Of a stretch of 64,000 nucleotides of DNA, positions 1 through 64,000 are shown in pieces (within the stretch, counting starts at the first letter, position 1; each line of letters opens with the position of its first letter). Origin of the DNA: Nostocoides sp. HKS02. Lineage in GTDB: Bacteria > Actinomycetota > Actinomycetes > Actinomycetales > Dermatophilaceae. Location: the NCBI RefSeq assembly GCF_009707485.1, contig NZ_CP046121.1:1612001-1676000 (forward strand). The letters are read 5' to 3'. The position numbers and the translations under genes are program-made. Below the pieces are notes generated by a model. It saw only the letters and a list, made by a program, of their open reading frames with translations, did not search any database and had not been told where the DNA came from.

Positions 1-177
1 CAGGACCACGTCGACCGCGGTGCGCTGCAGGGCATGGAGCGCCGCCTGGCTGGTGGTTGCCGTCGCGGCGACGGTGAAGCCGGGCACGCGCTCGACGTAT
101 GCCGTGTGGGCTTCGAGCGCGACCGGTTCGTCCTCGACGACCAGGACCCGCAGCGCCGGCCCGCCCTGGTCAGGCAC
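1..177 (-). CDS. Response regulator, N-terminal fragment (CitB/DctR type)
   Basis: The gene runs off the left edge, so only the first 59 codons are visible. From the GTG at 177 the product starts PDQGGPALR and continues RVLVVEDEPVALEAHTAYVE, the first strand and acidic pocket of a CheY-like receiver. The visible part ends in VDVVL, just before the expected phospho-acceptor Asp. The start lies inside the end of the histidine kinase gene (8-bp overlap), so the two are co-translated as a two-component pair. The output domain is not visible; a CitB/DctR helix-turn-helix is expected from the kinase type. By position the pair may control the divergent dicarboxylate carrier gene at 1914. Confidence 0.8.
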   Translation of the reverse strand, partial: MPDQGGPALRVLVVEDEPVALEAHTAYVERVPGFTVAATATTSQAALHALQRTAVDVVL

Positions 178-1787
178 GGGCCCGTTCCTCGACGGGCAGG
201 CGCACGGTGAAGCGCGCCCCGGGCGGCCCCGAGACCTCCAGGCTCCCGCCCAGCCGCGACACCGACTGCGCGACGAGGGCCAGGCCGATGCCGCGCCGGC
301 CCGCGCTGCCCTGGGCCTTGGTGGAGTAGCCACGGCGAAAGGCCGCGTCGACCGCCTCAGGCGGCAGGCCCGGGCCCGAATCGGCCACACTGAGCACCAC
401 GCAGGCACCGTCGAGCCGGGACGCGACCTCGACCCACCGCTCGCCCCCTGACGAGGCCACGGCGTCGAACGCGTTGTCGATGAGGTTGCCGACGATCGTC
501 ACCACGTCGCGGACCGGTGCCGTGTGGGGCGGCCAGACGGCGTCCGGTGCGATCCGCAGGTCGATCCCCCGCTCGCTCGCCTGGGCGGCCTTGCCCAACA
601 GCAGCGCGGTGAGCGCCGGCTCGGCCACCGCCCCGACGACGCGGTCCGTCAGCAGCTGGGACAGCTGGAGCTCCTCGGTGGCGAACGAGAGCGCACGCTC
701 GGGGTGGCCCAGCTCGATGAGCGACACGATGGCGTGCAGCCGGTTGGCCGACTCGTGGGCCTGCGAGCGCAGCGCCTCGGTGAGACCGCGGGCAGAGTCG
801 AGCTCGCCGGTGAGGTGCTCGAGGTCGGTGCGGTCGCGCAGCGTGGCCACGAAGCCGAGCGCGCGACCCTCCCACTGCGCGCGGGCCTTGTTCAACACCA
901 GCACCCGCGCGGCCGTGACGTGGAGCTCGTCCTGACGGGGCTCGGCGTCCGTGAGGGCCGCCACGAGGGGGAGCCCCCAGCCCCAGGTCCGCCACGCGCC
1001 GTCCTGCGGCGTCGTCGGGCAGTCCGAGCAGCCGCACGGCCTCGTCGTTCGCGAGCAGCAGCCGGCCGTCGAGGTCGGTGAGGATCAGTCCCTCGGTCAC
1101 CGCGTGGAGGACGGCGTCGTAGTACTCGACCATTTCCTGGAGCTGGCGCTCACCGAGCCCGTGCGTCTGCCGTCGGATCCGGCGTGCGACGAGCCCGGTC
1201 CCGAGGCCGGAGAGCAGGGCTGCGGCGAGCCCCGCGAGCAGGATCACCGGCAGCTGGCCACGCAGCTGCTCGCTGACCGCGGTCTCACGGATGCCGACCG
1301 CGACCAGGCCGACGACGCTGCCCCGGGCGTCGCGCACCGGAACGACGACGCGACGCGACGGCCCCAGCGTGCCCGTGTAGTCCTCGACGACGATGCCACC
1401 GGCGCGCGCCGCCTCGATGTGCCCGAGGAACGGCTTGCCGATCTGCGAGGGGTCCGGGTGGGTGTACCTGATCCCCTGTGGGCTCATGACGACGACGAAG
1501 TCGGTGTGCGTCTGCCGGAGGACCTGCTCGGCGAACGGCTGGAGCCCGCTCCTCGCCGCGCCCCCCAGGACCCCGCTGACGACCAGCGGGGTGCTCGCGA
1601 CCGTCTCCGCGACGGCCGTCGCCCGAGAGGTGGCCTCCTGTCGTCCGGCCCGTTGGGTCTGGGCATACGCCGCGACGGTGCCGACGACGACCACCAGCAG
1701 GGCCACCAGCACCTGCAGCGCGAAGGTCTGCCCGGCGACGCTCCACCGCGCCGGCGCACGCACCCATCGGGCCGCGCTCACCGGCAT
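170..1787 (-). CDS. Sensor histidine kinase, CitA/DcuS family, with apparent frameshift
   Basis: The product is a membrane sensor kinase. From the ATG at 1787 there is one membrane helix near residues 24-42, an extracytoplasmic sensor domain with the typical TDFVVVMSPQGIRYTHPDP stretch, a second helix near 177-200, and a PAS domain (TEGLILTDLDGRLLLAND). Reading then shifts frame. The second frame carries the SpoB-type dimerisation helix with its His (SQAHESANRLH) and the ATPase N box (GNLIDNAFDAV) and G boxes (DSGPGLP, GIGLALV). The break maps to a five-G run at 967-971 (five C on the coding strand); removing one base joins the frames and gives about 538 residues, normal for the family. It is either a sequencing error or a recent mutation. 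DcuS/CitA kinases sense C4-dicarboxylates or citrate, which fits the divergent DctA-type carrier. Confidence 0.85.
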
Positions 1788-1913
1788 ACGAGCCGCCGAC
1801 GCGGGCCGAACTCAATGAACACAACGGTGACCCTAGTCACCCCGGTGGCCCAGTCTCGTGGCTTGTTCAGCTCTCCCTGGCAATCGCCCGGGACCAACCT
1901 CCTGGAGAACACC

Positions 1914-3464
1914 GTGACCCGCAGCGCCGACACTGTCGTCGACCGCCCCGCCCCGAGGCGCGACCGCACGCACTTCCTCTACCTCGCCGTCATCGTGGCG
2001 ATGATCCTGGGCATCCTCGTCGGATTCGCCTTTCCCGAGTTCGGTGTGCAGCTCAAGTGGCTCGGCACCGGCTTCGTCAACCTCATCAAGATGATGATCA
2101 CGCCGATCATCTTCTGCACCATCGTCCTGGGCATCGGCTCGGTGCGGAAGGCCACCCAGGTGGGCAAGGTCGGCGGGCTCGCGCTGGCCTACTTCCTCAC
2201 CATGTCGACGGTCGCCCTGGCGATCGGCCTGGTCGTCGGGAACCTCATCCACCCTGGCGCAGGCCTGCACCTGACCAAGGAGCTCGCTGCCAGTGGGCAG
2301 AAGCAGGTGGGGGCGGCGCACACCAGCACCGCCGACTTCATCCTCGGCCTGATCCCCGACACGCTCGTGTCCTCGCTGACCGCTGGGTCGGTCCTGCAGG
2401 CACTCCTCGTCGCGCTGCTCGTCGGCTTCGCGTTGCAGAAGATGGGACGCACCGGCGAGCCGATCCTGGCCGGTATCAAGCACTTCGAGCGGCTCGTCTT
2501 CCGCCTCATGGCGATGATCATGTATGCCGCGCCCATCGGTGCCTTCGGCGCGATGGCGGCCGTGGTGGGCGCCACCGGGTGGAAGGCCCTGCAGAGCCTG
2601 GCCATCGTCATGGTGGCGTTCTACATCACGTGCGCGTTGTTCGTCTTCGTCGTCCTCGGCTCGATCCTCAAGCTCGCCACCGGCGTGAACGTGTTCGCGT
2701 TGCTGCGCTACCTCGCCCGCGAGTTCCTGCTCATCCTGTCGACGTCGTCCTCGGAGTCGGCGCTGCCGCGGCTCATCGCGAAGATGGAGCACGCCGGGGT
2801 CTCCCGTCCGGTGGTGGGCATCACGGTGCCGACCGGGTACTCGTTCAACCTCGACGGCACCGCGATCTACCTGACGATGGCCTCGCTGTTCATCGCCGAC
2901 GCCCTGGACAAGCCGTTCTCGATCGGCCAGCAGATCTCGTTGCTGCTGTTCATGATCATCGCCTCCAAGGGCGCCGCAGGCGTGACCGGGGCGGGGCTGG
3001 CGACGCTGGCCGGCGGCCTGCAGTCACACCGCCCCGACCTGGTCGACGGCGTCGGCTTCATCGTCGGCATCGACCGGATGATGAGCGAGGCTCGGGCGCT
3101 GACCAACTTCGCCGGCAACTCCGTCGCCACGGTCCTGATCGGCCACTGGGTCGGCGAGCTGGACCGCCCCCGCCTCGACGCCGTGCTCGCCGGCGACCTG
3201 CCGTTCGACGAGTCCACGCTGCTGGACGACGAGGTGCATGGTGCACCGCCCTCGGGGCCCGACGATGGGTTGGGTGCCACGACGGCGGTCCACACCACCC
3301 GGGAGCCGGCCGCGCAGCCCCCGCTGAACCACGTGACCGACTCCTGGCCAACGCCAGTGCCCCGGGCTCGCGCCGCCGCGTGGGCTCGGGGCATTCACCT
3401 GGGCTGGGAGCTGGGTGACGCCGCGCATCGGCGTCGTTCTCCCTGCCCGGCGTCGATCGTGTGA
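1914..3464 (+). CDS. dctA: C4-dicarboxylate/proton symporter, DctA family
   Basis: This is a secondary carrier of the DAACS (glutamate/dicarboxylate:cation symporter) family, 516 residues from the GTG at 1914. That start is preferred because GGAG lies 7 bases upstream; an ATG at 1815 is in frame but has no such site. Family signatures are clear: the serine-rich re-entrant loop STSSSESALPRL, PTGYSFNLDGTAIYLT, and NFAGNSVATVL in the last helix. Substrate is probably succinate, fumarate or malate. The last 60 or so residues after the usual end are hydrophilic and low in complexity, and have no family match I can name. The gene is divergent from the CitA/DcuS-type kinase, whose regulator may control it. 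Confidence 0.9.
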   Translation: MTRSADTVVDRPAPRRDRTHFLYLAVIVAMILGILVGFAFPEFGVQLKWLGTGFVNLIKMMITPIIFCTIVLGIGSVRKATQVGKVGGLALAYFLTMSTVALAIGLVVGNLIHPGAGLHLTKELAASGQKQVGAAHTSTADFILGLIPDTLVSSLTAGSVLQALLVALLVGFALQKMGRTGEPILAGIKHFERLVFRLMAMIMYAAPIGAFGAMAAVVGATGWKALQSLAIVMVAFYITCALFVFVVLGSILKLATGVNVFALLRYLAREFLLILSTSSSESALPRLIAKMEHAGVSRPVVGITVPTGYSFNLDGTAIYLTMASLFIADALDKPFSIGQQISLLLFMIIASKGAAGVTGAGLATLAGGLQSHRPDLVDGVGFIVGIDRMMSEARALTNFAGNSVATVLIGHWVGELDRPRLDAVLAGDLPFDESTLLDDEVHGAPPSGPDDGLGATTAVHTTREPAAQPPLNHVTDSWPTPVPRARAAAWARGIHLGWELGDAAHRRRSPCPASIV

Positions 3465-3556
3465 CTGACGCTACCCCGGAGGTTTCGCAGCCAAACTCCG
3501 TCGAATGCAGGAGAACCACGCATTCTGAGGCCGGTCCGCCTGGTCGGCGCGCGAGG

Positions 3557-3585
3557 ACGGGGCTGGCCCTACCGGCCAGCCCCGT
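3557..3585. terminator. Hairpin terminator between convergent genes
   Basis: A perfect 12-bp inverted repeat, ACGGGGCTGGCC and GGCCAGCCCCGT, with a 5-base loop. It sits between the ends of the dicarboxylate carrier and the LPMTG surface protein and could stop transcription from both sides. There is no clear T-tract, which is common in high-GC actinobacteria. Confidence 0.75.
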
Positions 3586-3606
3586 CGTCGAATGGTGTGC
3601 GCTGGG

Positions 3607-4467
3607 TCAGGCGCGCAGGCGACGGCGCGCCACCTGCAACAGGCCACCCACGGCCAGCAGGCCCAGCGCAGCGCCGGTCATCGGGAGTCCGTTGGTGCCG
3701 GTGCGGGCCAGGGTCGGAACAGCGCTCGCGGGGTCCGCAGCAGCGGGAGCGGCCGGTCGAGCCGGCGTCGGGAGGGCGGCCAGGAGCGTGAAGTCGGCGA
3801 ACCCGAAGCCAGCGGGGTTGTCCGGGGTGCCACACGCCACGACGGCCCCGGCGTCGCCGACGGTGACGTACCGGCCCGGCTTCACCGTGGTGGTCACCGT
3901 GACCGTGCCGTCTGCGGCAGGAGTCACGATCTGGTCGTAGAACGGCTGGTCGTTGTTGCCGCTACCGATGAGCACCTCTGCGCTCGGCGTGCCGGCGGGG
4001 CAGGCGCCGGTGACCGTGAGCTGGCCGCCGAGGTGGACCTTGGAGGGCGAGACCGTGACCGCGATCGGCCGCACCAGGGAGTCCTCGAGGATGCCGATCG
4101 CCGTGGAGGCGCTCCCCACCGGTGCCGCGGTGGGGTACTTGAAGCAGTCGACCGCCACGGAGGCAAGGCCGGTGGTGCCCTGGGAGACGTCGAGCGTGAC
4201 CCGGTAGGTCAGCGAGCCGGAGAGGTTGGCGGAGCCCTGGGTCAGCACGCTGCCGTTCTGGCTCACGGTGACCACGGCGGTGCGCGACCCGCTCGCGCAG
4301 CTGCCGGAGGCCACCAGCGGCTCGCTCGTGATCACGGCGTCACTGGGGTCCAGCGTGATGGTCGTCCCCGGTGCGGCCGAGGCGGCTGTCGCGCCGGCGA
4401 CGATCACTCCCCCGGCGAGGGCGGCGGCGGCCAGCGAGGCGCGCAGACGTGTACGGCTGATGAACAT
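3607..4467 (-). CDS. Secreted surface protein with LPMTG sorting signal
   Basis: The start is the ATG at 4467, with GGGGAG about 7 bases upstream; a further ATG at 4494 lacks a site. The 286-residue product has an N-terminal signal peptide (charged RTRLRAS, hydrophobic AAALAGGVIVAGATAA, cleavage near ASAAP). The body is rich in Thr, Val and Ser and looks like beta-sandwich repeats, with paired Cys (SGSCASG, VDCFKY, TGACPAG, VACGTP). A Pro/Ala-rich stalk leads to LPMTG, then a hydrophobic stretch and RRRLRA, a class of cell-wall sorting signal cut by sortase. No sortase gene is in the window. The function is unknown; it is probably an abundant wall-anchored protein. Confidence 0.8.
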   Translation of the reverse strand: MFISRTRLRASLAAAALAGGVIVAGATAASAAPGTTITLDPSDAVITSEPLVASGSCASGSRTAVVTVSQNGSVLTQGSANLSGSLTYRVTLDVSQGTTGLASVAVDCFKYPTAAPVGSASTAIGILEDSLVRPIAVTVSPSKVHLGGQLTVTGACPAGTPSAEVLIGSGNNDQPFYDQIVTPAADGTVTVTTTVKPGRYVTVGDAGAVVACGTPDNPAGFGFADFTLLAALPTPARPAAPAAADPASAVPTLARTGTNGLPMTGAALGLLAVGGLLQVARRRLRA

Positions 4468-4550
4468 GGTGAGTCTCCCCTGCAGATGGTCCAAATCGGA
4501 GCGAACCTACAGGAAACCCTCAGGTTGTGTGCGGTATTGGGTTTACGCCC

Positions 4551-5543
4551 TCACGGGCCGAGCCGGCCCCGCGAGCAGGTGCTGCTGAGAAAGGGCGCCA
4601 GAGCTGCTCGCGACCTGGCGTCCATGAAGGCCACCGGCACCTCCGTCGGCGAGAACCGCGCGGGGACCGTGCCCACGCGGCCTGCGGCCGTGGCCTGGTG
4701 CAGACCCCAGAGGAGACCGGTCAGGGTGACCAGTGAGCTGCCGCTGTCGCGGCGCAGCCGCGGTGCCGCGGACCACGCCATCTGCTGGGCGGTGAGCGGG
4801 TTCGCCACGGCATCCGCAAGCTGGCGCATGACCTGGGACGCGTGCGAGCTGCGCGTCGGGTCGGCAGCTGCATCCGGGACCCAGCGGCCCGCCCGCCGCA
4901 CCTCCGGATGCCGTGAGCGCACCCACGCGAGCGCCTGTGCGCCGCCGAGGTGGTGTGACCCTGCCGTGGGCAGGTTCAGTCCCGAGCCCAGGTCGCGGAC
5001 CGGCCCCTCGGTCGTGACGGTGATGCCTCCTGCTGCGTCAACAGCGTCGATCAGCCCCACGAAGTCGGCGATGACCACGTGGTCCACGCCCACCCCGAGA
5101 TCTCGGCACATGCTGTCGACCATGGCCTGCGGGCCGAGCTGGAGCGTCATGCCCACGCGATGTGGGTCGTGGTCGTGCGTGCCGACGTAGAGGTCGCGAG
5201 GCACCGACAGGAGGGCTGCGCCACCGTGCCCGCCCGTCCTGAGCAGGTAGATGAGGTCGGCGCGTTCGCCCTGGGCCTGAACGGGATCGGCATACCTCTG
5301 GCGGTCCGCGCCCTCGAGGCGCTGCCGGGAGTCCGACGCGAGCAGCAGGTAGACCTGCGACCCATCCGAGGTCGGGACATGCACCGCGATCGTGGGGATG
5401 CGCTGAACCACCACGAGCGCGTCGGTCAGCAGGGCGACCACCACGACCAGCGCGAGCAGGGACCCCACAGCCGCCAGTCGTACGGCGCGCGACGGCCGAA
5501 CAGGTGTGGGTGTGCGAGCTGCTGCGCGCCAGGGGCCGGGCAT
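4551..5543 (-). CDS. LytR-CpsA-Psr (LCP) family protein
   Basis: The 330-residue product starts at the ATG at 5543, 5 bases after the stop of the LuxR regulator. It has a short cytoplasmic N-terminus, one membrane helix (VGSLLALVVVVALLTDALVV), then an LCP domain outside the cell: YLLLASDSRQRL, ERADLIYLLR, ALLSVPRDLYV, and HLGGAQALAWVRSRH with conserved Asp and Arg residues. LCP enzymes move polymers such as teichoic acid or arabinogalactan from lipid carriers to peptidoglycan. The tight coupling behind a LuxR regulator suggests joint regulation. The C-terminal part after about residue 250 is less conserved. Confidence 0.85.
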   Translation of the reverse strand: MPGPWRAAARTPTPVRPSRAVRLAAVGSLLALVVVVALLTDALVVVQRIPTIAVHVPTSDGSQVYLLLASDSRQRLEGADRQRYADPVQAQGERADLIYLLRTGGHGGAALLSVPRDLYVGTHDHDPHRVGMTLQLGPQAMVDSMCRDLGVGVDHVVIADFVGLIDAVDAAGGITVTTEGPVRDLGSGLNLPTAGSHHLGGAQALAWVRSRHPEVRRAGRWVPDAAADPTRSSHASQVMRQLADAVANPLTAQQMAWSAAPRLRRDSGSSLVTLTGLLWGLHQATAAGRVGTVPARFSPTEVPVAFMDARSRAALAPFLSSTCSRGRLGP

Positions 5544-5548
5544 GGCGG

Positions 5549-8533
5549 TCAGTATCGCCTGTCCTCCCTCTCGTCGTTCGAGGTCGCCTCGGCGCGTCTG
5601 GTGGCCCAGGCTGCGGCCTCCACCCGGCTCGTCGTTCCAGACTTGCGCAGGATGTTGGAGATGTGGACGCTGACGGTCTTGTCGCTGATGAACAGCGCCT
5701 TGGCGATCTCGCTGTTCGAGCGACCGGCCACGACGTGGGTGAGGACCTCCTGCTCGCGAACAGTGAGCCCGGCCCAGGGCCGCTCGCCAGACCCCGACGG
5801 CGGGGCTTGGGCGACGGGGTCCAGGGCCAGGTGCGCCGCACGGGCCGTGGTCTCGACCGCTCGACCCAGGGGCACCGCACCGAGCTCCAGTGCGGTGGTC
5901 ATGGCGTCGCGCAGGAGCCCCGCGGCCTCGGCCCTTGGCCGGCCCGCCCTGAGGACGGCGCGCGCCTCGTGCGAGGCAGCGACCGCCGCCTCCCAGCGCA
6001 GCCCCGCCCGCCGGCACGCGCCGCGCGCGCAAGCCCAGGACTCGGCCTGGTCAGGCTGATCTCGCAGCCGTGCCAGCTCCGCCTCGTACAGGGCCGCACG
6101 GGCCGGCTGGATCAGATCGGCCTCGTTCCACGGGGCGAACATCGGTCTGTCGCTACTGAACGCGGCTGCCCTCAGGACGGCGGCGTGCTGGCCCTCCGCG
6201 ACCTCGGTTGCGTCGTCCTGGCCGCGGTCTCGACCGTCCTGCGCGAGGTCTGCCGCGGCCCGGGCAGCAAGCAGCACGAGCTCGTCGGCGTCGCGCGGAT
6301 CGGCCAAGCTCGCCGCCCTGACCTGCGCTTCCACGATGGCCAGGGCCTCCGCGGGGCGCCGTTGGGCGATGAGCAGCTCGGCCCGACCGAACGGGTACGT
6401 CGCCGTGCCGAGGTACTCGGTCGAGGAGATCTGCGCGGCCCTGGCCAGCTGGTCCTCCGCCCTCGCCAGGTCTCCCCGGCGGACGCAGAGGATGGCCATG
6501 GTGCAGCGGGCCACCGCCTCCCGGTGTCCCCCGTCAGCCGCCGCCAGGGATGGCCGCAGGCTCGCCTCGGCCCTGGCCCACTGGCCCAGGCACAGGGCGA
6601 AGTACGCGGCAGAGGTCAGCACGAACCGAGCCGCGGCCGGCGCGCCAGCCACGATCAGGTCGGTGCCTCGACGCAGGCCCGAGTCCAGCGCCGCCGCATA
6701 CTCGCCATGGACCTCGTGGAGGTTGTGCATGCCCAGGGCGGCATCGGTCATCTCGATCGCTTCGCCGCTGATCCGGGCCAGCTCGTACGCCTCCTCGAGC
6801 CAGCCCATGGCCACGTCCGTCTCGGGCCGGGTGAGGGCGCTCACGACCAAGGCCGGGATGACCGCGTCCGGGGAGCCCGTCTCCCTTGCGGTCCGCAGGG
6901 CGGCATCGGCAAGCTCACGGCCTCGTTGGTCACCTGCCCACCACTGCGTCCACGCGAGCTGCGAGTCGACGATGGCGCGCTCCGGCGTGCCGGGAAGGGC
7001 CTCGGCGATCTGCTCGGCCTCTCGCAAGGCGGGAGTGACCACCGTCCAGGCCAGGTGCTCGGCCTCGACCTGCATCCGATGTCGCAGCGTCAACAGTCGG
7101 CAGGCCACGCCGGGGCTGCTCGCCCGGTCGCACAAGGCCAGGGCCTGGTCGATCAGGTCGAGGGCCTGGTCCGGCTCGGCCACACCCTGGGCCGCGCGGC
7201 TCGTGCGCAGCAGCAACGCCACATACTCCTCGGGCGCCTCGGCGGCCGCACGCACGCGCGGCCACAGTCGGCAGGCCCGCCGAAGGTGCTCCAGACGCTC
7301 GGCAGCCCCCTGGAGCGCGGCCGCCGAATCCGCAGCCGCGAGGGACCAGCGGAGCGCCTCGCTCCACTCCCCTGCCTGCTCGTGGTGCCTGGCCACGTCC
7401 CCGGGCTCGGGTGCATCAGAGTCCGCGAGCACCTTGGCGTATGCCGAATGGGCCGGGGCGGGATCCGGGCCCATCAGGTCACTGGTCAGGACCTCGGCGA
7501 TCAGGGGGTGGCGAAACCACACCTGGTTTCCCTCGGGGTGGGCGAGCACCCCTGCGGCGACCGCCTCGGCGACCGCTTCACGCAGCTCGTCGCCATACCT
7601 CGAACCGTCGCCCAACAGGCCGACCACCCGCTCGACCAGCGAAACCGCCACTGGTCGCCCACCGATCGCCACGAGGCGCGTGACCTCGCGCGCCGGCTCG
7701 CTCAGTCCGTACCAGCGCACCAGCAGCGCGGCCCGCAGTGCCTCGGACACCTCGGCCGCCGACGGCGGACCTGCGGGCTCGCGGACCACCAGCTCGGTGA
7801 GATACGGGTTGCCGCCCGAACGCGCAAAGACCCGCGCGGCCAGTCCGCCGTCGGCGTCACGGCGACCCATCAGGGCCGCGACCTGGTCGGCCGTGTCCTC
7901 GGGTCCGAGCCGCTCCAAGTGGACTTCGCTCATCGCGAGGTTCCGCCGCATCTCAGCGAGCCACCCGTTGACCGGGTGCCCGTCCGGACGGTCCTCGTCC
8001 CGCAGTGTCGCGATGACGGCCACCGTCTGGGTGCGCAGCCCGGCAACCAGGAACGCGAGCAGGTCGAGCGTGGACGCGTCAGCCCACTGCAGGTCGTCGA
8101 TCACGAGGACCACCGGATCGCGCTGGGCAATGCGCAGCACTGCGGTGTCCATCTGGGTGAGCAGCAGCCCGGACTCCGGGTCCCCGCCCTGGGGAGCGCT
8201 GGGCAGCAGCACGCTCAGCGCGCCGAGGCCCGCGAGCACCTCGACCCGTTCCTGGTGGCTCGCGCCGGACAACCAGCCTTCGAGAGCGGACAGCACGGCG
8301 GCGAACGGCACTGCCGACCCCGAGAAGTGGACGCACGTCCCCCACAGCACCTGGCCGGTGAAGCGGGCACAGGCGTCGCGCACCAGAGCGGTCTTGCCCA
8401 CCCCGGCCTCGCCGTGGACGAGCAGGATGCTCGGCTCGCCCTGTGCTGCGCAGGCCAGCACCGCCGCAAGTCGCGTCAGCTCCTCGCTCCGCCCGACGAG
8501 CGGCACCGACTGCCCCGCTGACGGTGCACCCAT
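5549..8533 (-). CDS. Large LuxR-family ATP-binding regulator (LAL/MalT-like)
   Basis: This is a roughly 994-residue regulator. The AAA-type ATPase region is at the N-terminus: PLVGRSEELTRL, Walker A HGEAGVGKTAL, Walker B VLVIDDLQWAD. A long helical repeat region follows (tetratricopeptide-like, ligand or partner binding). The C-terminus is a LuxR/GerE helix-turn-helix: LTVREQEVLTHVVAGRSNSE, then IAKALFISDKTVSVHISNIL. The start at 8533 places the ATPase near the N-terminus as in the family; an in-frame ATG at 8638 would add 35 residues and is not excluded. LAL proteins are ATP-switched activators of metabolic or secondary-metabolite genes. The target here is unknown, but the LCP gene directly downstream is an obvious candidate. 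Confidence 0.85.
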   Translation of the reverse strand: MGAPSAGQSVPLVGRSEELTRLAAVLACAAQGEPSILLVHGEAGVGKTALVRDACARFTGQVLWGTCVHFSGSAVPFAAVLSALEGWLSGASHQERVEVLAGLGALSVLLPSAPQGGDPESGLLLTQMDTAVLRIAQRDPVVLVIDDLQWADASTLDLLAFLVAGLRTQTVAVIATLRDEDRPDGHPVNGWLAEMRRNLAMSEVHLERLGPEDTADQVAALMGRRDADGGLAARVFARSGGNPYLTELVVREPAGPPSAAEVSEALRAALLVRWYGLSEPAREVTRLVAIGGRPVAVSLVERVVGLLGDGSRYGDELREAVAEAVAAGVLAHPEGNQVWFRHPLIAEVLTSDLMGPDPAPAHSAYAKVLADSDAPEPGDVARHHEQAGEWSEALRWSLAAADSAAALQGAAERLEHLRRACRLWPRVRAAAEAPEEYVALLLRTSRAAQGVAEPDQALDLIDQALALCDRASSPGVACRLLTLRHRMQVEAEHLAWTVVTPALREAEQIAEALPGTPERAIVDSQLAWTQWWAGDQRGRELADAALRTARETGSPDAVIPALVVSALTRPETDVAMGWLEEAYELARISGEAIEMTDAALGMHNLHEVHGEYAAALDSGLRRGTDLIVAGAPAAARFVLTSAAYFALCLGQWARAEASLRPSLAAADGGHREAVARCTMAILCVRRGDLARAEDQLARAAQISSTEYLGTATYPFGRAELLIAQRRPAEALAIVEAQVRAASLADPRDADELVLLAARAAADLAQDGRDRGQDDATEVAEGQHAAVLRAAAFSSDRPMFAPWNEADLIQPARAALYEAELARLRDQPDQAESWACARGACRRAGLRWEAAVAASHEARAVLRAGRPRAEAAGLLRDAMTTALELGAVPLGRAVETTARAAHLALDPVAQAPPSGSGERPWAGLTVREQEVLTHVVAGRSNSEIAKALFISDKTVSVHISNILRKSGTTSRVEAAAWATRRAEATSNDEREDRRY

Positions 8534-8761
8534 GTGCGCAGTTTCCCGCCTCCCTCCACCGGTGTCACCCACCGCCGATGCAGGGTCGTGGCGGAGTTCG
8601 TGGTGGGGGTCGTGGTGGGCGCGGCTCCGAGAGGGCATCTGACGCGAGTCATCTGAGGGGGCTGAGCCCCGAACCTGAGGGGGCGCGACCGATGCGGCTG
8701 CGGAGCCTGCGGCGGGACGGTGAATCGGTCAGATCATCTCGACCCACCCGAGGAGCCCGCC

Positions 8762-8968
8762 ATGCACACCACCACACGCCACTCCCGTTGGGCCACCCAG
8801 GCCCTGGCCGGTGCGATCATCCTTGCCACGCTCAAGTCGGTGCCTGCCTCCGCTCAGGTCACCTACGACGACATCTGCCCGCTCACGCGGCTCGGGACTC
8901 AGCTGGTCAGGTGCGACAACCTCACCGGAAACGGCGCCACGGCACCGCTCTGGGTACCGCAGCGCTGA
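8762..8968 (+). CDS. Small secreted protein of unknown function
   Basis: A 68-residue product from the ATG at 8762, which has GAGGAG 7 bases upstream. The N-terminus looks like a signal peptide: TTTRHSRW, hydrophobic ATQALAGAIILATL, then a cleavage motif ASAQ. The mature peptide would be about 35 residues with two Cys (DDICPL and VRCDNL) that could form a disulfide. I do not recognise a family. The good ribosome site and clean secretion signal favour a real gene; its small size leaves doubt. The spacer 8534-8761 before it contains two near-identical TGAGGGGGC elements around 8653 and 8678. Confidence 0.5.
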   Translation: MHTTTRHSRWATQALAGAIILATLKSVPASAQVTYDDICPLTRLGTQLVRCDNLTGNGATAPLWVPQR

Positions 8969-9009
8969 GTCGACCAAGGAGCTGGGAACCGGCGCGGTAG
9001 GTTCGTCTG

Positions 9010-10993
9010 ATGAACCGCCTCGCGCACTCGACGAGCCCATATTTGTTGCAGCACAAGGACAACCCTGTCGACTGGCAGGAGTGGGGGCCGGAGGCCTTCG
9101 AGGAAGCCCGGCGCCGTGACGTGCCCGTCCTGCTCTCGGTCGGGTATGCCGCGTGTCACTGGTGCCACGTGATGGCCCACGAGTCGTTCGAGGACGACGA
9201 GGTCGCCGCGGCGCTCAACGAGGGCTTCGTCGCCGTCAAGGTCGATCGCGAGGAGCGCCCGGACGTCGACTCGGTCTACATGTCGGCCACCACGGCGCTG
9301 ACCGGCCACGGCGGCTGGCCGATGACCTGCGTCCTCACTCCGGACGCGGAGCCGTTCTTCTGCGGCACCTACTTCCCGAAAGCCCAGTTCCTCCACGTGC
9401 TGGCCCAGGTGCGCGAGGTCTGGACCACCCAGCGAGAGCGCGTCACCGAGAGCAGCGCACACATCTCCGACCGGCTGCGCGAGCTCACGGCGTCGACCAG
9501 CGCGCAGCCGATCGACGACGCCGCCCTGGCCCAGGCAGTGCAGGGCCTGCGCAGCCAGTTCGACCTGGCCCGCGGTGGCTTCGGCGGCGCCCCGAAGTTC
9601 CCGCCGTCGATGGTGCTCGAGTTCCTGCTGCGCCACCATGCCCGGACCGGCTCGGCCGACGCGCTGGCGATGGCGCGGCGGACGTGTGAGGCCATGGCCC
9701 GCGGCGGGATCTACGACCAGCTGGCCGGTGGCTTCGCGCGGTACTCCGTCGATGCTGCCTGGGTAGTCCCCCACTTCGAGAAGATGCTCTACGACAACGC
9801 CCAGCTGCTGCGCGTCTACGCCCACCTGTTCCGCACGACTGGCGACGACCTGGCCCGACGGGTCACGGCCGAGACCGCCGCCTTCCTCGTGCGTGACCTC
9901 GGCACCGGCGAGGGCGGTTTCGCCTCCGCGCTCGACGCCGACACCGACGGCGTCGAGGGCCTGACCTACGCGTGGACGCCCGACCAGCTGGCCGAGGTAC
10001 TCGGCGAGCACGACGGTCGCACCGCGGCGGAGCTGCTCGGCGTGACTGAGCAGGGCACGTTCGAGCACGGCAGCTCGACGCTCCAGCTGGCGACCGACCC
10101 CGACGACCCCGAGTGGTGGCAACGGGCTCGACACCTGTTGTGGCAGAGCCGCAACCGCCGTCCCCAGCCCGCGCGCGACGACAAGGTCGTCACGTCGTGG
10201 AACGGCCTGGCGATCGCCGCGCTCTCCGACGCTGCCGTCCTCCTCGACGATGCCGCGCTCCTTGCCGCCGCACAGCAGTGCGCCGAGTTCGTCGTGGACA
10301 CCCACCTCGTGGAGGGTCGCCTGCGCCGCTCGTCACGAGGTGGACGCGTCGGTGCCGCACACGGCGTGGCCGACGACTACGGCAACCTGGCCGAGGGGCT
10401 GCTCGCGCTTGTTCCAGGCCAGTGGTGAGGCACGCTGGCTGACGGTGGCCCGCCGACTGCTCAGCACGGCTGTCGACCAGTTCGGGGACGACGACGGGGG
10501 GTTCCACGACACCGCCGCGGATGCCGAGCCGCTCCTGCTGCGCCCGCGCACCACCGCAGACAACGCCGAGCCGTCGGGGCAGTCCGCGCTCGCCGGTGCG
10601 CTCCTGACCTGCTCCGCCCTCACCGGTGACGCCAGCCAACGCGAGCGCGCCGAGGCGGCTCTGGCGGCCTCCGGGCAGCTCGCCTCGCGGGACCCCCGGT
10701 TCGGTGGCTGGGCGCTTGCCGTCGCCGAGGCAGCCGCCGCTGGACCCCTGCAGGTCGCCGTGGTGGCAGCCCAGCCGGGTGACCCACTCGCGGGGGACCT
10801 GCTGGCCGTGGCTCGGCGCTCGTCGTCCCCGGGTCTGGTCGTCGACCACGGGTCGGTCGGCGAACCCGACCACCCCTTGCTCGCCGAGCGCCCCCTCGTC
10901 GCCGGCCGCGCGGCGGCATACGTGTGCAGGGGGTTCGTCTGCGACGCTCCGGTGACGGAGGTCGAGGCGCTCACCCGCGCGTTGGCGCGCTGA
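9010..10993 (+). CDS. Thioredoxin-like DUF255 protein (YyaL/SPATA20 family), with apparent frameshift
   Basis: The N-terminal domain is a thioredoxin-fold DUF255 domain: [20 protein letters not shown], then the active-site-like CHWCHVM, followed by [11 protein letters not shown] and [11 protein letters not shown]. An alpha/alpha-toroid (six-hairpin glycosidase-like) region follows. The first frame stops at 10426-10428, while the expected continuation ([16 protein letters not shown] to ALTRALAR) lies in the next frame. One extra base at about 10408-10412 explains this; corrected length is about 660 residues, normal for the family. The biochemical role of the family is not settled. The gene ends two bases from the convergent Crp-type gene. 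Confidence 0.85.
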
Positions 10994-10995
10994 CC

Positions 10996-11649
10996 TCACC
11001 CGGCGACGGCGCGCACGGCGGCGACGTCGGGCAGCCGCATGCGGCCCCGGGCGAGGACCACGAGCCCTTGGTCCGCCAGCCCACGCAGCACCCGGTTGGT
11101 GGCCGGGCGGGAGGCACCCGCGAGGTCGGCGAGGTCGCTCTGGGTGAGCGGCAGCACCGCCTCGCCACGCTCGACGCCGTAGATCGCGCACAGGTCGACC
11201 AGTCGGCGCACGACCCGCTGCTCGACGCTCGCGTACAACGCGTCGACCAGGTGGTCGGACAGGCGCCGCACGCGAGCCGCCAACAGGTCCACGAGCAGCC
11301 GGTTCACCTCGGGTCGCTGCACCGTCAGGGCCGTGAAGGCTCGAGCGTCGAGGACCAGCGTGACCACCGGCTCCAGGGCCTGGACCGAGGAGGTGCGCCG
11401 CGCGTCCGGTGACAGCAGCGCCAGCTCGCCGCAGGCCTCCCCCGGGCCCATCACGGTGAAGGCAGCCCGGTCACCCGCCGGCGTGGTCCGCCGCACGAGC
11501 ACGTGCCCTTCGACCAGGAAGTGGACGCAGTCGGCCGCGTCGCCCTCGTGGAAGAGGCTCTCGCCGCGCGAGAAGTAGCGGCGCACCATCAGCTCGGCCA
11601 CGCGGGTGCGCTCGGGCTCCGGCAGGCCGCTCAACAGGTCCGGCTCCAT
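10996..11649 (-). CDS. Crp/Fnr-family transcriptional regulator
   Basis: A 217-residue regulator from the ATG at 11649 (EPDLLSGLPEPERTRVAELM). A cyclic-nucleotide-binding jelly roll comes first: GESLFHEGDAADCVHFLVEG and GPGEACGELALLSPDARRTS, close to the cAMP phosphate-binding cassette. A winged helix follows: LTQSDLADLAGASRPATNRV. There is no N-terminal Cys cluster of the FNR iron-sulfur type. The five genes from 12002 onward include a receiver-adenylate cyclase, so a cAMP link is attractive but unproven. No strong ribosome site is visible before the start. Confidence 0.85.
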   Translation of the reverse strand: MEPDLLSGLPEPERTRVAELMVRRYFSRGESLFHEGDAADCVHFLVEGHVLVRRTTPAGDRAAFTVMGPGEACGELALLSPDARRTSSVQALEPVVTLVLDARAFTALTVQRPEVNRLLVDLLAARVRRLSDHLVDALYASVEQRVVRRLVDLCAIYGVERGEAVLPLTQSDLADLAGASRPATNRVLRGLADQGLVVLARGRMRLPDVAAVRAVAG

Positions 11650-11791
11650 GCCGCAAGTGCAGCACCGACGCCGGCCGCCCACAACGTGGCCCACGCCACC
11701 GCTGCTGTGTCATCGCCGGAACAGACCGGGGAGGGCGACGCGCCGACAGTGGGGGGAATCCACAGCAGCCACCAAGCCCGAGGAGGTCGTC

Positions 11792-11971
11792 ATGACACGT
11801 CACCACCACCACCACGACCTGGCTCACCACCACCCCACCGTCCATCGCACGCGGCTCGGGCAGTGGGCGTGGACCTGCACGTGCGGGGGCGCCTCGTGCC
11901 GCACCGCGCGCCTCACCTGGCACCAGGTCATGGTCGAGGCGCTCCTGCATTCCATGACCATCGCGCCCTGA
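11792..11971 (+). CDS. His-rich small protein with Cys cluster
   Basis: A 59-residue product from the ATG at 11792, with GAGGAGG 5 bases upstream. The N-terminus is TRHHHHHDLAHHHPTVHR: five His in a row and three more soon after. It is followed by WAWTCTCGGASCR, a Cys-x-Cys-x4-Cys cluster, and a helical end (LTWHQVMVEALLHSMTIAP). The composition suggests binding of zinc, nickel or copper. I do not recognise a named family. It stands alone between a Crp-type gene and the convergent end of the ATP-grasp gene. Confidence 0.65.
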   Translation: MTRHHHHHDLAHHHPTVHRTRLGQWAWTCTCGGASCRTARLTWHQVMVEALLHSMTIAP

Positions 11972-12001
11972 CCATGGCGCCGTGACGGGCGGAGCAGGCG
12001 T

Positions 12002-13567
12002 TCACCAGGGCAGTGGTTGGGGGGTCAACGCTGCCTGCGCCTCGGCGCGCAACGCCTGCTCCGCCTCCGCGTAGACCTGCTCGGCCTGCGCCGCGCTCTC
12101 GCCGATGGCGGTCATGCCCACCCGACCGCACTCGGTGATCGCGCTGATCATGTGGAAGACGACGCCGCGCTGGCGGGCCTGGTCGTAGTGCATGCCGGTC
12201 CGCGCCACCAGGTCGAAGAGGTCCTCGACCCGCAGGCCGTGCAACAGCGGGTCCTCGAAGTGGTCCGTGGCGACGAGGTGCCGTTCGGCGCCGGCAGGCG
12301 TGAGGAACCGGGCGCTCTGCGGGTCGTACCGGCCGTCGGTGAGGAACTGGAGGGTGAGGAACGGGTGGGTGGTGCCTCCCTTGCGCAGGTTGATCTCGAT
12401 GGCATGGCTTTCCCACGCGGCGCCGTCGCGCACGACGACGAAGTCGATGGCGAACCGTCCCATGACCCCCTTGCGCGCCAGCACCTCGCTGATGCGGACG
12501 GCTTCGGCCGTGATCAACGGCGCGTATGCCGGGTCGGCCGGGAACCGGGCGCCCAGGTAGGACTGGCCGCTGGGTCCACCGAGGATCTGGTCGTGCGTCG
12601 AGAGGATCTCGAGGACACCGCGTGGCGTCACGCGCAGCTGGACACTCGGGCTGCGCACCTCGTCGCCAACGATGCGCTCCTCGACGATGCCGCGCCGCTC
12701 AGCCAGCTTGGCGAGGAACGCGTCGATGCCGATCGCGTTGTCCTCCAAGGCCATCGCGGCAATTCGCTGCCTCAGCGCGGCCGCCTCCTCGGCGCTCCCC
12801 GGGGCCGGCAGGCCGGTGAGGTCGACGACCGCGTTGCCCGAGCCGGACACGCCCTCGTTGAGCTTGAGCATCGCGGACCGTGCGGCCGGGCGGCGCGCCC
12901 GCAGTGCCGTGAGCGCGGTGACCACCTCCGCCGGCGTGGCCAGGTCCTCCGACCCGGCCGGGAACTGGACGCCCGCCTCGGTGAAGACCTGGCGACACCC
13001 CGACTTGGTACCGAGCGGGAACAGGCGGGGATCCGCGGCATACATCGGGATGCCCAGCTCGATGGCGAGGTCGCGCTCCATCGCGGTGGTGTTGTAGGGC
13101 ACGAGGTGGCACCGGTGCGGGTCGGGGATGAGCGAACGGATCAGGGCCAGCAACCGGGGACGGGCGAGGAGCTTCTCGGTCAGCGCGCCGGGTCGGGCAT
13201 CGCCCACGCTGACGAGGTGGAGCCGCGACCGGGCGTGGCTGGGGATGACGCCGGGCAGCAGCGAGAGGTAGTACTCGATGATGGCCGGGTCGATCGTCAC
13301 CGAGGTCACGTAGACCATCCGCAGGCGTGGCTGGCGCAGCAGGAGCAGCATGAACAGGAACCGCTCCTCCATCGCCTGCGTCATGCCCGGGCTCGACGCC
13401 ACCACCCGGTCGAGTGTCAGCGAGGGCACGACGACGACGGACTCCATCGGGTCGCCGGTCTGGATGCCGTCCCACACGGCCGGCAGGCGCTCCTGCAGGC
13501 GGTCGAACACGGCATACCGCGCGGTGTCGTCGAGCTCGCCCAAAGTCGGCGGGGTCGACGCCCTCAC
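12002..13567 (-). CDS. ATP-grasp peptide ligase, PGM1-related
   Basis: A 521-residue ATP-grasp enzyme. The core shows AMLKLNEGVSGSGNAVVDL, IVGDEVRSPSVQLRV and the very typical IEINLRKGGTTHPFLTLQFL, which marks the PGM1-related family (PGM1 is the peptide ligase of pheganomycin synthesis). The family joins a carboxylate to an amine with ATP. No obvious peptide-precursor gene lies nearby. The GTG start at 13567 overlaps the stop of the receiver-cyclase gene by 4 bases (GTGA). It is therefore the last gene of a signalling operon, an unusual setting for a ligase. Substrate is unknown. Confidence 0.8.
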   Translation of the reverse strand: MRASTPPTLGELDDTARYAVFDRLQERLPAVWDGIQTGDPMESVVVVPSLTLDRVVASSPGMTQAMEERFLFMLLLLRQPRLRMVYVTSVTIDPAIIEYYLSLLPGVIPSHARSRLHLVSVGDARPGALTEKLLARPRLLALIRSLIPDPHRCHLVPYNTTAMERDLAIELGIPMYAADPRLFPLGTKSGCRQVFTEAGVQFPAGSEDLATPAEVVTALTALRARRPAARSAMLKLNEGVSGSGNAVVDLTGLPAPGSAEEAAALRQRIAAMALEDNAIGIDAFLAKLAERRGIVEERIVGDEVRSPSVQLRVTPRGVLEILSTHDQILGGPSGQSYLGARFPADPAYAPLITAEAVRISEVLARKGVMGRFAIDFVVVRDGAAWESHAIEINLRKGGTTHPFLTLQFLTDGRYDPQSARFLTPAGAERHLVATDHFEDPLLHGLRVEDLFDLVARTGMHYDQARQRGVVFHMISAITECGRVGMTAIGESAAQAEQVYAEAEQALRAEAQAALTPQPLPW

Positions 13568-14691
13568 GGTGACACGGCCATCGGCTGGAGGTCGACGACC
13601 TCGAAGGCCTCGACCTTGCGGGAGAACCCCTTGAGGTTGAGCGGGCCGACCGGTCGGCTCTCCACCACCCCGGTGATCCCCGAGAGCACGCGCGGCGTGA
13701 CGAGGATCTGGCCGTTGCGTGCCTCGGCGCAGAGTCGGGCCGCGAGGTTGGTGACGGTGCCGATGGCTGCGTAGTCGTAGCGACCCTCGAACCCGACCCG
13801 ACCGAGCGTGGCGTAGCCCTGGGCGATGCCGACGCCGAACCCGAGGTCGTGCCCCCGCCAGCGCCAGGTCTGCGCCAGGTCGGCGACCCGGGCGCGCATG
13901 GCGACCGCCATCGAGACGGCACGGTCGGGAGCGTCCGTGCAGGGCACGGGGTCGTTGAAGAACACCATCAGCCCGTCACCGGCGAAGTGCTCGAGGGTGC
14001 CCTCGAACCGGAAGACGAGCTCGCCCAGGGTGCGGTGGTAGTCGGCGAGCACGGCCATCGTCTCCTCGGGTTCAGAGGTCTCCGCAAAGGCGGTGAACCC
14101 GCGCAGGTCGGTGAAGACGGTCGTGATCTCGCGGCGGTGGCTGAGCAGGATGCCGTCGTCACCCCGCTCCAGGATCTCCTGGGCGACCTGGGGCGCCAGG
14201 AACCGCCGCAGCCGACTGAGCCGTTCGAGCTCGGCGACCTGCTCGGCGACCCGATGCGACAGCTCGCGGTTCCAGGCCCGCAGCTCCGCGGCCTGTGCCG
14301 TGACCGTGTCGTGGTACCGCTTGACCCGGACCAGCGAGCGCACCCGCGCGAGCAGCTCCGCCTGGTCGAACGGCTTGGTGACGAAGTCGTCGGCGCCGGC
14401 CTCGAGGGCGCGCAGCCGCTCCTGTTCGCCGCTGGCCGTGATCATCACCACCGGCAGGAACGCAGTCCGCGCGTCCGCCCGGATCCTGCGGACGGTGTCG
14501 TAGCCGTCGAGCTCGGGCATCAGCACGTCGAGCAGGACGACGTCGGGGAGTCGGTCGGCCAGGATCGTCAGCGCCTCCTCCCCCGACGCGGCCGCGACCA
14601 CCGTGAAACCTCGCGGGGTGAGGACCGCCTCGAGCAGCTTGCGGTTCGAGGCCAGGTCGTCGACCACCAGAACGGTGCCGTCGTCGCTCAT
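13564..14691 (-). CDS. Response regulator with class III adenylate/guanylate cyclase output
   Basis: A 375-residue protein from the ATG at 14691 (GGGGAG 6 bases upstream). The receiver (residues 6-120) has the acidic pair VDD, the phospho-Asp in VVLLDVLMPELDGYDTV, and the Lys in FVTKPFDQAELL. A coiled-coil linker (AELRAWNRELSHRVAEQVAE) leads to a cyclase domain: TTVFTDLRGFTAFAETSEPE (metal Asp), LEHFAGDGLMVFFNDPVPC (second metal Asp), and YAAIGTVTNLAARL. The metal-binding Asp pair is intact. Phosphorylation by the upstream hybrid kinase probably controls cyclic-nucleotide output. Confidence 0.88.
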   Translation of the reverse strand: MSDDGTVLVVDDLASNRKLLEAVLTPRGFTVVAAASGEEALTILADRLPDVVLLDVLMPELDGYDTVRRIRADARTAFLPVVMITASGEQERLRALEAGADDFVTKPFDQAELLARVRSLVRVKRYHDTVTAQAAELRAWNRELSHRVAEQVAELERLSRLRRFLAPQVAQEILERGDDGILLSHRREITTVFTDLRGFTAFAETSEPEETMAVLADYHRTLGELVFRFEGTLEHFAGDGLMVFFNDPVPCTDAPDRAVSMAVAMRARVADLAQTWRWRGHDLGFGVGIAQGYATLGRVGFEGRYDYAAIGTVTNLAARLCAEARNGQILVTPRVLSGITGVVESRPVGPLNLKGFSRKVEAFEVVDLQPMAVSP

Positions 14692-15074
14692 GGTCCACTC
14701 CCCTTGAGGTACTGGCGAACCTGCTGCGGGAAGTCGCGGACGCTGATCGGTTTCTCGAGGTAGCCGTCGAAGCCGGCTTCCAGCGCACGGGTACGGTCCG
14801 CTGCCATCGCGAAGGCGGTGAGGGCGACGACCGGTATGCCGGCGGTGCGCGGTTGGGCGCGCAGCCGCGACAGCGCCGTGTGACCGTCGATGCCGGGCAG
14901 CTGCAGGTCCATGAGGATGAGGTCCGGACTGGCGCGGGACGCCTCGTCCACGGCGGCTTCCCCCGTGGTGGCGACGACGACGGTGAAGCCGTGGAACTCC
15001 AGGAGGTCGCGCGCAAGCTTGAGGTTGCGCTCGTTGTCCTCCACGACCAGGACCGTGGGGCGGGTCTGCGTCAT
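14688..15074 (-). CDS. Single-domain response regulator (CheY/DivK-like)
   Basis: A 128-residue stand-alone receiver: TVLVVEDNERNLKLARDLLE, phospho-Asp in LILMDLQLPGIDG, Thr in VVALTAFAM, Lys in YLEKPISVRDF. There is no output domain, so it acts through protein contact or as a phosphate relay. It overlaps its neighbours by 4 bases on both sides (ATGA with the hybrid kinase stop at 15071 and with the cyclase start at 14691), so the stoichiometry is probably fixed by coupled translation. Confidence 0.9.
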   Translation of the reverse strand: MTQTRPTVLVVEDNERNLKLARDLLEFHGFTVVVATTGEAAVDEASRASPDLILMDLQLPGIDGHTALSRLRAQPRTAGIPVVALTAFAMAADRTRALEAGFDGYLEKPISVRDFPQQVRQYLKGSGP

Positions 15075-17773
15075 GACACCACCTGGCCCGCGTCCGCACC
15101 GTGGCCGCCCGCACCGTGGCCGCCCGCACCGTGCGCGCCGGCCAGGTCGGCGAGCCGGGCCGAGAGCTGCACGAGGTCGAGGTGGCCCTTGGACGCGACG
15201 AACTCGACCCGCCCGCGCAACCGGCGACGGTCCTCGGGCGTCAGCGTCTTGGCCGTGAGCACGACGATCGGGATGCCGCGGGTGTCCGGGTCGGCGTGCA
15301 CCTGCTCCACGACCCGGAACCCGTCGGTGTCGGGCATCAGCAGGTCCACCAGGAGCACCGCTGGGCGCTGGGCGCGCACCATCGCGTGCGCTTCAGTGCC
15401 CTGCCCACACGTGCGCACGTCCCAGCCCAGGGGTTCCAGGGTGACCCGGACGAGCCGCAGCGCCACGGGGTCGTCGTCGACCACGAGGATGCGGCGCGCC
15501 GACTGCGCCGGTGGGCGGTCGGTCACCACCCGGCGTACGGCGGCGAGGAGCTCCTCGCGACCCACCGGCTTGACCAGGTAGTCGGCCGCCCCGAGGGCGA
15601 ACCCCCGGCCCTGTTCGGGCAGCACCGAGACGACCAGGACCGGGGTGTCCGCGGTCTCGGGCTCCGCCTTGAGCGAGCTCAGGACGTCCCAGCCGTCCAT
15701 CCCGGGCAGGCGGATGTCGAGGATGACCGCGGCCGGGTGCAGTGACCGCACGGCGGCAACCCCCTGCTCCCCGGTGCGGACCGGTACCGCCCGCAGACCG
15801 GCCGCCGCGATGTGGACCGAGACGAGCTCGGCCGAGCTCTCGTCGTCCTCGATCACCACGACGACCGGGCGTCCGTCGTCCTCGTCGAGGGTCCAGTCGG
15901 CCGGCTCCGGGACGGTCGTGGCGACAGCGGGCTGAGGGATGCTGAAGCCGAACGTGCTCCCGGCGCCGGGGGCGCTGTCGAGCCACATCCTGCCGCCGTG
16001 CAGCTCGACGATGCGCCGGGTAAGGGTCAGCCCGAGCCCGGTGCCCTCCGCGGATGCTGCGTTGCGCCCGGCCTGCTGGAACGAGTCGAAGATCCGCACC
16101 TGGTCTGCCGGAGCGATCCCGACCCCGCTGTCGGCGACCGTCACGACGAGGTTGCCGTCGGACCGCCGCGCGACGACCTCCACGGTCCCACCGTCGGGCG
16201 TGAACTTCACGGCGTTGCTCAGCAGGTTGAGCACGATCTGGGTGAAGCGCAGCCGGTCCGCCCGCACGGCACCGAGGTCGGCTGACGGCGCGTCGAGGGT
16301 CAGCTCGATGCCGTGCTGGGCCGCTCGCTCGCGGACCAGGGCGAGCGCCGACCCGAGGGCCTGCGCCGCGTCGAAGAAGCTGAGGTCCAGCTCCATGTGG
16401 CCGGCCTCGACCTTGGACAGGTCCAGGACGTCGTTGAGCAGGGCGAGCAGGTGGCGGCCCGCGCTGAGGATGTCCTGCAGGTAGTCGGCCTGCCGGTCGT
16501 TGAGCTCACCGAACATCCGCTCGAGCAGGACCTCGGAGAACCCGATCACCGCGTTGAGGGGGGTCCGCAGCTCGTGGGACATGCTGGCCAGGAACTCCGA
16601 CTTGTGCTGGCTGGCCTCGGCCAGCTCGGCGCTCTGCCGCTCGAGCTGCTGGTAGAGCCGGGCATTGACCAGAGCGATGGTCGACTGGCTCGCGAAGGCC
16701 GACAGCAGCTCGCAGGTCTCGTCGCTGAAGCCACCGGGCTGCTTGCGTCGCACCACCAGGGCCCCCACGATCCGGTCCGGCCGGGCCAGCGGAATCGCCA
16801 CCAGGGAACGCCAGCCCGCGCGGTAGAGGGTGCTCAGGTGCGGGTCCAGTGGCACCAGGGCAAGGTCGGGGATCTGGGCCACTTGGCCCGAGGCCGCCGC
16901 CCGGCCGACGAAGCTCTCCTCGACGTGGATCCTTGACTGGCGCAGCTGCTCGAGCACCTCTGGACTGGTCCCGTATGCCGTCCGCACCCGGAACAGCTGG
17001 GTGTCCTCGTCGTACTCCATGAGCGAGCCGCCGTCCGTGCCGGAGAGCTGCACCGCGTGGCTGACGATGGTGGTGAGCACCTCGTCGGGGTCCAGCGAGG
17101 AGCTGACCGCCTCGCCGACCTCGGCCAGTGCCTCGAGCTGCTCGACCTTGCGCGAGAGCTCCTCGGACCTGCTCTCCAGCTGATGGAAGAGCCCGACGTT
17201 CCTCAAAGCGAGCGCACCTTGGGCGGCGAAGGTGCTCAACAGGTCCTGCACCCGCTCGTCGAAGGGGTCGACGGTGGTGCGCCACACGGACAGCACGCCC
17301 ACCACCTGGTCCACAACGATCATCGGGGCGCCCATGATCGTGCGGAAGCCGCCGAGGCGCTGGAACTCCGGCCGGTTGTAGTCGGGGTCGGCCAGCACGT
17401 CGACGATCTGCTGGGTCCGTCCGTCGATGCTGACCCGGCCGATCAGGGAGGTGCGGTCGCGGGGCACCGGCTCGGTGATGGCGAGCTGCAGGTATGCCGG
17501 TGGCAGCCCGACGGAGTGGACCATCGTCAGGTCGTGGTCGTGCACGAGGTTGATCTGGGCCGCGTTGGCCCGGCACAGCCGCCGCGCCCGTTCGACGATG
17601 GCGTCGAAGACCTCGGCCTCCCCGGCGCTGGACGCACCGAGGACGGCCAGGATCTCGCTGGTCGCGGCGAGCTGCTCCTCCGTCTCCGCGAGCCGCTTCC
17701 GCAGGCGTGCCGCAGCTGCCACGGCACCTTCGGTGGGCTGCGTCGTGGCCGACCTGTCCTCGGACGCGACCAT
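15071..17773 (-). CDS. Soluble hybrid histidine kinase: GAF-GAF-HisKA-HATPase-REC-REC
   Basis: A 900-residue cytoplasmic kinase from the ATG at 17773 (GGAGG 6 bases upstream). Order: coiled coil (1-45), GAF domain 1 (about 50-190), GAF 2 (about 215-385), a coiled coil, HisKA with the phospho-His in KSEFLASMSHELRTPLNAVI, an HATPase (NLLSNAVKFTPDGG, DSGVGIAP, GTGLGLTLTRRIVELHGG), receiver 1 (AVILDIRLPGMDGWDV), and receiver 2 (VLLVDLLMPDTDGFRV). No membrane segment is seen, so the signal is internal, bound by a GAF domain. The tail contains the Gly/His repeat GAGGHGAGGHGAD encoded by a 15-bp tandem repeat. It heads the four-gene operon. Confidence 0.9.
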   Translation of the reverse strand: MVASEDRSATTQPTEGAVAAAARLRKRLAETEEQLAATSEILAVLGASSAGEAEVFDAIVERARRLCRANAAQINLVHDHDLTMVHSVGLPPAYLQLAITEPVPRDRTSLIGRVSIDGRTQQIVDVLADPDYNRPEFQRLGGFRTIMGAPMIVVDQVVGVLSVWRTTVDPFDERVQDLLSTFAAQGALALRNVGLFHQLESRSEELSRKVEQLEALAEVGEAVSSSLDPDEVLTTIVSHAVQLSGTDGGSLMEYDEDTQLFRVRTAYGTSPEVLEQLRQSRIHVEESFVGRAAASGQVAQIPDLALVPLDPHLSTLYRAGWRSLVAIPLARPDRIVGALVVRRKQPGGFSDETCELLSAFASQSTIALVNARLYQQLERQSAELAEASQHKSEFLASMSHELRTPLNAVIGFSEVLLERMFGELNDRQADYLQDILSAGRHLLALLNDVLDLSKVEAGHMELDLSFFDAAQALGSALALVRERAAQHGIELTLDAPSADLGAVRADRLRFTQIVLNLLSNAVKFTPDGGTVEVVARRSDGNLVVTVADSGVGIAPADQVRIFDSFQQAGRNAASAEGTGLGLTLTRRIVELHGGRMWLDSAPGAGSTFGFSIPQPAVATTVPEPADWTLDEDDGRPVVVVIEDDESSAELVSVHIAAAGLRAVPVRTGEQGVAAVRSLHPAAVILDIRLPGMDGWDVLSSLKAEPETADTPVLVVSVLPEQGRGFALGAADYLVKPVGREELLAAVRRVVTDRPPAQSARRILVVDDDPVALRLVRVTLEPLGWDVRTCGQGTEAHAMVRAQRPAVLLVDLLMPDTDGFRVVEQVHADPDTRGIPIVVLTAKTLTPEDRRRLRGRVEFVASKGHLDLVQLSARLADLAGAHGAGGHGAGGHGADAGQVVS
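15096..15133. repeat. 15-bp tandem repeat, 2.5 copies
   Basis: GCACCGTGGCCGCCC occurs at 15096-15110 and 15111-15125, and a partial third copy ends at 15133. It encodes the Gly/Ala/His tail of the hybrid kinase. The unit is a multiple of three, so copy changes would keep the frame. Confidence 0.85.
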
Positions 17774-17900
17774 CCGAGCCTCCACTCCCCGGCCCCACTG
17801 GCGATGTGCGGCCAGCAACCTCTGCAGTGTGCTCCCACACCCGGCCCCTTGCCTACGGCGAAGGGATGATGACTGCGTTTGCCCCGGGTGGTTCCGGCCC

Positions 17901-18635
17901 TCAGAGCACGAGGCACCCGTATGCCGGCTGCTCGGCTTCCAGCGCGGCACGACCACCCTCGGGGTCGACGAACAGGGCGGTCGCCCAGACATCGGCCCAC
18001 AGCAGGCTGGGGCCCCAGACCGAGGCGGAGCCGTCTCGAGCCACCGACCGACCCGTGCGGGGGTCGGTGATGTGGGCCCCCCGCGCGGCCGTCCCCGAGG
18101 TCGCGAGGCCGCCCACCCGCAGCGGGATGGTGGCCGCCACGGCGCCGTGCTGACGCGGGTCCTCGATCCCGACCTGCCAGGTCGACGGCTCCGACCACCG
18201 TCCACTGCCGGCGACGAGGTCGCCGCCGGCGTTGATGCAGAACGACACGCGGGGCGTGTGCGCCAACAGGGCTGCTGCCTTCTCGACCGCCCAGCCCTTG
18301 ACGAGCCCGGTCGGGTCGTACTCGCCGGTGCCCGCGGCGGCTGCGCTGAACAGTCCGTGCGTGCGCGACGTCGCCTGGGCGCAGAGCTCGAAGACCTCCG
18401 CGTGCCAGGGGTGCGCCGCCCCGGCGTCCAGCTCGCCGCGCCGCAGTCGCATGAGCTCGCTGTCGGGCCGCCACGTGCTGAACACCGTGTCGACCCTGCG
18501 CAGCAGGCCCCACACCTGGCCCACGGCCGTCTCCACGGCCTCGGACCGCACGTCGCCGCGCACGTGGACCGAGACGGGCAGGCCCATCACCTGCTCGACG
18601 AAGGCGCGGCGGGGAGCCTCGGCGGCTTCGCTCAC
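17901..18635 (-). CDS. apbE: FAD:protein FMN transferase, ApbE family
   Basis: A 244-residue ApbE enzyme, which attaches FMN covalently to Thr or Ser of target proteins using FAD. Visible motifs are VMGLPVSVHV at the N-terminus, DTVFSTWRPDSELMRL, the YDPTGLVKGWAVEKA lysine region, INAGGDLVAGSGR, and GLATSGTAARGAHITDPRTG. No signal peptide is evident. The GTG start overlaps the stop of the FMN-binding protein gene by 4 bases (GTGA). That protein carries the matching target site, so this enzyme very likely flavinylates it. Confidence 0.9.
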   Translation of the reverse strand: MSEAAEAPRRAFVEQVMGLPVSVHVRGDVRSEAVETAVGQVWGLLRRVDTVFSTWRPDSELMRLRRGELDAGAAHPWHAEVFELCAQATSRTHGLFSAAAAGTGEYDPTGLVKGWAVEKAAALLAHTPRVSFCINAGGDLVAGSGRWSEPSTWQVGIEDPRQHGAVAATIPLRVGGLATSGTAARGAHITDPRTGRSVARDGSASVWGPSLLWADVWATALFVDPEGGRAALEAEQPAYGCLVL

Positions 18636-19138
18636 AGGTGGGCCTGGTCGATCGCGGACTGGAGCGACTGCAGGTACCCCTGCGAGGTGAAGGTGGCGCC
18701 GGAGACCATGTCGATGCTGGCGCTCTGTGCCTGGACGACCTCGGAGTTGAGCTGGGGCACGGCGACCGAGTTGATCTCCTGGTCACGGCCGTTGTTCCAC
18801 GGGACCTGCAGCACCGAGGCGGCGGTGATCTTGCCGTTCGCCACGGTGATCTGCACCTGGACCGGGCCGTACTGGGTGTCCACCGCCGACCCGGCATACG
18901 TCTTGGTGGTGGCCTTGGGCGTGGTGGTGGCCTTGGGCGTTGCCTGAGACCCCGAGCTCGATGACGAGCCCGATGACGAGCTGCTGCCCGTCGTCGCGCT
19001 CGGTGCGGGCGTGACATTGGCCTGGGCCACGATCGGGGAGGCCGCGGACGCGGTCGTGCTCGAGGTCGACGTGTGGTAGCTGAACAACAGCACCAGGCTG
19101 GTGAGGGTCGACAGCGCCCACAGGGTGATGCGTCGCAT
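18632..19138 (-). CDS. Membrane-anchored FMN-binding protein with flavinylation site
   Basis: A 168-residue protein with an N-terminal membrane anchor or signal (LWALSTLTSLVLLFS), a Ser/Gly/Pro/Thr-rich linker, and an FMN_bind domain (YGPVQVQITVANGKITAASV). The site DMVSGAT fits the known ApbE target consensus, with the final Thr taking FMN. The domain would face the cell exterior. It is followed in the same operon by ApbE and preceded by a ferric-reductase-like flavoprotein, so it probably passes electrons from the membrane reductase to an outside acceptor. Confidence 0.9.
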   Translation of the reverse strand: MRRITLWALSTLTSLVLLFSYHTSTSSTTASAASPIVAQANVTPAPSATTGSSSSSGSSSSSGSQATPKATTTPKATTKTYAGSAVDTQYGPVQVQITVANGKITAASVLQVPWNNGRDQEINSVAVPQLNSEVVQAQSASIDMVSGATFTSQGYLQSLQSAIDQAHL

Positions 19139-19150
19139 GATGCGTGGCTC

Positions 19151-20626
19151 CTAGTACGTGAACAGTTCGAGGTGGAGGTGGTCCGCAGGCACCCCGGCGT
19201 CGAGCGCGGCCCGGCGGGCGGCGTCCATCCACCCGGGCGACCCGCACAGGAAGACGTCGCGCTCCGCCACGTCGGGCACCAGCTGGGTCAGCGCCTCGAC
19301 GTCGGTGAGGTGCGCCGCCGAGGCGGGCAGCCACGAGTCCCGATCCGGGACGCGCGACCCCTCGACGGTGACGTACCGCGCGCCCTGCTGTCGGGCCAGC
19401 TCGGACAGCTCGGCGCCGAGGACGAAGTCCTCCGCGCGGCGCGCCCGGTGGACCAGGACGACGTCGCCCGGCGCCTGTTCCAGCCCCTCGAGGAGGGCGC
19501 GCAGCGGCGTGATCCCGATGCCCGACCCCATGAGCAGCACCTTGCGCTGCGTGCGCACCCCGGGGTGCAGTCGTCCGTACGGTCCCTCGACGAGGACGCG
19601 GGTGCCGGGTCGCAGCTGGGCCAGCCGCGCCGTGCCGTCGCCGACGTGGGCCGCGGTGATCCGAAGGTGTCGGCCGTCCGGCGCCGCGGAGAGCGAGTAG
19701 GGGTGGGCCCGCATCCACCCGGGCCCGTCGAGGAACCGCCACTGGAAGAACTGCCCCGGCGCAGCGTCCAGCCGGGCGACGCCCCGGCCGCCGACGAGGA
19801 CCGACGTGACGCCAGGCCCCTCCTCGCGGACGGCGACGACCCGCAGTGAGGCGCGCAGCGAGCGGTGCAACGGCAGGCCGACCCGGAACACGAGCACCGC
19901 GGCCGCACACACGGCATACGACGTCCACCAGAAGACGGTCGAGGTGGTCGAGGCGAGGAAGTCCTTGCCGGTCCACAGCTGGTGGGGCAGTGCGAGCCCG
20001 GCACCGAGGTAGCCGTAGAGGTGGATGAGGTGCCAGGACTCGTAGCGCAACCGGCCCCGGGCCTTCTTCACCGAGGTCACGACGACCATGCACAGGGCGG
20101 CGGTGCCCGCGACGGCGAGCAGCATCCCGGGGTAGTTGACGACGAAGTCGACGATCGTCCCCCAGAGCCCGGCAGACGATCCGGCGGCGTAGCCCAGGGT
20201 GATGAGGACGATGTGGGCCCAGAGCAGGTTGAACGAGGTGAAGCCGACGAGCCGGTGGGTCCGGGCCAGGGCGTCCTGGCCCCACGCCTGCTCGAACCAC
20301 GGGACGCGCGCCATGAGGAACACCTGCACGAGCAACAGGGCCGAGGCGACCAACCCGGTCAGGCGCCCCAGCGAGGTCAGGCCCGCCGCGAGGCTGCCGA
20401 GCTCTTGGACTCCCCCGCCGCTGACCCACATCGACGTCACCCAGAGCAGCACGAGCCAGAAGAGGGTCACGGACGCGTCGCGCCACCAGCGGGGCACGGG
20501 CCGCACGGGGCGGCGCGGGTGTGCCGTGGCGGCGGGGGTCGACGCTCGCACGGTCGCAGCGGCGTTGGTCGTGGTCACAGACTCAGGGTGGAGTCGTTCC
20601 CTGAGTGTCTGCTGTGGGTCCGCCAT
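19151..20626 (-). CDS. Ferric reductase-like membrane flavoprotein (FRD/NOX type)
   Basis: About 491 residues from the ATG at 20626; an in-frame ATG at 20647 is possible, and neither has a clear ribosome site. The N-terminal half has about six membrane helices of the ferric-reductase-like type with His in helices (LARTHRLVGFTSFNLLWAHI, WHLIHLYGYLGAGLALPHQL), likely haem ligands. The C-terminal half is a ferredoxin-reductase module: FAD site HPYSLSAAP, nucleotide site LLMGSGIGITPLRALL, and FLCGSPGWMDA. It can take electrons from NAD(P)H to haem and outwards. Its partner downstream is the flavinylated protein. Confidence 0.87.
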   Translation of the reverse strand: MADPQQTLRERLHPESVTTTNAAATVRASTPAATAHPRRPVRPVPRWWRDASVTLFWLVLLWVTSMWVSGGGVQELGSLAAGLTSLGRLTGLVASALLLVQVFLMARVPWFEQAWGQDALARTHRLVGFTSFNLLWAHIVLITLGYAAGSSAGLWGTIVDFVVNYPGMLLAVAGTAALCMVVVTSVKKARGRLRYESWHLIHLYGYLGAGLALPHQLWTGKDFLASTTSTVFWWTSYAVCAAAVLVFRVGLPLHRSLRASLRVVAVREEGPGVTSVLVGGRGVARLDAAPGQFFQWRFLDGPGWMRAHPYSLSAAPDGRHLRITAAHVGDGTARLAQLRPGTRVLVEGPYGRLHPGVRTQRKVLLMGSGIGITPLRALLEGLEQAPGDVVLVHRARRAEDFVLGAELSELARQQGARYVTVEGSRVPDRDSWLPASAAHLTDVEALTQLVPDVAERDVFLCGSPGWMDAARRAALDAGVPADHLHLELFTY

Positions 20627-20677
20627 GACCCGCGCATGAGCGCACATCGCTGTCGACGTGGTCGCCGCTCGGCATGC

Positions 20678-21460
20678 TCACCGCCACCACCCGAGCACCG
20701 TGCCACCGATCCGGATGATGAAGGCCACGAGGACGACGACGAAGACCACGCGGACGAACCCGTTTCCTCGGGCCACCGCCGTGCGCGCGCCGACGTAGCC
20801 GCCGGCGATGTTGGCCACCGCCATCACCCCGCCGATCTTCCACATCACGTGCCCGCCGGGGATGAACACCGTGAGGGCGCCGAGGTTGGTCGCGAAGTTG
20901 GCGATCTTGGCCTTGGCACTGGCCTCGAGGAAGGCGTACCCCATGAGCCCGACGAGCGCGAAGACGAGGAACGACCCGGTACCCGGCCCGAGCGCCCCGT
21001 CGTAGATGCCGATGACGAAACCCGTGACCATCGCGACGACCGTGTGCCGGTGCCCGTCGAAGCGCAGCGCGGTCTCGTGCCCCAACGCAGGCCGAGCCAC
21101 GGTGTAGCCGCCGACCACGACGAGCATCACCAGGATGATCGGGTTGAACGCGGTCTTGGGGATGTGCAGCCCCAGCAGGGCCCCGCCGACGGCCCCGAGG
21201 TAGGCCACCGCCGCCATGGGCAGCGCGGTGCGCAGGTCGGGGCGCACCCGACGCCAGTAGGTGACCGAGCTGGTCGTCGTCCCGAAGATGGACGAGACCT
21301 TGTTCGTCGCGAGCAGCTGGGCCGGGCTCGCGGCGGGGAACCCGAGCAGCAGAGCGGGCAGCTGCACCAGTCCCCCTCCCCCGACGACGGCATCGACCCA
21401 GCCCGCGCCGAACCCGGCCAGGGCCATCAGTGCCAGCGTGCTGAGTGCGACCGGGCCCAC
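20678..21460 (-). CDS. TSUP-family exporter (TauE/SafE)
   Basis: A 260-residue membrane protein with about eight helices. The two halves carry the family repeat: GFGAGWVDAVVGGGGLVQLP with LLGFPAASPAQLLATNK, and VIGIYDGALGPGTGSFLV with AKAKIANFATNLGAL. TSUP members export sulfite, organosulfonates or other small anions; the substrate here is unknown. The GTG start at 21460 overlaps the TAG stop of the HAD gene by one base. Confidence 0.88.
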   Translation of the reverse strand: MGPVALSTLALMALAGFGAGWVDAVVGGGGLVQLPALLLGFPAASPAQLLATNKVSSIFGTTTSSVTYWRRVRPDLRTALPMAAVAYLGAVGGALLGLHIPKTAFNPIILVMLVVVGGYTVARPALGHETALRFDGHRHTVVAMVTGFVIGIYDGALGPGTGSFLVFALVGLMGYAFLEASAKAKIANFATNLGALTVFIPGGHVMWKIGGVMAVANIAGGYVGARTAVARGNGFVRVVFVVVLVAFIIRIGGTVLGWWR

Positions 21461-22236
21461 TAGCCGGTCGACTGACCCTCGGCCAACCAGCTGTCGACGA
21501 TGCCGAGGATGTCGAGCAGCTGGTGGGCCTCGGCGTCGGGGGTGGCGTCGACGGCCACCTGCTGGCTGCGCGGGATGTCGGAGTGCGGGATCCAGATCGC
21601 GCGCATGCCCACCTGCTGCGGGCCGTGGACGTCCTCGAACAGCCGGTCGCCGACGTAGGCCGCCTCATGCGGCTCGACACCCACTGCCGAGCAGGCGGCC
21701 CGGAACGCGTCCGGGTGGGGCTTCACGCAGTGGATCTCGGAGGAGTAGACGTCGCCGTCGATGAGGTCGAGGACGCCGTCCCGCTGGAACACCTCGCGGT
21801 GGTAGGCGCGGGTCCAGATGGTGTTCGACAGCACGCCGACGCGCAGGCCGCGGTCGCGCAGCCCCTCCCACAACGGTCGCACCTGCGGGTCGGTGTGGGT
21901 GTGCGGCTCCCAGAAGCGCTGGTATGCCGCGAGCGCCAGCAGGTGCCGGTCGTGGTCCGCGTCGACGCCGGCCTGCTCCAGGATCGCGCCGATCGAGGCG
22001 CTCTCGTGGGTCTCGCGCCCGCGGGACCACGCGCGCTCCTCGGCCTCGTGGATGCGTCGCGCCAGGGAGTCCGCCTCGGCGAGCTCCTCCGGGGGCATGT
22101 GCGTGTCCTCGACCGGGAGGCCGTGCACCTCACGCGCGAACACCCGCCACTGCTGGGGCAGGTCCACCTCGTGCCATGGCGTCAAGGTGCCGCCCCAGTC
22201 GAAGATGACGGCGCGCAGCGGGGCGCGGGCAGCCAT
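21460..22236 (-). CDS. HAD-family hydrolase
   Basis: A 258-residue haloacid-dehalogenase-type hydrolase. Motif I is FDWGGTLTPW (nucleophile Asp, but Gly replaces the usual acid/base second Asp), motif II VLSNTIW, motif III the Lys of VKPHPDAFRA, motif IV VGDRLFEDVHG. The DWGGT form is common in a phosphatase-like actinobacterial subgroup. It has a large helical cap. The ATG overlaps the proS stop by one base (TGATG), so it is translated with proS. The substrate is not known. Confidence 0.85.
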   Translation of the reverse strand: MAARAPLRAVIFDWGGTLTPWHEVDLPQQWRVFAREVHGLPVEDTHMPPEELAEADSLARRIHEAEERAWSRGRETHESASIGAILEQAGVDADHDRHLLALAAYQRFWEPHTHTDPQVRPLWEGLRDRGLRVGVLSNTIWTRAYHREVFQRDGVLDLIDGDVYSSEIHCVKPHPDAFRAACSAVGVEPHEAAYVGDRLFEDVHGPQQVGMRAIWIPHSDIPRSQQVAVDATPDAEAHQLLDILGIVDSWLAEGQSTG

Positions 22237-24008
22237 CAGGCCGCGCCGCCGCGCACGATCCGCGCCACCTCGGCCACCACGTCGCCGACCGCAACCTCTC
22301 GACGCTCGCCCGTGGCGCGGTCCTTCACCTCGACGACTCCAGTGGCCAGGCCGCGTCCCACCACGACGATCGTGGGGACGCCGATCAGCTCGGAGTCCTT
22401 GAACTTCACGCCGGGGCTGACGCCCTTGCGGTCGTCGAAGAGCACCGAGATCCCTTGAGCCTCAAGCCCTCTGGTGATCTCTTCCGAGGCGAGGAAGACC
22501 TCCTCGTCCTTGCCGGTCGCCACGAGGTGCACGTCGGCAGGGCTGATCTCGCGGGGCCAGACGAGACCGAGCTCGTCGTGGTTGCCCTCGGCGACGCAGG
22601 CCACCGCGCGTGACACGCCCACGCCGTAGGACCCCATGATCACCGTCTGGAGCTTGCCGTTCTGGTCGAGGACCTTGAGGTCGAGCGCCTCGGCGTACTT
22701 GCGGCCGAGCTGGAAGATGTGTCCCATCTCGATGCCGCGGGCCGCCTCGAGCTCGTGGCCGCAGCTGGGGCAGGCGTCGCCCGCGCGCACCTCGGCGGCC
22801 TCGATCGTGCCGTCGGCCGTGAAGTCGCGACCGGCCACGAGGTCGATGACGTGCTGGCCCGGCGCGTTGGCGCCGGTCACCCAGCGGGTGCCCTCGACCA
22901 CCCTGGGGTCGAGCAGGTAGCGGACGCCCGAGCTCGACTCGGCGCCGAGCGCGGCGGGCCCGATGTACCCCTTGACCAGCGCGGGGTTCGCCGCGAAGTC
23001 CAGCTCGCCGAACACCTCGACCGCTGCGGGCTCGACCTGGGCGCCGAGGCGCTTCTCGTCGATCTCGCGGTCGCCGGGCACGCCGATCGCCAGTGGCTCG
23101 CGGGTGCCATCGGGGTGCACGAGCATGACGAGCACGTTCTTCAAGGTGTCGGCCGCCGTCCACGGCCGGTCCTCGCGAGCGAACCGCTCGTTGAGGTGGT
23201 CGACCAAGGTGTCGATGGTGGGGGTGCCGGGAGTCTGCTCGGCGTGCGCTGCCGGCGCATCGGCATACGGCACGGGGTCGGGGACGGGCACCCGGACCGC
23301 CTCGACGTTCGCGGCGAAGCCGCAGTTCGGGCAGTGCACGTAGGTGTCCTCGCCGTTCTCGGCCGTGGCGAGGAACTCCTCGGACTTCGAGCCGCCCATG
23401 GCGCCGGCCATCGCTTGGACGATGACGTAGTGGAACCCCAGCCGGTCGAAGATCCGGATGTAGGCGTCGCGGTGGAGCTGGTAGGCCTTGTCGAGCCCGG
23501 CCTCGTCGAGGTCGAAGGAGTAGGAGTCCTTCATGACGAACTCGCGTCCGCGCAGCAGCCCCGCCCGCGGCCGGGCCTCGTCGCGGTACTTGGTCTGGAT
23601 CTGGTAGATCGACAGCGGCAGGTCCTTGTAGGACGAGAAGAGGTCCTTGACCGTGAGGGTGAACATCTCCTCGTGGGTCGGCCCGAGCAGGTAGTCGGCT
23701 CCCTTGCGGTCCTTGAGCCGGAAGATGTTGTCGCCGTACTCCTCCCACCGACCCGTGGCCTCGAAGGGCTCCTTGGGCAGCAGCGCGGGAAAGAGGAGCT
23801 CCTGGGCGCCGATCGCATCCATCTCCTCCCGGACGATGGACTCGACACGACGCAGGACCCTCAGGCCCAGGGGCAGCCAGGTGTAGATGCCGGGGCTCAC
23901 GCGCCGGATGTACCCGGCCCGCACCAGCAGCCGGTGGCTGGGCAGTTCGGCATCGGCCGGGTCCTCGCGAAGGGTTCGCAGGAACAGGGTCGACATGCGC
24001 AGGGCCAC
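22236..24008 (-). CDS. proS: Prolyl-tRNA synthetase, bacterial type
   Basis: A 590-residue class II aminoacyl-tRNA synthetase that charges tRNA-Pro. Motif 1 ([20 protein letters not shown]), motif 2 ([28 protein letters not shown]) and motif 3 ([20 protein letters not shown]) are present. The insertion between motifs 2 and 3 is full length, so this is the long bacterial form with the editing domain. The C-terminal anticodon-binding domain is at the end ([20 protein letters not shown]). A housekeeping gene in its usual actinobacterial neighbourhood with ispG and rseP. Confidence 0.97.
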
Positions 24009-24061
24009 GGGTTCTCCTCGGTGTGCGGGGCAACCTCCGAAGGATAACGGCCTGCGTCAGG

Positions 24062-24460
24062 TCAGCGGCCCGTGGCCTTGAGCGCCGTGCGGATCAGGGG
24101 CAGCTGCAGCGGCAGCCGGGCCACGGTGCCTGCGAACGCGGCCCGGGCCCCGAGGGTCCCCCTGCGCTGGGCCCGCTTGCCGAAGGTGGCGCTCATCTGG
24201 ACGTTGCCCGGCAGGATCGCGACGAGGAGGGCGGCGCTGGCCCACCCGGCATACCGGCGGGTGGCGGGGTGCAGCAGCCCGGCGGCACACGCCAGCTCGG
24301 CGACCCCGGAGGCGTAGATGAGCTCGCGGCGCCGGGGCATGGCCCTTGGGACGAGCGGCTCGAACACCTCGGGCTTCACCAGGTGCGTGACGCCGGAGGT
24401 GAGGAACAGCCCAGCGAGGCCGGCGAGGTCCTTGGTGAGCGGGGCGACGATGCGGGTCAT
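24062..24460 (-). CDS. DoxX-family membrane protein
   Basis: A 132-residue protein with four predicted helices: LAGLAGLFLTSGVTHLV, YASGVAELACAAGLL, GWASAALLVAILPGNVQMS, and a short last one. GNVQMSATFGKRAQ in the third helix region is typical of DoxX-like proteins of this branch. The ATG at 24460 (AGGA about 7 bases upstream) is taken as start; a GTG directly before it is also possible. Function is unknown beyond a membrane role, often linked with redox stress. It precedes proS on the same strand. Confidence 0.75.
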   Translation of the reverse strand: MTRIVAPLTKDLAGLAGLFLTSGVTHLVKPEVFEPLVPRAMPRRRELIYASGVAELACAAGLLHPATRRYAGWASAALLVAILPGNVQMSATFGKRAQRRGTLGARAAFAGTVARLPLQLPLIRTALKATGR

Positions 24461-24472
24461 CACGCCATCCTG

Positions 24473-24706
24473 TCAGCGAGGGTCGCCACCCCGGCGCAGG
24501 TACCGCAGACGCGCCCGGAGCGCCGCCGCGAAGGCCACGCCACCCAGCACCACGAGGACGATCCCCACCCACAGCCAGGTGCGTCCCGCGGTCTGGCGGC
24601 CGGGCACGGCGACGAGGAACGCCCCGAACGCCAACAGCGAGCCCGTCAACCACAGCAGCGCGTTGCCTGCAGCCGCCGTGTCCGGCCGGTGCTCCAGCTC
24701 GCGCAT
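24473..24706 (-). CDS. Small two-helix membrane protein
   Basis: A 77-residue product from the ATG at 24706, which overlaps the stop of the GNAT gene by one base (TGATG). It has a short charged N-terminus (RELEHRPDTAAAG), two hydrophobic helices (ALLWLTGSLLAFGAFLVAV and TWLWVGIVLVVLGGVAFAAA) and a basic tail (LRARLRYLRRGGDPR). It is probably an integral membrane protein with both ends in the cytoplasm. No family recognised. Coupled translation with GNAT supports it being real. Confidence 0.7.
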   Translation of the reverse strand: MRELEHRPDTAAAGNALLWLTGSLLAFGAFLVAVPGRQTAGRTWLWVGIVLVVLGGVAFAAALRARLRYLRRGGDPR

Positions 24707-25551
24707 CAGAGCAGCACGGTTGAGAACGTACCGACGTCCTCGAACCCCACGTGCCGGTAGGTCGCCCGCGCGCTGGTGTTGAAGTCGTTGACGTACAAGG
24801 TGACCCAGCGGGCGCGGGTGGCCATCACCTGCTCCACGACCGACGCCATCATGGGGACCGCCAAGCCCTGGCCGCGCAGCGCCGGGTGGAGCCACACCCC
24901 CTGCAGCTGCGCGCACCCCAGCGCGACCGACCCCACGTCGGCCTTGAACACCACGGCGCCGTCCTCGATGACGACGAAGGTGTGCCCGCGGTCGATCAGC
25001 GCCTGCAACGCGCTCCGGTATGCCGCGCCGGAACCGGTGTAGGGCGGGTAGCCGATCTCGCCCTCGAACATCTGGGCCGCGGCGGGCATCACGAGGTCGA
25101 CCTCGGCCAGGGTGGCCGGGCGGACCCGCTGGTCCAGCTCGACTCCGAGCTCGGAAGGCGCGGTCATCGTGCTCATGAGCGGCTGGCTGGCCCGCACCGC
25201 GCGCGCCGGGCCCCACACCGGGCTCAGGTGACGCCACAGCTCGCTGACCTGGTCGGCCGGGCCGAGGATCGAGGCACAGTGCCGGCGCCATCGGCGCACC
25301 CGGTCGGCGAAGTACCCGAGGGACGCGGTGTCGGCCTCGACCGGGACCAGGTTGGCGCTCGACCAGCACAGCGACTGCAGGACGCCGTCGACCCGGTGGC
25401 CGAGCACGGTGCCGGGTTGGGTCATCAGGACGCCCTCGAGCAGCCGCGCCGCCACGAAGACGTTGGCCGGCAGGTCGCGGGCACACACCTGCAACGCGTC
25501 GTCTCGGTCCGAGGGCGACAGCGCGTGGACCGGGTTGCGGGTGCGCAGCAC
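24706..25551 (-). CDS. GNAT N-acetyltransferase with DUF4081 domain
   Basis: A 281-residue, two-part protein. The N-terminal half is a DUF4081-type domain (CARDLPANVFVAARLLEG, then GVLQSLCWSSANLVPVEAD). The C-terminal half is a GNAT domain with the acetyl-CoA loop LQGVWLHPALRGQGLAVPMM and the end VTLYVNDFNTSARATYRHVG. It uses a GTG start. Such genes usually sit next to ispG and proS in actinobacteria, as here. The acceptor amine is unknown. Confidence 0.88.
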   Translation of the reverse strand: MLRTRNPVHALSPSDRDDALQVCARDLPANVFVAARLLEGVLMTQPGTVLGHRVDGVLQSLCWSSANLVPVEADTASLGYFADRVRRWRRHCASILGPADQVSELWRHLSPVWGPARAVRASQPLMSTMTAPSELGVELDQRVRPATLAEVDLVMPAAAQMFEGEIGYPPYTGSGAAYRSALQALIDRGHTFVVIEDGAVVFKADVGSVALGCAQLQGVWLHPALRGQGLAVPMMASVVEQVMATRARWVTLYVNDFNTSARATYRHVGFEDVGTFSTVLL

Positions 25552-25764
25552 GCCGCCAGCCTAAGTCGTGGGACGGGCGTCTGCGCACCAATGCGAGGAG
25601 AAGCACCTGCCCTTCCCCAATCCCCGTCCCCATGCCCGCGCGTGACCAGAAGCGCACAGCTGGCCGGGCGACTCGCGAAGATCTTTACCATTTCCGCCCA
25701 GAAGGGGCAGTCTGGTGTGGTTCGCCTGGGTGCAGGGCCTTTTCGATGCCACCGAAGGAGAACC

Positions 25765-26766
25765 ATGCCCATTCGCATTGCCCCACGTCTTCTCGCCGCA
25801 ACCCTTGCTGCCTGCTTTGCCCTGGCTGGCCTGACGGTCGCTCAGGCAAGTGGTACTGGGTGGTCCCACCACCCTGCAACGAAGCCCATGTCCAAGCCCA
25901 CGTGCCATGGCAAGGGCAGCAAGCCCTGTCCTTCGCCGACGAGCACCACCAGCACGACCACCACCAGCACGACCAGCAGCAGCACGACCAGCAGCAGCAC
26001 GACCAGCAGCAGCACGACCACGGGCCCAGCTACGTGGGCCTGCACCGCTCCCCTCGGTGGGGGCTGCGGGGCCTACCGGTACGCCGGCATCCCCAACTCC
26101 AACGGCTACAACACCTACGTCTCCAACCAGGCGGTCGGAGCGCAGACCGGAACCAGCCAGGTCGTCCAAGCCAACAGCCCGGGCGACTGGCAGGTCGTCG
26201 CCAACGACGTGCCTTACGGATACACGGGGGTCCAGACCTTCCCCGACGCGCAACAGCTCTTCAACAACTGGTGCGGGAACGGCTGGGGAGGCTGCTCGGC
26301 CGACACCCCGGTGAACTCCTTGTCCGCCCTGAAGGTCGTCTACGCCGAGAGCTCGCCCCAGGACGCCCTGAGCCTCTACCAGTACTCCCCCGATGTGTGG
26401 CTGGACAACTACGGCTCGGACATCATGTTCTGGGTCGACGTCCACGGCCGCTGCAACGAGGGAGCGTTCGGCGGCACGGTTCTGGGCCACGCGGTGATCG
26501 ACGGCCAGAACTGGACTGTGCACCGCTATGGAGGGTTCGGCGCCGAGATCATCTTTGTGCTGGACGGAACCGGTGGCACCGGCACCTGTGCGCAGCAGAC
26601 CTCGGGAACCATCAACATCAAGGCCGGGATCGACTGGCTGACAGCCAACCGGTTCATCACCGGGGCACCGGTCATGAGCCAGCTCAACACGGGGTGGGAG
26701 ATCACCTCCGCCGACAACACCACATTCCGGGTCAGCAGCTACTCGATCATCGCGACGCCGCTGTGA
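25765..26766 (+). CDS. Secreted glycoside hydrolase family 12-like protein
   Basis: A 333-residue product from the ATG at 25765 (AAGGAG 6 bases upstream). A signal peptide (LLAATLAACFALAGLTVAQA) is followed by a Ser/Thr linker with 15-bp DNA repeats, then a domain whose order resembles GH12 endoglucanases: TYVSNQAVG, a Cys pair near NNWCGNGWGGCS, YSPDVWLDN, then DIMFWVD, GHAVIDGQNWTVHRY and TGWEITSADNTTFRVSSYSI. In GH12 the nucleophile is the Glu of E-I-M-I-W; here that position is Asp. The acid/base Glu (TGWE) is kept. It may be a weak enzyme or a binding protein for beta-glucan. GH12 assignment comes from pattern recall, not a search. In the 213 bases upstream I saw no gene. Confidence 0.6.
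   Translation: MPIRIAPRLLAATLAACFALAGLTVAQASGTGWSHHPATKPMSKPTCHGKGSKPCPSPTSTTSTTTTSTTSSSTTSSSTTSSSTTTGPATWACTAPLGGGCGAYRYAGIPNSNGYNTYVSNQAVGAQTGTSQVVQANSPGDWQVVANDVPYGYTGVQTFPDAQQLFNNWCGNGWGGCSADTPVNSLSALKVVYAESSPQDALSLYQYSPDVWLDNYGSDIMFWVDVHGRCNEGAFGGTVLGHAVIDGQNWTVHRYGGFGAEIIFVLDGTGGTGTCAQQTSGTINIKAGIDWLTANRFITGAPVMSQLNTGWEITSADNTTFRVSSYSIIATPL
25975..26019. repeat. 15-bp tandem repeat, 3 copies, in the Ser/Thr linker
   Basis: Three perfect copies of AGCAGCAGCACGACC at 25975, 25990 and 26005 encode the SSSTT linker units of the GH12-like protein. Degenerate copies lie just upstream. Unit length keeps the frame. Confidence 0.9.
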
Positions 26767-26851
26767 CCGACGTCGTGTAGACCTCGTTGCACGGCACCCC
26801 GCGGTCGCGGAACAGTCCCGCTGGCCGTTCGTGGGTGCGCCATTGCCCCGG

Positions 26852-28012
26852 TCAGCTGACGGTGACGCTCGGGGCGCCGGCGCTCGCCTCGTCGACGGGC
26901 TCGCCCATCTCCTCGGCGATGCGCATGGCCTCCTCGATGAGGGTCTCGACGATCTGGCTCTCGGGGACTGTCTTGATGACCTCGCCCCTGACGAAGATCT
27001 GGCCCTTGCCGTTACCGGACGCGACCCCGAGGTCGGCCTCACGAGCCTCGCCCGGTCCGTTGACGACACACCCCATGACGGCCACGCGCAGCGGCACGGT
27101 CATGCCCTCGAGCCCGGCGGTGACCTCGTCGGCCAGCTTGTAGACATCGACCTGGGCGCGACCGCACGAGGGGCAGGACACGATCTCGAGCTTGCGCGGC
27201 TTCAGGTTGAGCGACTGCAGGATCTGGTTGCCGACCTTGACCTCCTCGACCGGAGGTGCGGACAACGAGACCCGGATGGTGTCGCCGATCCCCTTGGACA
27301 GCAACGCCCCGAACGCCGTCGCCGACTTGATGGTGCCCTGGAACGCCGGGCCGGCCTCGGTGACCCCGAGGTGGAGCGGCCAGTCCCCCCGCTCGGACAG
27401 CATCTCGTAGGCCTGGACCATGACCACGGGGTCGTTGTGCTTCACCGAGATCTTGAAGTCGTGGAAGTCGTGCTCCTCGAACAGCGACGCCTCCCACACG
27501 GCCGACTCGACCAGCGCCTCAGCGGTGGCCTTGCCGTACTTCTGCAGCAGCCGCGGGTCGAGCGAGCCCGCGTTGACGCCGATGCGGATCGAGACTCCCG
27601 CGTCCTTCGCAGCGTTGGCGATCTGTTTGACCTGGTCGTCGAACTTGCGGATGTTGCCCGGGTTCACCCGCACGGCCGCGCACCCCGCGTCGATCGCGGC
27701 GAAGACGTACTTCGGCTGGAAGTGGATGTCCGCGATCACCGGGATCTGCGACTTGCGGGCGATGGCCGGCAACGCGTCGGCGTCGTCCTGGCTGGGGCAG
27801 GCCACCCGCACGATGTCGCAGCCCGACGCGGTGAGCTCGGCGATCTGCTGGAGCGTCGCGTTGATGTCCGTCGTCGGCGTCGTGCACATCGACTGGACCG
27901 AGATCGGGGCGTCACCACCGACCTCGACCTTGCCCACCTTGATCTTGCGCGTCTTGCGCCTGGGCGCGAGGACGGGAGCAGGCGCGGACGGCATACCAAG
28001 CGAAACGGTCAT
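26852..28012 (-). CDS. ispG: 4-hydroxy-3-methylbut-2-enyl diphosphate synthase (GcpE)
   Basis: A 386-residue enzyme of the non-mevalonate isoprenoid pathway. It converts 2-C-methylerythritol cyclodiphosphate to HMBPP using a 4Fe-4S cluster. TIM-barrel landmarks are [32 protein letters not shown] and [13 protein letters not shown]. The cluster Cys are in [10 protein letters not shown] and [19 protein letters not shown]. The ATG at 28012 is chosen because it gives the normal length. It ends the rseP-dxr neighbourhood; dxr and this gene serve the same pathway. Confidence 0.97.
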
Positions 28013-28082
28013 GGTCGAAGTATCTCCCAGAGGTGCGGGCAAGGTGATGCGGGCGGTGGTGCGGGGGGTGACACGGGCAGCG

Positions 28083-29447
28083 TCAGCCCAGGTTGATCGG
28101 CTTGACGATGTCGGCGTAGATGAGCAGGACGGACATCACGATGAGGACGGAGGAGACGGCATACGCCACCGGCAGTGCCTTGGCGACGTCGACGTAGCCC
28201 GGATCGGGGCGGTGCAAGACCCGGGCGGCGGCGCGCTTGACGGCCTCCCACAGTGCCCCGGCGACGTGCCCACCGTCGAGTGGCAGCAGCGGCACGAGGT
28301 TGAAGACGAACAGGGCGACGTTGAGCGACGCGAGCAGCTGCAGCAGGAACGCCCACAGCGGCATGCCGTTCTGCCCCACGATCCCCGCGAGCTTTCCGGA
28401 GCTCGCCTCCCCCGCGATCCGGCCGACACCGACCACGGAGATCGGACTCTGTGGGTCACGCGGCCCCGAGCCGAACGCCGCCTGGGCCACCCCCGCCATC
28501 TTCTGCGGGATGTGGAAGATGACCCCGGCGGTCTGGGTCAGCTGGTAGCCCACCACGGACGGCACCACCGACAGGGGCTGGCGCTGGAGCACGATCGGCG
28601 TCATCGAGCTGATCCCGAGGAACCCCGCCTCGATGACCACGGGCTTGCCCTGGGCGTCGACGAGCGGCTTGCCGTCGCGACCCACCTGTTGGAGCTGGTT
28701 GCGGATGGGGGTGGCCTCGAGTGTCAGGCGCGCCCCGTCGCGCTCGACGACGATCACGGTGCGCTGGCCGACGCGGGGTCGGATGATCGCGCCGATGTCG
28801 GCCGTGCCCTTGATGGCCTGTCCGTTGACCGAGACGAGCCGGTCACCCGGGCGCAGCCCCGCAGCGTATGCCGGGCTCTTGGGGTCGGAGGGAGCGCAGG
28901 CGGTCTTGGTGGTGGCCTGGCTCGCGGGCACGACGCACTCGTTGACCGTCGCCACCACGGCCCCGGGCTGGGGCGTCGGGAGGCCCGACAGTGTCACCAG
29001 CCCGGTCAGGAGGACGACCGCGATGAGCAGGTTCATCAGCGGGCCGCCCATCATGACGACGACCTTCTTCGGCACCGACAGCTTGTAGAACACGCGGTCG
29101 TGGTCGCCCGGCTCGATCTCCTCGAGGCTCAGCTGACGGGCCTCGTCGGCGAGCTGGGAGAAGCGCCCGGTGCTGGAGACGCGCAGCGTGCCCGCCTTGT
29201 CGCCGGGGCGGGGCGGGAACATGCCGATCATCCGGATGTAGCCACCGAGCGGGATCGCCTTGATGCCGTACTCGGTCTCGCCGCGTCGTCGGGACCACAG
29301 CGTCGGTCCGAACCCGACCATGTACTGCGTCACCTTGACGCCGAACCTCTTGGCGGGCAGCAGGTGACCGATCTCGTGCAAGCCGATCGACAGCCCGATG
29401 CCGACCGCGACCGCCAGCACCCCGAGGATGTAGAGCAGGACCGTCAT
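28083..29447 (-). CDS. rseP: Site-2 metalloprotease RseP/Rip1 (M50B)
   Basis: A 454-residue intramembrane zinc protease. Zinc ligands are in the first helix ([15 protein letters not shown]) and in the C-terminal LLPLDGGH. The PDZ domain is in the middle ([20 protein letters not shown]). The MGGPLMNLL motif sits in a membrane segment. It cuts membrane proteins such as anti-sigma factors after a first cleavage. The ATG overlaps the dxr stop by 4 bases (ATGA). Confidence 0.94.
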
Positions 29448-30691
29448 GCGGCTCCCCCATCGAGCGTCGGGTCAGCGTCTGTGGCGGGCAATCCGAGGAC
29501 CTTTCGGGCTCTGGCGCGGGCCCAGGCGTCGGCCCGCATCACGTCGTCAACGGACAACCCGCCGGTTTCGCTCCCGGCGGTGTCGCCATGGCCGCCCGCG
29601 GCGTGCTCGGAGACCACCCCCTCGATGGTGTCGACGATGCCGAGGAACGCGAGGTGGCCGTCATGGAACGCATCGACGGCGACCTCGTTGGCGGCGTTGT
29701 AGACGGCCGGGAACGTACCCCCGGCGACGCCGACCTGGCGCGCGAGACGCACGGCGGGGAACGCGTCGTCGTCCAGCGGCTCGAAGTCCCAGGTCTGCGC
29801 GCGGGTCCAGTCGACCGGTACGTCGATGTCGGCGAGGCGGTCGGGCCACGACAGGCCGAGGGCGATCGGCACGAGCATCCGGGGCGGCCCGGCCTGGGCG
29901 ATCGTCGAGCCGTCGACGAACTCGACCATGGAGTGGATCAGCTGCTGGGGGTGCACGACGACGTCGATCCGGTCGTAAGGCACGTCGAACAGCAGGTGCG
30001 CCTCGATCACCTCGAGCCCCTTGTTCACGAGCGTCGCGGAGTTCGTGGTGATGACGCGCCCCATCGAGAAGTTCGGGTGTGCCAGCGCCTCGGCGGGCGT
30101 CACCGCCTGCAGGGAGTCACGGCCGCGGCCACGGAACGGGCCCCCGCTCGCGGTGAGCACCAGCCGACGCACCTCGTCGGCCCGGCCCCCACGCAGGCTC
30201 TGCGCGATGGCGGAGTGCTCGGAGTCCACCGGGACGATCTGACCGGGCCGGGCCGCGGCCTTGACCAGCGGGCCGCCGACGATGAGCGACTCCTTGTTGG
30301 CCAGCGCCAGGGTCGACCCCTGCACGAGCGCGGCCAGCGTCGGGCGCAGGCCGATCGAGCCGGTGATGCCGTTGAGGACGACGTCGGCCCCCGACCCGGC
30401 CGCGGTGACGGCGGCCCCCGGCCCCACGACCACCTGCGGGCGGTATGCCGCGCGGCCGGCGCGGGCGGCATACGCACCGATCGCCTCGGCGACGGCCTCG
30501 TGGGTGCCCACGGCGGCGGCGACGAGGTCGACCTCGAAGGCGACTGCCTGCTCGGCGAGCAGGTCGAGGTTGGCGCCGGCGGCGAGCGCCGTGACCCGGA
30601 ACCGGTCGGGGTTGCGCGCGATGACGTCCAGGGCCTGGGTGCCGATGGAGCCAGTCGAGCCGAGAACGGCGACGGTGCGCGGGGAGGTCAC
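29444..30691 (-). CDS. dxr: 1-deoxy-D-xylulose 5-phosphate reductoisomerase
   Basis: A 415-residue enzyme forming 2-C-methylerythritol 4-phosphate with NADPH. Signatures: [18 protein letters not shown] (NADPH), [23 protein letters not shown] (metal Asp and Glu), [30 protein letters not shown], and [17 protein letters not shown]. The GTG start is followed at once by TSPRTVAV. Near the C-terminus a Gly/His/Thr-rich insert ([17 protein letters not shown]) departs from the usual sequence. Confidence 0.96.
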
Positions 30692-30736
30692 TGCCTCAGT
30701 CTCCCACGCGTGGACCGGCCCACGAGGGGGCCGGGG

Positions 30737-31801
30737 TCAGTTCTGGTAGACGCGCTCCTCGATGAGCTGCTCCTCGACGACGCGCCCCTCCGGCTCGAAC
30801 CGACCCTGCTCGAACCGCTTCTGGAACTCCAGCTCGAGGTGGTCGGCACCGTTGCGGTTCTTCTCGATGGACATGACCACCCAGTGGCGGAACCGCTCGG
30901 CATTGCCCAGGTGGTAGACGAGGTGGTGCTTGGCCACGATGTCGTACTTGTCGTTGAGGATGAGCACGACATCGGCTTCGTAGGCCAGCGCCGACGAGCC
31001 GCGCAGGTCGTGCACCCGCATGCGCCGCCCGGCGCCGAGGCTGCCCTTGTCAGCCGCGACGATGGCCAGGACCGGCACACCGAGCTCCAGCGCCATGTCC
31101 TTGAGCCGAGCCACGGCAATCGCCACGCGCTCCTCCTCGACCGGAGGCGCCTCCGGCACGGGAACCTTCTGGAGGTAGTCGACGAGCACCAGCGGCGGCC
31201 GGCCGTCCCGCTCGGTCACCTCGACGACCGCGGCGCGGATCTCCTCGAGCGTGGTGTGCAGGCCACTCGACGTGTGCACGTGCAGACGGTCGCCATAGCT
31301 CTCGAGCGCGCGCACCGCCTCGGCTCCGCCCCGCGAGCTGGCGAAGCGCTCCTCCATCGAGTTGGCGCGGCTGTGGCGCGCCTCGAACCCTGCCCGGATC
31401 TTGGTCAGCCCGATCGCGTCGGTGCCGGCGATGGCGCCGGCCTCGATGGCAAGCAGCCGCTCGAGGATGCTGTGGGCGTCGTGCTCGTAGGAGAACAGGA
31501 TCGCCGACCGGTTGGCCGCGATCGTGTTCCTCAGCATCTGCAGCGCCATCGCGGTCTTGCCCAGGCCCTGGGGCCCCCCGAGCAACACCAGCTCACCCGA
31601 CCGGAACCCTCCGGTCAGGGCGACGTCGAGCGCCTCGAACCCCGTGGGCCACACCCGCGCCGCGGCCGACTGGCCATGACGCAGCTTCTCGTCGGTCTCG
31701 ACGATCAGGTCGGTCAGCGAGCGCAGGCGCGGCCCGCCACGATCCCCCACGGCCCCGGTGAGACTGAGCGCAGCGGGCGCCTCTTCGGCAGTGCTGGTCA
31801 T
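30737..31801 (-). CDS. Stand-alone DnaB-type helicase C-domain ATPase
   Basis: A 354-residue RecA-fold protein resembling only the C-terminal half of DnaB. WPTGFEALDVALTGGFRSGE leads to Walker A LLGGPQGLGKTAM; Walker B is PLVLVDYLQKV; DLRGSSALAYEADVVLILND and VMSIEKNRNGADHLELEFQK match DnaB motifs 3-4. The DnaB N-terminal collar domain and helicase linker are absent. No phage genes are near, so it looks chromosomal. It may be a regulatory or remodelling ATPase. It lies upstream of dxr and behind the gabD-like gene. Confidence 0.8.
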   Translation of the reverse strand: MTSTAEEAPAALSLTGAVGDRGGPRLRSLTDLIVETDEKLRHGQSAAARVWPTGFEALDVALTGGFRSGELVLLGGPQGLGKTAMALQMLRNTIAANRSAILFSYEHDAHSILERLLAIEAGAIAGTDAIGLTKIRAGFEARHSRANSMEERFASSRGGAEAVRALESYGDRLHVHTSSGLHTTLEEIRAAVVEVTERDGRPPLVLVDYLQKVPVPEAPPVEEERVAIAVARLKDMALELGVPVLAIVAADKGSLGAGRRMRVHDLRGSSALAYEADVVLILNDKYDIVAKHHLVYHLGNAERFRHWVVMSIEKNRNGADHLELEFQKRFEQGRFEPEGRVVEEQLIEERVYQN

Positions 31802-31895
31802 GGCACCGATTCAACCCGAATGCCGGCGCCCCAGATCGGGGAATGGCGCAAGGTCAGCCGTTTGGACCACGCGCTGTCCGGTTCACGACAGGCCG

Positions 31896-33356
31896 CTACG
31901 GGGCGATTCCGACATATGTCGTCTCGAGGTACTCCTCGATGCCCTCGAAGCCGCCTTCACGTCCGAAACCCGACGCCTTGACTCCGCCGAACGGCGCGGC
32001 CGGGTTGGAGATGATCCCCTGGTTGATCCCGATCATCCCGTACTCCAGCGCCTCGCTCACCCGGATCACGCGAGCCAGGTCGGCGGTGAAGACGTAGGAA
32101 GCGAGGCCGTACTCCGTGTTGTTGGCGCGCTCGATGGCCTCGGCCTCGGTGCGGAACGTGGAGATCGGGGCCACCGGGCCGAAGATCTCCTCGCTCATGA
32201 CCCGTGCCGACGCGGGGACGTCGGTGATCACCGTGGGCTCGAAGAAGTAGCCGCGCCCCTTGACCGCGGAGCCGCCGGTGAGGACGGTGCCACCCTGCTC
32301 ACGGGCGTCCTCGACGAGCGCGGCCACCCCGTCGCGGGCCTTGGCGTCGATCAACGGGCCGACGTCGACCCCCTTCTTGGTGCCCTTGCCCATGGTCAGC
32401 GCCGCCATCCGCTTGGCGAACCGCGCGCCGAACTCGTCGGCCACACCCTCCTGGACGAAGAACCGGTTGGCCGCGGTGCACGCCTCGCCGATGTTGCGCA
32501 TCTTGGCGAGCATCGCTCCGTCGACGGCGCGGTCGAGGTCGGCGTCGTCGAAGACGATGAAAGGTGCGTTGCCGCCGAGCTCCATGGAGACCCGTAGCAA
32601 CTGCTCGGCCGACTGCTCGACCAGGCGTCGCCCCACCCCCGTCGAGCCGGTGAAGGTGAGCTTGCGAAGCCGCGGGTCCTTGATGATGGGCTCCATGACG
32701 TCGCCGGTCCGGGACGTCGTGATGACGTTGAGGACGCCCGCGGGCAGCCCGCACTCCTGGAGCAGCTCGGCCAGGGCCAGCATCGTCAGCGGGGTCTGGC
32801 TCGCGGGCTTGACGACCATGGTGCAGCCCGCGGCGATCGCGGGGCCGATCTTGCGCGTCCCCATCGCCAGCGGGAAGTTCCACGGCGTGATCATCAGCGT
32901 CGGGCCGACCGGCTTCTTCATGGTCAGCAGCCGGGTCGCGCCGTTGGGCGCGGTCGACCAGCGTCCGTGGATCCGAACCGCCTCCTCGGAGAACCACCGG
33001 AAGAACTCTGCGCCGTAGGTGACCTCGCCCCGGGACTCGGCGAGCGTCTTGCCCATCTCGAGGGTCATCAGCGTGGCGAAGTCCTCGGCCCGCTCACTGA
33101 TCCGCTCGAAGGCGGCGCGCAGGATCTCGCCCCGGTCGCGCGGCGGGGTGGCCGCCCAGCCGGCCTGCGCGGCCACGGCCGCGTCGAGGGCCGCGGTGCC
33201 GTCGGCCACGGTCGCGTCGGCGACCTGCGCCAACGTCGTGCCGCTGGACGGGTCCTCGACGGCGAGGGTGGCGCCGTCGGAGGACGCGCGCCAGGTGCCG
33301 CCGATGAGCAGGCCCTTGGGCACGGACTCGACGAGGGACTTCTGGGTGCTGGCCAT
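31896..33356 (-). CDS. gabD: Succinate-semialdehyde dehydrogenase (NAD(P)+)
   Basis: A 486-residue aldehyde dehydrogenase oxidising succinate semialdehyde to succinate, the last step of GABA breakdown. LMITPWNFPLAMGTRKIGPA, the catalytic Glu in VSMELGGNAPFIVFDDAD and the catalytic Cys in NIGEACTAANRFFVQ are present; EACTAANR is typical of GabD. SGFGREGGFEGIEEYLETTY closes the protein. The ATG at 33356 overlaps the agmatinase stop by one base, so both are made together. Confidence 0.9.
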   Translation of the reverse strand: MASTQKSLVESVPKGLLIGGTWRASSDGATLAVEDPSSGTTLAQVADATVADGTAALDAAVAAQAGWAATPPRDRGEILRAAFERISERAEDFATLMTLEMGKTLAESRGEVTYGAEFFRWFSEEAVRIHGRWSTAPNGATRLLTMKKPVGPTLMITPWNFPLAMGTRKIGPAIAAGCTMVVKPASQTPLTMLALAELLQECGLPAGVLNVITTSRTGDVMEPIIKDPRLRKLTFTGSTGVGRRLVEQSAEQLLRVSMELGGNAPFIVFDDADLDRAVDGAMLAKMRNIGEACTAANRFFVQEGVADEFGARFAKRMAALTMGKGTKKGVDVGPLIDAKARDGVAALVEDAREQGGTVLTGGSAVKGRGYFFEPTVITDVPASARVMSEEIFGPVAPISTFRTEAEAIERANNTEYGLASYVFTADLARVIRVSEALEYGMIGINQGIISNPAAPFGGVKASGFGREGGFEGIEEYLETTYVGIAP

Positions 33357-34504
33357 CAGGGGTTGCCTCCGCTGGGGATCTGGGTCTCGGGGTTCTGGGT
33401 CTCGGGGTTCGAGGGCTCGGGGTTCGAGGGCTCGTGGGTGTGGGTCTCGTGCGTGTGGTGGTGCGGGATGTGGCCCTGCGGGATGGCGCCGGCGCGACCC
33501 GACAGCAGGGGCTGTGCGGGATCCCACCGGGTGCCGTCACGCTCATCCTGCCGCCGCCGGGCGATTGCCGAAAGGGCCTCGAGGACAACCCGGTTCGCCA
33601 GGGCGGCCGTGATGTCGGCATGGTCGTAGGGCGGGCTGACCTCCACGATGTCCACCCCCACGACCGGGAGCTCGAGGCAGATGCGCCGGACGGCGTCGAG
33701 GAGCTGGCGGGCCGTCAGCCCGCCCGGCTCGGGCGTGCCGGTGCCCGGTGCGTGACCGGGATCGCAGACGTCGATGTCGACGGAGAGAAACACGCCGTCG
33801 CACTCGTCGGTGGCGATCGCAAACGCCTCCGTGAGGCATTCGTCCAGCCCGCGGTGGACGATCTCGGTCATCTCGAACGAGCGCATCTGCTGGCCGGCCA
33901 TCCAGTCGAGGGTCTCGGGCGGCGGCCAGTACCCCCGCAGACCCACCTGGAGGAAGCGGTCTCCGCGGAGGGCGCCGGACTCGATGAGCCGGCGCATCGG
34001 CTGCCCGTGACCCCACAGGGACCCGAACTCGATGTCGCCGGTGTCGGCGTGGGCGTCGAAGTGGATCATCGAGACCCGGCCGTGCCCGAGCACGTTGGCG
34101 ACGCCCTTGGCGTCGGGGAAGGCGATGGAGTGGTCTCCACCCAGGATCACGGGGATCGCGCCGGCCCGCGCGACCTTCTCCACGGCCGCCTCGAGGGCCG
34201 GCAACGCGACCTCGATGTCGCCGGAGTACATCTCGACGTCACCGGCGTCGAGCACCCTGAGGTCCGCGAGGCCGTCGGTGCGCAGCGCCAGCGACGGCCG
34301 GGAGCCGTCGTGCGGCAGGTAGTCGGTCCCCCGGATCGCTTGCGGCCCGAACCGTGTCCCCGAGCGGTGCGAGGTGCCCCCGTCGAAGGGCGCGCCGAGG
34401 ATCACGACGTCGGCACCGGCATACGAGCTCTCGTCGTCGAGGTCACACCGGTCCACGCCCAGGAAGGTGAAGTCGGGGCCGTACTGCTGGCCATATCGCG
34501 TCAT
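33356..34504 (-). CDS. speB: Agmatinase-family ureohydrolase with His-rich tail
   Basis: A 382-residue binuclear manganese ureohydrolase. Metal ligands are in LGGDHSIAF, HFDAHADTGD and SVDIDVCDPGHAPGTGTPEP. The sequence is closest to agmatinase, giving putrescine and urea from agmatine; guanidinobutyrase activity cannot be ruled out. The last 60 residues are unusual: HIPHHHTHETHTHEPSNP and then pentapeptide repeats (EPSNP, ETQNP) encoded by a 15-bp repeat. The ATG start at 34504 faces the bluB gene across 32 bases. Confidence 0.9.
   Translation of the reverse strand: MTRYGQQYGPDFTFLGVDRCDLDDESSYAGADVVILGAPFDGGTSHRSGTRFGPQAIRGTDYLPHDGSRPSLALRTDGLADLRVLDAGDVEMYSGDIEVALPALEAAVEKVARAGAIPVILGGDHSIAFPDAKGVANVLGHGRVSMIHFDAHADTGDIEFGSLWGHGQPMRRLIESGALRGDRFLQVGLRGYWPPPETLDWMAGQQMRSFEMTEIVHRGLDECLTEAFAIATDECDGVFLSVDIDVCDPGHAPGTGTPEPGGLTARQLLDAVRRICLELPVVGVDIVEVSPPYDHADITAALANRVVLEALSAIARRRQDERDGTRWDPAQPLLSGRAGAIPQGHIPHHHTHETHTHEPSNPEPSNPETQNPETQIPSGGNP
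33378..33437. repeat. 15-bp tandem repeat, 4 copies, in the agmatinase tail
   Basis: Four 15-base units beginning ATCTGGGTCTCGGGG, TTCTGGGTCTCGGGG, TTCGAGGGCTCGGGG, TTCGAGGGCTCGTGG. They pair as two near-identical doublets and encode the pentapeptide repeats at the end of the agmatinase. Confidence 0.9.
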
Positions 34505-34536
34505 GGGACGACATCCTGCCTCGCTACGCTCGCCCG

Positions 34537-35211
34537 ATGACGACCGCCACCCCCAGTCTCGACCCGTCCGCGCCGGTGGACTCGCTGTACGACGTGATCC
34601 ACCGCAGACGGGACGTGCGCGGTGAGTTCACCGGGGCGCCCGCCGATCCGCAGATCCTCCAGCGCATCCTGGGCGCCGCACACGCGGCCCCCAGCGTGGG
34701 CATGACCCAGCCGTGGGACTTCGTCGTCGTGCGGTCGCCACAGACCCGCCAGAGCTTCCACGAGCACGTGCGCACCGAACGCGACACGTTCGCGGCCACC
34801 CTGACCGGCGAGCGCGCGACGACCTTCTCGCGGATCAAGATCGACGGGATCCTCGAGTCGTCGCTGTCGGTCGTCGTCACCCACGACCAGTCCCGCGGCG
34901 GCCCGGCCGTGCTCGGACGCCACGCCATCGCCGACGCCGGGCTGTACTCGACCTGCCTCGCCATCCAGAACCTCTGGCTCGCCGCCACCGCGGAGGGATG
35001 GGGGGTCGGCTGGGTGTCGTTCTACCGCGAGGAGTTCCTCGGTGAGCTGCTCGGCATCCCGAGCGGGATCCGCCCCCTGGCCTGGCTGTGCCTGGGCCCG
35101 GTGAGCCACCTCGAGCAGGTGCCGGACCTCGAGCGCGCTGGCTGGCGGCGGCGTCGTCCCCTCGACGAGGCCGTGCACGACGAGCGGTGGCCAGGTCATG
35201 ACGCACCCTGA
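34537..35211 (+). CDS. bluB: 5,6-dimethylbenzimidazole synthase BluB
   Basis: A 224-residue flavin enzyme that breaks down reduced FMN with oxygen to give the lower ligand of vitamin B12. SLYDVIHRRRDVRGEFTG, HAAPSVGMTQPWDFVVVRS, TFSRIKIDGILESS and GVGWVSFYREEFLGELLGIP match BluB rather than a generic nitroreductase. No other cobalamin gene is in the window. It is divergent from the agmatinase gene, only 32 bases away. Confidence 0.9.
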   Translation: MTTATPSLDPSAPVDSLYDVIHRRRDVRGEFTGAPADPQILQRILGAAHAAPSVGMTQPWDFVVVRSPQTRQSFHEHVRTERDTFAATLTGERATTFSRIKIDGILESSLSVVVTHDQSRGGPAVLGRHAIADAGLYSTCLAIQNLWLAATAEGWGVGWVSFYREEFLGELLGIPSGIRPLAWLCLGPVSHLEQVPDLERAGWRRRRPLDEAVHDERWPGHDAP

Positions 35212-35236
35212 CGGCGAGCCGCAGGGCTGAGCGGGC

Positions 35237-36514
35237 TCACCGTTCCTCCACACCCCACGGCGACCCGAACCCGGCCGGCTTGGGTGCCTGGAGCAGCTCG
35301 AGGAACGGCACCGCGTCGAAGGCCTCGGGGCCGCGGACACCGCTGCCCTGCCACACGCCGGTCGCGATGAGCTCGAGCGCGACCACGGGGTTGACCGCGG
35401 TCTGCCACACCACGCACTGGGCGCCGTACTCGCGCATCGTGTTCTCGTTGTCGGACACGTGGTAGAGGTAGGTGCGCCGGGGCATGCCGTCCTTGCCCGT
35501 GCCGGTGACCAGCACCCCTGCACAGGTCTTGCCCGTCATCCTGGGCCCGATCGTCGCGGGGTCGGGGAGCACGGCGGCGACGACATCGCGCGGCGACACC
35601 TGTACGCCCTTGACGGTGACCGGGTCGGTGCGGTCGAGGCCGAGCGTGTGCAGGGTGCGCAGGATGGTGATGAGCTCGTCACCGAGGCCGTACTTGAACG
35701 TCACCCGGTCCGCGTCGAGCCAGCGAGGCATGAGCAGGACCTCTTCGTGCTCGACGTGGACGCACTCGACCGGCCCGATGCCCTCGGGGAAGTCGAAGAC
35801 CTCGGGCTCGCTGAACGCGGGCAGGGTGAAGAAGCCGGCTTCGACGTCTCCTCCGGCCGCGTCCGCGCGTGCTCGTTCCCAGACCACGGGAGGGTTGAGG
35901 CACTCCTCGATGATCGTCCACATCGAGAACCCCGGCGCGAACGTCTCGTTGCCGTCCTCGTCGCGCACGGCGAGGTTCGCACCGTCGCGGGTGCCCAGCT
36001 CGTCGATGTGCGAGAAGAGGTGGTCGGCGGCATACCGGGCGAACACGTCGGAGAGGCCGGGTTCAACACCCATGCCCAGGAGGGCCAGCTGACCGGCCTG
36101 CTCCCACTGCGCGGCCATAGCCAGCTGCTCGTCGCCGAGCTTGACGTGCACCTGGGCGTACGGGTCGTCGGGGTGCGGCCGCGACAGGCTCATCGCCATG
36201 TCGAGGTAGCCGGCCCCCGCCGCCAGCGCACCGCGGAAGATCGGCATGACGAACCGTGGGTCCACCGCGTTGAAGACGTGGGTCGACCTGTGCGCCCGGG
36301 CGAGCGCGGCCACCGCCTCCTCGTCGGAGGCATCGACCTGTGCGGCCACGAGCCGGGACTCACCTGCCCGACGGGCGGTGGCAGCGGCCACGGTCGCCTC
36401 GGCCCGCGCGAGGTCGTAGTCGGCGACGACGAGCTGGTCGAAGAAGTCACGCTCCACGGCAATCCGGGCAGCGGCATCGCCGACGCCACCGGCGCCGATC
36501 ATGAGGATGCGCAT
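35237..36514 (-). CDS. Saccharopine dehydrogenase-like reductase
   Basis: A 425-residue NAD(P)-dependent enzyme. The Rossmann start is RILMIGAGGVGDAAARIAVE, with FNAVDPRFVMPIFRGALAAG and YLDMAMSLSRPHPDDPYAQV following. The family includes saccharopine dehydrogenase and carboxynorspermidine synthase. Next to PotABCD in a polyamine cluster, a polyamine or lysine-derived substrate is likely but not proven. The gene starts at 36514, 6 bases from the end of potC, so it is downstream in the same operon. Confidence 0.85.
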   Translation of the reverse strand: MRILMIGAGGVGDAAARIAVERDFFDQLVVADYDLARAEATVAAATARRAGESRLVAAQVDASDEEAVAALARAHRSTHVFNAVDPRFVMPIFRGALAAGAGYLDMAMSLSRPHPDDPYAQVHVKLGDEQLAMAAQWEQAGQLALLGMGVEPGLSDVFARYAADHLFSHIDELGTRDGANLAVRDEDGNETFAPGFSMWTIIEECLNPPVVWERARADAAGGDVEAGFFTLPAFSEPEVFDFPEGIGPVECVHVEHEEVLLMPRWLDADRVTFKYGLGDELITILRTLHTLGLDRTDPVTVKGVQVSPRDVVAAVLPDPATIGPRMTGKTCAGVLVTGTGKDGMPRRTYLYHVSDNENTMREYGAQCVVWQTAVNPVVALELIATGVWQGSGVRGPEAFDAVPFLELLQAPKPAGFGSPWGVEER

Positions 36515-36520
36515 GGACGA

Positions 36521-37321
36521 TCAGGCTGCTTTCGCTCGACGGCCGGAGACGAACTGGGCGGTGAGCACGATGCCCACCGACAGCACGAACATGATTGTTC
36601 CGATGACGTTGATCTGGACCGGGGTACCCCGCTGGGCCGCTCCCCAGACGTACATCGGGAACGTCACGGAGTTGGGGCTGGCATTGAAGTTGGTGATGAT
36701 GTAGTCGTCGAAGCTGAGCGAGAACGCCAACAGGGCACCGGCGGCGATGCCGGGCGCGACCAGAGGCAGCGTCACCCGCAGGAACGTGGCGACCGGCCCG
36801 GCCCCGAGGTCGGCAGCGGCCTCCTCGAGCCGCGGGTCCAGCGAGCTGACCCTGGCCTTCACCGCGACCACCACGAACGACAGACAGAACATGATGTGCG
36901 CGATGAGAATCGTGACCGCTCCGGACGGTATTCCCATGGCGATGAAGAGGGTCAGCAGGCTCGACCCCATGACGACCTCTGGGGTCGCCATGGGCATGAA
37001 GATCAGCATGTTCGTGGCGGCCCGACCCCGGAAGCGGTGGCGGCCCAGGGCGAACGCGATCATGGTCCCGAGCACGGTCGCCACCACCGAAGCGGTGATG
37101 CCGATCCGCAGGCTCAGCCCCAGGGCGTCACAGATACCGGGGGTTCCGCAGGGGTTCAGCCACGCGTCGGCCGAAGGCCGAATCCACTCGTAGTTGTAGC
37201 GCCCATTGGGCTTGTTGAACGAGAACAGGGCGACCACGACGTTGGGCACCAGGAGGATGGCGAGGACCGCCATCGCCACGAAGGCAAGCAGGTGCCTGCG
37301 GATCCAGCTCATGACCGCCAC
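36521..37321 (-). CDS. potC: Polyamine ABC transporter permease PotC
   Basis: A 266-residue inner-membrane permease with six helices. The EAA loop LEEAAADLGAGPVATFLRVT couples to the ATPase. SLSFDDYIITNF near the end is typical of PotC/PotI. GTG at 37321 is preferred (GAGGAG 9 bases upstream, inside the end of potB); ATG at 37312 is an alternative. It starts directly after the potB stop. Confidence 0.93.
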   Translation of the reverse strand: MAVMSWIRRHLLAFVAMAVLAILLVPNVVVALFSFNKPNGRYNYEWIRPSADAWLNPCGTPGICDALGLSLRIGITASVVATVLGTMIAFALGRHRFRGRAATNMLIFMPMATPEVVMGSSLLTLFIAMGIPSGAVTILIAHIMFCLSFVVVAVKARVSSLDPRLEEAAADLGAGPVATFLRVTLPLVAPGIAAGALLAFSLSFDDYIITNFNASPNSVTFPMYVWGAAQRGTPVQINVIGTIMFVLSVGIVLTAQFVSGRRAKAA

Positions 37322-38245
37322 TCAGACCAGCTCCTCGGTGCCGGCGCGCCGGACGTATGCCGTCACGAGCCCGAGGATGAGGACCAGCAGGACGAAGGAC
37401 AGCGCAGCCGCGAGCGGGTAGTTGAGGACCCGCAGGAACTGGGCGTCGATGACCTGGCCGATCATCACCGTCTGGGTGTTCCCCAGCAGCCGGGAGTTGA
37501 TGTAGTCACCCGCCGCCGGGATGAAGGTGAGCAGCGTTCCCGCGACCACCCCCGGCAGCGAGAGCGGCCAGGTGATCCTGCGGAAGGTCTCGAAGGGCGT
37601 GGCGTAGAGGTCTCGGGCGGCCTCGAGGAGCCTGCCGTCGACCCGGTCCAGCGAGGAGTAGAGCGGCAGGACCATGAATGGCAGGAAGTTGTAGGTGAGA
37701 CCGCAGATCACCGCGAACTTGCTCGACAGGAGCGACTCGTTGTTGGTGAGGCCCACGAACTGAAGGAAGTCGGTGAAGTGGGACCAGCGGGCGAAACCCG
37801 CGACGGGGTACTTGTCGGCGAGGATGGTCTGCCAGGCGAGCGTGCGGATGAGGAAGCTCGTGAAGAACGGTGCGATGACCAGGACCAGCAGGATGTACTT
37901 CCAGCGGCCCTGGCGGCTCGCGATGAAGTAGGCGAGCGGGTACCCGAGGAGCAGTGTCAGCACCGTGGCGGTACCGGCATACCCGACCGAGCGGATCAGC
38001 TGCGGCCAGTAGGCGTCGAGGGCCTGGCCGTAGATGGAGACGTTGCCAGTGAAGGTGTAGCCGTTGTCGACGTCGCCTTCCTGGAGGGACTGCGATCCCA
38101 ACGTGATCATCGGTACGACGAAGAAGACGAACAGCCAGAGCAGCCCGGGGAGCAGCAGGGCGTAGGGAACCCAGTTGCGGCGCCGCTCGTGTGGTGGTGG
38201 AAGAGGATGGCCCGTGCCCGGCACGGCCGCTGCGATCTCAGCCAT
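37322..38245 (-). CDS. potB: Polyamine ABC transporter permease PotB
   Basis: A 307-residue permease with six helices (first: LLLPGLLWLFVFFVVPMITL). EAA loop: LLEAARDLYATPFETFRRIT. FIPAAGDYINSRLLGNTQTV is characteristic of PotB/PotH. It overlaps potA by 8 bases and touches potC, so the three are translated together. Confidence 0.94.
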   Translation of the reverse strand: MAEIAAAVPGTGHPLPPPHERRRNWVPYALLLPGLLWLFVFFVVPMITLGSQSLQEGDVDNGYTFTGNVSIYGQALDAYWPQLIRSVGYAGTATVLTLLLGYPLAYFIASRQGRWKYILLVLVIAPFFTSFLIRTLAWQTILADKYPVAGFARWSHFTDFLQFVGLTNNESLLSSKFAVICGLTYNFLPFMVLPLYSSLDRVDGRLLEAARDLYATPFETFRRITWPLSLPGVVAGTLLTFIPAAGDYINSRLLGNTQTVMIGQVIDAQFLRVLNYPLAAALSFVLLVLILGLVTAYVRRAGTEELV

Positions 38246-39350
38246 CCTCGTGCCCCAGTCCCGCGTCGGCGGACTCGGCGGCGTCGAGGACGAACCCGTG
38301 CCGGCTGGCCCACGAGACGGTCACGTTCTCGCCCACGCTCGCACGAGCCGAGCCGTCGTTCTGCTGGACGACGGTGAGCTCCTGGTCCCACGGCAGCCGC
38401 ACGAGGTACTGGGTCGCGACCCCGGTGAAGGATGCATCGGTGACCACGCCACGCAGCCGGTTGGGACCGCCGTCCTCGCCGAGCCGGAGCTTCTCGGGTC
38501 GCACGCCGAGCCAGAGCTCGCGGGCACCGTCCGGCACGTGCGAGGCGTCGGCCTCGAGCCGCTGACCATGCGAGGTGACGAGCACCGTGCCGTCGGCCCC
38601 CGGTCCCTCGATGGAGGCGCGCAGGAGGTTGGACTGGCCGAGGAAGTTGGCCACGAATGCCGACTCGGGGTGCTCGTAGAGCGTCGCCGGGTCGCCCTGC
38701 TGCTCGATCCGACCGGCGTTCATCACCGCGATCGAGTCAGCCATCGTCATGGCCTCCTCCTGGTCGTGGGTGACGTGGATGAACGTCAGGCCGACCTCGG
38801 ACTGGATCCGCTTGAGCTCGATCTGCATCTGGCGGCGCAGCTTGAGGTCGAGCGCCCCGAGCGGCTCGTCGAGCAGCAGCACGTCGGGGCGGTTGACGAG
38901 GGCTCGCGCCAATGCGACCCGCTGCTGCATGCCACCCGAGAGCTGGGCCGGCTTCTTCTTCGAGACGGCCTCCAGCTGCACGAGCTCGAGCGCCTCGTTC
39001 GCCTTGGCGACGGCCGCCTTGTCACCTCTGCGCTTGAGCCCGAACGCGACGTTCTCGATGACCGTCATGTGCGGGAAGAGGGCGTAGGACTGGAACACCG
39101 TGTTGACGTTGCGACGAAACGCCTTGGTGTCGGTGATGTCCTGGTCACCGATGAGGATCTTTCCTGTCGTCGGCTCCTCGAGACCTGCGACCATGCGCAG
39201 CGTCGTGGTCTTGCCGCAGCCGCTGGGTCCGAGCAGGGCGAAGAACGACCCGGCAGGCACCTTGAGGTCGAGCGGGTGAACCGCGGTGAAGGTCTCGAAC
39301 TCCTTGCTGATGCCGACGAGGGTCAGGTCGCCGGAGGTCTGCAGTGCCAT
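38238..39350 (-). CDS. potA: Polyamine ABC transporter ATPase PotA
   Basis: A 370-residue ABC ATPase. Walker A LLGPSGCGKTTTLRM, Q-loop VFQSYALFPHMTV, signature LSGGMQQRVALARAL, Walker B VLLLDEPLGALD, switch His FIHVTHDQEEAM. A TOBE domain ends the protein (VRPEKLRLGEDG). It energises spermidine/putrescine uptake with PotB, PotC and the lipoprotein encoded just upstream. Confidence 0.95.
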   Translation of the reverse strand: MALQTSGDLTLVGISKEFETFTAVHPLDLKVPAGSFFALLGPSGCGKTTTLRMVAGLEEPTTGKILIGDQDITDTKAFRRNVNTVFQSYALFPHMTVIENVAFGLKRRGDKAAVAKANEALELVQLEAVSKKKPAQLSGGMQQRVALARALVNRPDVLLLDEPLGALDLKLRRQMQIELKRIQSEVGLTFIHVTHDQEEAMTMADSIAVMNAGRIEQQGDPATLYEHPESAFVANFLGQSNLLRASIEGPGADGTVLVTSHGQRLEADASHVPDGARELWLGVRPEKLRLGEDGGPNRLRGVVTDASFTGVATQYLVRLPWDQELTVVQQNDGSARASVGENVTVSWASRHGFVLDAAESADAGLGHEDG

Positions 39351-39351
39351 G

Positions 39352-40572
39352 TCACCCGGCCGTCAGCTGCGCGAACGCCGCGTTGTACTTGGTCTCCTCG
39401 GCAGCGGTCAGGCCGCGGAAGACGTGGGCGCGTTGCAGGGTGGCGGCATCGGGCTCGATCAAGGTGTCCTTGGCGATGGCGGGGTCCAGCACCGCGAGCA
39501 CCTCCTTGGTGCCCTTCACCGGCGAGATGTAGTTCACGTAGTCGACGACCTTGGCCATGACCTTGGGGTCGTAGTAGTAGTTGATGAGTGTCTCGGCGTT
39601 CTTCTTGTGCTTGGCCAGGGCCGGGATGACGAAGTTGTCGGACCACAGCGTGCAGCCGGTTTCGGGCAGGACGTACCCCAGGTTGGGGTTGTCGGCGCGC
39701 AGCTGGACGACGTCTCCGGTCCAGGCGAAGCAGGCGGCGGTGTCACCAGCGGCGAGCGGCTTGGTGTAGTCGTTGCCGGTGAAGCCCTTGATCTGGCCGG
39801 CGTCCTTGGCCTTCTTGAGCTCGTCGATCGCCGCCGTGAAGTCGGCGTCGGTGAAGCTCTCGATCTTCTTGCCCATGGCCATGAGGACGAGGCCGACCGT
39901 GTCGCGCATCTCGGTCAGGAGCGTCACCTTGCCCTTGAGGACCGGGTCGGTCAGCAGCTGGTCGACGGACTCGACCTTCTTGCCGCCAGTGGCCTTGGGG
40001 TTGTAGGCGATCCCGGCGAACCCGCTCTGCCACGGCAGCGAGTAGAGCCGGCCGGGGTCGAAGGTGACGTTGAGCAGGGATGCCTCGACGTTGGCGTGGT
40101 TGGGGATGTTGGCGAGGTTGAGCTTCTGGACGAAGCCCTGGCGGATCAGCCGCGCCACCATCCAGTCCGTGCTGCACCAGACGTCGCGACCGGTGTCCGT
40201 CCCGTCGGCCAGCAGCGGCCGCACCTTGGCGTAGAACTCGTCGTTGTCGTTGTAGTCCTCGGTGTAGTTGACCTTGATGCCGGTCTGCTTGGTGAAGGCG
40301 TCGAGGGACGGACGGGCCTTGGTCTTGTCGTTGACATCGATGTACGACGGCCAGTTCGACCAGTTGACGAGCTTCTCCGTGTCGGACATGTCCTGGGCGG
40401 CCTTGGCCGTCGCGGCAGCCGAGGTGCCCGACACGCTCGGGCTGCGGCCCTTGGAGCCGCAGGCCGCGAGGGCCGTGACGCCAGCGCCGGCAGCACCCAC
40501 CATCAGCGTGCGCCGCGACAGGAGTCCCCGGGCGAGTGCCGCGGTGAGGGTGGGGGGAATGGGTGTGTTCAT
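39352..40572 (-). CDS. potD: Polyamine-binding lipoprotein (PotD/PotF type)
   Basis: A 406-residue extracellular binding protein. The N-terminus has twin-Arg SRRTLMVGAAGAGVTALAAC, so Tat export and lipid attachment at the Cys are likely. NWSNWPSYIDV is the typical PotD/PotF ligand-strand start; further motifs are WCSTDWMVARLIRQG, PWQSGFAGIAYNP and GYVLPETGCTLWSDNFVIPA. Its stop is one base from the potA start. It is first in the potDABC order and about 50 bases after the aminobutyraldehyde dehydrogenase. Confidence 0.93.
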   Translation of the reverse strand: MNTPIPPTLTAALARGLLSRRTLMVGAAGAGVTALAACGSKGRSPSVSGTSAAATAKAAQDMSDTEKLVNWSNWPSYIDVNDKTKARPSLDAFTKQTGIKVNYTEDYNDNDEFYAKVRPLLADGTDTGRDVWCSTDWMVARLIRQGFVQKLNLANIPNHANVEASLLNVTFDPGRLYSLPWQSGFAGIAYNPKATGGKKVESVDQLLTDPVLKGKVTLLTEMRDTVGLVLMAMGKKIESFTDADFTAAIDELKKAKDAGQIKGFTGNDYTKPLAAGDTAACFAWTGDVVQLRADNPNLGYVLPETGCTLWSDNFVIPALAKHKKNAETLINYYYDPKVMAKVVDYVNYISPVKGTKEVLAVLDPAIAKDTLIEPDAATLQRAHVFRGLTAAEETKYNAAFAQLTAG

Positions 40573-40621
40573 GGTCGCTCCTGACAGTGGCGGTATGACG
40601 TGGGGGCGGGCGGGGCGCCGA

Positions 40622-42070
40622 TCAGCTCTCGATGTTGGCCATCACGTGCTTGATGCGGGTGTAGTCCTCGAAGCCGTACATCGACAGGTCCTTGCCGTAG
40701 CCGGACTTCTTGAAGCCGCCGTGGGGCATCTCGGCGACGATCGGGATGTGGGTGTTGATCCACACGCACCCGAAGTCGAGGGCCTTGGACACGCGCATCG
40801 CACGCCCGAAGTCCTTGGTCCAGACGCTGGAGGCGAGGCCGTAGTCGACCCCGTTGGCCCAGCGGATCGCCTCCTGCTCGTCGGTGAAGCGCTGAACCGT
40901 GATCACGGGGCCGAAGATCTCGTCCTGGATCGCTTCGTCGTCCTGGTGCAGCCCTGACAGCACGGTCGGCTCGAGGAAGAAGCCGTCGCCCAGCCCGCTC
41001 ACGCGGTGGCCGCCGGCGCCGACGGTGGCGTGGTCGGGCAGCCGCGACAGGAAACCCTCGACCCGCTCGAGCTGGGCGCGGTTGTTGACCGGTCCGAGCA
41101 GGGCGTCGGCGTCGTCGGGCAGGCCGACCTTGGCGTTGTTCCTGGCGTACTCCCCCAGCGCGGCGACGAAGTCGTCGTGGATCCGCGGGGCGGCGAGCAC
41201 GCGGGTGGCAGCGGTGCAGTCCTGACCGGCGTTGAAGTAGCCGGCCACGGCAATGCCCTCGACCGCGGCCTCGATGTCGGCGTCGTCGAACACGATGACG
41301 GGCGCCTTGCCTCCGAGCTCGAGGTGGACCCGCTTGACGTTCCGGCTGGCACTCTCGGCGACCTGGATGCCGGCGCGGACCGACCCGGTGATGGCCACCA
41401 GCGCCGGGGTCCGGTGCTCGACCACGGCCCGCCCGGTGTCGCGGTCGCCGGTCACGACGTTGAAGGTCCCTGCCGGGAGGAACTCCGAGGCGATCTCGGC
41501 CAGGAGCAGCGTCGTCTCGGGCGTGGTGTCGGAGGGCTTGAGCACGATGGCGTTGCCCGCCGCGAGCGCGGGGCCGATCTTCCAGACGGCCATCATCATC
41601 GGGTAGTTCCAGGGCGTCACCTGGCCGACGACCCCGATCGGCTCGCGACGGATCCAGCTGGTGTGGCCCTTGAGGTACTCGCCGGCCGCGCGCCCCTCGA
41701 GGACCCGCGCTGCCCCGGCGAAGAACCGCAGCTGGTCGACCATGGGCGGCAGCTCCTCGCTCGCGGTGAGGGCGTGGGGCTTGCCGGTGTTCTCGGACTC
41801 GAGCTTGACGAACTCGTCGGCCCGCTTCTCGATCGCGTCGGCGAACTTGAGGAGGGCCTGCTGGCGCTCGCTCGGGGTCGTCTGGCCCCACTCCTCGAAG
41901 GCCGTGCTCGCCGATGCGTATGCCGCGTCCACGTCGGCCGCAGTGGAGATGGGCGCCTTCGCCACGACCTGGGCGGTGACCGGGCTGACGATGTCCGAGG
42001 TCGCGTCGGTCTGTGCCTCCACGTACTCGCCGTTGATGAAGTTGCGCAGCTGGCGCGGGGTCGAGGTCAC
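40622..42070 (-). CDS. 4-aminobutyraldehyde dehydrogenase (PatD/PuuC-like)
   Basis: A 482-residue NAD-dependent aldehyde dehydrogenase. [20 protein letters not shown], catalytic Glu in [20 protein letters not shown] and catalytic Cys in [16 protein letters not shown] are present; [11 protein letters not shown] is a PatD/gamma-aminobutyraldehyde dehydrogenase mark. It would turn the product of the putrescine aminotransferase into GABA. The GTG start has GGAG 6 bases upstream. It heads the potDABC operon and is divergent from the Lrp regulator. Confidence 0.88.
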
Positions 42071-42198
42071 GAGAGCTCCAGGGATTTCTGATCGGTGCCG
42101 GTACGGAATCAGGTGTGAGGAACTGTAACCCCAACACGGCGGATTTCAATAGGTTCGAGACCGAATGTTGCTGAAACGAACACCGATTTACCAAATCT

Positions 42199-42215
42199 GC
42201 CACGGAATCCGTGGC
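42199..42215. promoter_or_regulatory. 17-bp palindrome, probable operator
   Basis: A perfect inverted repeat, GCCACGGA A TCCGTGGC, in the divergent region between the dehydrogenase and the Lrp gene. The surrounding 60 bases are AT-rich for this genome, as expected for promoters. It is 44 bases before the Lrp start. It could bind the Lrp product or another regulator. Confidence 0.6.
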
Positions 42216-42258
42216 GTGCGGACTTGCGCAGAACGCCTCCAAAGGCCACCATGGCGGC

Positions 42259-42735
42259 GTGAACCGCACTTCCCACAGCAGCGCCGATGTGCGCCTCGAC
42301 GACCTGTCGAAGGCGATCATCGAGCAGCTCCAGGAGGACGGGCGGCAGTCCTACGCCACCATCGCCAAGCGGGTGGGACTGTCCGAGGCAGCAGTGCGCC
42401 AGCGGGTGCAACGCCTCCTCGACTCCGGGGTGATGCAGATCGTCGCCGTGACCGATCCGCTCCAGGTCGGCTTCCGCCGCCAGGCCATGATCGGCATCCG
42501 CGTCGACGGTGACCTCACCTCGGTCGGCGACGCACTGACCGGCATGAGCGAGGTCGACTACGTCGTCACCACGGCGGGCAGCTTCGACCTCCTGGCCGAG
42601 GTCGTCTGCGAGGACGACGACCAGCTGCTCGAGCTGCTCACCAAGCGGATCCGGGTCCTGCCTGGCGTGCAGTCCACCGAGACCTTCGTCTACCTGAAAC
42701 TCAACAAGCAGCACTACAACTGGGGTACAAGATGA
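42259..42735 (+). CDS. Lrp/AsnC-family regulator of polyamine genes
   Basis: A 158-residue regulator. Helix-turn-helix: DDLSKAIIEQLQEDGRQSYA then TIAKRVGLSEAAVRQRVQRL. The RAM ligand domain follows (VTDPLQVGFRRQAMIGIRVD to TFVYLKLNKQHYNWGT). GTG at 42259 gives the normal Lrp length. It overlaps the aminotransferase by 4 bases (ATGA) and is divergent from the aminobutyraldehyde dehydrogenase. It probably senses a polyamine or amino acid and controls both directions. Confidence 0.9.
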   Translation: MNRTSHSSADVRLDDLSKAIIEQLQEDGRQSYATIAKRVGLSEAAVRQRVQRLLDSGVMQIVAVTDPLQVGFRRQAMIGIRVDGDLTSVGDALTGMSEVDYVVTTAGSFDLLAEVVCEDDDQLLELLTKRIRVLPGVQSTETFVYLKLNKQHYNWGTR

Positions 42736-44132
42736 CCACAACGCCCACGCCCGTCACGACACCCGCAGGCACGGCATACGCCGACGCCGCCCGGGACCAC
42801 CTGTGGATGCACTTCACCCGGCACTCCACCTACGAAGAGGGCGGCCAGGTGCCCGTCATCGTCCGCGGTGAGGGCCACAAGATCTGGGACGACCGCGGCA
42901 AGGAGTACATCGACGGGCTCGCCGGCCTGTTCGTCGTGCAGGTCGGGCACGGGCGCGCCGAGCTCGCCGAGGCCGCCGCGCGCCAGGCCAAGGAGCTCGC
43001 GTTCTTCCCGCTCTGGTCGTACGCGCACCCCCGGGCCATCGAGCTCGCGGAGCGCCTCGCCGCCGGTGCCCCGGGCGACCTCAACCGCGTCTTCTTCACC
43101 ACCGGCGGTGGCGAAGCGGTCGAGACCGCGTGGAAGCTCGCCAAGCAGTACTTCAAGCTCACCGGCAAGCCGACCAAGCACAAGGTCATCAGCCGGGCCG
43201 TCGCCTACCACGGCACCCCGCAGGGAGCGCTGTCCATCACCGGCATCCCCGCTGCCAAGGAGATGTTCGAGCCGCTGGTGCCCGGAGCCTTCAAGGTCCC
43301 CAACACCAACGCCTACCGCGCCCCTGAGCACCTGCGCGACGACGACAAGGCGTTCGGCCGCTGGGCTGCCGACCGCATCGCCGAGGCCATCGAGTTCGAG
43401 GGTCCAGACACCGTGGCCGCCGTGTTCCTCGAGCCGGTGCAGAACTCCGGTGGCTGCTTCCCGCCGCCGCCCGGGTACTTCGAGCGGGTCCGCGAGATCT
43501 GCGACGAGTACGACGTCCTGCTGGTCTCCGACGAGGTCATCTGCGCGTTCGGCCGGATCGGGTCGATGTTCGCCAGCAGCGACTTCGGCTACGTGCCCGA
43601 CATCATCACCTGCGCCAAGGGCATGACCTCCGGGTACTCCCCCATCGGCGCGATGATCGCCAGCGACCGGTTGTTCGAGCCGTTCAAGAAGGGCACGACG
43701 AGCTTCCCGCACGGCTACACCTTCGGCGGCCACCCCGTGTCGTCGGCGGTCGCGATGGCCAACCTCGACATCTTCGAGCGCGAGGGCCTCAACGCCCACG
43801 TCAAGGAGAACGCCCCGATCTTCCGGGCCACCCTGGAGAAGCTGCTCGACCTGCCGATCGTCGGCGACGTGCGCGGCGCCGGGTACTTCTACGGCATCGA
43901 GCTCGTCAAGGACAAGCAGACCCGCGAGACGTTCAACGACGCCGAGTCCGAGCGACTGCTGCGCGGCTACCTCTCCAAGGCGCTGTTCGACGCCGGCATC
44001 TACTGCCGCGCCGACGACCGCGGAGACCCCGTCATCCAGCTCGCACCTCCGCTGATCGTGGGCCCCGCCGAGTTCGACGACATCGAGTCCCGCCTGCGAT
44101 CGGTGCTCAAGGGCGCCGAGTCCCACCTCTGA
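42732..44132 (+). CDS. Class III omega-aminotransferase, putrescine type
   Basis: A 466-residue PLP enzyme of the class III family. EYIDGLAGLFVVQVGHGRAE, FFTTGGGEAVETAWKLAKQY, LLVSDEVICAFGRIGSMF (PLP Asp) and DIITCAKGMTSGYSPIGAMI (Schiff-base Lys) are all intact. Closest known roles are putrescine or spermidine-pyruvate aminotransferases of the SpuC type. The product 4-aminobutanal would feed the dehydrogenase on the other side of the divergent promoter. Confidence 0.9.
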   Translation: MTTTPTPVTTPAGTAYADAARDHLWMHFTRHSTYEEGGQVPVIVRGEGHKIWDDRGKEYIDGLAGLFVVQVGHGRAELAEAAARQAKELAFFPLWSYAHPRAIELAERLAAGAPGDLNRVFFTTGGGEAVETAWKLAKQYFKLTGKPTKHKVISRAVAYHGTPQGALSITGIPAAKEMFEPLVPGAFKVPNTNAYRAPEHLRDDDKAFGRWAADRIAEAIEFEGPDTVAAVFLEPVQNSGGCFPPPPGYFERVREICDEYDVLLVSDEVICAFGRIGSMFASSDFGYVPDIITCAKGMTSGYSPIGAMIASDRLFEPFKKGTTSFPHGYTFGGHPVSSAVAMANLDIFEREGLNAHVKENAPIFRATLEKLLDLPIVGDVRGAGYFYGIELVKDKQTRETFNDAESERLLRGYLSKALFDAGIYCRADDRGDPVIQLAPPLIVGPAEFDDIESRLRSVLKGAESHL

Positions 44133-44133
44133 G

Positions 44134-45535
44134 GTGACCGCACCCCTGTGGTGGCAGGGCCCGGATGCCGCGCTGACGGCATCCGGGCCCTCTGCTCCCG
44201 CGCGCCGCGCCGCCTCCCCCTGCCGCCACCCCTGCTGCCGCCCCTGCCACCGCCGACGTCGTCATCGTCGGCGGCGGCTTCACCGGACTGTGGACCGCCC
44301 ACTACCTGCTCGAGGCGCAGCCCTCGCTCGAGGTCGTGGTACTCGAGGCCGAGCACGTGGGCTTCGGGGCCAGCGGTCGCAACGGGGGCTGGGTCTCGGC
44401 CCTCTGGCCGGTGGGCGCCGACACCCTGGCCCGGCGTTCGGGGCGTGAGAACACCCTCGCCATGCTGGCCGCCCTGCGCGAGACGGTCGTCGAGGTGGGC
44501 CGGGCCGCGGAATCCGCGGGCATCGACTGCGGATTTCATCGCGGCGGCATGGTGGCGGTGGCGCGGTCCGCCGCCCAGGAGGCCCGTGCCCGTGCCGAGG
44601 TCGCTCACGCCGACACCTGGGGCGTCGGCACCCGGTGGTTGGACGCCGCCGAGGCCAGCGAGCGGCTCGCGGCGAGCGAGCTGCGCGGGGCGACGTTCAA
44701 CCCGCACTGCGCCCGGGTGCACCCACGACGACTGGTCGACGGGCTTGCCGCGAGCGTCCGCCAGCGTGGGGGCCAGGTGGTCGAGGGGGCACGCGTGGTC
44801 GCCATCGAGCCCGGTCGGGTGCGCCTCGAGCACGGCGGCCAGGTCTCAGCGCGCCACGTCATCCGCGCCACCGAGGCCTGGACGCCGCGGCTGCCCGGCC
44901 TGCGCCGGGTCGTGGCACCGGTCTACTCGCTCATGGTCGCTACCGAGCCGCTCACCCCGGAGCAGTGGTCGACGATCGGGCTGGGCGACAACGAGGTCTT
45001 CACCGACCACCGCCACGTCGTCATCTACGGCCAGCGCACTGTCGACGACCGGCTGGCCTTCGGCGGCCGCGGCGCGCCGTACCACTACGGGTCACGAATC
45101 CGTCCCGAGTTCGACCACGACGCGACGGTTTTCGCAGACCTCCGTGCGACGCTGACCGACCTGCTGCCCCAGCTCGGCGACGTGCGGTTCACCCACGCGT
45201 GGGGTGGTCCGCTGGGGATCGCCCGGGACTGGCACCCCTCGGTGGGTCACGACCCGTCCACCGGGCTGGGGTGGGCCGGTGGCTACGTCGGGGACGGGGT
45301 CGCGGCGACCAACCTCGCGGGCCGCACCCTGGCCGACCTCGTGACGGGCCGGCATACGCCCCTGACGCAGCTGCCGTGGGTCGGGCACCGAAGCCGGCCC
45401 TGGGAGCCCGAACCCGCCCGGTGGCTCGGGGTCAACGCCGGCCTGCGCCTGGCTCGGGCTGCCGACCACGAGGAGACGCGCACCGGTCGCCCGGCGCGAA
45501 TCGGCCGCCTGCTCGACGCCCTCACCGGCCACTGA
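44134..45535 (+). CDS. FAD-dependent amine oxidase, PuuB-like, with apparent frameshift
   Basis: A DAO-fold flavoenzyme: FAD site [20 protein letters not shown], then [18 protein letters not shown], and [18 protein letters not shown] near the end. No start codon exists in that frame upstream. The other frame opens at GTG 44134, one base after the aminotransferase stop, with [20 protein letters not shown]; an N-terminal S/P-LW motif is usual in actinobacterial relatives. One extra C in the run at 44216-44220 would join the two, giving 466 residues. A role in oxidising putrescine, or its gamma-glutamyl form, is inferred from family and neighbours. Confidence 0.8.
44156..44191. terminator. Strong 15-bp hairpin at the aminotransferase/oxidase junction
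   Basis: AGGGCCCGGATGCCG and CGGCATCCGGGCCCT form a perfect 15-bp stem with a 6-base loop (CGCTGA), 24 bases after the aminotransferase stop. It looks like a terminator, but if the oxidase starts at GTG 44134 the hairpin is inside its coding region and may instead attenuate expression. Confidence 0.6.
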
Positions 45536-45569
45536 CGAGCTGCCAGTCGCGATCGGCGAGACTGAGCCC

Positions 45570-45959
45570 GTGGCCACCGCTCCTGCACACCTGTCCCCCG
45601 CCGCTCTCGAGTTCGTCGCGACGCGGCACCTCGCCACGCTGACGACCCTGCGCCCCGACGGCTCGCCGCACGTGGTGCCGGTCGGGTTCACCTGGGACGC
45701 TGAGCACGGCATCGCCCGGGTCATCACCAGCGGCAGCAGCCGCAAGGCCCGCAACGCGGCGCTGGGCGGCCGGGCCGTGCTCTGTCAGGTCGACGGCCGG
45801 TCCTGGCTCTCGCTCGAGGGCACGACGCGCGTGCTCACCGACAGCGAGAGCGTCAGCGACGCCGAGCAGCGGTATGCCGCCCGCTACCGCGTGCCGCGCG
45901 CCAACCCCCAGCGGGTGGTGGTCGAGCTCACCGTCGACCGCGTGCTCGGAAACCTCTAG
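45570..45959 (+). CDS. PPOX-class F420/flavin-dependent enzyme
   Basis: A 129-residue split-barrel protein of the pyridoxamine 5'-phosphate oxidase-like class. [20 protein letters not shown] begins the barrel; [20 protein letters not shown] and [20 protein letters not shown] follow. Small actinobacterial members use F420 or FMN. GTG start. The substrate is unknown. Confidence 0.82.
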
Positions 45960-45965
45960 GACCCT

Positions 45966-46964
45966 CTAGGCGCCTTCGCCCGAGGCCCCCGGCGGAAACG
46001 GGACGTGCGCCAGCCTCAGGTAGTGGACCGGCGCGTCCCCCCATTCCGCCAGCTCCGAAGCCTGGGCGCCTTCGACCGACCCCAGCCACGTGAACGAGCG
46101 GTTGACGGCATGGGTGACCATCGCAGCAGGCATGAGTCCTTCCAGCGCATCGCGGGACACCACGTCGGACCAGACCTCGGCGTAGGCGTCGAGCACGAGT
46201 CCCCAGGGCAGCTGCGTCAGCTGGGTGACCCAGCCGTACGGGACGGCCAGGACCTCGAGGGCATGCGCCCACTGGGCGTCGCCGAAGTCGAAGATGCGCA
46301 GACCGCCGTCGACGGCGAAGACGTTCTTCGGGTGCAGGTCGCCGTGCTGGAAGGTGACGGGCAGCGGCATCGCCAGGAGCTCCTCCACGGCCTGTTCGAC
46401 CCGGCCGACCGTGGCGCGCAGGGTCGCGGCCTCGTCAGCTCCGACATGCGACGGGTGGTCAGCGGGCAGTGCGGCCAGCTGGTCGACCAGCCAGGCGTAC
46501 CGCTGCGGGACTGTGGCCGGCGCGCAGTCCGGCAGCCCCGCCGCGCGGAGCGTCGGGCCCTTGTCCGCCACCCGGCGCTGGAGGGTCGCAGCGAGGCGCA
46601 CGACCGCTCGCCAGTCGTCGAGAGTCGGCTCGTGGCCGTCGCCCAGAGTCGTCCCGCGGTCGGTGGTGAGCATCCACCCGCGCGCCGTGTCGAGTGCGAT
46701 GGGCGCGTCCACCTCGGCGGGCACCAGGCGCGACAGCTCTTGCTGCACCGCCGGCTCGAAGGCCAGCGCCCGACAGTTGGCCTTGAACCAGGCCGGTCCC
46801 CGGTCGGTGGGCGCCACGAGCTGGGTCGACCACGGCCGGACCCGGCGCTGCTCGATCTCGCCCGTGACCACGCCACCCGACCTCGTGACCTGGTCCGCGA
46901 TCCAGTCCTGCGCCTCGCAGCGCCAGGCCGGACCCGCCACGCGGAGGCTGAACGGCTCGTCCAT
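45966..46964 (-). CDS. Aminoglycoside phosphotransferase-fold kinase
   Basis: A 332-residue APH/choline-kinase-like protein. The catalytic loop is TFQHGDLHPKNVF with Asp as base, and the metal Asp lies in LRIFDFGDAQWAH. The N-lobe has AWFKANCRALAFEPAVQQEL with a likely ATP-binding Lys. Function cannot be read from sequence; drug resistance is only one option. Many chromosomal relatives act on small metabolites. It is convergent with the PPOX gene (6 bases apart). Confidence 0.8.
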   Translation of the reverse strand: MDEPFSLRVAGPAWRCEAQDWIADQVTRSGGVVTGEIEQRRVRPWSTQLVAPTDRGPAWFKANCRALAFEPAVQQELSRLVPAEVDAPIALDTARGWMLTTDRGTTLGDGHEPTLDDWRAVVRLAATLQRRVADKGPTLRAAGLPDCAPATVPQRYAWLVDQLAALPADHPSHVGADEAATLRATVGRVEQAVEELLAMPLPVTFQHGDLHPKNVFAVDGGLRIFDFGDAQWAHALEVLAVPYGWVTQLTQLPWGLVLDAYAEVWSDVVSRDALEGLMPAAMVTHAVNRSFTWLGSVEGAQASELAEWGDAPVHYLRLAHVPFPPGASGEGA

Positions 46965-46996
46965 GGGGGCAGCCTAGGCGCGTCTAGAGTCAGGCC

Positions 46997-48175
46997 ATGG
47001 AAGGCGCCCGCAGGAGCACCCCCGCCACCCCCAGCCCCAGGCCCAGCCACAGCACCGAGATCGAGAACCTCACCGACCTCGACGCCGCGCTCGCGTCCGG
47101 GGAGCCGCTCACCGGGCTGCGCCTCCAGGACCTCGACCTCACGGCATACGAGGCAGCGCTGCTGGCACGCACCGACGTCGAGGGCCTGGTGGTCCTCGGC
47201 GGCCGGCTCTCGCCCGCGCTCGACGCGCACCTGCGGGCCCATCGAGCGCTGATCTTCCCTACCGACCCCGCTGCGCCCGTGGACCCCTACCGCGCGACCC
47301 TCTACTCGCCGCAGGAGCTGTATGCCGGCCTCGCCGACCACGGCTACGAGGCGACGCCGGACTACCTCGCCTACCAGTGGATGCTCGACGCCGCCGTCCA
47401 CCGCGATGCCTTCGTCACGCTCCTGCGCGCCATCCACGACGACTCCATCACCGACGCCCTGGACGAGTTCACTGGCGGCCGCCCCGTGGTCGGCGTCATG
47501 GGCGGCCACCAGCTCGCCCGGGGCACCAGCTCGTATGCCGCGGCGGCTCGCCTCGGGCGGGCGCTCGCAGACGCGGGGCTGGTGGTGGCGACCGGCGGTG
47601 GCCCGGGCGCCATGGAGGCCGCGAACCTGGGGGCGTTCGTCGCGGACCTGCCTGCCCTCGAGGCAGCCCTCGAGCGCCTGGCCGCAGTGCCGTCGTTCCA
47701 GCCATCGGTGGGTGAGTGGGCGCTGCTGGCGTTCGAGGTCAGGCGCGAGGTGGTGTCCGGCGCGAGCAGCGACCAGTCGCGCAGCCTCGGCATCCCGACG
47801 TGGTTCTACGGCCACGAGCCGCCCAACGTGTTCTGCGGCGGCATCGGCAAGTACTTCTCCAACGCGATCCGCGAGGACGGCCTGCTCGCCAGGTCGACGG
47901 CCGGCCTGGTCGTCCTCGAGGGAGCGGCGGGCACGGTGCAGGAGATCTTCCAGGCCGTCACCCCGCTGTTCTACGCCGCGCCCGGGGCCGAGCTCGCCCC
48001 GCTGGTCCTCGTCGGCCAGGAGTACTGGACCGACACGCTGCCGGTCTGGCCTGCGGTGCGCGCCCTCGGTCAGGAACGCGGTCTGGGCACGGTCCTGCAC
48101 CTGGTCGACACCATCGAGGAGGCGGCAGCGATCCTCACCGACCACCGGGCTGGGGCCACTCGTGCGCCTCGGTGA
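46997..48175 (+). CDS. LOG-family Rossmann-fold protein
   Basis: A 392-residue protein with a LOG (lysine decarboxylase-like) domain: VVGVMGGHQLARGTSSYAAA, VATGGGPGAMEAANLGAFVA. The usual catalytic PGGxGTxxE is replaced by EGAAGTVQE, keeping the GT and the Glu. The first 130 residues are an additional domain with no assignment (GLRLQDLDLTAYEAALLART). LOG proteins are nucleotide-5'-monophosphate phosphoribohydrolases; activity here is doubtful. Confidence 0.78.
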   Translation: MEGARRSTPATPSPRPSHSTEIENLTDLDAALASGEPLTGLRLQDLDLTAYEAALLARTDVEGLVVLGGRLSPALDAHLRAHRALIFPTDPAAPVDPYRATLYSPQELYAGLADHGYEATPDYLAYQWMLDAAVHRDAFVTLLRAIHDDSITDALDEFTGGRPVVGVMGGHQLARGTSSYAAAARLGRALADAGLVVATGGGPGAMEAANLGAFVADLPALEAALERLAAVPSFQPSVGEWALLAFEVRREVVSGASSDQSRSLGIPTWFYGHEPPNVFCGGIGKYFSNAIREDGLLARSTAGLVVLEGAAGTVQEIFQAVTPLFYAAPGAELAPLVLVGQEYWTDTLPVWPAVRALGQERGLGTVLHLVDTIEEAAAILTDHRAGATRAPR

Positions 48176-48680
48176 CCTCGCGAGGTCGTCGTTCACCTAC
48201 GAGCCGCGCGGCCACACGCTCGACGGACCGCTTCCCGACGGGTTCCACCACCTGCAGGTCGAGCGCCGGCTGGGCAGCGGCGACGAGGTCTACGCCCAGG
48301 CGGCAGAGGCGTTGATGACCTATGCGCCGCAACGCGGCATCGGGCTGCGGCCGATCGCCACGGCGCCGCGCGCCGCGGTGGGAGTCGACCTGCTCAGCCG
48401 CCTCGGCGTGGCGCCCGTCCCCTGCCGCGTCGTCTGGGTCGTCGAGGAGTCCCACCGCACGGGCTTTGGCTACGGCACGCTCGAGGGCCACGTCGAGAGC
48501 GGCGAGGAGGGCTTCCTCATCGAGCGCCGCGGCGACGACGTGTATGCCGTGGTGCGGGCCTACAGCCGCCCCGCCTGGCGGGTAGCGCGCCTCGCCGGAC
48601 CCCTGCTCTGGGTGGGCCAGCAGGTGGCGGCGCAGGGCTACCTGCGAGCCCTGCAGCGGGCCGCGCGCCGTCGCGCGTGA
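48162..48680 (+). CDS. DUF1990 family protein
   Basis: A 172-residue protein from the GTG at 48162, which overlaps the LOG gene end by 14 bases. SSFTYEPRGHTLDGPLPDGF, then HLQVERRLGSGDEVYAQAAE, RVVWVVEESHRTGFGYGTLE and FLIERRGDDVYAVVRAYSRP are DUF1990 features (a steroidogenic-acute-regulatory-like lipid-binding fold is suspected for the family). Function unknown. Confidence 0.78.
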   Translation: MRLGDLARSSFTYEPRGHTLDGPLPDGFHHLQVERRLGSGDEVYAQAAEALMTYAPQRGIGLRPIATAPRAAVGVDLLSRLGVAPVPCRVVWVVEESHRTGFGYGTLEGHVESGEEGFLIERRGDDVYAVVRAYSRPAWRVARLAGPLLWVGQQVAAQGYLRALQRAARRRA

Positions 48681-48690
48681 GACCGGCTGC

Positions 48691-49551
48691 TCAGTCGAAC
48701 ACGATCGTGCGTCGGCCGCGCAGGACCACGCGGTGCTCGGCGTGCCAACGCAGGGCCCGGGCGAACGCCATCGCCTCGAGCTCCTGCCCCACGGCGGCCA
48801 GCTCGGCCGGGCTCATCCGGTGGTCGACCCGCCGGAAGTCCTGCTCGATGATCGGCCCCTCGTCGAGGTCCGCCGTGACGTAGTGGGCCGTCGCGCCGAT
48901 CACCTTGACCCCCCGGTCGTGCGCCTGGGTGTAGGGCTTGGCGCCCTTGAAGCTCGGCAGCAGTGAGTGGTGGATGTTGATGATGCGACCGGGGAAGTCG
49001 GCGCACAGGTCCGCGGACAGCACCTGCATGTATCGGGCCAGCGCAATGGTGTCGGCGTCGTAGTCCGCCACCAGCCGCCGCAGCTGCGCCTCGGCATCCG
49101 GCTTGGTCTCACGGGTCACCGGGAGGTGGTGGAAGGGCACGCCGTGCCACTGCGCGAGGTCCCGGAAGTCCTCGTGGTTGGACACGATGGCCGGGACCTG
49201 GACCGGCAACGTCCCAGCCCGGACCCGGAAGAGCAGGTCGTTGAGGCAGTGGCCCTGCTGGCTCACCATGACGAGGACTCGGCGGCGCTGCGAGAGGTCG
49301 TGCGCGGCATACGTCATCGCGAACCGGGCGACCACGCCCGCCATGGCGACGTCCAGACCTGACACGGGCAGCGGGTCGCCCTCGCGCGCCACGTGCATGC
49401 GCAGGTGGAACTCGCCGGAGGTGACGTCGGCGAACTGCTGGCTGTCGAGGATGGTCATCGACAGGTCCAGCATCACCCCAGAGACGGCGTGCACGATGCC
49501 GCGCCGGTCGGGGCACGACACGGTGAGGACGAACTCGCGACCGGGCTCCAT
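48691..49551 (-). CDS. purU: Formyltetrahydrofolate deformylase
   Basis: A 286-residue enzyme freeing formate from 10-formyl-tetrahydrofolate, balancing one-carbon pools and supplying formate for purine synthesis. An ACT domain is N-terminal (LTVSCPDRRGIVHAVSGVML). The catalytic part has VLVMVSQQGHCLNDLLFRVR, IINIHHSLLPSFKGAKPY and GATAHYVTADLDEGPIIEQD. ATG at 49551 is chosen; a GTG at 49575 would add 8 residues. Confidence 0.95.
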   Translation of the reverse strand: MEPGREFVLTVSCPDRRGIVHAVSGVMLDLSMTILDSQQFADVTSGEFHLRMHVAREGDPLPVSGLDVAMAGVVARFAMTYAAHDLSQRRRVLVMVSQQGHCLNDLLFRVRAGTLPVQVPAIVSNHEDFRDLAQWHGVPFHHLPVTRETKPDAEAQLRRLVADYDADTIALARYMQVLSADLCADFPGRIINIHHSLLPSFKGAKPYTQAHDRGVKVIGATAHYVTADLDEGPIIEQDFRRVDHRMSPAELAAVGQELEAMAFARALRWHAEHRVVLRGRRTIVFD

Positions 49552-49584
49552 GGGCGACGGCAGGGCGGGCGGCACTCGCCCAGC

Positions 49585-50787
49585 CTAGGGTCGGGTCACC
49601 ATGACGATGCCGAGGCACATCTCGTCGGTCGTCCCCTCGCCCCAGACGACGTAGCGCTCCGGCTGCCCGGCGAAGGCTGGGAGGCGGTCGCGCAGGCTCT
49701 GGTCGTGGGTGCACGAGACGGTGAGCGTGTCGCCGGGCACGACGTGGATACCGGGCTCGATCGGGGTGGCGCCCTGGTCGTCGAAGTTCCACACCGGGAT
49801 GTCGAGGATGACCCGCAGGTCGGCCTTGCCGCGGTTGAGCGTGATGGTGAGGCTTCGACCGAGCAGGTGCATGTGGCCGGCCACCGCACGGATCGTGGAC
49901 GCCTGGGTCACCGTGCGCGTGCAGCCCTGCGTGGGGCCGATGGGGTTGCCCGGGCACAGGAGGTGGAGACCGTCGCCGATCCGCCCGGTCGCGGGGCCGA
50001 ACCGCTGCACCACGTCGGCCATGGCGGCGTTGCGGTCACAGAGGGGGCCGGTCTTGCCGGGGCGGCACGGCAGCTCCACCGGCGCCGGGATGAGCACCGT
50101 CTGGAGGACCTTGCGAGACCCGTCGTCGGCCGCGACACGCAGTCGGGCGGCGCTGCGGTCGGGCGCGTGGCCGGCGAGCAGGTTGTAGTGGACCTGCATG
50201 ATGATCCGCGACCCGGGAGCGAGCGGCATACCCAGATCGGGCGACAGCACCCGCTCGCCGCCACCGGGCGCCCAGGCACCGAGCCAGGGCGCGTTGTTGA
50301 GCCCGGCTCCCTGGCTCTCGACCCCGGTGCCGCCGAAACAGGTCCAGCCCTGGCCCGGCTGCTGCGCGTCCAGCCGCTGGGCTACCGCCACCTGGCCGGG
50401 GGGCACCCGGAAGAGGATCACGTGGTGCACCTCGGCGGGCGTACCCGGCAGCACGTTGAGCCCGGTCACGACCGTGCGCGTGCTGAGGTGGGGGTCCAGC
50501 AGGAAGCACCGGTAGTCGTCGGTGCCGGGCGCAGTCGGCGCGGCGGGGGTGTATGCCGCGGGCATGCGGAGCGTGACGAACCGCTCCCCCCTGCGCAGCG
50601 GAGAGTCCGGCGGCTCGTGGGCCGAGCGGGCCGAGGCGGCCGAGGCTGCGGAGGATCCGGCGGCTGGCGCTGCTGACGACGCCTGCGCACCGGGCTGGTG
50701 ACCCGTGGCCGTCGATGGTGCGCACGCAGCGCAGGCCGCCACGAGGAGCGCAGCCAGCGCGGCGACGGGGGCTCCGCGGTACCTCAC
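49585..50787 (-). CDS. Secreted copper type II monooxygenase-like protein (PHM/DBH fold)
   Basis: A 400-residue lipoprotein-like secreted protein (AALAALLVAACAAC signal with Cys). After an Ala/Ser-rich spacer come two PHM-type beta domains. All six copper ligands known from peptidylglycine monooxygenase can be placed: the HH of AEVHHVILFR and the His of IIMQVHYNLL for one site; the HMH of VAGHMHLLG and the Met of TTDEMCLG for the other. A copper- and ascorbate-like-reductant-dependent hydroxylase acting outside the cell is plausible. The substrate is unknown. GTG start. Confidence 0.82.
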   Translation of the reverse strand: MRYRGAPVAALAALLVAACAACAPSTATGHQPGAQASSAAPAAGSSAASAASARSAHEPPDSPLRRGERFVTLRMPAAYTPAAPTAPGTDDYRCFLLDPHLSTRTVVTGLNVLPGTPAEVHHVILFRVPPGQVAVAQRLDAQQPGQGWTCFGGTGVESQGAGLNNAPWLGAWAPGGGERVLSPDLGMPLAPGSRIIMQVHYNLLAGHAPDRSAARLRVAADDGSRKVLQTVLIPAPVELPCRPGKTGPLCDRNAAMADVVQRFGPATGRIGDGLHLLCPGNPIGPTQGCTRTVTQASTIRAVAGHMHLLGRSLTITLNRGKADLRVILDIPVWNFDDQGATPIEPGIHVVPGDTLTVSCTHDQSLRDRLPAFAGQPERYVVWGEGTTDEMCLGIVMVTRP

Positions 50788-50806
50788 CGCTTGAGTCTAG
50801 GCAGGC

Positions 50807-51973
50807 TCAGGCAGTGGCGGCAGCGAGTTGACCGCACGCACCGTCGATGTCCTGTCCGCGGGTGTCGCGGATGGTCGTCGGGATGCCGTGGGCCCGCAGC
50901 CGCTCGACGAACTGCTGCTCGACCCCACGCCGCGAGGCGGTCCACTTCGAGCCGGGCGTCGGGTTGAGCGGGATCGGGTTGACGTGCACCCAGCCCCGAC
51001 CCCGGGCGACGAGCTTCTCGCCGAGCAGGTCGGCCCGCCAGGCATGGTCGTTGATGTCGCGGATGAGGGCGTACTCGATGCTGACGCGGCGGCCGGTCGT
51101 CTCGTAGTACCGGTAGGCCGCATCGAGCGCTTCGTCGACCTTCCACCGGGTGTTGATCGGCACCAGCTCGTTGCGCAGCTCGTCGTCGGGGGCGTGCAGC
51201 GACAGGGCCAGCGTCACCGGGATGCCCTCGCCGGCGAGCTTGTCGATGGCGGGCACGAGTCCGACCGTCGACATGGTGATGCCGCGCGCCGACATGCCGA
51301 GCCCGTCCGGCGTGGGGTCGGTGAGCCGGCGGATCGCTCCGATGGCCGCCTTGTAGTTGGCCAGGGCCTCTCCCATGCCCATGAAGACGACGTTGGAGAC
51401 GCGCAGCGGCGCCTCGCGGTCCTCCTCGCCGCCGCCGGCAAGCTCGCCGCGCCGCAGCAGGCGGGCGGCCGAGACGACCTGCTCGACGATCTCGGCCGTC
51501 GACATGTTGCGGGTGAGGCCCGCCTGGCCGGTGGCGCAGAACGGGCAGTTCATGCCGCACCCGGCCTGGCTCGAGATGCAGATGGTGACGCGCTTGGGGT
51601 ACCGCATGAGCACCGACTCGACGATGGCCCCGTCGTGCAGCCGCCAGGCCGACTTGATGGTCGCGCCGTCGTCCGCGGTCCGCTGCACCAGCGGCGTCAG
51701 CAGGGTGGGGAGCAGGTCGGCCACCAGCTCGTCCCGGACTGCCTTGGGCAGGTCGGTCATGTCGTCGGCCGAGTCCACCAGCCGCTCGAAGTAGTGGGTC
51801 GACAGCTGCTTGGCGCGAAACCCCTTGTGTCCCAACGCCTCCACAGCGTCCTTGCGCTCGGCGGGCGACAGATCGGCGAGGTGGCGGGGGGGTTTGCCGC
51901 GTCGGGGCGCCGCGAAGGTCAGCTGCCCGGGCTCGGGGCGGTCGGTCGTGGGCTCGGGGAGGTCGGTGGTCAT
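50807..51973 (-). CDS. rlmN: Dual-specificity 23S rRNA/tRNA methyltransferase RlmN
   Basis: A 388-residue radical-SAM enzyme making 2-methyladenosine in 23S rRNA and tRNAs. Cluster Cys: [20 protein letters not shown]. Further marks are [19 protein letters not shown]-type [30 protein letters not shown], and the C-terminal Cys ([10 protein letters not shown]) used as methyl carrier. It ends the housekeeping block from rpsB. Confidence 0.96.
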
Positions 51974-52011
51974 GGTGGACCCAGTCTCTCAGGTGCGGTC
52001 CCGCGGGCCCA

Positions 52012-52042
52012 ACCACGCGGCATACGGGTATGCCGCGCGTGG
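52012..52042. terminator. Hairpin built from an inverted pair of the GTATGCCG motif
   Basis: CGGCATAC at 52018-52025 and GTATGCCG at 52028-52035 form an 8-bp stem with a 2-base spacer; ACCACG and CGTGGT extend the stem past a small bulge. It lies in the 89 bases between cdsA and rlmN. It probably works as a terminator or an RNA-processing site. Confidence 0.65.
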
Positions 52043-52062
52043 TCGGCGGGTGGTGAGCGCGG

Positions 52063-52965
52063 TCAGCGCGCAGGGGCGACCGCGGCGAGCAGCGCCCACG
52101 CGATCGGCGCCACGAGGACCAGGGAGTCGAGCCGGTCCATCACCCCGCCGTGACCGGGCAGGATCGTGCTCATGTCCTTGATGCCGAGATCGCGCTTCAC
52201 CGTCGACTCGGTGAGATCGCCCACCGTCGCCGCGACGGCGACACAGGCGCCCAGCAGCGCGCCGCCCCACCAGGGGCCGTGCAGCATGAGCGGCACCGTG
52301 ATGGCTCCCCCGCCGACACAGGCGAGGACCGACCCGGCGAACCCCTCCCAGGACTTCTTGGGGCTCACCGAGGGGGCCATGGGATGCCGCCCGAACAGAA
52401 CGCCCAACGCGTAGCCACCGACGTCGCTGAGGACGGTGACGATCAGGAAGACCAGGATCCGCGCCCGACCATCGGAGGCCGCGAGCATCAACGCGGCGAA
52501 GCCGGCGAGAAAGGACGGATAGACCGCGACGAAGAACCCGCCGGCCATGTCACGGACGGCGTCGAGCACCCCGTCGGCCACTCGCCACAACAGGATGCCG
52601 ACGCAGGTGAGGCCGAGCGTGACGATGAGGGCCTGTCCACCGCCGACGTAGGCGGACAGGATCATGCTCACGCTGCCGACCAGGCTCGGGACCAGCGGGA
52701 CGTGGATGGAGACCTGACCGAGGGCGCGTCGCAGCTCCCAGACCCCCACCCCGATGGCCGCGACGATGATGACGAGCATCAGCTCCTTGCGGACCACCAG
52801 CGAGCCGATGATGACGATGCCCAGACCCACCCCGACGCCGATCGCCGCCGGCAGGTTGCGTCCGGCCCGGGAGGCGCTCGTGGCGGCCCGGGGCGACGGC
52901 GAACCGCCGCCGGAAGGCTCGCGACGGGCCTCCCTGCGGGCGCTGCGGGACTGGGGGATGTTCAT
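52063..52965 (-). CDS. cdsA: Phosphatidate cytidylyltransferase
   Basis: A 300-residue membrane enzyme making CDP-diacylglycerol for phospholipid synthesis. It has about eight helices, and the family signature near the end: KRDLGIKDMSTILPGHGGVM followed by DRLDSL with the metal-binding Asp. PKKSWEGFAGSVLACV and SDVGGYALGVLFGRHPMAP precede it. ATG at 52965 follows frr by 25 bases. Confidence 0.95.
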   Translation of the reverse strand: MNIPQSRSARREARREPSGGGSPSPRAATSASRAGRNLPAAIGVGVGLGIVIIGSLVVRKELMLVIIVAAIGVGVWELRRALGQVSIHVPLVPSLVGSVSMILSAYVGGGQALIVTLGLTCVGILLWRVADGVLDAVRDMAGGFFVAVYPSFLAGFAALMLAASDGRARILVFLIVTVLSDVGGYALGVLFGRHPMAPSVSPKKSWEGFAGSVLACVGGGAITVPLMLHGPWWGGALLGACVAVAATVGDLTESTVKRDLGIKDMSTILPGHGGVMDRLDSLVLVAPIAWALLAAVAPAR

Positions 52966-52990
52966 CGTGAGGCGGTCCTGGAGCGGCCGG

Positions 52991-53548
52991 TCAGACCTCC
53001 AGCAGCTCGGATTCCTTGCCCCTGAGCAGCTCGTCGACCGAGTCGACGTACTTCTTGGTCGTGGCGTCGAGCTCCTTCTCGGCCCGGTTGCCCTCGTCCT
53101 CGCCGACCTCGCCGTCCTTGACCAGACGGTCGAGCTCGTCCTTGGCCTTGCGCCGGACGTTGCGGATCGCGACCTTGGCATCCTCGCCCTTGTGGCGGGC
53201 CAGCTTGATGTAGTCCCGGCGACGCTCCTCGGTGAGCTGGGGCAGCACGCAACGGATGACGTTGCCGTCGTTGCTGGGGTTCACGCCGAGGTCGGAGTCG
53301 CGCAGGGTCTTCTCGATCTCGTGCATGGCCGACTTGTCGAACGGGCTGATGAGGATGGTCCGGGCCTCGGGGGTCTGGAATGACGCCAGCTGCTGCAGCG
53401 GGGTCGGCGCGCCGTAGTAGCTCACCATGAGCTTGTTGAACATGGCAGGAGTGGCCCGGCCGGTGCGGATGCCCGCGAAGTCCTCCTTGGCGACCTCGAC
53501 CGCCTTCTCCATCTTCTCCTCGGCCTCGAGGATGGTCTCTTCAATCAT
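52991..53548 (-). CDS. frr: Ribosome recycling factor
   Basis: A 185-residue factor that splits post-termination ribosomes with [23 protein letters not shown] and [20 protein letters not shown] begin domain [22 protein letters not shown] is the classic helix. ATG at 53548 has AAGGAG about 7 bases upstream and gives the normal length. Confidence 0.97.
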
Positions 53549-53660
53549 GTGAGGCTCCTTCTGCAAACGATCGGCGATCCGAGGGTCAGCTGGCGGTCAG
53601 TGTGGCCGTAGTGTGGCGGTCGGTGCGGCAGTCCGTGGGGCGGCCGGCGGCGCACGGCGC

Positions 53661-54413
53661 TCACCCGGGGGTGACCAGCGTGCCGATCCTCTCACCACGC
53701 AGCGCCTTGACGACGTTGCCTTCGCCCTCCATGCCGAAGACGACCATGGGGAGCTTGTTGTCCATGCACAGGCTGAAGGCGGCGGCGTCGACGACCCGAA
53801 GCCCCTGCTGCAGTGCCTCGGCATAGCTGATCTCGTCGAGCTTGCGGGCGTTCGGGTTCGTGCGCGGGTCGGAGTCGTAGACGCCGTCCACGCCGTTCTT
53901 GCTCATGAGCACGGCGTCGCACTTGATCTCGAGGGCCCGCTGGGCCGACACCGTGTCGGTGGAGAAGAACGGCATCCCGGCGCCGGCGCCGAAGATGACG
54001 ACGCGGCCCTTCTCCAGGTGCCGGATCGCCCGCCGCGGGATGTAGGGCTCGGCGACCTGGCCCATGGCGATGGCGGTCTGCACGCGGGTCTCGATGCCTT
54101 CCTTCTCCAGGAAGTCCTGCAGGGCCAGGCAGTTCATGACGGTGCCGAGCATGCCCATGTAGTCGGCGCGCGTGCGGTCCATGCCCTGCTGCTGGAGCTC
54201 GGCACCGCGGAAGAAGTTGCCGCCACCGATGACGACGGCGACCTGGATGCCCTCGCGCACGGACGCAGCGATCTGGCGGGCGATCTGGCGCACGACATCG
54301 GGAGCCAGCCCGACCTTGCCACCGCCGAACACCTCACCGGAGAGCTTGAGCAGCACCCGACGGCGGGGGCTGAAGGTCTGGGCATCGGGGGTCTGCTCGG
54401 GGGCAGCGGTCAC
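53661..54413 (-). CDS. pyrH: UMP kinase
   Basis: A 250-residue amino-acid-kinase-fold enzyme phosphorylating [58 protein letters not shown] and [20 protein letters not shown] are characteristic. GTG at 54413 is preferred (AGGAGG 7 bases upstream). The 112-base spacer before frr shows no gene. Confidence 0.96.
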
Positions 54414-54519
54414 GAGAGATCCTCCTGAGGGCGGGGCGGTCACCCGATCTTTCCACACTCAGCCGTCGGACCATCGATGGGTCGTGGCAGGGTGGGCCTC
54501 GATCCAGCGAAGGAGACAC

Positions 54520-56484
54520 ATGATGAGGTCCGGCATCCTCCCCGGTCACCGCGACGACGCGGTGCGCCCCCAAGACGACCTGTTCAGCCACGCCAACGGC
54601 ACGTGGGTGCGCGAGACGCAGATCCCGGCTGACCGGGGGCGCTACGGCACCTTCGACATCCTGCGCGAGCAGTCCGACGAGCGCGTCCGGGGCCTCATCG
54701 AGCAGGCCGCGGCCGACACCGAGGCCGAACCGGGGTCGCTGACCCGCAAGGTCGGCGACCTCTACCGCGCGTTCATGGACGAGGCCAGGGTCGAGGAGCT
54801 GGGTCGCACGCCGATCGACGCCGACCTCGCCCAGGTCGCGGGCGCCCGCACGGTCGAGGAGCTGTTCGGGCTCGCCGGCCGCCTCCAGCGGCAGGGCTGT
54901 CCCGGCCCGCTGGGCATGGGCGTGGCCCCCGACGCCAAGTCACCCGACCAGTACGTCCTCTACGTCGGCCAGGCCGGTCTCGGCATGCCGGACGAGTCCT
55001 ACTACCGCGAGGAGCGCCACGAGGCGATCCGCGCGGCCTACCTGCCCCATGTGGCGCGCATGCTCGCCCTCGCCGGCATCGGCGAGGGTGCCACCGCCCC
55101 CGGGTCGCCGGCCGCCCGCGTTGTCGCCCTCGAGACCCGCCTCGCGGCCCACCACTGGGACAACGTGGCCACCCGAGACGCCGTGAAAAGCTACAACCCG
55201 TTCACCTGGGCCGAGCTCGAGGCCACCGCGCCGAAGGTGCCGTGGACGGCATACGTCGAGGAGCTGGGCGCCCGAGCGGCTTTCGAGCGGGTCGTCGTCG
55301 GGCAGCCGGACTTCCTCGCGGGGCTCTCCGAGGCGGTCGCCGAGGTTCCGCTCGAGGACTGGCAGGCGTGGCTCGCCTTCCACGTGGTCGAGTCCGCGGC
55401 GCCGCTGCTGAGCGCCGAGTTCGTCGACGCCGAGTTCGACTTCTCCGGGCGGGTCGTGTCGGGCCTCCCGGCCAACCGTGAGCGCTGGAAGCGTGGCGTC
55501 ACCCTCGTCGAGGGCGCCATCGGTGAGGCCGTCGGTCAGCTGTATGCCGCACAGTACTTCCCGCCCGAGGCCAAGGCGCGCATGCTCGAGCTCGTCGCCA
55601 ACCTCGTCGAGGCGTTCCGCCGCTCCTTCGAGGGCTTGGACTGGATGGGTCCGCAGACCCGGGCTCAGGCCTTGGAGAAGCTCGCGTCCTTCACGCCCAA
55701 GGTGGGCTACCCCGACACCTGGCGCGACTACTCCGCCCTGGTCGTCGACGACGACCTCGTCGGCACCGTCCGGCGCGCCAGCGAGTTCGAGCTCGAGCGC
55801 CAGCTCGGCCAGCTCGGTGGGCCCATCGACCGCGACGAGTGGATGATGCTGCCGCAGGCGGTCAACGCCTACTACCACCCGCTGCTCAACGAGATCGTGT
55901 TCCCCGCTGGGATCCTCCAGCCACCGTTCTTCGACCCTGAGGCCGACGACGCGGTCAACTACGGCGGCATCGGGGCCGTGATCGGCCACGAGATCGGGCA
56001 CGGGTTCGACGACCAGGGCTCGCGGTTCGACGCCTCGGGCGCGCTGCGCGACTGGTGGACCGCCGAGGACCGCGCCCGGTTCGACGAGCGCACCCAGGCC
56101 CTCATCGCCCAGTTCAGCGAGCTCTCGCCGCTGGCCGCGCCCGAGGGCAAGGTCAACGGCGCCCTGACCGTTGGCGAGAACATCGGCGACCTCGGCGGGC
56201 TGGCCATCGGGTTCTCCGCCTATCGGATCGCCACCGAGGACCACGACACACCGGTCCTCGAGGGCTTGACCGGCCCGCAGCGGTTCTTCCTGGGCTGGGC
56301 CCAGGTGTGGTCAGGCAAGGCCCGGCCCGAGGAGGCTCGCCGGCTGTTGGCCGTCGACCCGCACTCCCCCACCGAGGTGCGCGCCAACGCGGTCCGCAAC
56401 TGCGACGAGTTCCACGAGGCGTTCGGCGTCCAGGAGGGCGACGGCATGTGGCTCGCGCCCGAGCTGCGGGTCCGCATCTTCTGA
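54520..56484 (+). CDS. M13-family zinc endopeptidase (PepO-like)
   Basis: A 654-residue metalloprotease. Zinc motif GAVIGHEIGHGFDDQGSRFD (HExxH) and the third ligand Glu in TVGENIGDLGGLAIGFSAYR. NAYYHPLLNEIVFPAGILQP is the substrate-strand motif. No signal peptide is present, so it is cytoplasmic. AAGGAG precedes two consecutive ATG codons (54520 and 54523). It interrupts the tsf-pyrH spacing on the opposite strand. Confidence 0.93.
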   Translation: MMRSGILPGHRDDAVRPQDDLFSHANGTWVRETQIPADRGRYGTFDILREQSDERVRGLIEQAAADTEAEPGSLTRKVGDLYRAFMDEARVEELGRTPIDADLAQVAGARTVEELFGLAGRLQRQGCPGPLGMGVAPDAKSPDQYVLYVGQAGLGMPDESYYREERHEAIRAAYLPHVARMLALAGIGEGATAPGSPAARVVALETRLAAHHWDNVATRDAVKSYNPFTWAELEATAPKVPWTAYVEELGARAAFERVVVGQPDFLAGLSEAVAEVPLEDWQAWLAFHVVESAAPLLSAEFVDAEFDFSGRVVSGLPANRERWKRGVTLVEGAIGEAVGQLYAAQYFPPEAKARMLELVANLVEAFRRSFEGLDWMGPQTRAQALEKLASFTPKVGYPDTWRDYSALVVDDDLVGTVRRASEFELERQLGQLGGPIDRDEWMMLPQAVNAYYHPLLNEIVFPAGILQPPFFDPEADDAVNYGGIGAVIGHEIGHGFDDQGSRFDASGALRDWWTAEDRARFDERTQALIAQFSELSPLAAPEGKVNGALTVGENIGDLGGLAIGFSAYRIATEDHDTPVLEGLTGPQRFFLGWAQVWSGKARPEEARRLLAVDPHSPTEVRANAVRNCDEFHEAFGVQEGDGMWLAPELRVRIF

Positions 56485-56500
56485 CCGACCGGTCATGCAG

Positions 56501-56530
56501 GAGGCCCGTCCCCCGAAGGGGACGGGCCTC
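56501..56530. terminator. Bidirectional hairpin terminator between the M13 peptidase and tsf
   Basis: GAGGCCCGTCCCC and GGGGACGGGCCTC pair over 13 bases around a CGAA tetraloop. It lies in the 70 bases between the converging genes. Confidence 0.85.
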
Positions 56531-56554
56531 GCCTGCTGGCTGGCGGGTTGGGCG

Positions 56555-57385
56555 TCAGCCGCCGACGCGGTAGCGCGCGAAGGAGGTGGCCTTGGCGCCG
56601 GCCTCCTCGAGCACCTTCGCGACGGACTTCTTGGCGTCCTTGGCGAACGGCTGCTCGAGCAGGACGTTCTCCTTGAAGAAGCCGTTGACGCGGCCCTCGA
56701 CGATCTTGGGCAGGGCAGCCTCGGGCTTGCCCTCCTCCTTCGCCGTGGCTTCGGCAACGCGACGCTCGTTCTCGACCGTCTGGGCGTCCACCTCGTCGCG
56801 GGTCAGCACGGACGGCGCGAAGGCCGCGATGTGCATCGCCACGTCCCGCGCGAGCTGCTCGTCGCCACCTTCGGCGCCGAGGAGCACACCGATCTGCGCG
56901 GGCAGGTCGGGGCTGGTCTTGTGCAGGTAGGACACGACCACGGGCGCCTCGACCCGTGCGACCCGCTTGACCTCGATCTTCTCGCCCATCGTCGCGTTGG
57001 CGTCGTCGAGCAGCTCCTGGACGGTGCGGCCGTCCTCGAGGGTGCTCTTGAGCAGCGAGTCAGCGTCGGCCGCGCCAGTGGCGACGGCCTGGCTGAGCAC
57101 CTGGTCGGCCAGGGCGATGAACTTCTCGCTCTTGGCGACGAAGTCCGTCTCGCACAGGACCTCGACGAGGGTGCCCACGCCACCATCGGCGCGAGCGGCA
57201 ACCAAGCCGTTGGAGGTGGTACGCCCCTCGCGCTTGGTCACGCCCTTGAGGCCCTTGACTCGCAGGATCTCGGTGGCCTTGGCACGGTCGCCGTCGGCCT
57301 CGTCGAGCGCCTTCTTGACGTCGAGCATGCCGGCGCCAGTGGACTCGCGCAGGGCCTTGATGTCAGCGGCGGTGTAGTTCGCCAT
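56555..57385 (-). CDS. tsf: Elongation factor Ts
   Basis: A 276-residue nucleotide-exchange factor for EF-Tu. The UBA-like start is YTAADIKALRESTGAGMLDV, followed by the hallmark ADGGVGTLVEVLCETDFVAK and RDVAMHIAAFAPSVLTRDEV. It lies 32 bases after rpsB, the usual pair. Confidence 0.97.
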   Translation of the reverse strand: MANYTAADIKALRESTGAGMLDVKKALDEADGDRAKATEILRVKGLKGVTKREGRTTSNGLVAARADGGVGTLVEVLCETDFVAKSEKFIALADQVLSQAVATGAADADSLLKSTLEDGRTVQELLDDANATMGEKIEVKRVARVEAPVVVSYLHKTSPDLPAQIGVLLGAEGGDEQLARDVAMHIAAFAPSVLTRDEVDAQTVENERRVAEATAKEEGKPEAALPKIVEGRVNGFFKENVLLEQPFAKDAKKSVAKVLEEAGAKATSFARYRVGG

Positions 57386-57417
57386 AGATGTCTCTCAGCT
57401 CTCTCTGTGGTGCGTGC

Positions 57418-58428
57418 TCAGGCGTTGGCGTCGGCGTCGGCGTCGGTCGCAGCCTCGGCGGGTGCCTCGACAGCAGCCTCGGCAGGTGCCTCGGCGGGTG
57501 CCTCGGCAGCGGCCTCGACGGGAGCCTTGGCCGCCTCGGCGGGGGCCTCGGCGGGGGCCTCGACCGGTGCCTCGACGACGGCCTCGGGGGCGTCGGCGGC
57601 GGCGGTCTCGCCGGCCGCGGGTGCAGCAGCCTCGGCGGTCTGGGCAGCCTCGCCGCCCAGCAGCTCGCGCTCCCACTCGGCGAGCGGCTCGTCGCCGGCG
57701 ACGTTGCCCTCAGCCTCGGCCTGGCCCTTGCCGCCCGAGCTGCGGGCGATGAGGCCCTCGGCCACGGCGTCGGCGATGACGCGGGTCAGCAGGGTGACGG
57801 AGCGGATCGCGTCGTCGTTGCCCGGGATCTTGTAGTCGACCTCGTCGGGGTCGCAGTTGGTGTCGAGGATGGCGATGACCGGCAGGCCGAGCTTGCGCGC
57901 CTCGTCAACGGCGAGGTGCTCCTTCTTGGTGTCCACGATCCACACGGCCGAGGGAACCTTGGCCATGTTGCGGATGCCGCCGAGGGTCTTCTCGAGCTTG
58001 TCGTGCTCCCGCTTGAAGATCAGGAGCTCCTTCTTGGTGTAGCCCGAGCCCGCGACGTTGTCGTAGTCGAGCTCCTCGAGCTCCTTGAGGCGCGTGAGGC
58101 GCTTGGAGATCGTGTTGAAGTTGGTGAGCATGCCACCGAGCCAACGGTGGTTGACGTACGGCATGCCGACGCGGGTCGCCTGCTCGGCGATCGGCTCCTG
58201 CGCCTGCTTCTTGGTGCCGACGAAGAGGATGGAACCGCCGTGCGCGACGGTCTCCTTGACGAACTCGAACGCGTTGTTGATGTACGTCAGCGACTGCTGG
58301 AGGTCGATGATGTAGATGCCATTGCGCTCGGTCATGATGAAGCGCTTCATCTTGGGGTTCCAACGACGGGTCTGGTGCCCGAAGTGGACGCCACTCTCGA
58401 GGAGCTGGCGCATGGTAACGACGGCCAT
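57418..58428 (-). CDS. rpsB: 30S ribosomal protein S2 with long acidic tail
   Basis: A 336-residue S2: [40 protein letters not shown], and [20 protein letters not shown]. The core ends near residue 240. A tail of about 90 residues, rich in Ala, Glu and Pro (units such as [10 protein letters not shown]), follows; such tails are common in actinobacterial S2 and are probably disordered. The tail ends in an Asp/Ala run (DADADANA). Confidence 0.97.
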
Positions 58429-58459
58429 GCCGTGTCTCCTTGTGCTTGTCAGTTGCGTC

Positions 58460-58519
58460 GGTATGCCGCGTGGGTGCGACCACCTGCCTGGCGCCTGCTA
58501 CGCACCCCACCGGCATACC
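58460..58519 (-). promoter_or_regulatory. Leader hairpin upstream of rpsB
   Basis: GGTATGCCGCGTGGGTGCG at 58460-58478 pairs with CGCACCCCACCGGCATACC at 58501-58519, 17 of 19 positions, around a 22-base loop. Both arms carry the recurrent GTATGCCG motif. It lies 31 bases upstream of the rpsB start codon. It may be an S2 autoregulatory leader or a terminator for upstream read-through. The rest of 58520-58692 shows no gene. Confidence 0.55.
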
Positions 58520-58692
58520 CGCCGGACTGCTGTGGTGCGCCCCGGGTTCGGAGAGATTCCTCGTCACCCGGCGAGAAGACGCGCGAATTAGGTCTCCGCA
58601 CGCACGCGCACGTCGACCGCCGACCATCGTACGTGCTGTGGGGTCGTGCCGCGAAATCCGCGGACGCCCCCGCTGCCCTAGGTTGGTCGGTC

Positions 58693-59060
58693 GTGAGCAG
58701 GGTCAGCCGGATCATCGACGTCGTCGCCCCGCCGCGACTCGGCCGCGGGTTCCGGTGGCTGCTCGCCTCCTCGTGGGTGAGCAACATCGGCGACGGGATC
58801 GCCCTGGCTGCCGGGCCGCTCCTGGTGGCTTCCCAGACCCGCGAGGCCGTGCTCGTGGCGTTGGGTAGGCAGCGTCTACGTCGTGGGCCTATTCCTCGGA
58901 CTCGTGCTCGGTCAGGGCCTGGGTGGCATCATCGCGGAGCAGTGGGGGGCTTACGGCGCCGTTCTGGTTCGCGTTCGTCCGATCCGGCGTCACCCTCGCG
59001 CTGGTGTGGCGCCAGCTCGCACACATCGCCCATGTTGAAGCGGCCCCCGCCCGCCGGTAG
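58693..59060 (+). pseudogene. MFS transporter remnant: both ends kept, middle deleted
   Basis: From GTG 58693 the first 57 or so residues read like an MFS N-terminus (FRWLLASSWVSNIGDGIALA, AGPLLVASQTREAVLVAL). After about 58862 the reading frame changes to GSVYVVGLFLGLVLGQGLGG with IIAEQWG, which belongs near the C-terminus of such carriers. A six-G run (58944-58949) shifts frame again to LTAPFWFAFVRSGVTLALVW and RQLAHIAHVE, ending at TAG 59058. Roughly 250-300 codons of the middle are missing. This is a dead gene. Confidence 0.75.
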
Positions 59061-59079
59061 GCACGCGGCATACCCGGTC

Positions 59080-59123
59080 GTGGGCAGCTTCGTCCGGGCC
59101 ATCACCCGGACGATGCTGCCCAC
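59080..59123. terminator. Long hairpin after the MFS remnant
   Basis: GTGGGCAGCTTCGTCCGGG and CCCGGACGATGCTGCCCAC pair at 18 of 19 positions around a 6-base loop. CGGCATAC copies flank it on both sides. It separates the remnant from the aminotransferase gene. Confidence 0.75.
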
Positions 59124-59156
59124 GGGCTGGCGACCTGACGGCATACGCTCGGCCGC

Positions 59157-60314
59157 ATGGCCCGTCCACCCGGCAAACCCTCGCTCGGACCCTTCGGAAC
59201 GACGATCTTCGCGGAGATGACCGCGCTGGCCACCGAACACGGGGCGGTCAACCTCGGTCAAGGGTTCCCCGACACCGACGGCCCTCGCGAGATGCTCGAC
59301 GCGGCCAAGGCGGCCATCGACGGCGGGCGCAACCAGTACCCGCCCGGCCCCGGGGTGCCCGAGCTCCTCGACGCGATCGCTGCGCACCAGCAACGGTTCT
59401 ACGGCCTGACCGTCGACCCGCGCTCAGAGGTCCTGGTGACCGTGGGCGCGACCGAGGCCATCGCAGCCACGATCCTCGCGCTGTGCGAGCCGGGTGACGA
59501 GGTCGTGACGTTCGAGCCCTACTACGACTCCTACGCCGCGTCGATCGCGCTGGCGGGGGCGGTGCGCCGCACCTCGATCCTGCGGTTCCCCGACTTCGCG
59601 GTCGACGAGGCGTCGCTGCGGGCGGCCTTCTCGCCGCGGACCCGGCTGGTGCTGCTCAACACGCCCCACAACCCGACGGGCAAGGTGTTCAGCCGGGACG
59701 AGCTGGAGCTGGTCTGTGCCCTCGCGCAGGAGTTCGACGCCTGGGTGGTCACCGACGAGGTCTACGAGCACCTCGTGTTCTCGGGAGCCGAGCACGTGCC
59801 GGTCGCCACACTGCCGGGGATGGCGTCGCGGACCCTCTCGATCTCGTCGGCGGGCAAGACGTTCTCGGCCACCGGCTGGAAGGTCGGCTGGGTGAGCGGC
59901 CCCGCAGAGGCTGTCTCGGCGGTACGCGCGGTGAAGCAGTTCCTGACCTTCGTGGGGTCAGGACCCTTTCAGCCGGCCGTGGCCGTGGCACTGGGGCTCG
60001 CCGACGAGGTGTATGCCGGGCTGTCCGCCTCGCTCGAGGCCAAGCGGGACCTGCTCGTGGCGGGGCTGCGGTCGGCGGGGCTCGAGGTGTCCGTGCCGCA
60101 GGGGACGTACTTCGTCATCGCAGACGCGGCGCCCCTGGGCGCGGTCGACGCGCTCGAGTTCTGTCGCGAGCTGCCGGCCAGGCTCGGAGTGGTGGGCGTG
60201 CCGGTGTCGGTCTTCCACGACGACGCTGACGCGGCCAGGACCCTGGTGCGCTTCGCCTTCTGCAAGCGGGACGAGGTGCTCCAGCAGGCGGTGGACCGGC
60301 TCCGGTCCCGATAA
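59157..60314 (+). CDS. Class I/II PLP aminotransferase (DapC/kynurenine aminotransferase-like)
   Basis: A 385-residue fold-type I aminotransferase. NLGQGFPDTDGPREMLDAAK, YPPGPGVPELLDAIAAHQQR, LLNTPHNPTGKVFSRDELEL, VTDEVYEHLVF and SISSAGKTFSATGWKVGWVS (Schiff-base Lys) are all present. In this group the substrate may be N-succinyl-diaminopimelate, methionine or kynurenine; sequence does not decide. Confidence 0.9.
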   Translation: MARPPGKPSLGPFGTTIFAEMTALATEHGAVNLGQGFPDTDGPREMLDAAKAAIDGGRNQYPPGPGVPELLDAIAAHQQRFYGLTVDPRSEVLVTVGATEAIAATILALCEPGDEVVTFEPYYDSYAASIALAGAVRRTSILRFPDFAVDEASLRAAFSPRTRLVLLNTPHNPTGKVFSRDELELVCALAQEFDAWVVTDEVYEHLVFSGAEHVPVATLPGMASRTLSISSAGKTFSATGWKVGWVSGPAEAVSAVRAVKQFLTFVGSGPFQPAVAVALGLADEVYAGLSASLEAKRDLLVAGLRSAGLEVSVPQGTYFVIADAAPLGAVDALEFCRELPARLGVVGVPVSVFHDDADAARTLVRFAFCKRDEVLQQAVDRLRSR

Positions 60315-60424
60315 CCCCCCGCGTTCGGCGAGGGCGCTCCACAGGTTCGGCCTGCGGAATGCCGCGTCCACAGCGCACCCGAGACGCGTCGCTGGGTCTG
60401 GTCGTCCGCCGGCACGGTGGGGCG

Positions 60425-61162
60425 ATGAGCTCGTGGACCACCTTCCTGTCGCCGCTGGCGACGCTGGCCCTGGCGCTCGCCTCGCTGTCGTCGGGGCCGC
60501 TGTCGTTCGGGTCGGCATTGGTGGGGTCGGCATCGTTCGGGTCGGCATCGGTGGGGGCGGCATCGGTGGGGCGATCAGCGTCGGCGTCACCCGCGTCTCA
60601 GCCGCCGGTGCGGCCCACCGGCGCCGTCCCCGTCGGGCGGTGGGCCTGGCCACTGGTCCCCCGGCCCGTGGTCCTGCGCCCGTTCGACCCGCCGGCCAGT
60701 GCCTACGGCTCGGGCCATCGCGGCATCGACCTCGCCGGCCGCGATGGGCAGCAGGTTCGGGCCGTTGCGGCGGGGACCGTCAGCCACGTCGGCGTTCTGG
60801 GCGGTCGGGGCACGGTGACCGTGCTGCACCCATCGGGGGTGCGCTCGACGTACGAGCCCGTTCGGGGATTGGTCACCCGCGGCCAGGTCGTCGCCGCGGG
60901 TGAGGTCATCGGAACCCTCACCACCACGGGCAGCCACTGCGCGCCCGACCCGTGCCTGCACCTCGGGGCGATTCGCGACGAGAGGTATCTCGACCCGTTG
61001 GCGCTTGTTGGCGCCGGGCAGGGTGCGGCTGCTTCCCCTCGGCTGAACCACCCACATGAGGCGGCTTGGGCCTCCGGCCGTGCCGCCAGCCCACCCGTGG
61101 GCCGGGTCGGCCACTCGGCCGACTTCACGCGCGCGGGTGGGCCTGACGGTAGGACTGCTTGA
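60425..61162 (+). CDS. Secreted M23-family peptidase, C-terminus probably frameshifted
   Basis: From ATG 60425: a hydrophobic signal ([20 protein letters not shown]), a repeat region ([20 protein letters not shown]), then an M23 domain with [20 protein letters not shown] (zinc His and Asp), [20 protein letters not shown] and [20 protein letters not shown]. The usual HxH has Cys in place of the first His, which is frequent in this actinobacterial subgroup. As written it runs to 61162 and overlaps xerC by 38 bases. If one base near 61014-61019 is removed, it ends RVRLLPLG at 61046, the usual ending, about 206 residues. It likely trims peptidoglycan. Confidence 0.8.
60509..60568. repeat. 15-bp tandem repeat, 4 copies
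   Basis: Four units of the type GGGTCGGCATCGGTG at 60509, 60524, 60539 and 60554, differing by a few bases. They encode pentapeptide repeats just after the signal sequence of the M23 peptidase. Confidence 0.9.
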
Positions 61163-62038
61163 GCCGGTCGACGGACACGTGGGTGTAGATCTGGGTGGTC
61201 GCCAGGCTGGCGTGCCCGAGCAGCTCCTGGACGAGGCGCAGGTCGGCCCCGCCCTCGAGCAGGTGGGTCGCGGCGCTGTGGCGCAACCCGTGGGGGAGAG
61301 ATCAGGCGCGTCGGGGACGTGCGCGATCAGAGCATGCACCGCTGAGCGGATCTGTCGTGCGTCCGCGCGCCGGCCCCGCACGCCGAGCAGGAGGGCCGCC
61401 CCGCTCTGTGGCCCACACAGCCGCGGGCGACCCAGGGCCAACCAGGCCTCGACCGCTTCCCGCGCCGGAATGCCGAAGGGCACGGTGCGCTCCTTGCCTC
61501 CCTTGCCCATCACCCGCAAGACTGCGCCGCCGAGGTCGACATCGTCGATGTCCAGTCCGGTGAGCTCCCCCACCCGGATGCCGCTGGCGTACAGCAGCTC
61601 GAGTGCGGCGCGATCCCGCAGGTGGATCGGGTCCTGGTCGTCGCTGGCGACCCCGGCCAGGTCCAGGAGCGCCTTGGCGTCCGACTGCCGCAGCACGTCG
61701 GGTAGGTGGCCAGTCCGACGCGGTGCGGCCAGGCGCAGCGACGGGTCAACTGCGATCCGACCCGTGCGGGTCGCCCACCCGAGGAAGGTCCTGATGGCGG
61801 CACTGCGCCGCGCGATGGTGGAGCGGGCCGCCCCGCCACGAGACTGCATGGCGAGCCACGCCCGCAGGTCCGGCAGCCGGATCTCGGCGAGCTCGGTGAT
61901 CTGGCTGTCGGACTCGAGGAAGGCACAGAGGCTGCGGACATCGCCGAGGTAGGCCCGAACGGTGTGCTCGGAGCGACCCCGTTCGCTGCGCAGATGACGC
62001 GCGAACGCGTCGACAGCGCTGGCCAGGGACTCGCTCAC
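61125..62038 (-). CDS. xerC: Tyrosine recombinase XerC, with apparent frameshift
   Basis: A tyrosine recombinase, likely for chromosome dimer resolution. From GTG 62038: SAM-like N-domain ([20 protein letters not shown]), catalytic Arg in [17 protein letters not shown], and [14 protein letters not shown]. After a five-G run at 61292-61296 the frame shifts. Adding one base restores [20 protein letters not shown] (HxxR), [20 protein letters not shown] (His and catalytic Tyr) and a stop at 61125, for about 304 residues, the normal length. XerC or XerD cannot be told apart with certainty. Confidence 0.85.
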
Positions 62039-62088
62039 CTCGCCACCGTCGCAAATGCTGGCGGGTGGGACAAGCCGCCACCCCGCTG

Positions 62089-63204
62089 CTACCGCCGCCG
62101 ACCCGCTTTCGACCACTCGTTGGCCACACTGCGGCGGGCGAGTCCGGAGAGCTCGAGCACGCCCAGCGCCGCCCGGACCTCGCCCAGGCTCTGACCACAG
62201 CGCCGGGCGATGTCCTCCACCGGCGCCGGCTTGCGGACCGGCAGCGCCGCGTAGACCCCCCGATGCGCCTCGTCGTGGTCGTCGCCCGACCGAACCGGCC
62301 CGCGCTTCGCCGCGACCACCTCGCCCATCCGGCCGACGAGCTCGACGACCTCGGCGGCATCGGTCACGAGCACGGCCTCCCCGTCACGGATCAGCTGGTG
62401 GCACCCGGCTGACACCGCCGACTCCACCGAGCCCGGGAGCGCACAGACGACCCGGTTGGTCTCGTTGGCAGTGCGTGCGGTGTTCAGCGAGCCCGAGCGC
62501 AGACCGGCCTCGACGACCAGCGTGCCCTGGCTGAGCGTGGCAATCATCCGGTTGCGGGCGATGAACCGCACCGCTGTGGGAGCCGCGCCCGGGGGCACGT
62601 CGGTGACCACCAACCCGTCGCGCCACAGCTGCGCGAACAGGTCGTCATGGCCCCGCGGATACGGCCGGTCGATGCCACCCGCGGTGAACGCGATGGTGCT
62701 GCCCTCGACGCCCAGCGCTCCGCGGTGCGCGGCGCCGTCGATGCCGTAGGCGGCGCCAGACACCACGGCGAAGCCCCGCTCGGCGACGCCTGCCGCGAGG
62801 TCAGCGGCCTGACGCAGGCCGTACTGGGTGGCGGCTCGGGCCCCGACGATCGACACACTGCGCTCGCTCTCAGCGGCGAGGTCGAGGGGCCCGCGCAGCC
62901 AGAGACACAGCGGCGGGTCGATGAGCGAGTCGAAGCCCCGCGGCCACTGCGCATCGCCGGGGACGACGATCCGGGCGCCGAGGTGGCGGGCGATCTCGAG
63001 GTCACGGCTGACATCGAGGGTTTCGACCCGTGGGAGCATCCGCTGCCCGAGCCGGTCATCGAGGTCCACCGCGTGCAACGCATCCTCGGGCCCGAGGGCG
63101 GCGATGAGCTCGAGGGCTTGCCGGTCGCGGGGCTCGACGAGTCGAGCCCACGCGACGCGAGCCGCGCGGTCCCCAGCGGGCACGCTGATCTGAAGCCGGC
63201 TCAT
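62089..63204 (-). CDS. dprA: DNA processing protein DprA
   Basis: A 371-residue protein that loads RecA on incoming single-stranded DNA. Rossmann region: SIVGARAATQYGLRQAADLA, VVSGAAYGIDGAAHRGALGV, GGIDRPYPRGHDDLFAQL, FIARNRMIATLSQGTLVVEA, RSGSLNTARTANETNRVVCA. A winged-helix-like C-terminal domain follows (ARRCGQSLGEVRAALGVLEL). ATG overlaps the comM stop by 4 bases (ATGA). Confidence 0.95.
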   Translation of the reverse strand: MSRLQISVPAGDRAARVAWARLVEPRDRQALELIAALGPEDALHAVDLDDRLGQRMLPRVETLDVSRDLEIARHLGARIVVPGDAQWPRGFDSLIDPPLCLWLRGPLDLAAESERSVSIVGARAATQYGLRQAADLAAGVAERGFAVVSGAAYGIDGAAHRGALGVEGSTIAFTAGGIDRPYPRGHDDLFAQLWRDGLVVTDVPPGAAPTAVRFIARNRMIATLSQGTLVVEAGLRSGSLNTARTANETNRVVCALPGSVESAVSAGCHQLIRDGEAVLVTDAAEVVELVGRMGEVVAAKRGPVRSGDDHDEAHRGVYAALPVRKPAPVEDIARRCGQSLGEVRAALGVLELSGLARRSVANEWSKAGRRR

Positions 63205-64000
63205 GCGGCCACGGCACCGTGCTGGCGCAAGGTCAGAGCCGTGCCGAGGTCGCCCCGGGTCGGGGTCGACCGGCCCGCCAAGTCGGCCACCGTCCAGCCC
63301 ACCCGGAGCACGCGGTCGTAGCCACGCAGGGTGAGGTGGCCGCGGTCGAGCGCAGCGTCGATATCGACGGTCACGGTCCTCGGCAGCCGCCACGGCCCTC
63401 GGCGCAGGCGGGCGCCCGGGACCTGGCTTGTTGAGCGACCATGACGTCTGGCCCCACCGCTGATGCTGAGCCGCGCGGGCCTGGCGAACGCGCTCCGCGA
63501 CGACCGCGCTCGACTCACCGGGCTCACCCGACAGCGACGATCGGGTCACCGCCGGCACGTGCACCTGCAGGTCGACCCGGTCCATGAGCGGGCCAGAGAG
63601 CTTGCCGAGGTAGGCGCGCTTGGCCATCGGCCGGCACACGCACTCGGTGCCCTTGCCGAAGCCGAGCCCGCAGGGGCACGGGTTGGCAGCCATGACCAGC
63701 TGGAACCTGGCCGGGAAGCGCACAGCCGCCCGCGCCCGGGACACCACGACGGTGCCGGACTCCAACGGCTGGCGCAGCGCCTGGAGCGCACCGGTGCGGA
63801 ACTCTGGCGCCTCATCGAGGAACAGCACGCCGTGGTGGGCCTGCGAGATCGCCCCGGGGCGCACGGCCCCGCTGCCACCGCCGATGATCGCGGCCTGCGA
63901 CGCGCTGTGGTGAGGCGCGACGAACGGTGGGACACCACCGATCTCGAGCTCGTCGGCCCGGACTCCCAGCAGCGAACGCACTGCGAGGACGTCGATGGAC
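63201..64000 (-). CDS. ComM/YifB-type AAA ATPase, C-terminal part, with apparent frameshift
   Basis: The gene enters from the right edge; its N-terminus is outside. The visible part has HHSASQAAIIGGGSGAVRPG, SQAHHGVLFLDEAPEFRTGA (Walker B), VMAANPCPCGLGFGKGTECV (Cys-rich loop) and LSGPLMDRVDLQVHVPAVTR. One extra base near 63427-63432 shifts frame; the true end is QVPGARLRRGPWRLPRTVTV and LRGYDRVLRVGWTVADLAGR. ComM-type helicases extend strand exchange after DNA uptake in competent bacteria. It is coupled to dprA. Confidence 0.88.

Follow-up and report, generated by a model that had tools for sequence, protein, structure and literature searches.

We propose that the octamer GTATGCCG serves the family Dermatophilaceae/Intrasporangiaceae as a DNA-uptake (self-recognition) sequence, one dialect in a family-wide system, and we give this reading a probability of about 0.7. 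The sequence-only reading of this DNA had raised it first, with a methylation or maintenance site as alternatives; the dialects, the restriction to one family and the strand-dependent spacing go beyond that reading. Uptake is favoured by the density of the word, its dialects, its replacement, its spacing, the conservation of its sites, its scarcity in an island and the presence of ComEC and Tad genes; all of this is pattern, from which we infer binding, uptake, direction and the existence of a reader. The available portions of earlier reports name the Neisseriaceae and the Pasteurellaceae as carriers of abundant uptake sequences (PMC1939737, PMC7811141). No earlier report of GTATGCCG-type words was found in the open-access literature, a scope outside which most subscription papers and all preprints fall, and GTATGCCG would represent the first uptake labelling known to us in Gram-positive bacteria.

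The window, i.e. the whole 64-kb stretch analysed, contains 49 exact copies of this non-palindromic octamer, 24 on the plus and 25 on the minus strand, in line with the approximately 50 (24 and 26) counted earlier by eye, with example coordinates correct within 1–3 bases. Shuffled windows contained a mean of 0.76 copies, with a maximum of 3 among 100 shuffles, and the word ranks first among the over-represented 8-mers of the window. On the plus strand, exact matches are found at positions 97–104, 2522–2529, 7439–7446, 9144–9151, 12524–12531, 14834–14841, 16973–16980, 17492–17499, 17919–17926, 21922–21929, 25018–25025, 28866–28873, 37355–37362, 41918–41925, 45872–45879, 47320–47327, 47533–47540, 48542–48549, 50551–50558, 55542–55549 and 60011–60018, and on the minus strand at 1782–1789, 5288–5295, 10914–10921, 13036–13043, 13510–13517, 18892–18899, 19912–19919, 23261–23268, 24247–24254, 27989–27996, 28157–28164, 34417–34424, 36028–36035, 37975–37982, 42772–42779, 45350–45357, 47142–47149, 49305–49312, 50224–50231 and 55247–55254, as well as at the intergenic positions 59066–59073 and 59139–59146. 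The other exact matches are arranged as inverted partners: a copy within a gene at 30443–30450 (plus) with 30466–30473 (minus), the two halves of an intergenic hairpin at 52018–52025 (minus) and 52028–52035 (plus; predicted fold -23.8 kcal/mol), and those of an intergenic inverted pair at 58461–58468 (plus) and 58511–58518 (minus; predicted fold -41.2 kcal/mol). The full-genome count that had been suggested as a check gave 2,537 copies in the 3,482,451 bases of the window's genome (G000), about one per 1.4 kb, vs 94 + 65 for the reversed-pattern control over the whole genome, and no longer consensus was found in the flanks of the copies of the window or of G000. The even orientation claimed for the window extends to the genome, with 1,273 copies on the plus and 1,264 on the minus strand and no strand bias in this total or, consistently, in 20 genome-wide stretches; a KOPS or other replication-polarised signal fits these counts badly.

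A rough custom gene caller, applied to a 544-kb sample of G000 that includes the window, assigned 298 of 377 copies to coding and 77 to intergenic DNA, with 2 at gene edges. The coding copies read x-Tyr-Ala in 153 cases and, on the other strand, Ala-Tyr in 95, the last 50 being spread over four further frames; the mixed frames and intergenic copies reported earlier are thus real, but two frames dominate. The fact that Tyr-Ala or Ala-Tyr is encoded by 248 of these 298 copies would suit a codon, codon-pair or mutational bias as the origin of the word. Synonymous-codon shuffling of the same sample, however, left 12.7 expected coding copies vs the 298 observed, which rules out codon or codon-pair bias as the cause; a protein-level cause, doubted earlier, also fits badly. 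In addition, the word is denser in intergenic (0.82/kb) than in coding DNA (0.66/kb), and dialects differ between related genera, so that we regard the probability of such a bias as negligible. Among the 24 one-mismatch words submitted to the synonymous-shuffle test, only GGATGCCG (112 vs 65) and CTATGCCG (17 vs 9) were clearly raised, and the preferred-codon neighbour GTACGCCG was depleted (25 vs 75).

The abundance of GTATGCCG characterises a single actinobacterial family: the comparison with neighbouring genera, also suggested at the outset, found it high in 37 of 60 Dermatophilaceae/Intrasporangiaceae genomes (27 of 50 genera) but not once among 290 genomes that represent other families of the class. 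Of the 37, G025 shows the smallest excess over the reversed control (ratio 2.5); G029, at 81 copies/Mb and 2.3 times the control, is borderline. Ten of the 23 other family genomes carry one-base dialects (two of them weakly) or, in the Janibacter group, the unrelated word CGAAGGGGG, and no abundant word was found in 13 of the 60 (16–60 kb sampled each, plus whole-genome counts of four words). Whole-genome counts gave 3,135 copies of the dialect GAATGCCG in G022, 1,954, 1,557 and 834 of GTATGACG in G037, G013 and G014, and 1,311–1,939 of CGAAGGGGG in the six GTATGCCG-poor genomes of the Janibacter group vs 13–74 in the other 54, while GGATGCCG, GTATGCGG and GTACGMCG were recognised as dialects from genome samples. 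Relatives were generally sampled at 5–60 kb, with more for G037 (111 kb), G022 (120 kb), G036 and G049 (160 kb each) and G046 (420 kb). The dialect least secure is GTACGMCG, TAC and GCC being likely preferred codons; it was retained because GTACGCCG lies 4–5 fold above the synonymous null in G033, G049 and G057 and because the pooled group alternates between strands. A further candidate, GCCGAAGCC, was discarded, its excess in Nostocoides L205 being confined to one strand of one stretch (16/16). Of 22 copies sampled from Intrasporangium-like relatives (G025, G031, I. calvum and I. chromatireducens), 21 are situated outside called genes and 16 form part of the longer GTATGCCGCTNNGC, as does 1 of 377 in G000. 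This longer, mostly intergenic element may have a different role, which slightly lowers our confidence in the uptake reading.

The even density of the word, on both strands and both within and between genes, is also what would be expected of a site to which a nucleoid protein binds for chromosome organisation or maintenance. Such a site is hard to reconcile with the 13 family genomes that yielded no word in their samples, with the unrelated word that the Janibacter group has in its place, with the lack of consistent strand bias along the genome or with an exclusion that operates only between same-strand copies (see below), and we consider it quite unlikely.

Site conservation was assessed at orthologous positions; every pair was counted in each direction and some genomes are related, so that the following counts are not independent. 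At 70–78% identity the motif was intact at 362 of 974 sites vs 772 of 7,662 for flanking words, and at 82–86% identity it was hardly better conserved than its flanks (18/56 vs 112/417). GTATGCCG is scarce in acquired-looking DNA, as judged from one island only, a 20-kb stretch of G000 (L044) that encodes a type III restriction system and a HipA-like protein and holds a single copy (P about 1.5e-5).

The spacing of the copies depends on their strand. Same-strand copies 60–1000 bp apart number 48 vs 113.6 expected, and opposite-strand copies at the same distances 133 vs 125.7; the lowest same-strand ratio among the 134 control words that qualified (200–420 copies each; the target was 300 words) was 0.75. 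Exclusion within about 1 kb thus acts between same-strand copies only. CGAAGGGGG in G046 displays the same-strand exclusion as well (35 vs 56.9 at 60–1500 bp), together with a strong excess of close inverted pairs (16 vs 2.3), which is weak for GTATGCCG pairs within 60 bp (12 vs 7.1). Some dialects do not obey the spacing rule: GAATGCCG alone followed no spacing rule in G022, and in G037 both strand classes were somewhat depleted at 60–1000 bp (same strand 29 vs 45.8, opposite 33 vs 44.1). In pooled tests against 8 control words, strands alternated in the GTACGMCG group (104/166 vs 83.4) and did not in GTATGMCG genomes (68/130 vs 65.4), nor did GTACGCCG alone alternate in the larger G049 sample (56/112 vs 56.4).

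A strand-specific rule is compatible with the orientation-specific action of a Chi-like signal, read in one orientation by a helicase-nuclease (RecBCD, or AdnAB in actinobacteria) that then switches from degradation to recombination. Chi words also vary among distant lineages, and E. coli Chi (GCTGGTGG) is, like GTATGCCG, an over-represented non-palindromic octamer. However, its spacing is the reverse of that of GTATGCCG: over 300 kb, its 65 sites are skewed with replication, do not exclude each other on the same strand (11 vs 8.8) and are short of opposite pairs (1 vs 5.8). RecC was found in 19 of 54 family genomes and had no match in G000, and it was rarer in genomes with the motif (11/41) than in those without (8/13); nor would a Chi-like signal be expected to change its dialect and to be lost repeatedly within a single family. 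RecBCD-Chi itself is rejected on the lack of a RecC match in G000 and the opposite spacing in E. coli, the poor fit of Chi and KOPS-type signals proposed earlier is sustained, and a Chi-like signal in the broader sense appears unlikely to us. The spacing also bears on the idea that methylation or biased repair drives the enrichment, a process considered for the cyanobacterial HIP1 (GCGATCGC), likewise a highly iterated octamer across a clade and, in the accessible part of its description, tied to orphan methyltransferases (PMC4390886). The depletion of GTACGCCG would agree with this process, but HIP1 is palindromic, hence without orientation, and GTATGCCG is not, biased repair predicts no same-strand avoidance over 1 kb and the dialects change at several positions, which makes such an origin highly improbable.

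The window was reported to carry comM and dprA. Both are present, with the C-terminal part of ComM (YifB; Mg_chelatase, residues 15–148) and DprA (TIGR00732, above cut-off) sharing one open frame on the minus strand (62089–63981); DprA is a transformation protein. Genes for comEA, comEC and tad occur in the family. ComEC is encoded in 57 of 60 genomes, motif-less ones included, and was dismissed as the deciding gene; in G000 it is split over two frames. T2SSF proteins of the TadB/TadC type occur in 51 of 52 genomes, and tad genes are likewise present in motif-less genomes. PilM, a marker of type IV pili, is restricted to 2 of 60 genomes and absent from G000, which eliminates the classic Neisseria-kind pilus of ComP; this pilus is a trait of the Neisseria system and not general to uptake sequences. 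ComEA offered no visible discriminator, a similar HhH C-terminus being found in most loci that yielded an upstream frame, with several loci giving none or a wrong one. A TadF-like pilin of the tad-b locus was matched strongly (>160 bits) in 39 of the 42 genomes with a motif and in 7 of the 13 without, an association with a Fisher P of 0.003, kinship ignored. Three motif-rich genomes contradict tad-b as sole reader: G036 has no match, that of G027 is weak, and that of G046 is partial and contains a stop.

An EssC/EccC-like protein of the FHA/FtsK type adjoins tad-b, and actinobacterial TraB translocases recognise 8-bp repeats, so that GTATGCCG could be the recognition word of another DNA transfer, be it by a gene transfer agent or by a conjugative translocase resembling TraB/FtsK. 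The words of translocases are usually clustered or skewed, and the neighbour of tad-b is much closer to type VII secretion ATPases than to TraB, which renders this alternative very unlikely.

Under the uptake-sequence reading, a surface reader, most likely one associated with either the Tad/Flp pilus or ComEA, would bind the word in free DNA, ComEC would pull in one strand, and DprA and RecA would recombine it. Word-bearing DNA would enter more often, and biased uptake and recombination would build up the word at tolerated sites to about one copy per 1.4 kb. Each strand's copies seem to act independently of those on the other, so that import or processing from the word is probably one-directional. 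A change of reader would change the word, giving rise to the dialects and to the different word of the Janibacter group. More tentatively, and with slightly less than even odds, we suggest a polar uptake signal in Gram-positive bacteria, in which the orientation of the word sets the imported flank, each strand thereby keeping its own spaced-out set, and in which a Tad-pilus reader would have passed through six or more one-base variants of GTATGCCG and one complete replacement (GTATGCCG to CGAAGGGGG), raising a barrier to gene exchange between genera. No uptake or transformation experiment on any family member was found in the open-access literature.

If correct, uptake sequences would evolve repeatedly, also without an outer membrane, the monoderm actinobacteria being an independent case. 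With 50 genera, several dialects, full word replacement and motif-less sisters, the family would constitute a natural experiment in which to look for the receptor and to test selfish drive vs mate choice. Strand-specific exclusion predicts directional import, and addition of the right word may render these environmental bacteria genetically tractable.

Among known systems, the Pasteurellaceae resemble this family in having divergent word types within one family, and the USS has extended flanks, which GTATGCCG in G000 lacks. Both occur at about one copy per kb and form inverted pairs, which serve as terminators for USS according to the portion available (PMC7811141). In the accessible part of another report, Haemophilus takes up USS DNA independently of its orientation (PMC1939737); strand-specific exclusion is thus not a known property of uptake sequences. 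The actinobacterium Micrococcus luteus shares comEA, comEC and Tad-type genes with this family; its transformation depends on Flp/Tad, it has Tad pili and no comG, and the available text of its description mentions no uptake sequence (PMC6370729). The system of the Neisseriaceae relies on type IV pili, vs Tad-type genes with PilM in 2 of 60 genomes here, and its hosts are unrelated to the monoderm actinobacteria that carry GTATGCCG. Unlike DUS, the G000 word has 8 bases, no flanking consensus and a strand-specific exclusion; ATGCCG, shared by GTATGCCG and the 12-base AT-DUS, is probably a chance resemblance. As far as the available parts of the reports extend, the Neisseriaceae possess eight DUS dialects (PMC3630211), and DUS form inverted pairs that act as terminators and are spaced like conversion fragments (PMC2397512). 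The DUS/ComP system thus has in common with GTATGCCG thousands of copies, genus dialects, inverted intergenic pairs, a spacing of about 1 kb and rarity in insertions (PMC3630211; PMC2397512).

The octamer GTATGCCG, put by the sequence-only reading at about 50 copies in the window, occurs there 49 times by exact count (24 plus, 25 minus) against 0.76 expected. The excess holds across the whole genome of Nostocoides sp. HKS02 (3,482,451 bases), which carries 1,273 and 1,264 copies on its two strands, or one per 1.37 kb, against 159 for the same pattern read backwards. That reading had also held that protein selection offers no explanation, and this was borne out in a 544-kb sample (the window and a further 24 stretches, each 20 kb long, with genes from our own gene caller), where 298 of 377 copies lie in genes, 77 in intergenic DNA and 2 at edges, with densities of 0.66 per kb in genes and 0.82 per kb between them. 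Shuffling synonymous codons left 12.7 of the 298 coding copies, and the excess is not due to protein coding. Most coding copies fall on Tyr-Ala (153) or Ala-Tyr (95) sites, the TAC spelling GTACGCCG being correspondingly depleted (25 against 75 expected). Single mismatches give 24 further words, of which only GGATGCCG (112 against 65) and CTATGCCG (17 against 9) are clearly raised, and GAATGCCG marginally so (11 against 6.5); since so few are raised, all eight positions matter. No longer consensus was found in the flanks of the octamer in this genome. Two intergenic arrangements were noted besides: a 15-base unit that includes the octamer and is present as three tandem copies (L045, a sampled stretch, 6380-6417) and, at window 58429-59156, about 700 bases free of called genes with four copies, including one inverted pair.

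Relatives were named through a scan for the TadC protein of tad-b, one of the Tad pilus loci of this genome. The scan gave 80 loci, and the neighbours it named are Pedococcus, Phycicoccus, Knoellia, Terrabacter, Intrasporangium, Tetrasphaera/Nostocoides, Ornithinibacter, Lapillicoccus, Flexivirga, Janibacter, Marihabitans and Kribbia, of the family Dermatophilaceae/Intrasporangiaceae. Whole-genome counts, made for 40 of these loci, include 2,551 copies in Pedococcus bigeumensis, 2,417 in Pedococcus cremeus, 2,485 in Knoellia sinensis, 1,971 in Knoellia aerolata, 2,163 in Terrabacter aerolatus, 1,225 in Intrasporangium calvum (control 463), 2,304 in Flexivirga caeni and 3,681 in a Lapillicoccus MAG, as well as 22 in Janibacter terrae, 32 in Janibacter limosus, 41 in Marihabitans asiaticum and 60 in Kribbia dieselivorans. 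With at least 140 copies per Mb counted as high, the word is high in 37 of 60 family genomes and 27 of 50 genera (range 156-1,125). All 38 order-mates from other families lie close to the reversed-pattern control, as do the whole-genome counts of Cellulomonas, Isoptericola, Rothia and Frankia. In a class-wide survey of 296 genomes it was high in four of the six family members, and in the 290 outside the family it never exceeded 386 copies, that case being a 7.5 Mb genome. Separately, 20 kb of Xylanimonas oleitrophica (L202) carry GCTGCCCG 23 times in coding DNA against 3.7 expected.

Family genomes without GTATGCCG often carry another word instead, either a one-base dialect or CGAAGGGGG. Dialects were called from sampled word counts tested against synonymous shuffles (G numbers denote family genomes): GGATGCCG in G036 (29 against 5.7), G026 (38 against 6.6) and, weakly, G011 (17 against 4.8); GTATGCGG in G030 (9 against 1.0); and GTACGMCG in G033, G049, G057 and, weakly, G034. 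GTATGCCC stands alongside GTATGCCG in G056 (6 against 0.1). By whole-genome count, GAATGCCG reaches 3,135 in G022 and at most 388 in the other 53 genomes, while GTATGACG reaches 1,954 in G037, 1,557 in G013, 834 in G014, 597 in G021 and 563 in G043, 319-347 in G044, G028 and G015, and at most 161 in the rest. Janibacter-like genomes, poor in GTATGCCG, are rich in the unrelated CGAAGGGGG, with 1,939 copies in G046, 1,666 in G047, 1,797 in J. terrae, 1,311 in J. limosus, 1,854 in Marihabitans and 1,344 in Candidatus Janibacter merdipullorum, over a background of 13-74 in the other 54 of 60 genomes; no genome among the 60 has both words in abundance. A ComEC tree covering 56 genomes calls for 17 changes of word, fewer than the mean of 25.9 for shuffled labels, yet many. 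Two 20-kb stretches of G046 (L228 and L231) hold one CGAAGGGGG copy each and are possibly acquired islands, and 18.8 kb of Nostocoides sp. F2B08 (L205) contain 16 copies of GCCGAAGCC, all on a single strand and possibly a local repeat. In the Intrasporangium-like genomes (G025, G031, I. calvum and I. chromatireducens), all but one of the 22 copies sampled are outside called genes, and 16 of the 22 are part of the longer GTATGCCGCTNNGC, against 1 of 377 in Nostocoides sp. HKS02. This almost wholly intergenic form, seen at L079, L083 and L143, could be a lengthened dialect that no longer fits within genes, or some other intergenic element.

The spacing of the copies is strand-specific. In Nostocoides sp. 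HKS02, 234 of 352 adjacent pairs of GTATGCCG are in opposite orientation, against 176.4 (sd 9.4, maximum 211) in 5,000 permutations. Same-strand pairs are depleted to about 1.3 kb, the ratio of observed to expected being 0.62 at 8-60 bp, 0.12 at 60-200 bp and, in successive bins beyond, 0.29, 0.33, 0.71, 0.59, 0.57, 0.89 and 1.0; for opposite-strand pairs it is 0.72-1.22 past 60 bp and raised to 1.69 closer. At 60-1000 bp this amounts to 48 same-strand pairs against 113.6 expected and 133 opposite-strand pairs against 125.7. In 134 control octamers from this genome, same-strand ratios were 0.75 or more. Relatives that carry GTATGCCG alternate too (139 opposite pairs of 214, against 107.5 permuted), as do the two GGATGCCG genomes (52 of 79 against 40.0) and, taken together, the GTACGMCG genomes (104 of 166 against 83.4); the GTATGMCG group does not (68 of 130 against 65.4). 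Larger samples gave same-strand exclusion for GGATGCCG in G036 within 1 kb (34 against 71.5; opposite 72 against 78), some depletion of both kinds of pair in G037, and no exclusion for GAATGCCG by itself in G022 or GTACGCCG by itself in G049; CGAAGGGGG of G046 shows it at 60-1500 bp (35 against 56.9). A bias of mutation or repair would give no reason to expect avoidance among copies hundreds of bases apart; selection, or biased uptake, would, if each further copy on a strand brought a diminishing return. The strand-specific spacing further suggests that the word would act in one direction.

ComEC is present in 57 of 60 family genomes and TadB/TadC-type T2SSF proteins in 51 of 52, while PilM of type IV pili was found in only 2 of 60. 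Micrococcus luteus is described as transforming via Tad-type pili with comEA and comEC (PMC6370729). Nostocoides sp. HKS02 has three tad loci, of which the widely shared tad-b (CpaF, TadB, TadC, Flp, TadE, TadF-like and TadG-like) is adjoined by prfB/ftsX in relatives. A strong match to its TadF-like pilin occurs in 39 of the 42 genomes that bear a motif and in 7 of the 13 that lack one (Fisher P 0.003, uncorrected for kinship). A Tad-linked reader of the word is only a candidate, because three motif-rich genomes break this rule (none in G036, weak in G027, partial with a stop in G046). Beside tad-b in many family members lies a 1,400-residue FHA/FtsK-type protein (L114, 2736-6938) resembling EssC/EccC of type VII secretion. 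ComEC of Nostocoides sp. HKS02 matches in two adjacent frames (L109, contig C1:1517076-1517881), congeners having one match; either the assembly contains an indel here or the competence gene has decayed. A single open frame (window 62089-63981) encodes DprA together with the C-terminal part of ComM; the two are usually separate genes, and the fusion hints again at indels in the assembly. A XerC-like tyrosine recombinase (window 60587-62116) adjoins dprA.

Compared with known systems, the spacing of the word in Nostocoides sp. HKS02 is the reverse of that of Chi, the E. coli recombination octamer, whose 65 sites in 300 kb of K-12 give 11 same-strand pairs against 8.8 and 1 opposite-strand pair against 5.8. 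RecC is the reader of Chi; no RecC match was found in Nostocoides sp. HKS02, and RecC is commoner in motif-less than in motif-bearing family genomes. Further features are shared with uptake sequences and resemble the Neisseria DNA uptake sequence (DUS). Intergenic inverted pairs form predicted hairpins (for example window 52018/52028 and 58461/58511), pairs within 60 bp numbering 12 against 7.1 for GTATGCCG and 16 against 2.3 for CGAAGGGGG. At orthologous sites the word is kept in 362 of 974 cases against 772 of 7,662 for flanking words at 70-78% identity, 72 of 139 against 195 of 1,095 at 78-82%, only 18 of 56 against 112 of 417 at 82-86%, and 14 of 18 against 35 of 120 at 86-92%. A 20-kb stretch of lower GC in Nostocoides sp. 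HKS02 (L044, C1:1980001-2000000), with a type III restriction-modification pair and a HipA-like gene, holds one copy against about 14 expected. For DUS, inverted terminator pairs, spacing near the length of conversion fragments and under-representation in insertions are described (PMC2397512), as are eight dialects (PMC3630211). The best reading of the sequence evidence, to which we give a probability of roughly 0.7, is that GTATGCCG would be an uptake-type self-recognition word, one that would work much as DUS does. If so, an uptake word would have arisen independently in monoderm bacteria, here with a peculiarity of its own in being strand-specific.
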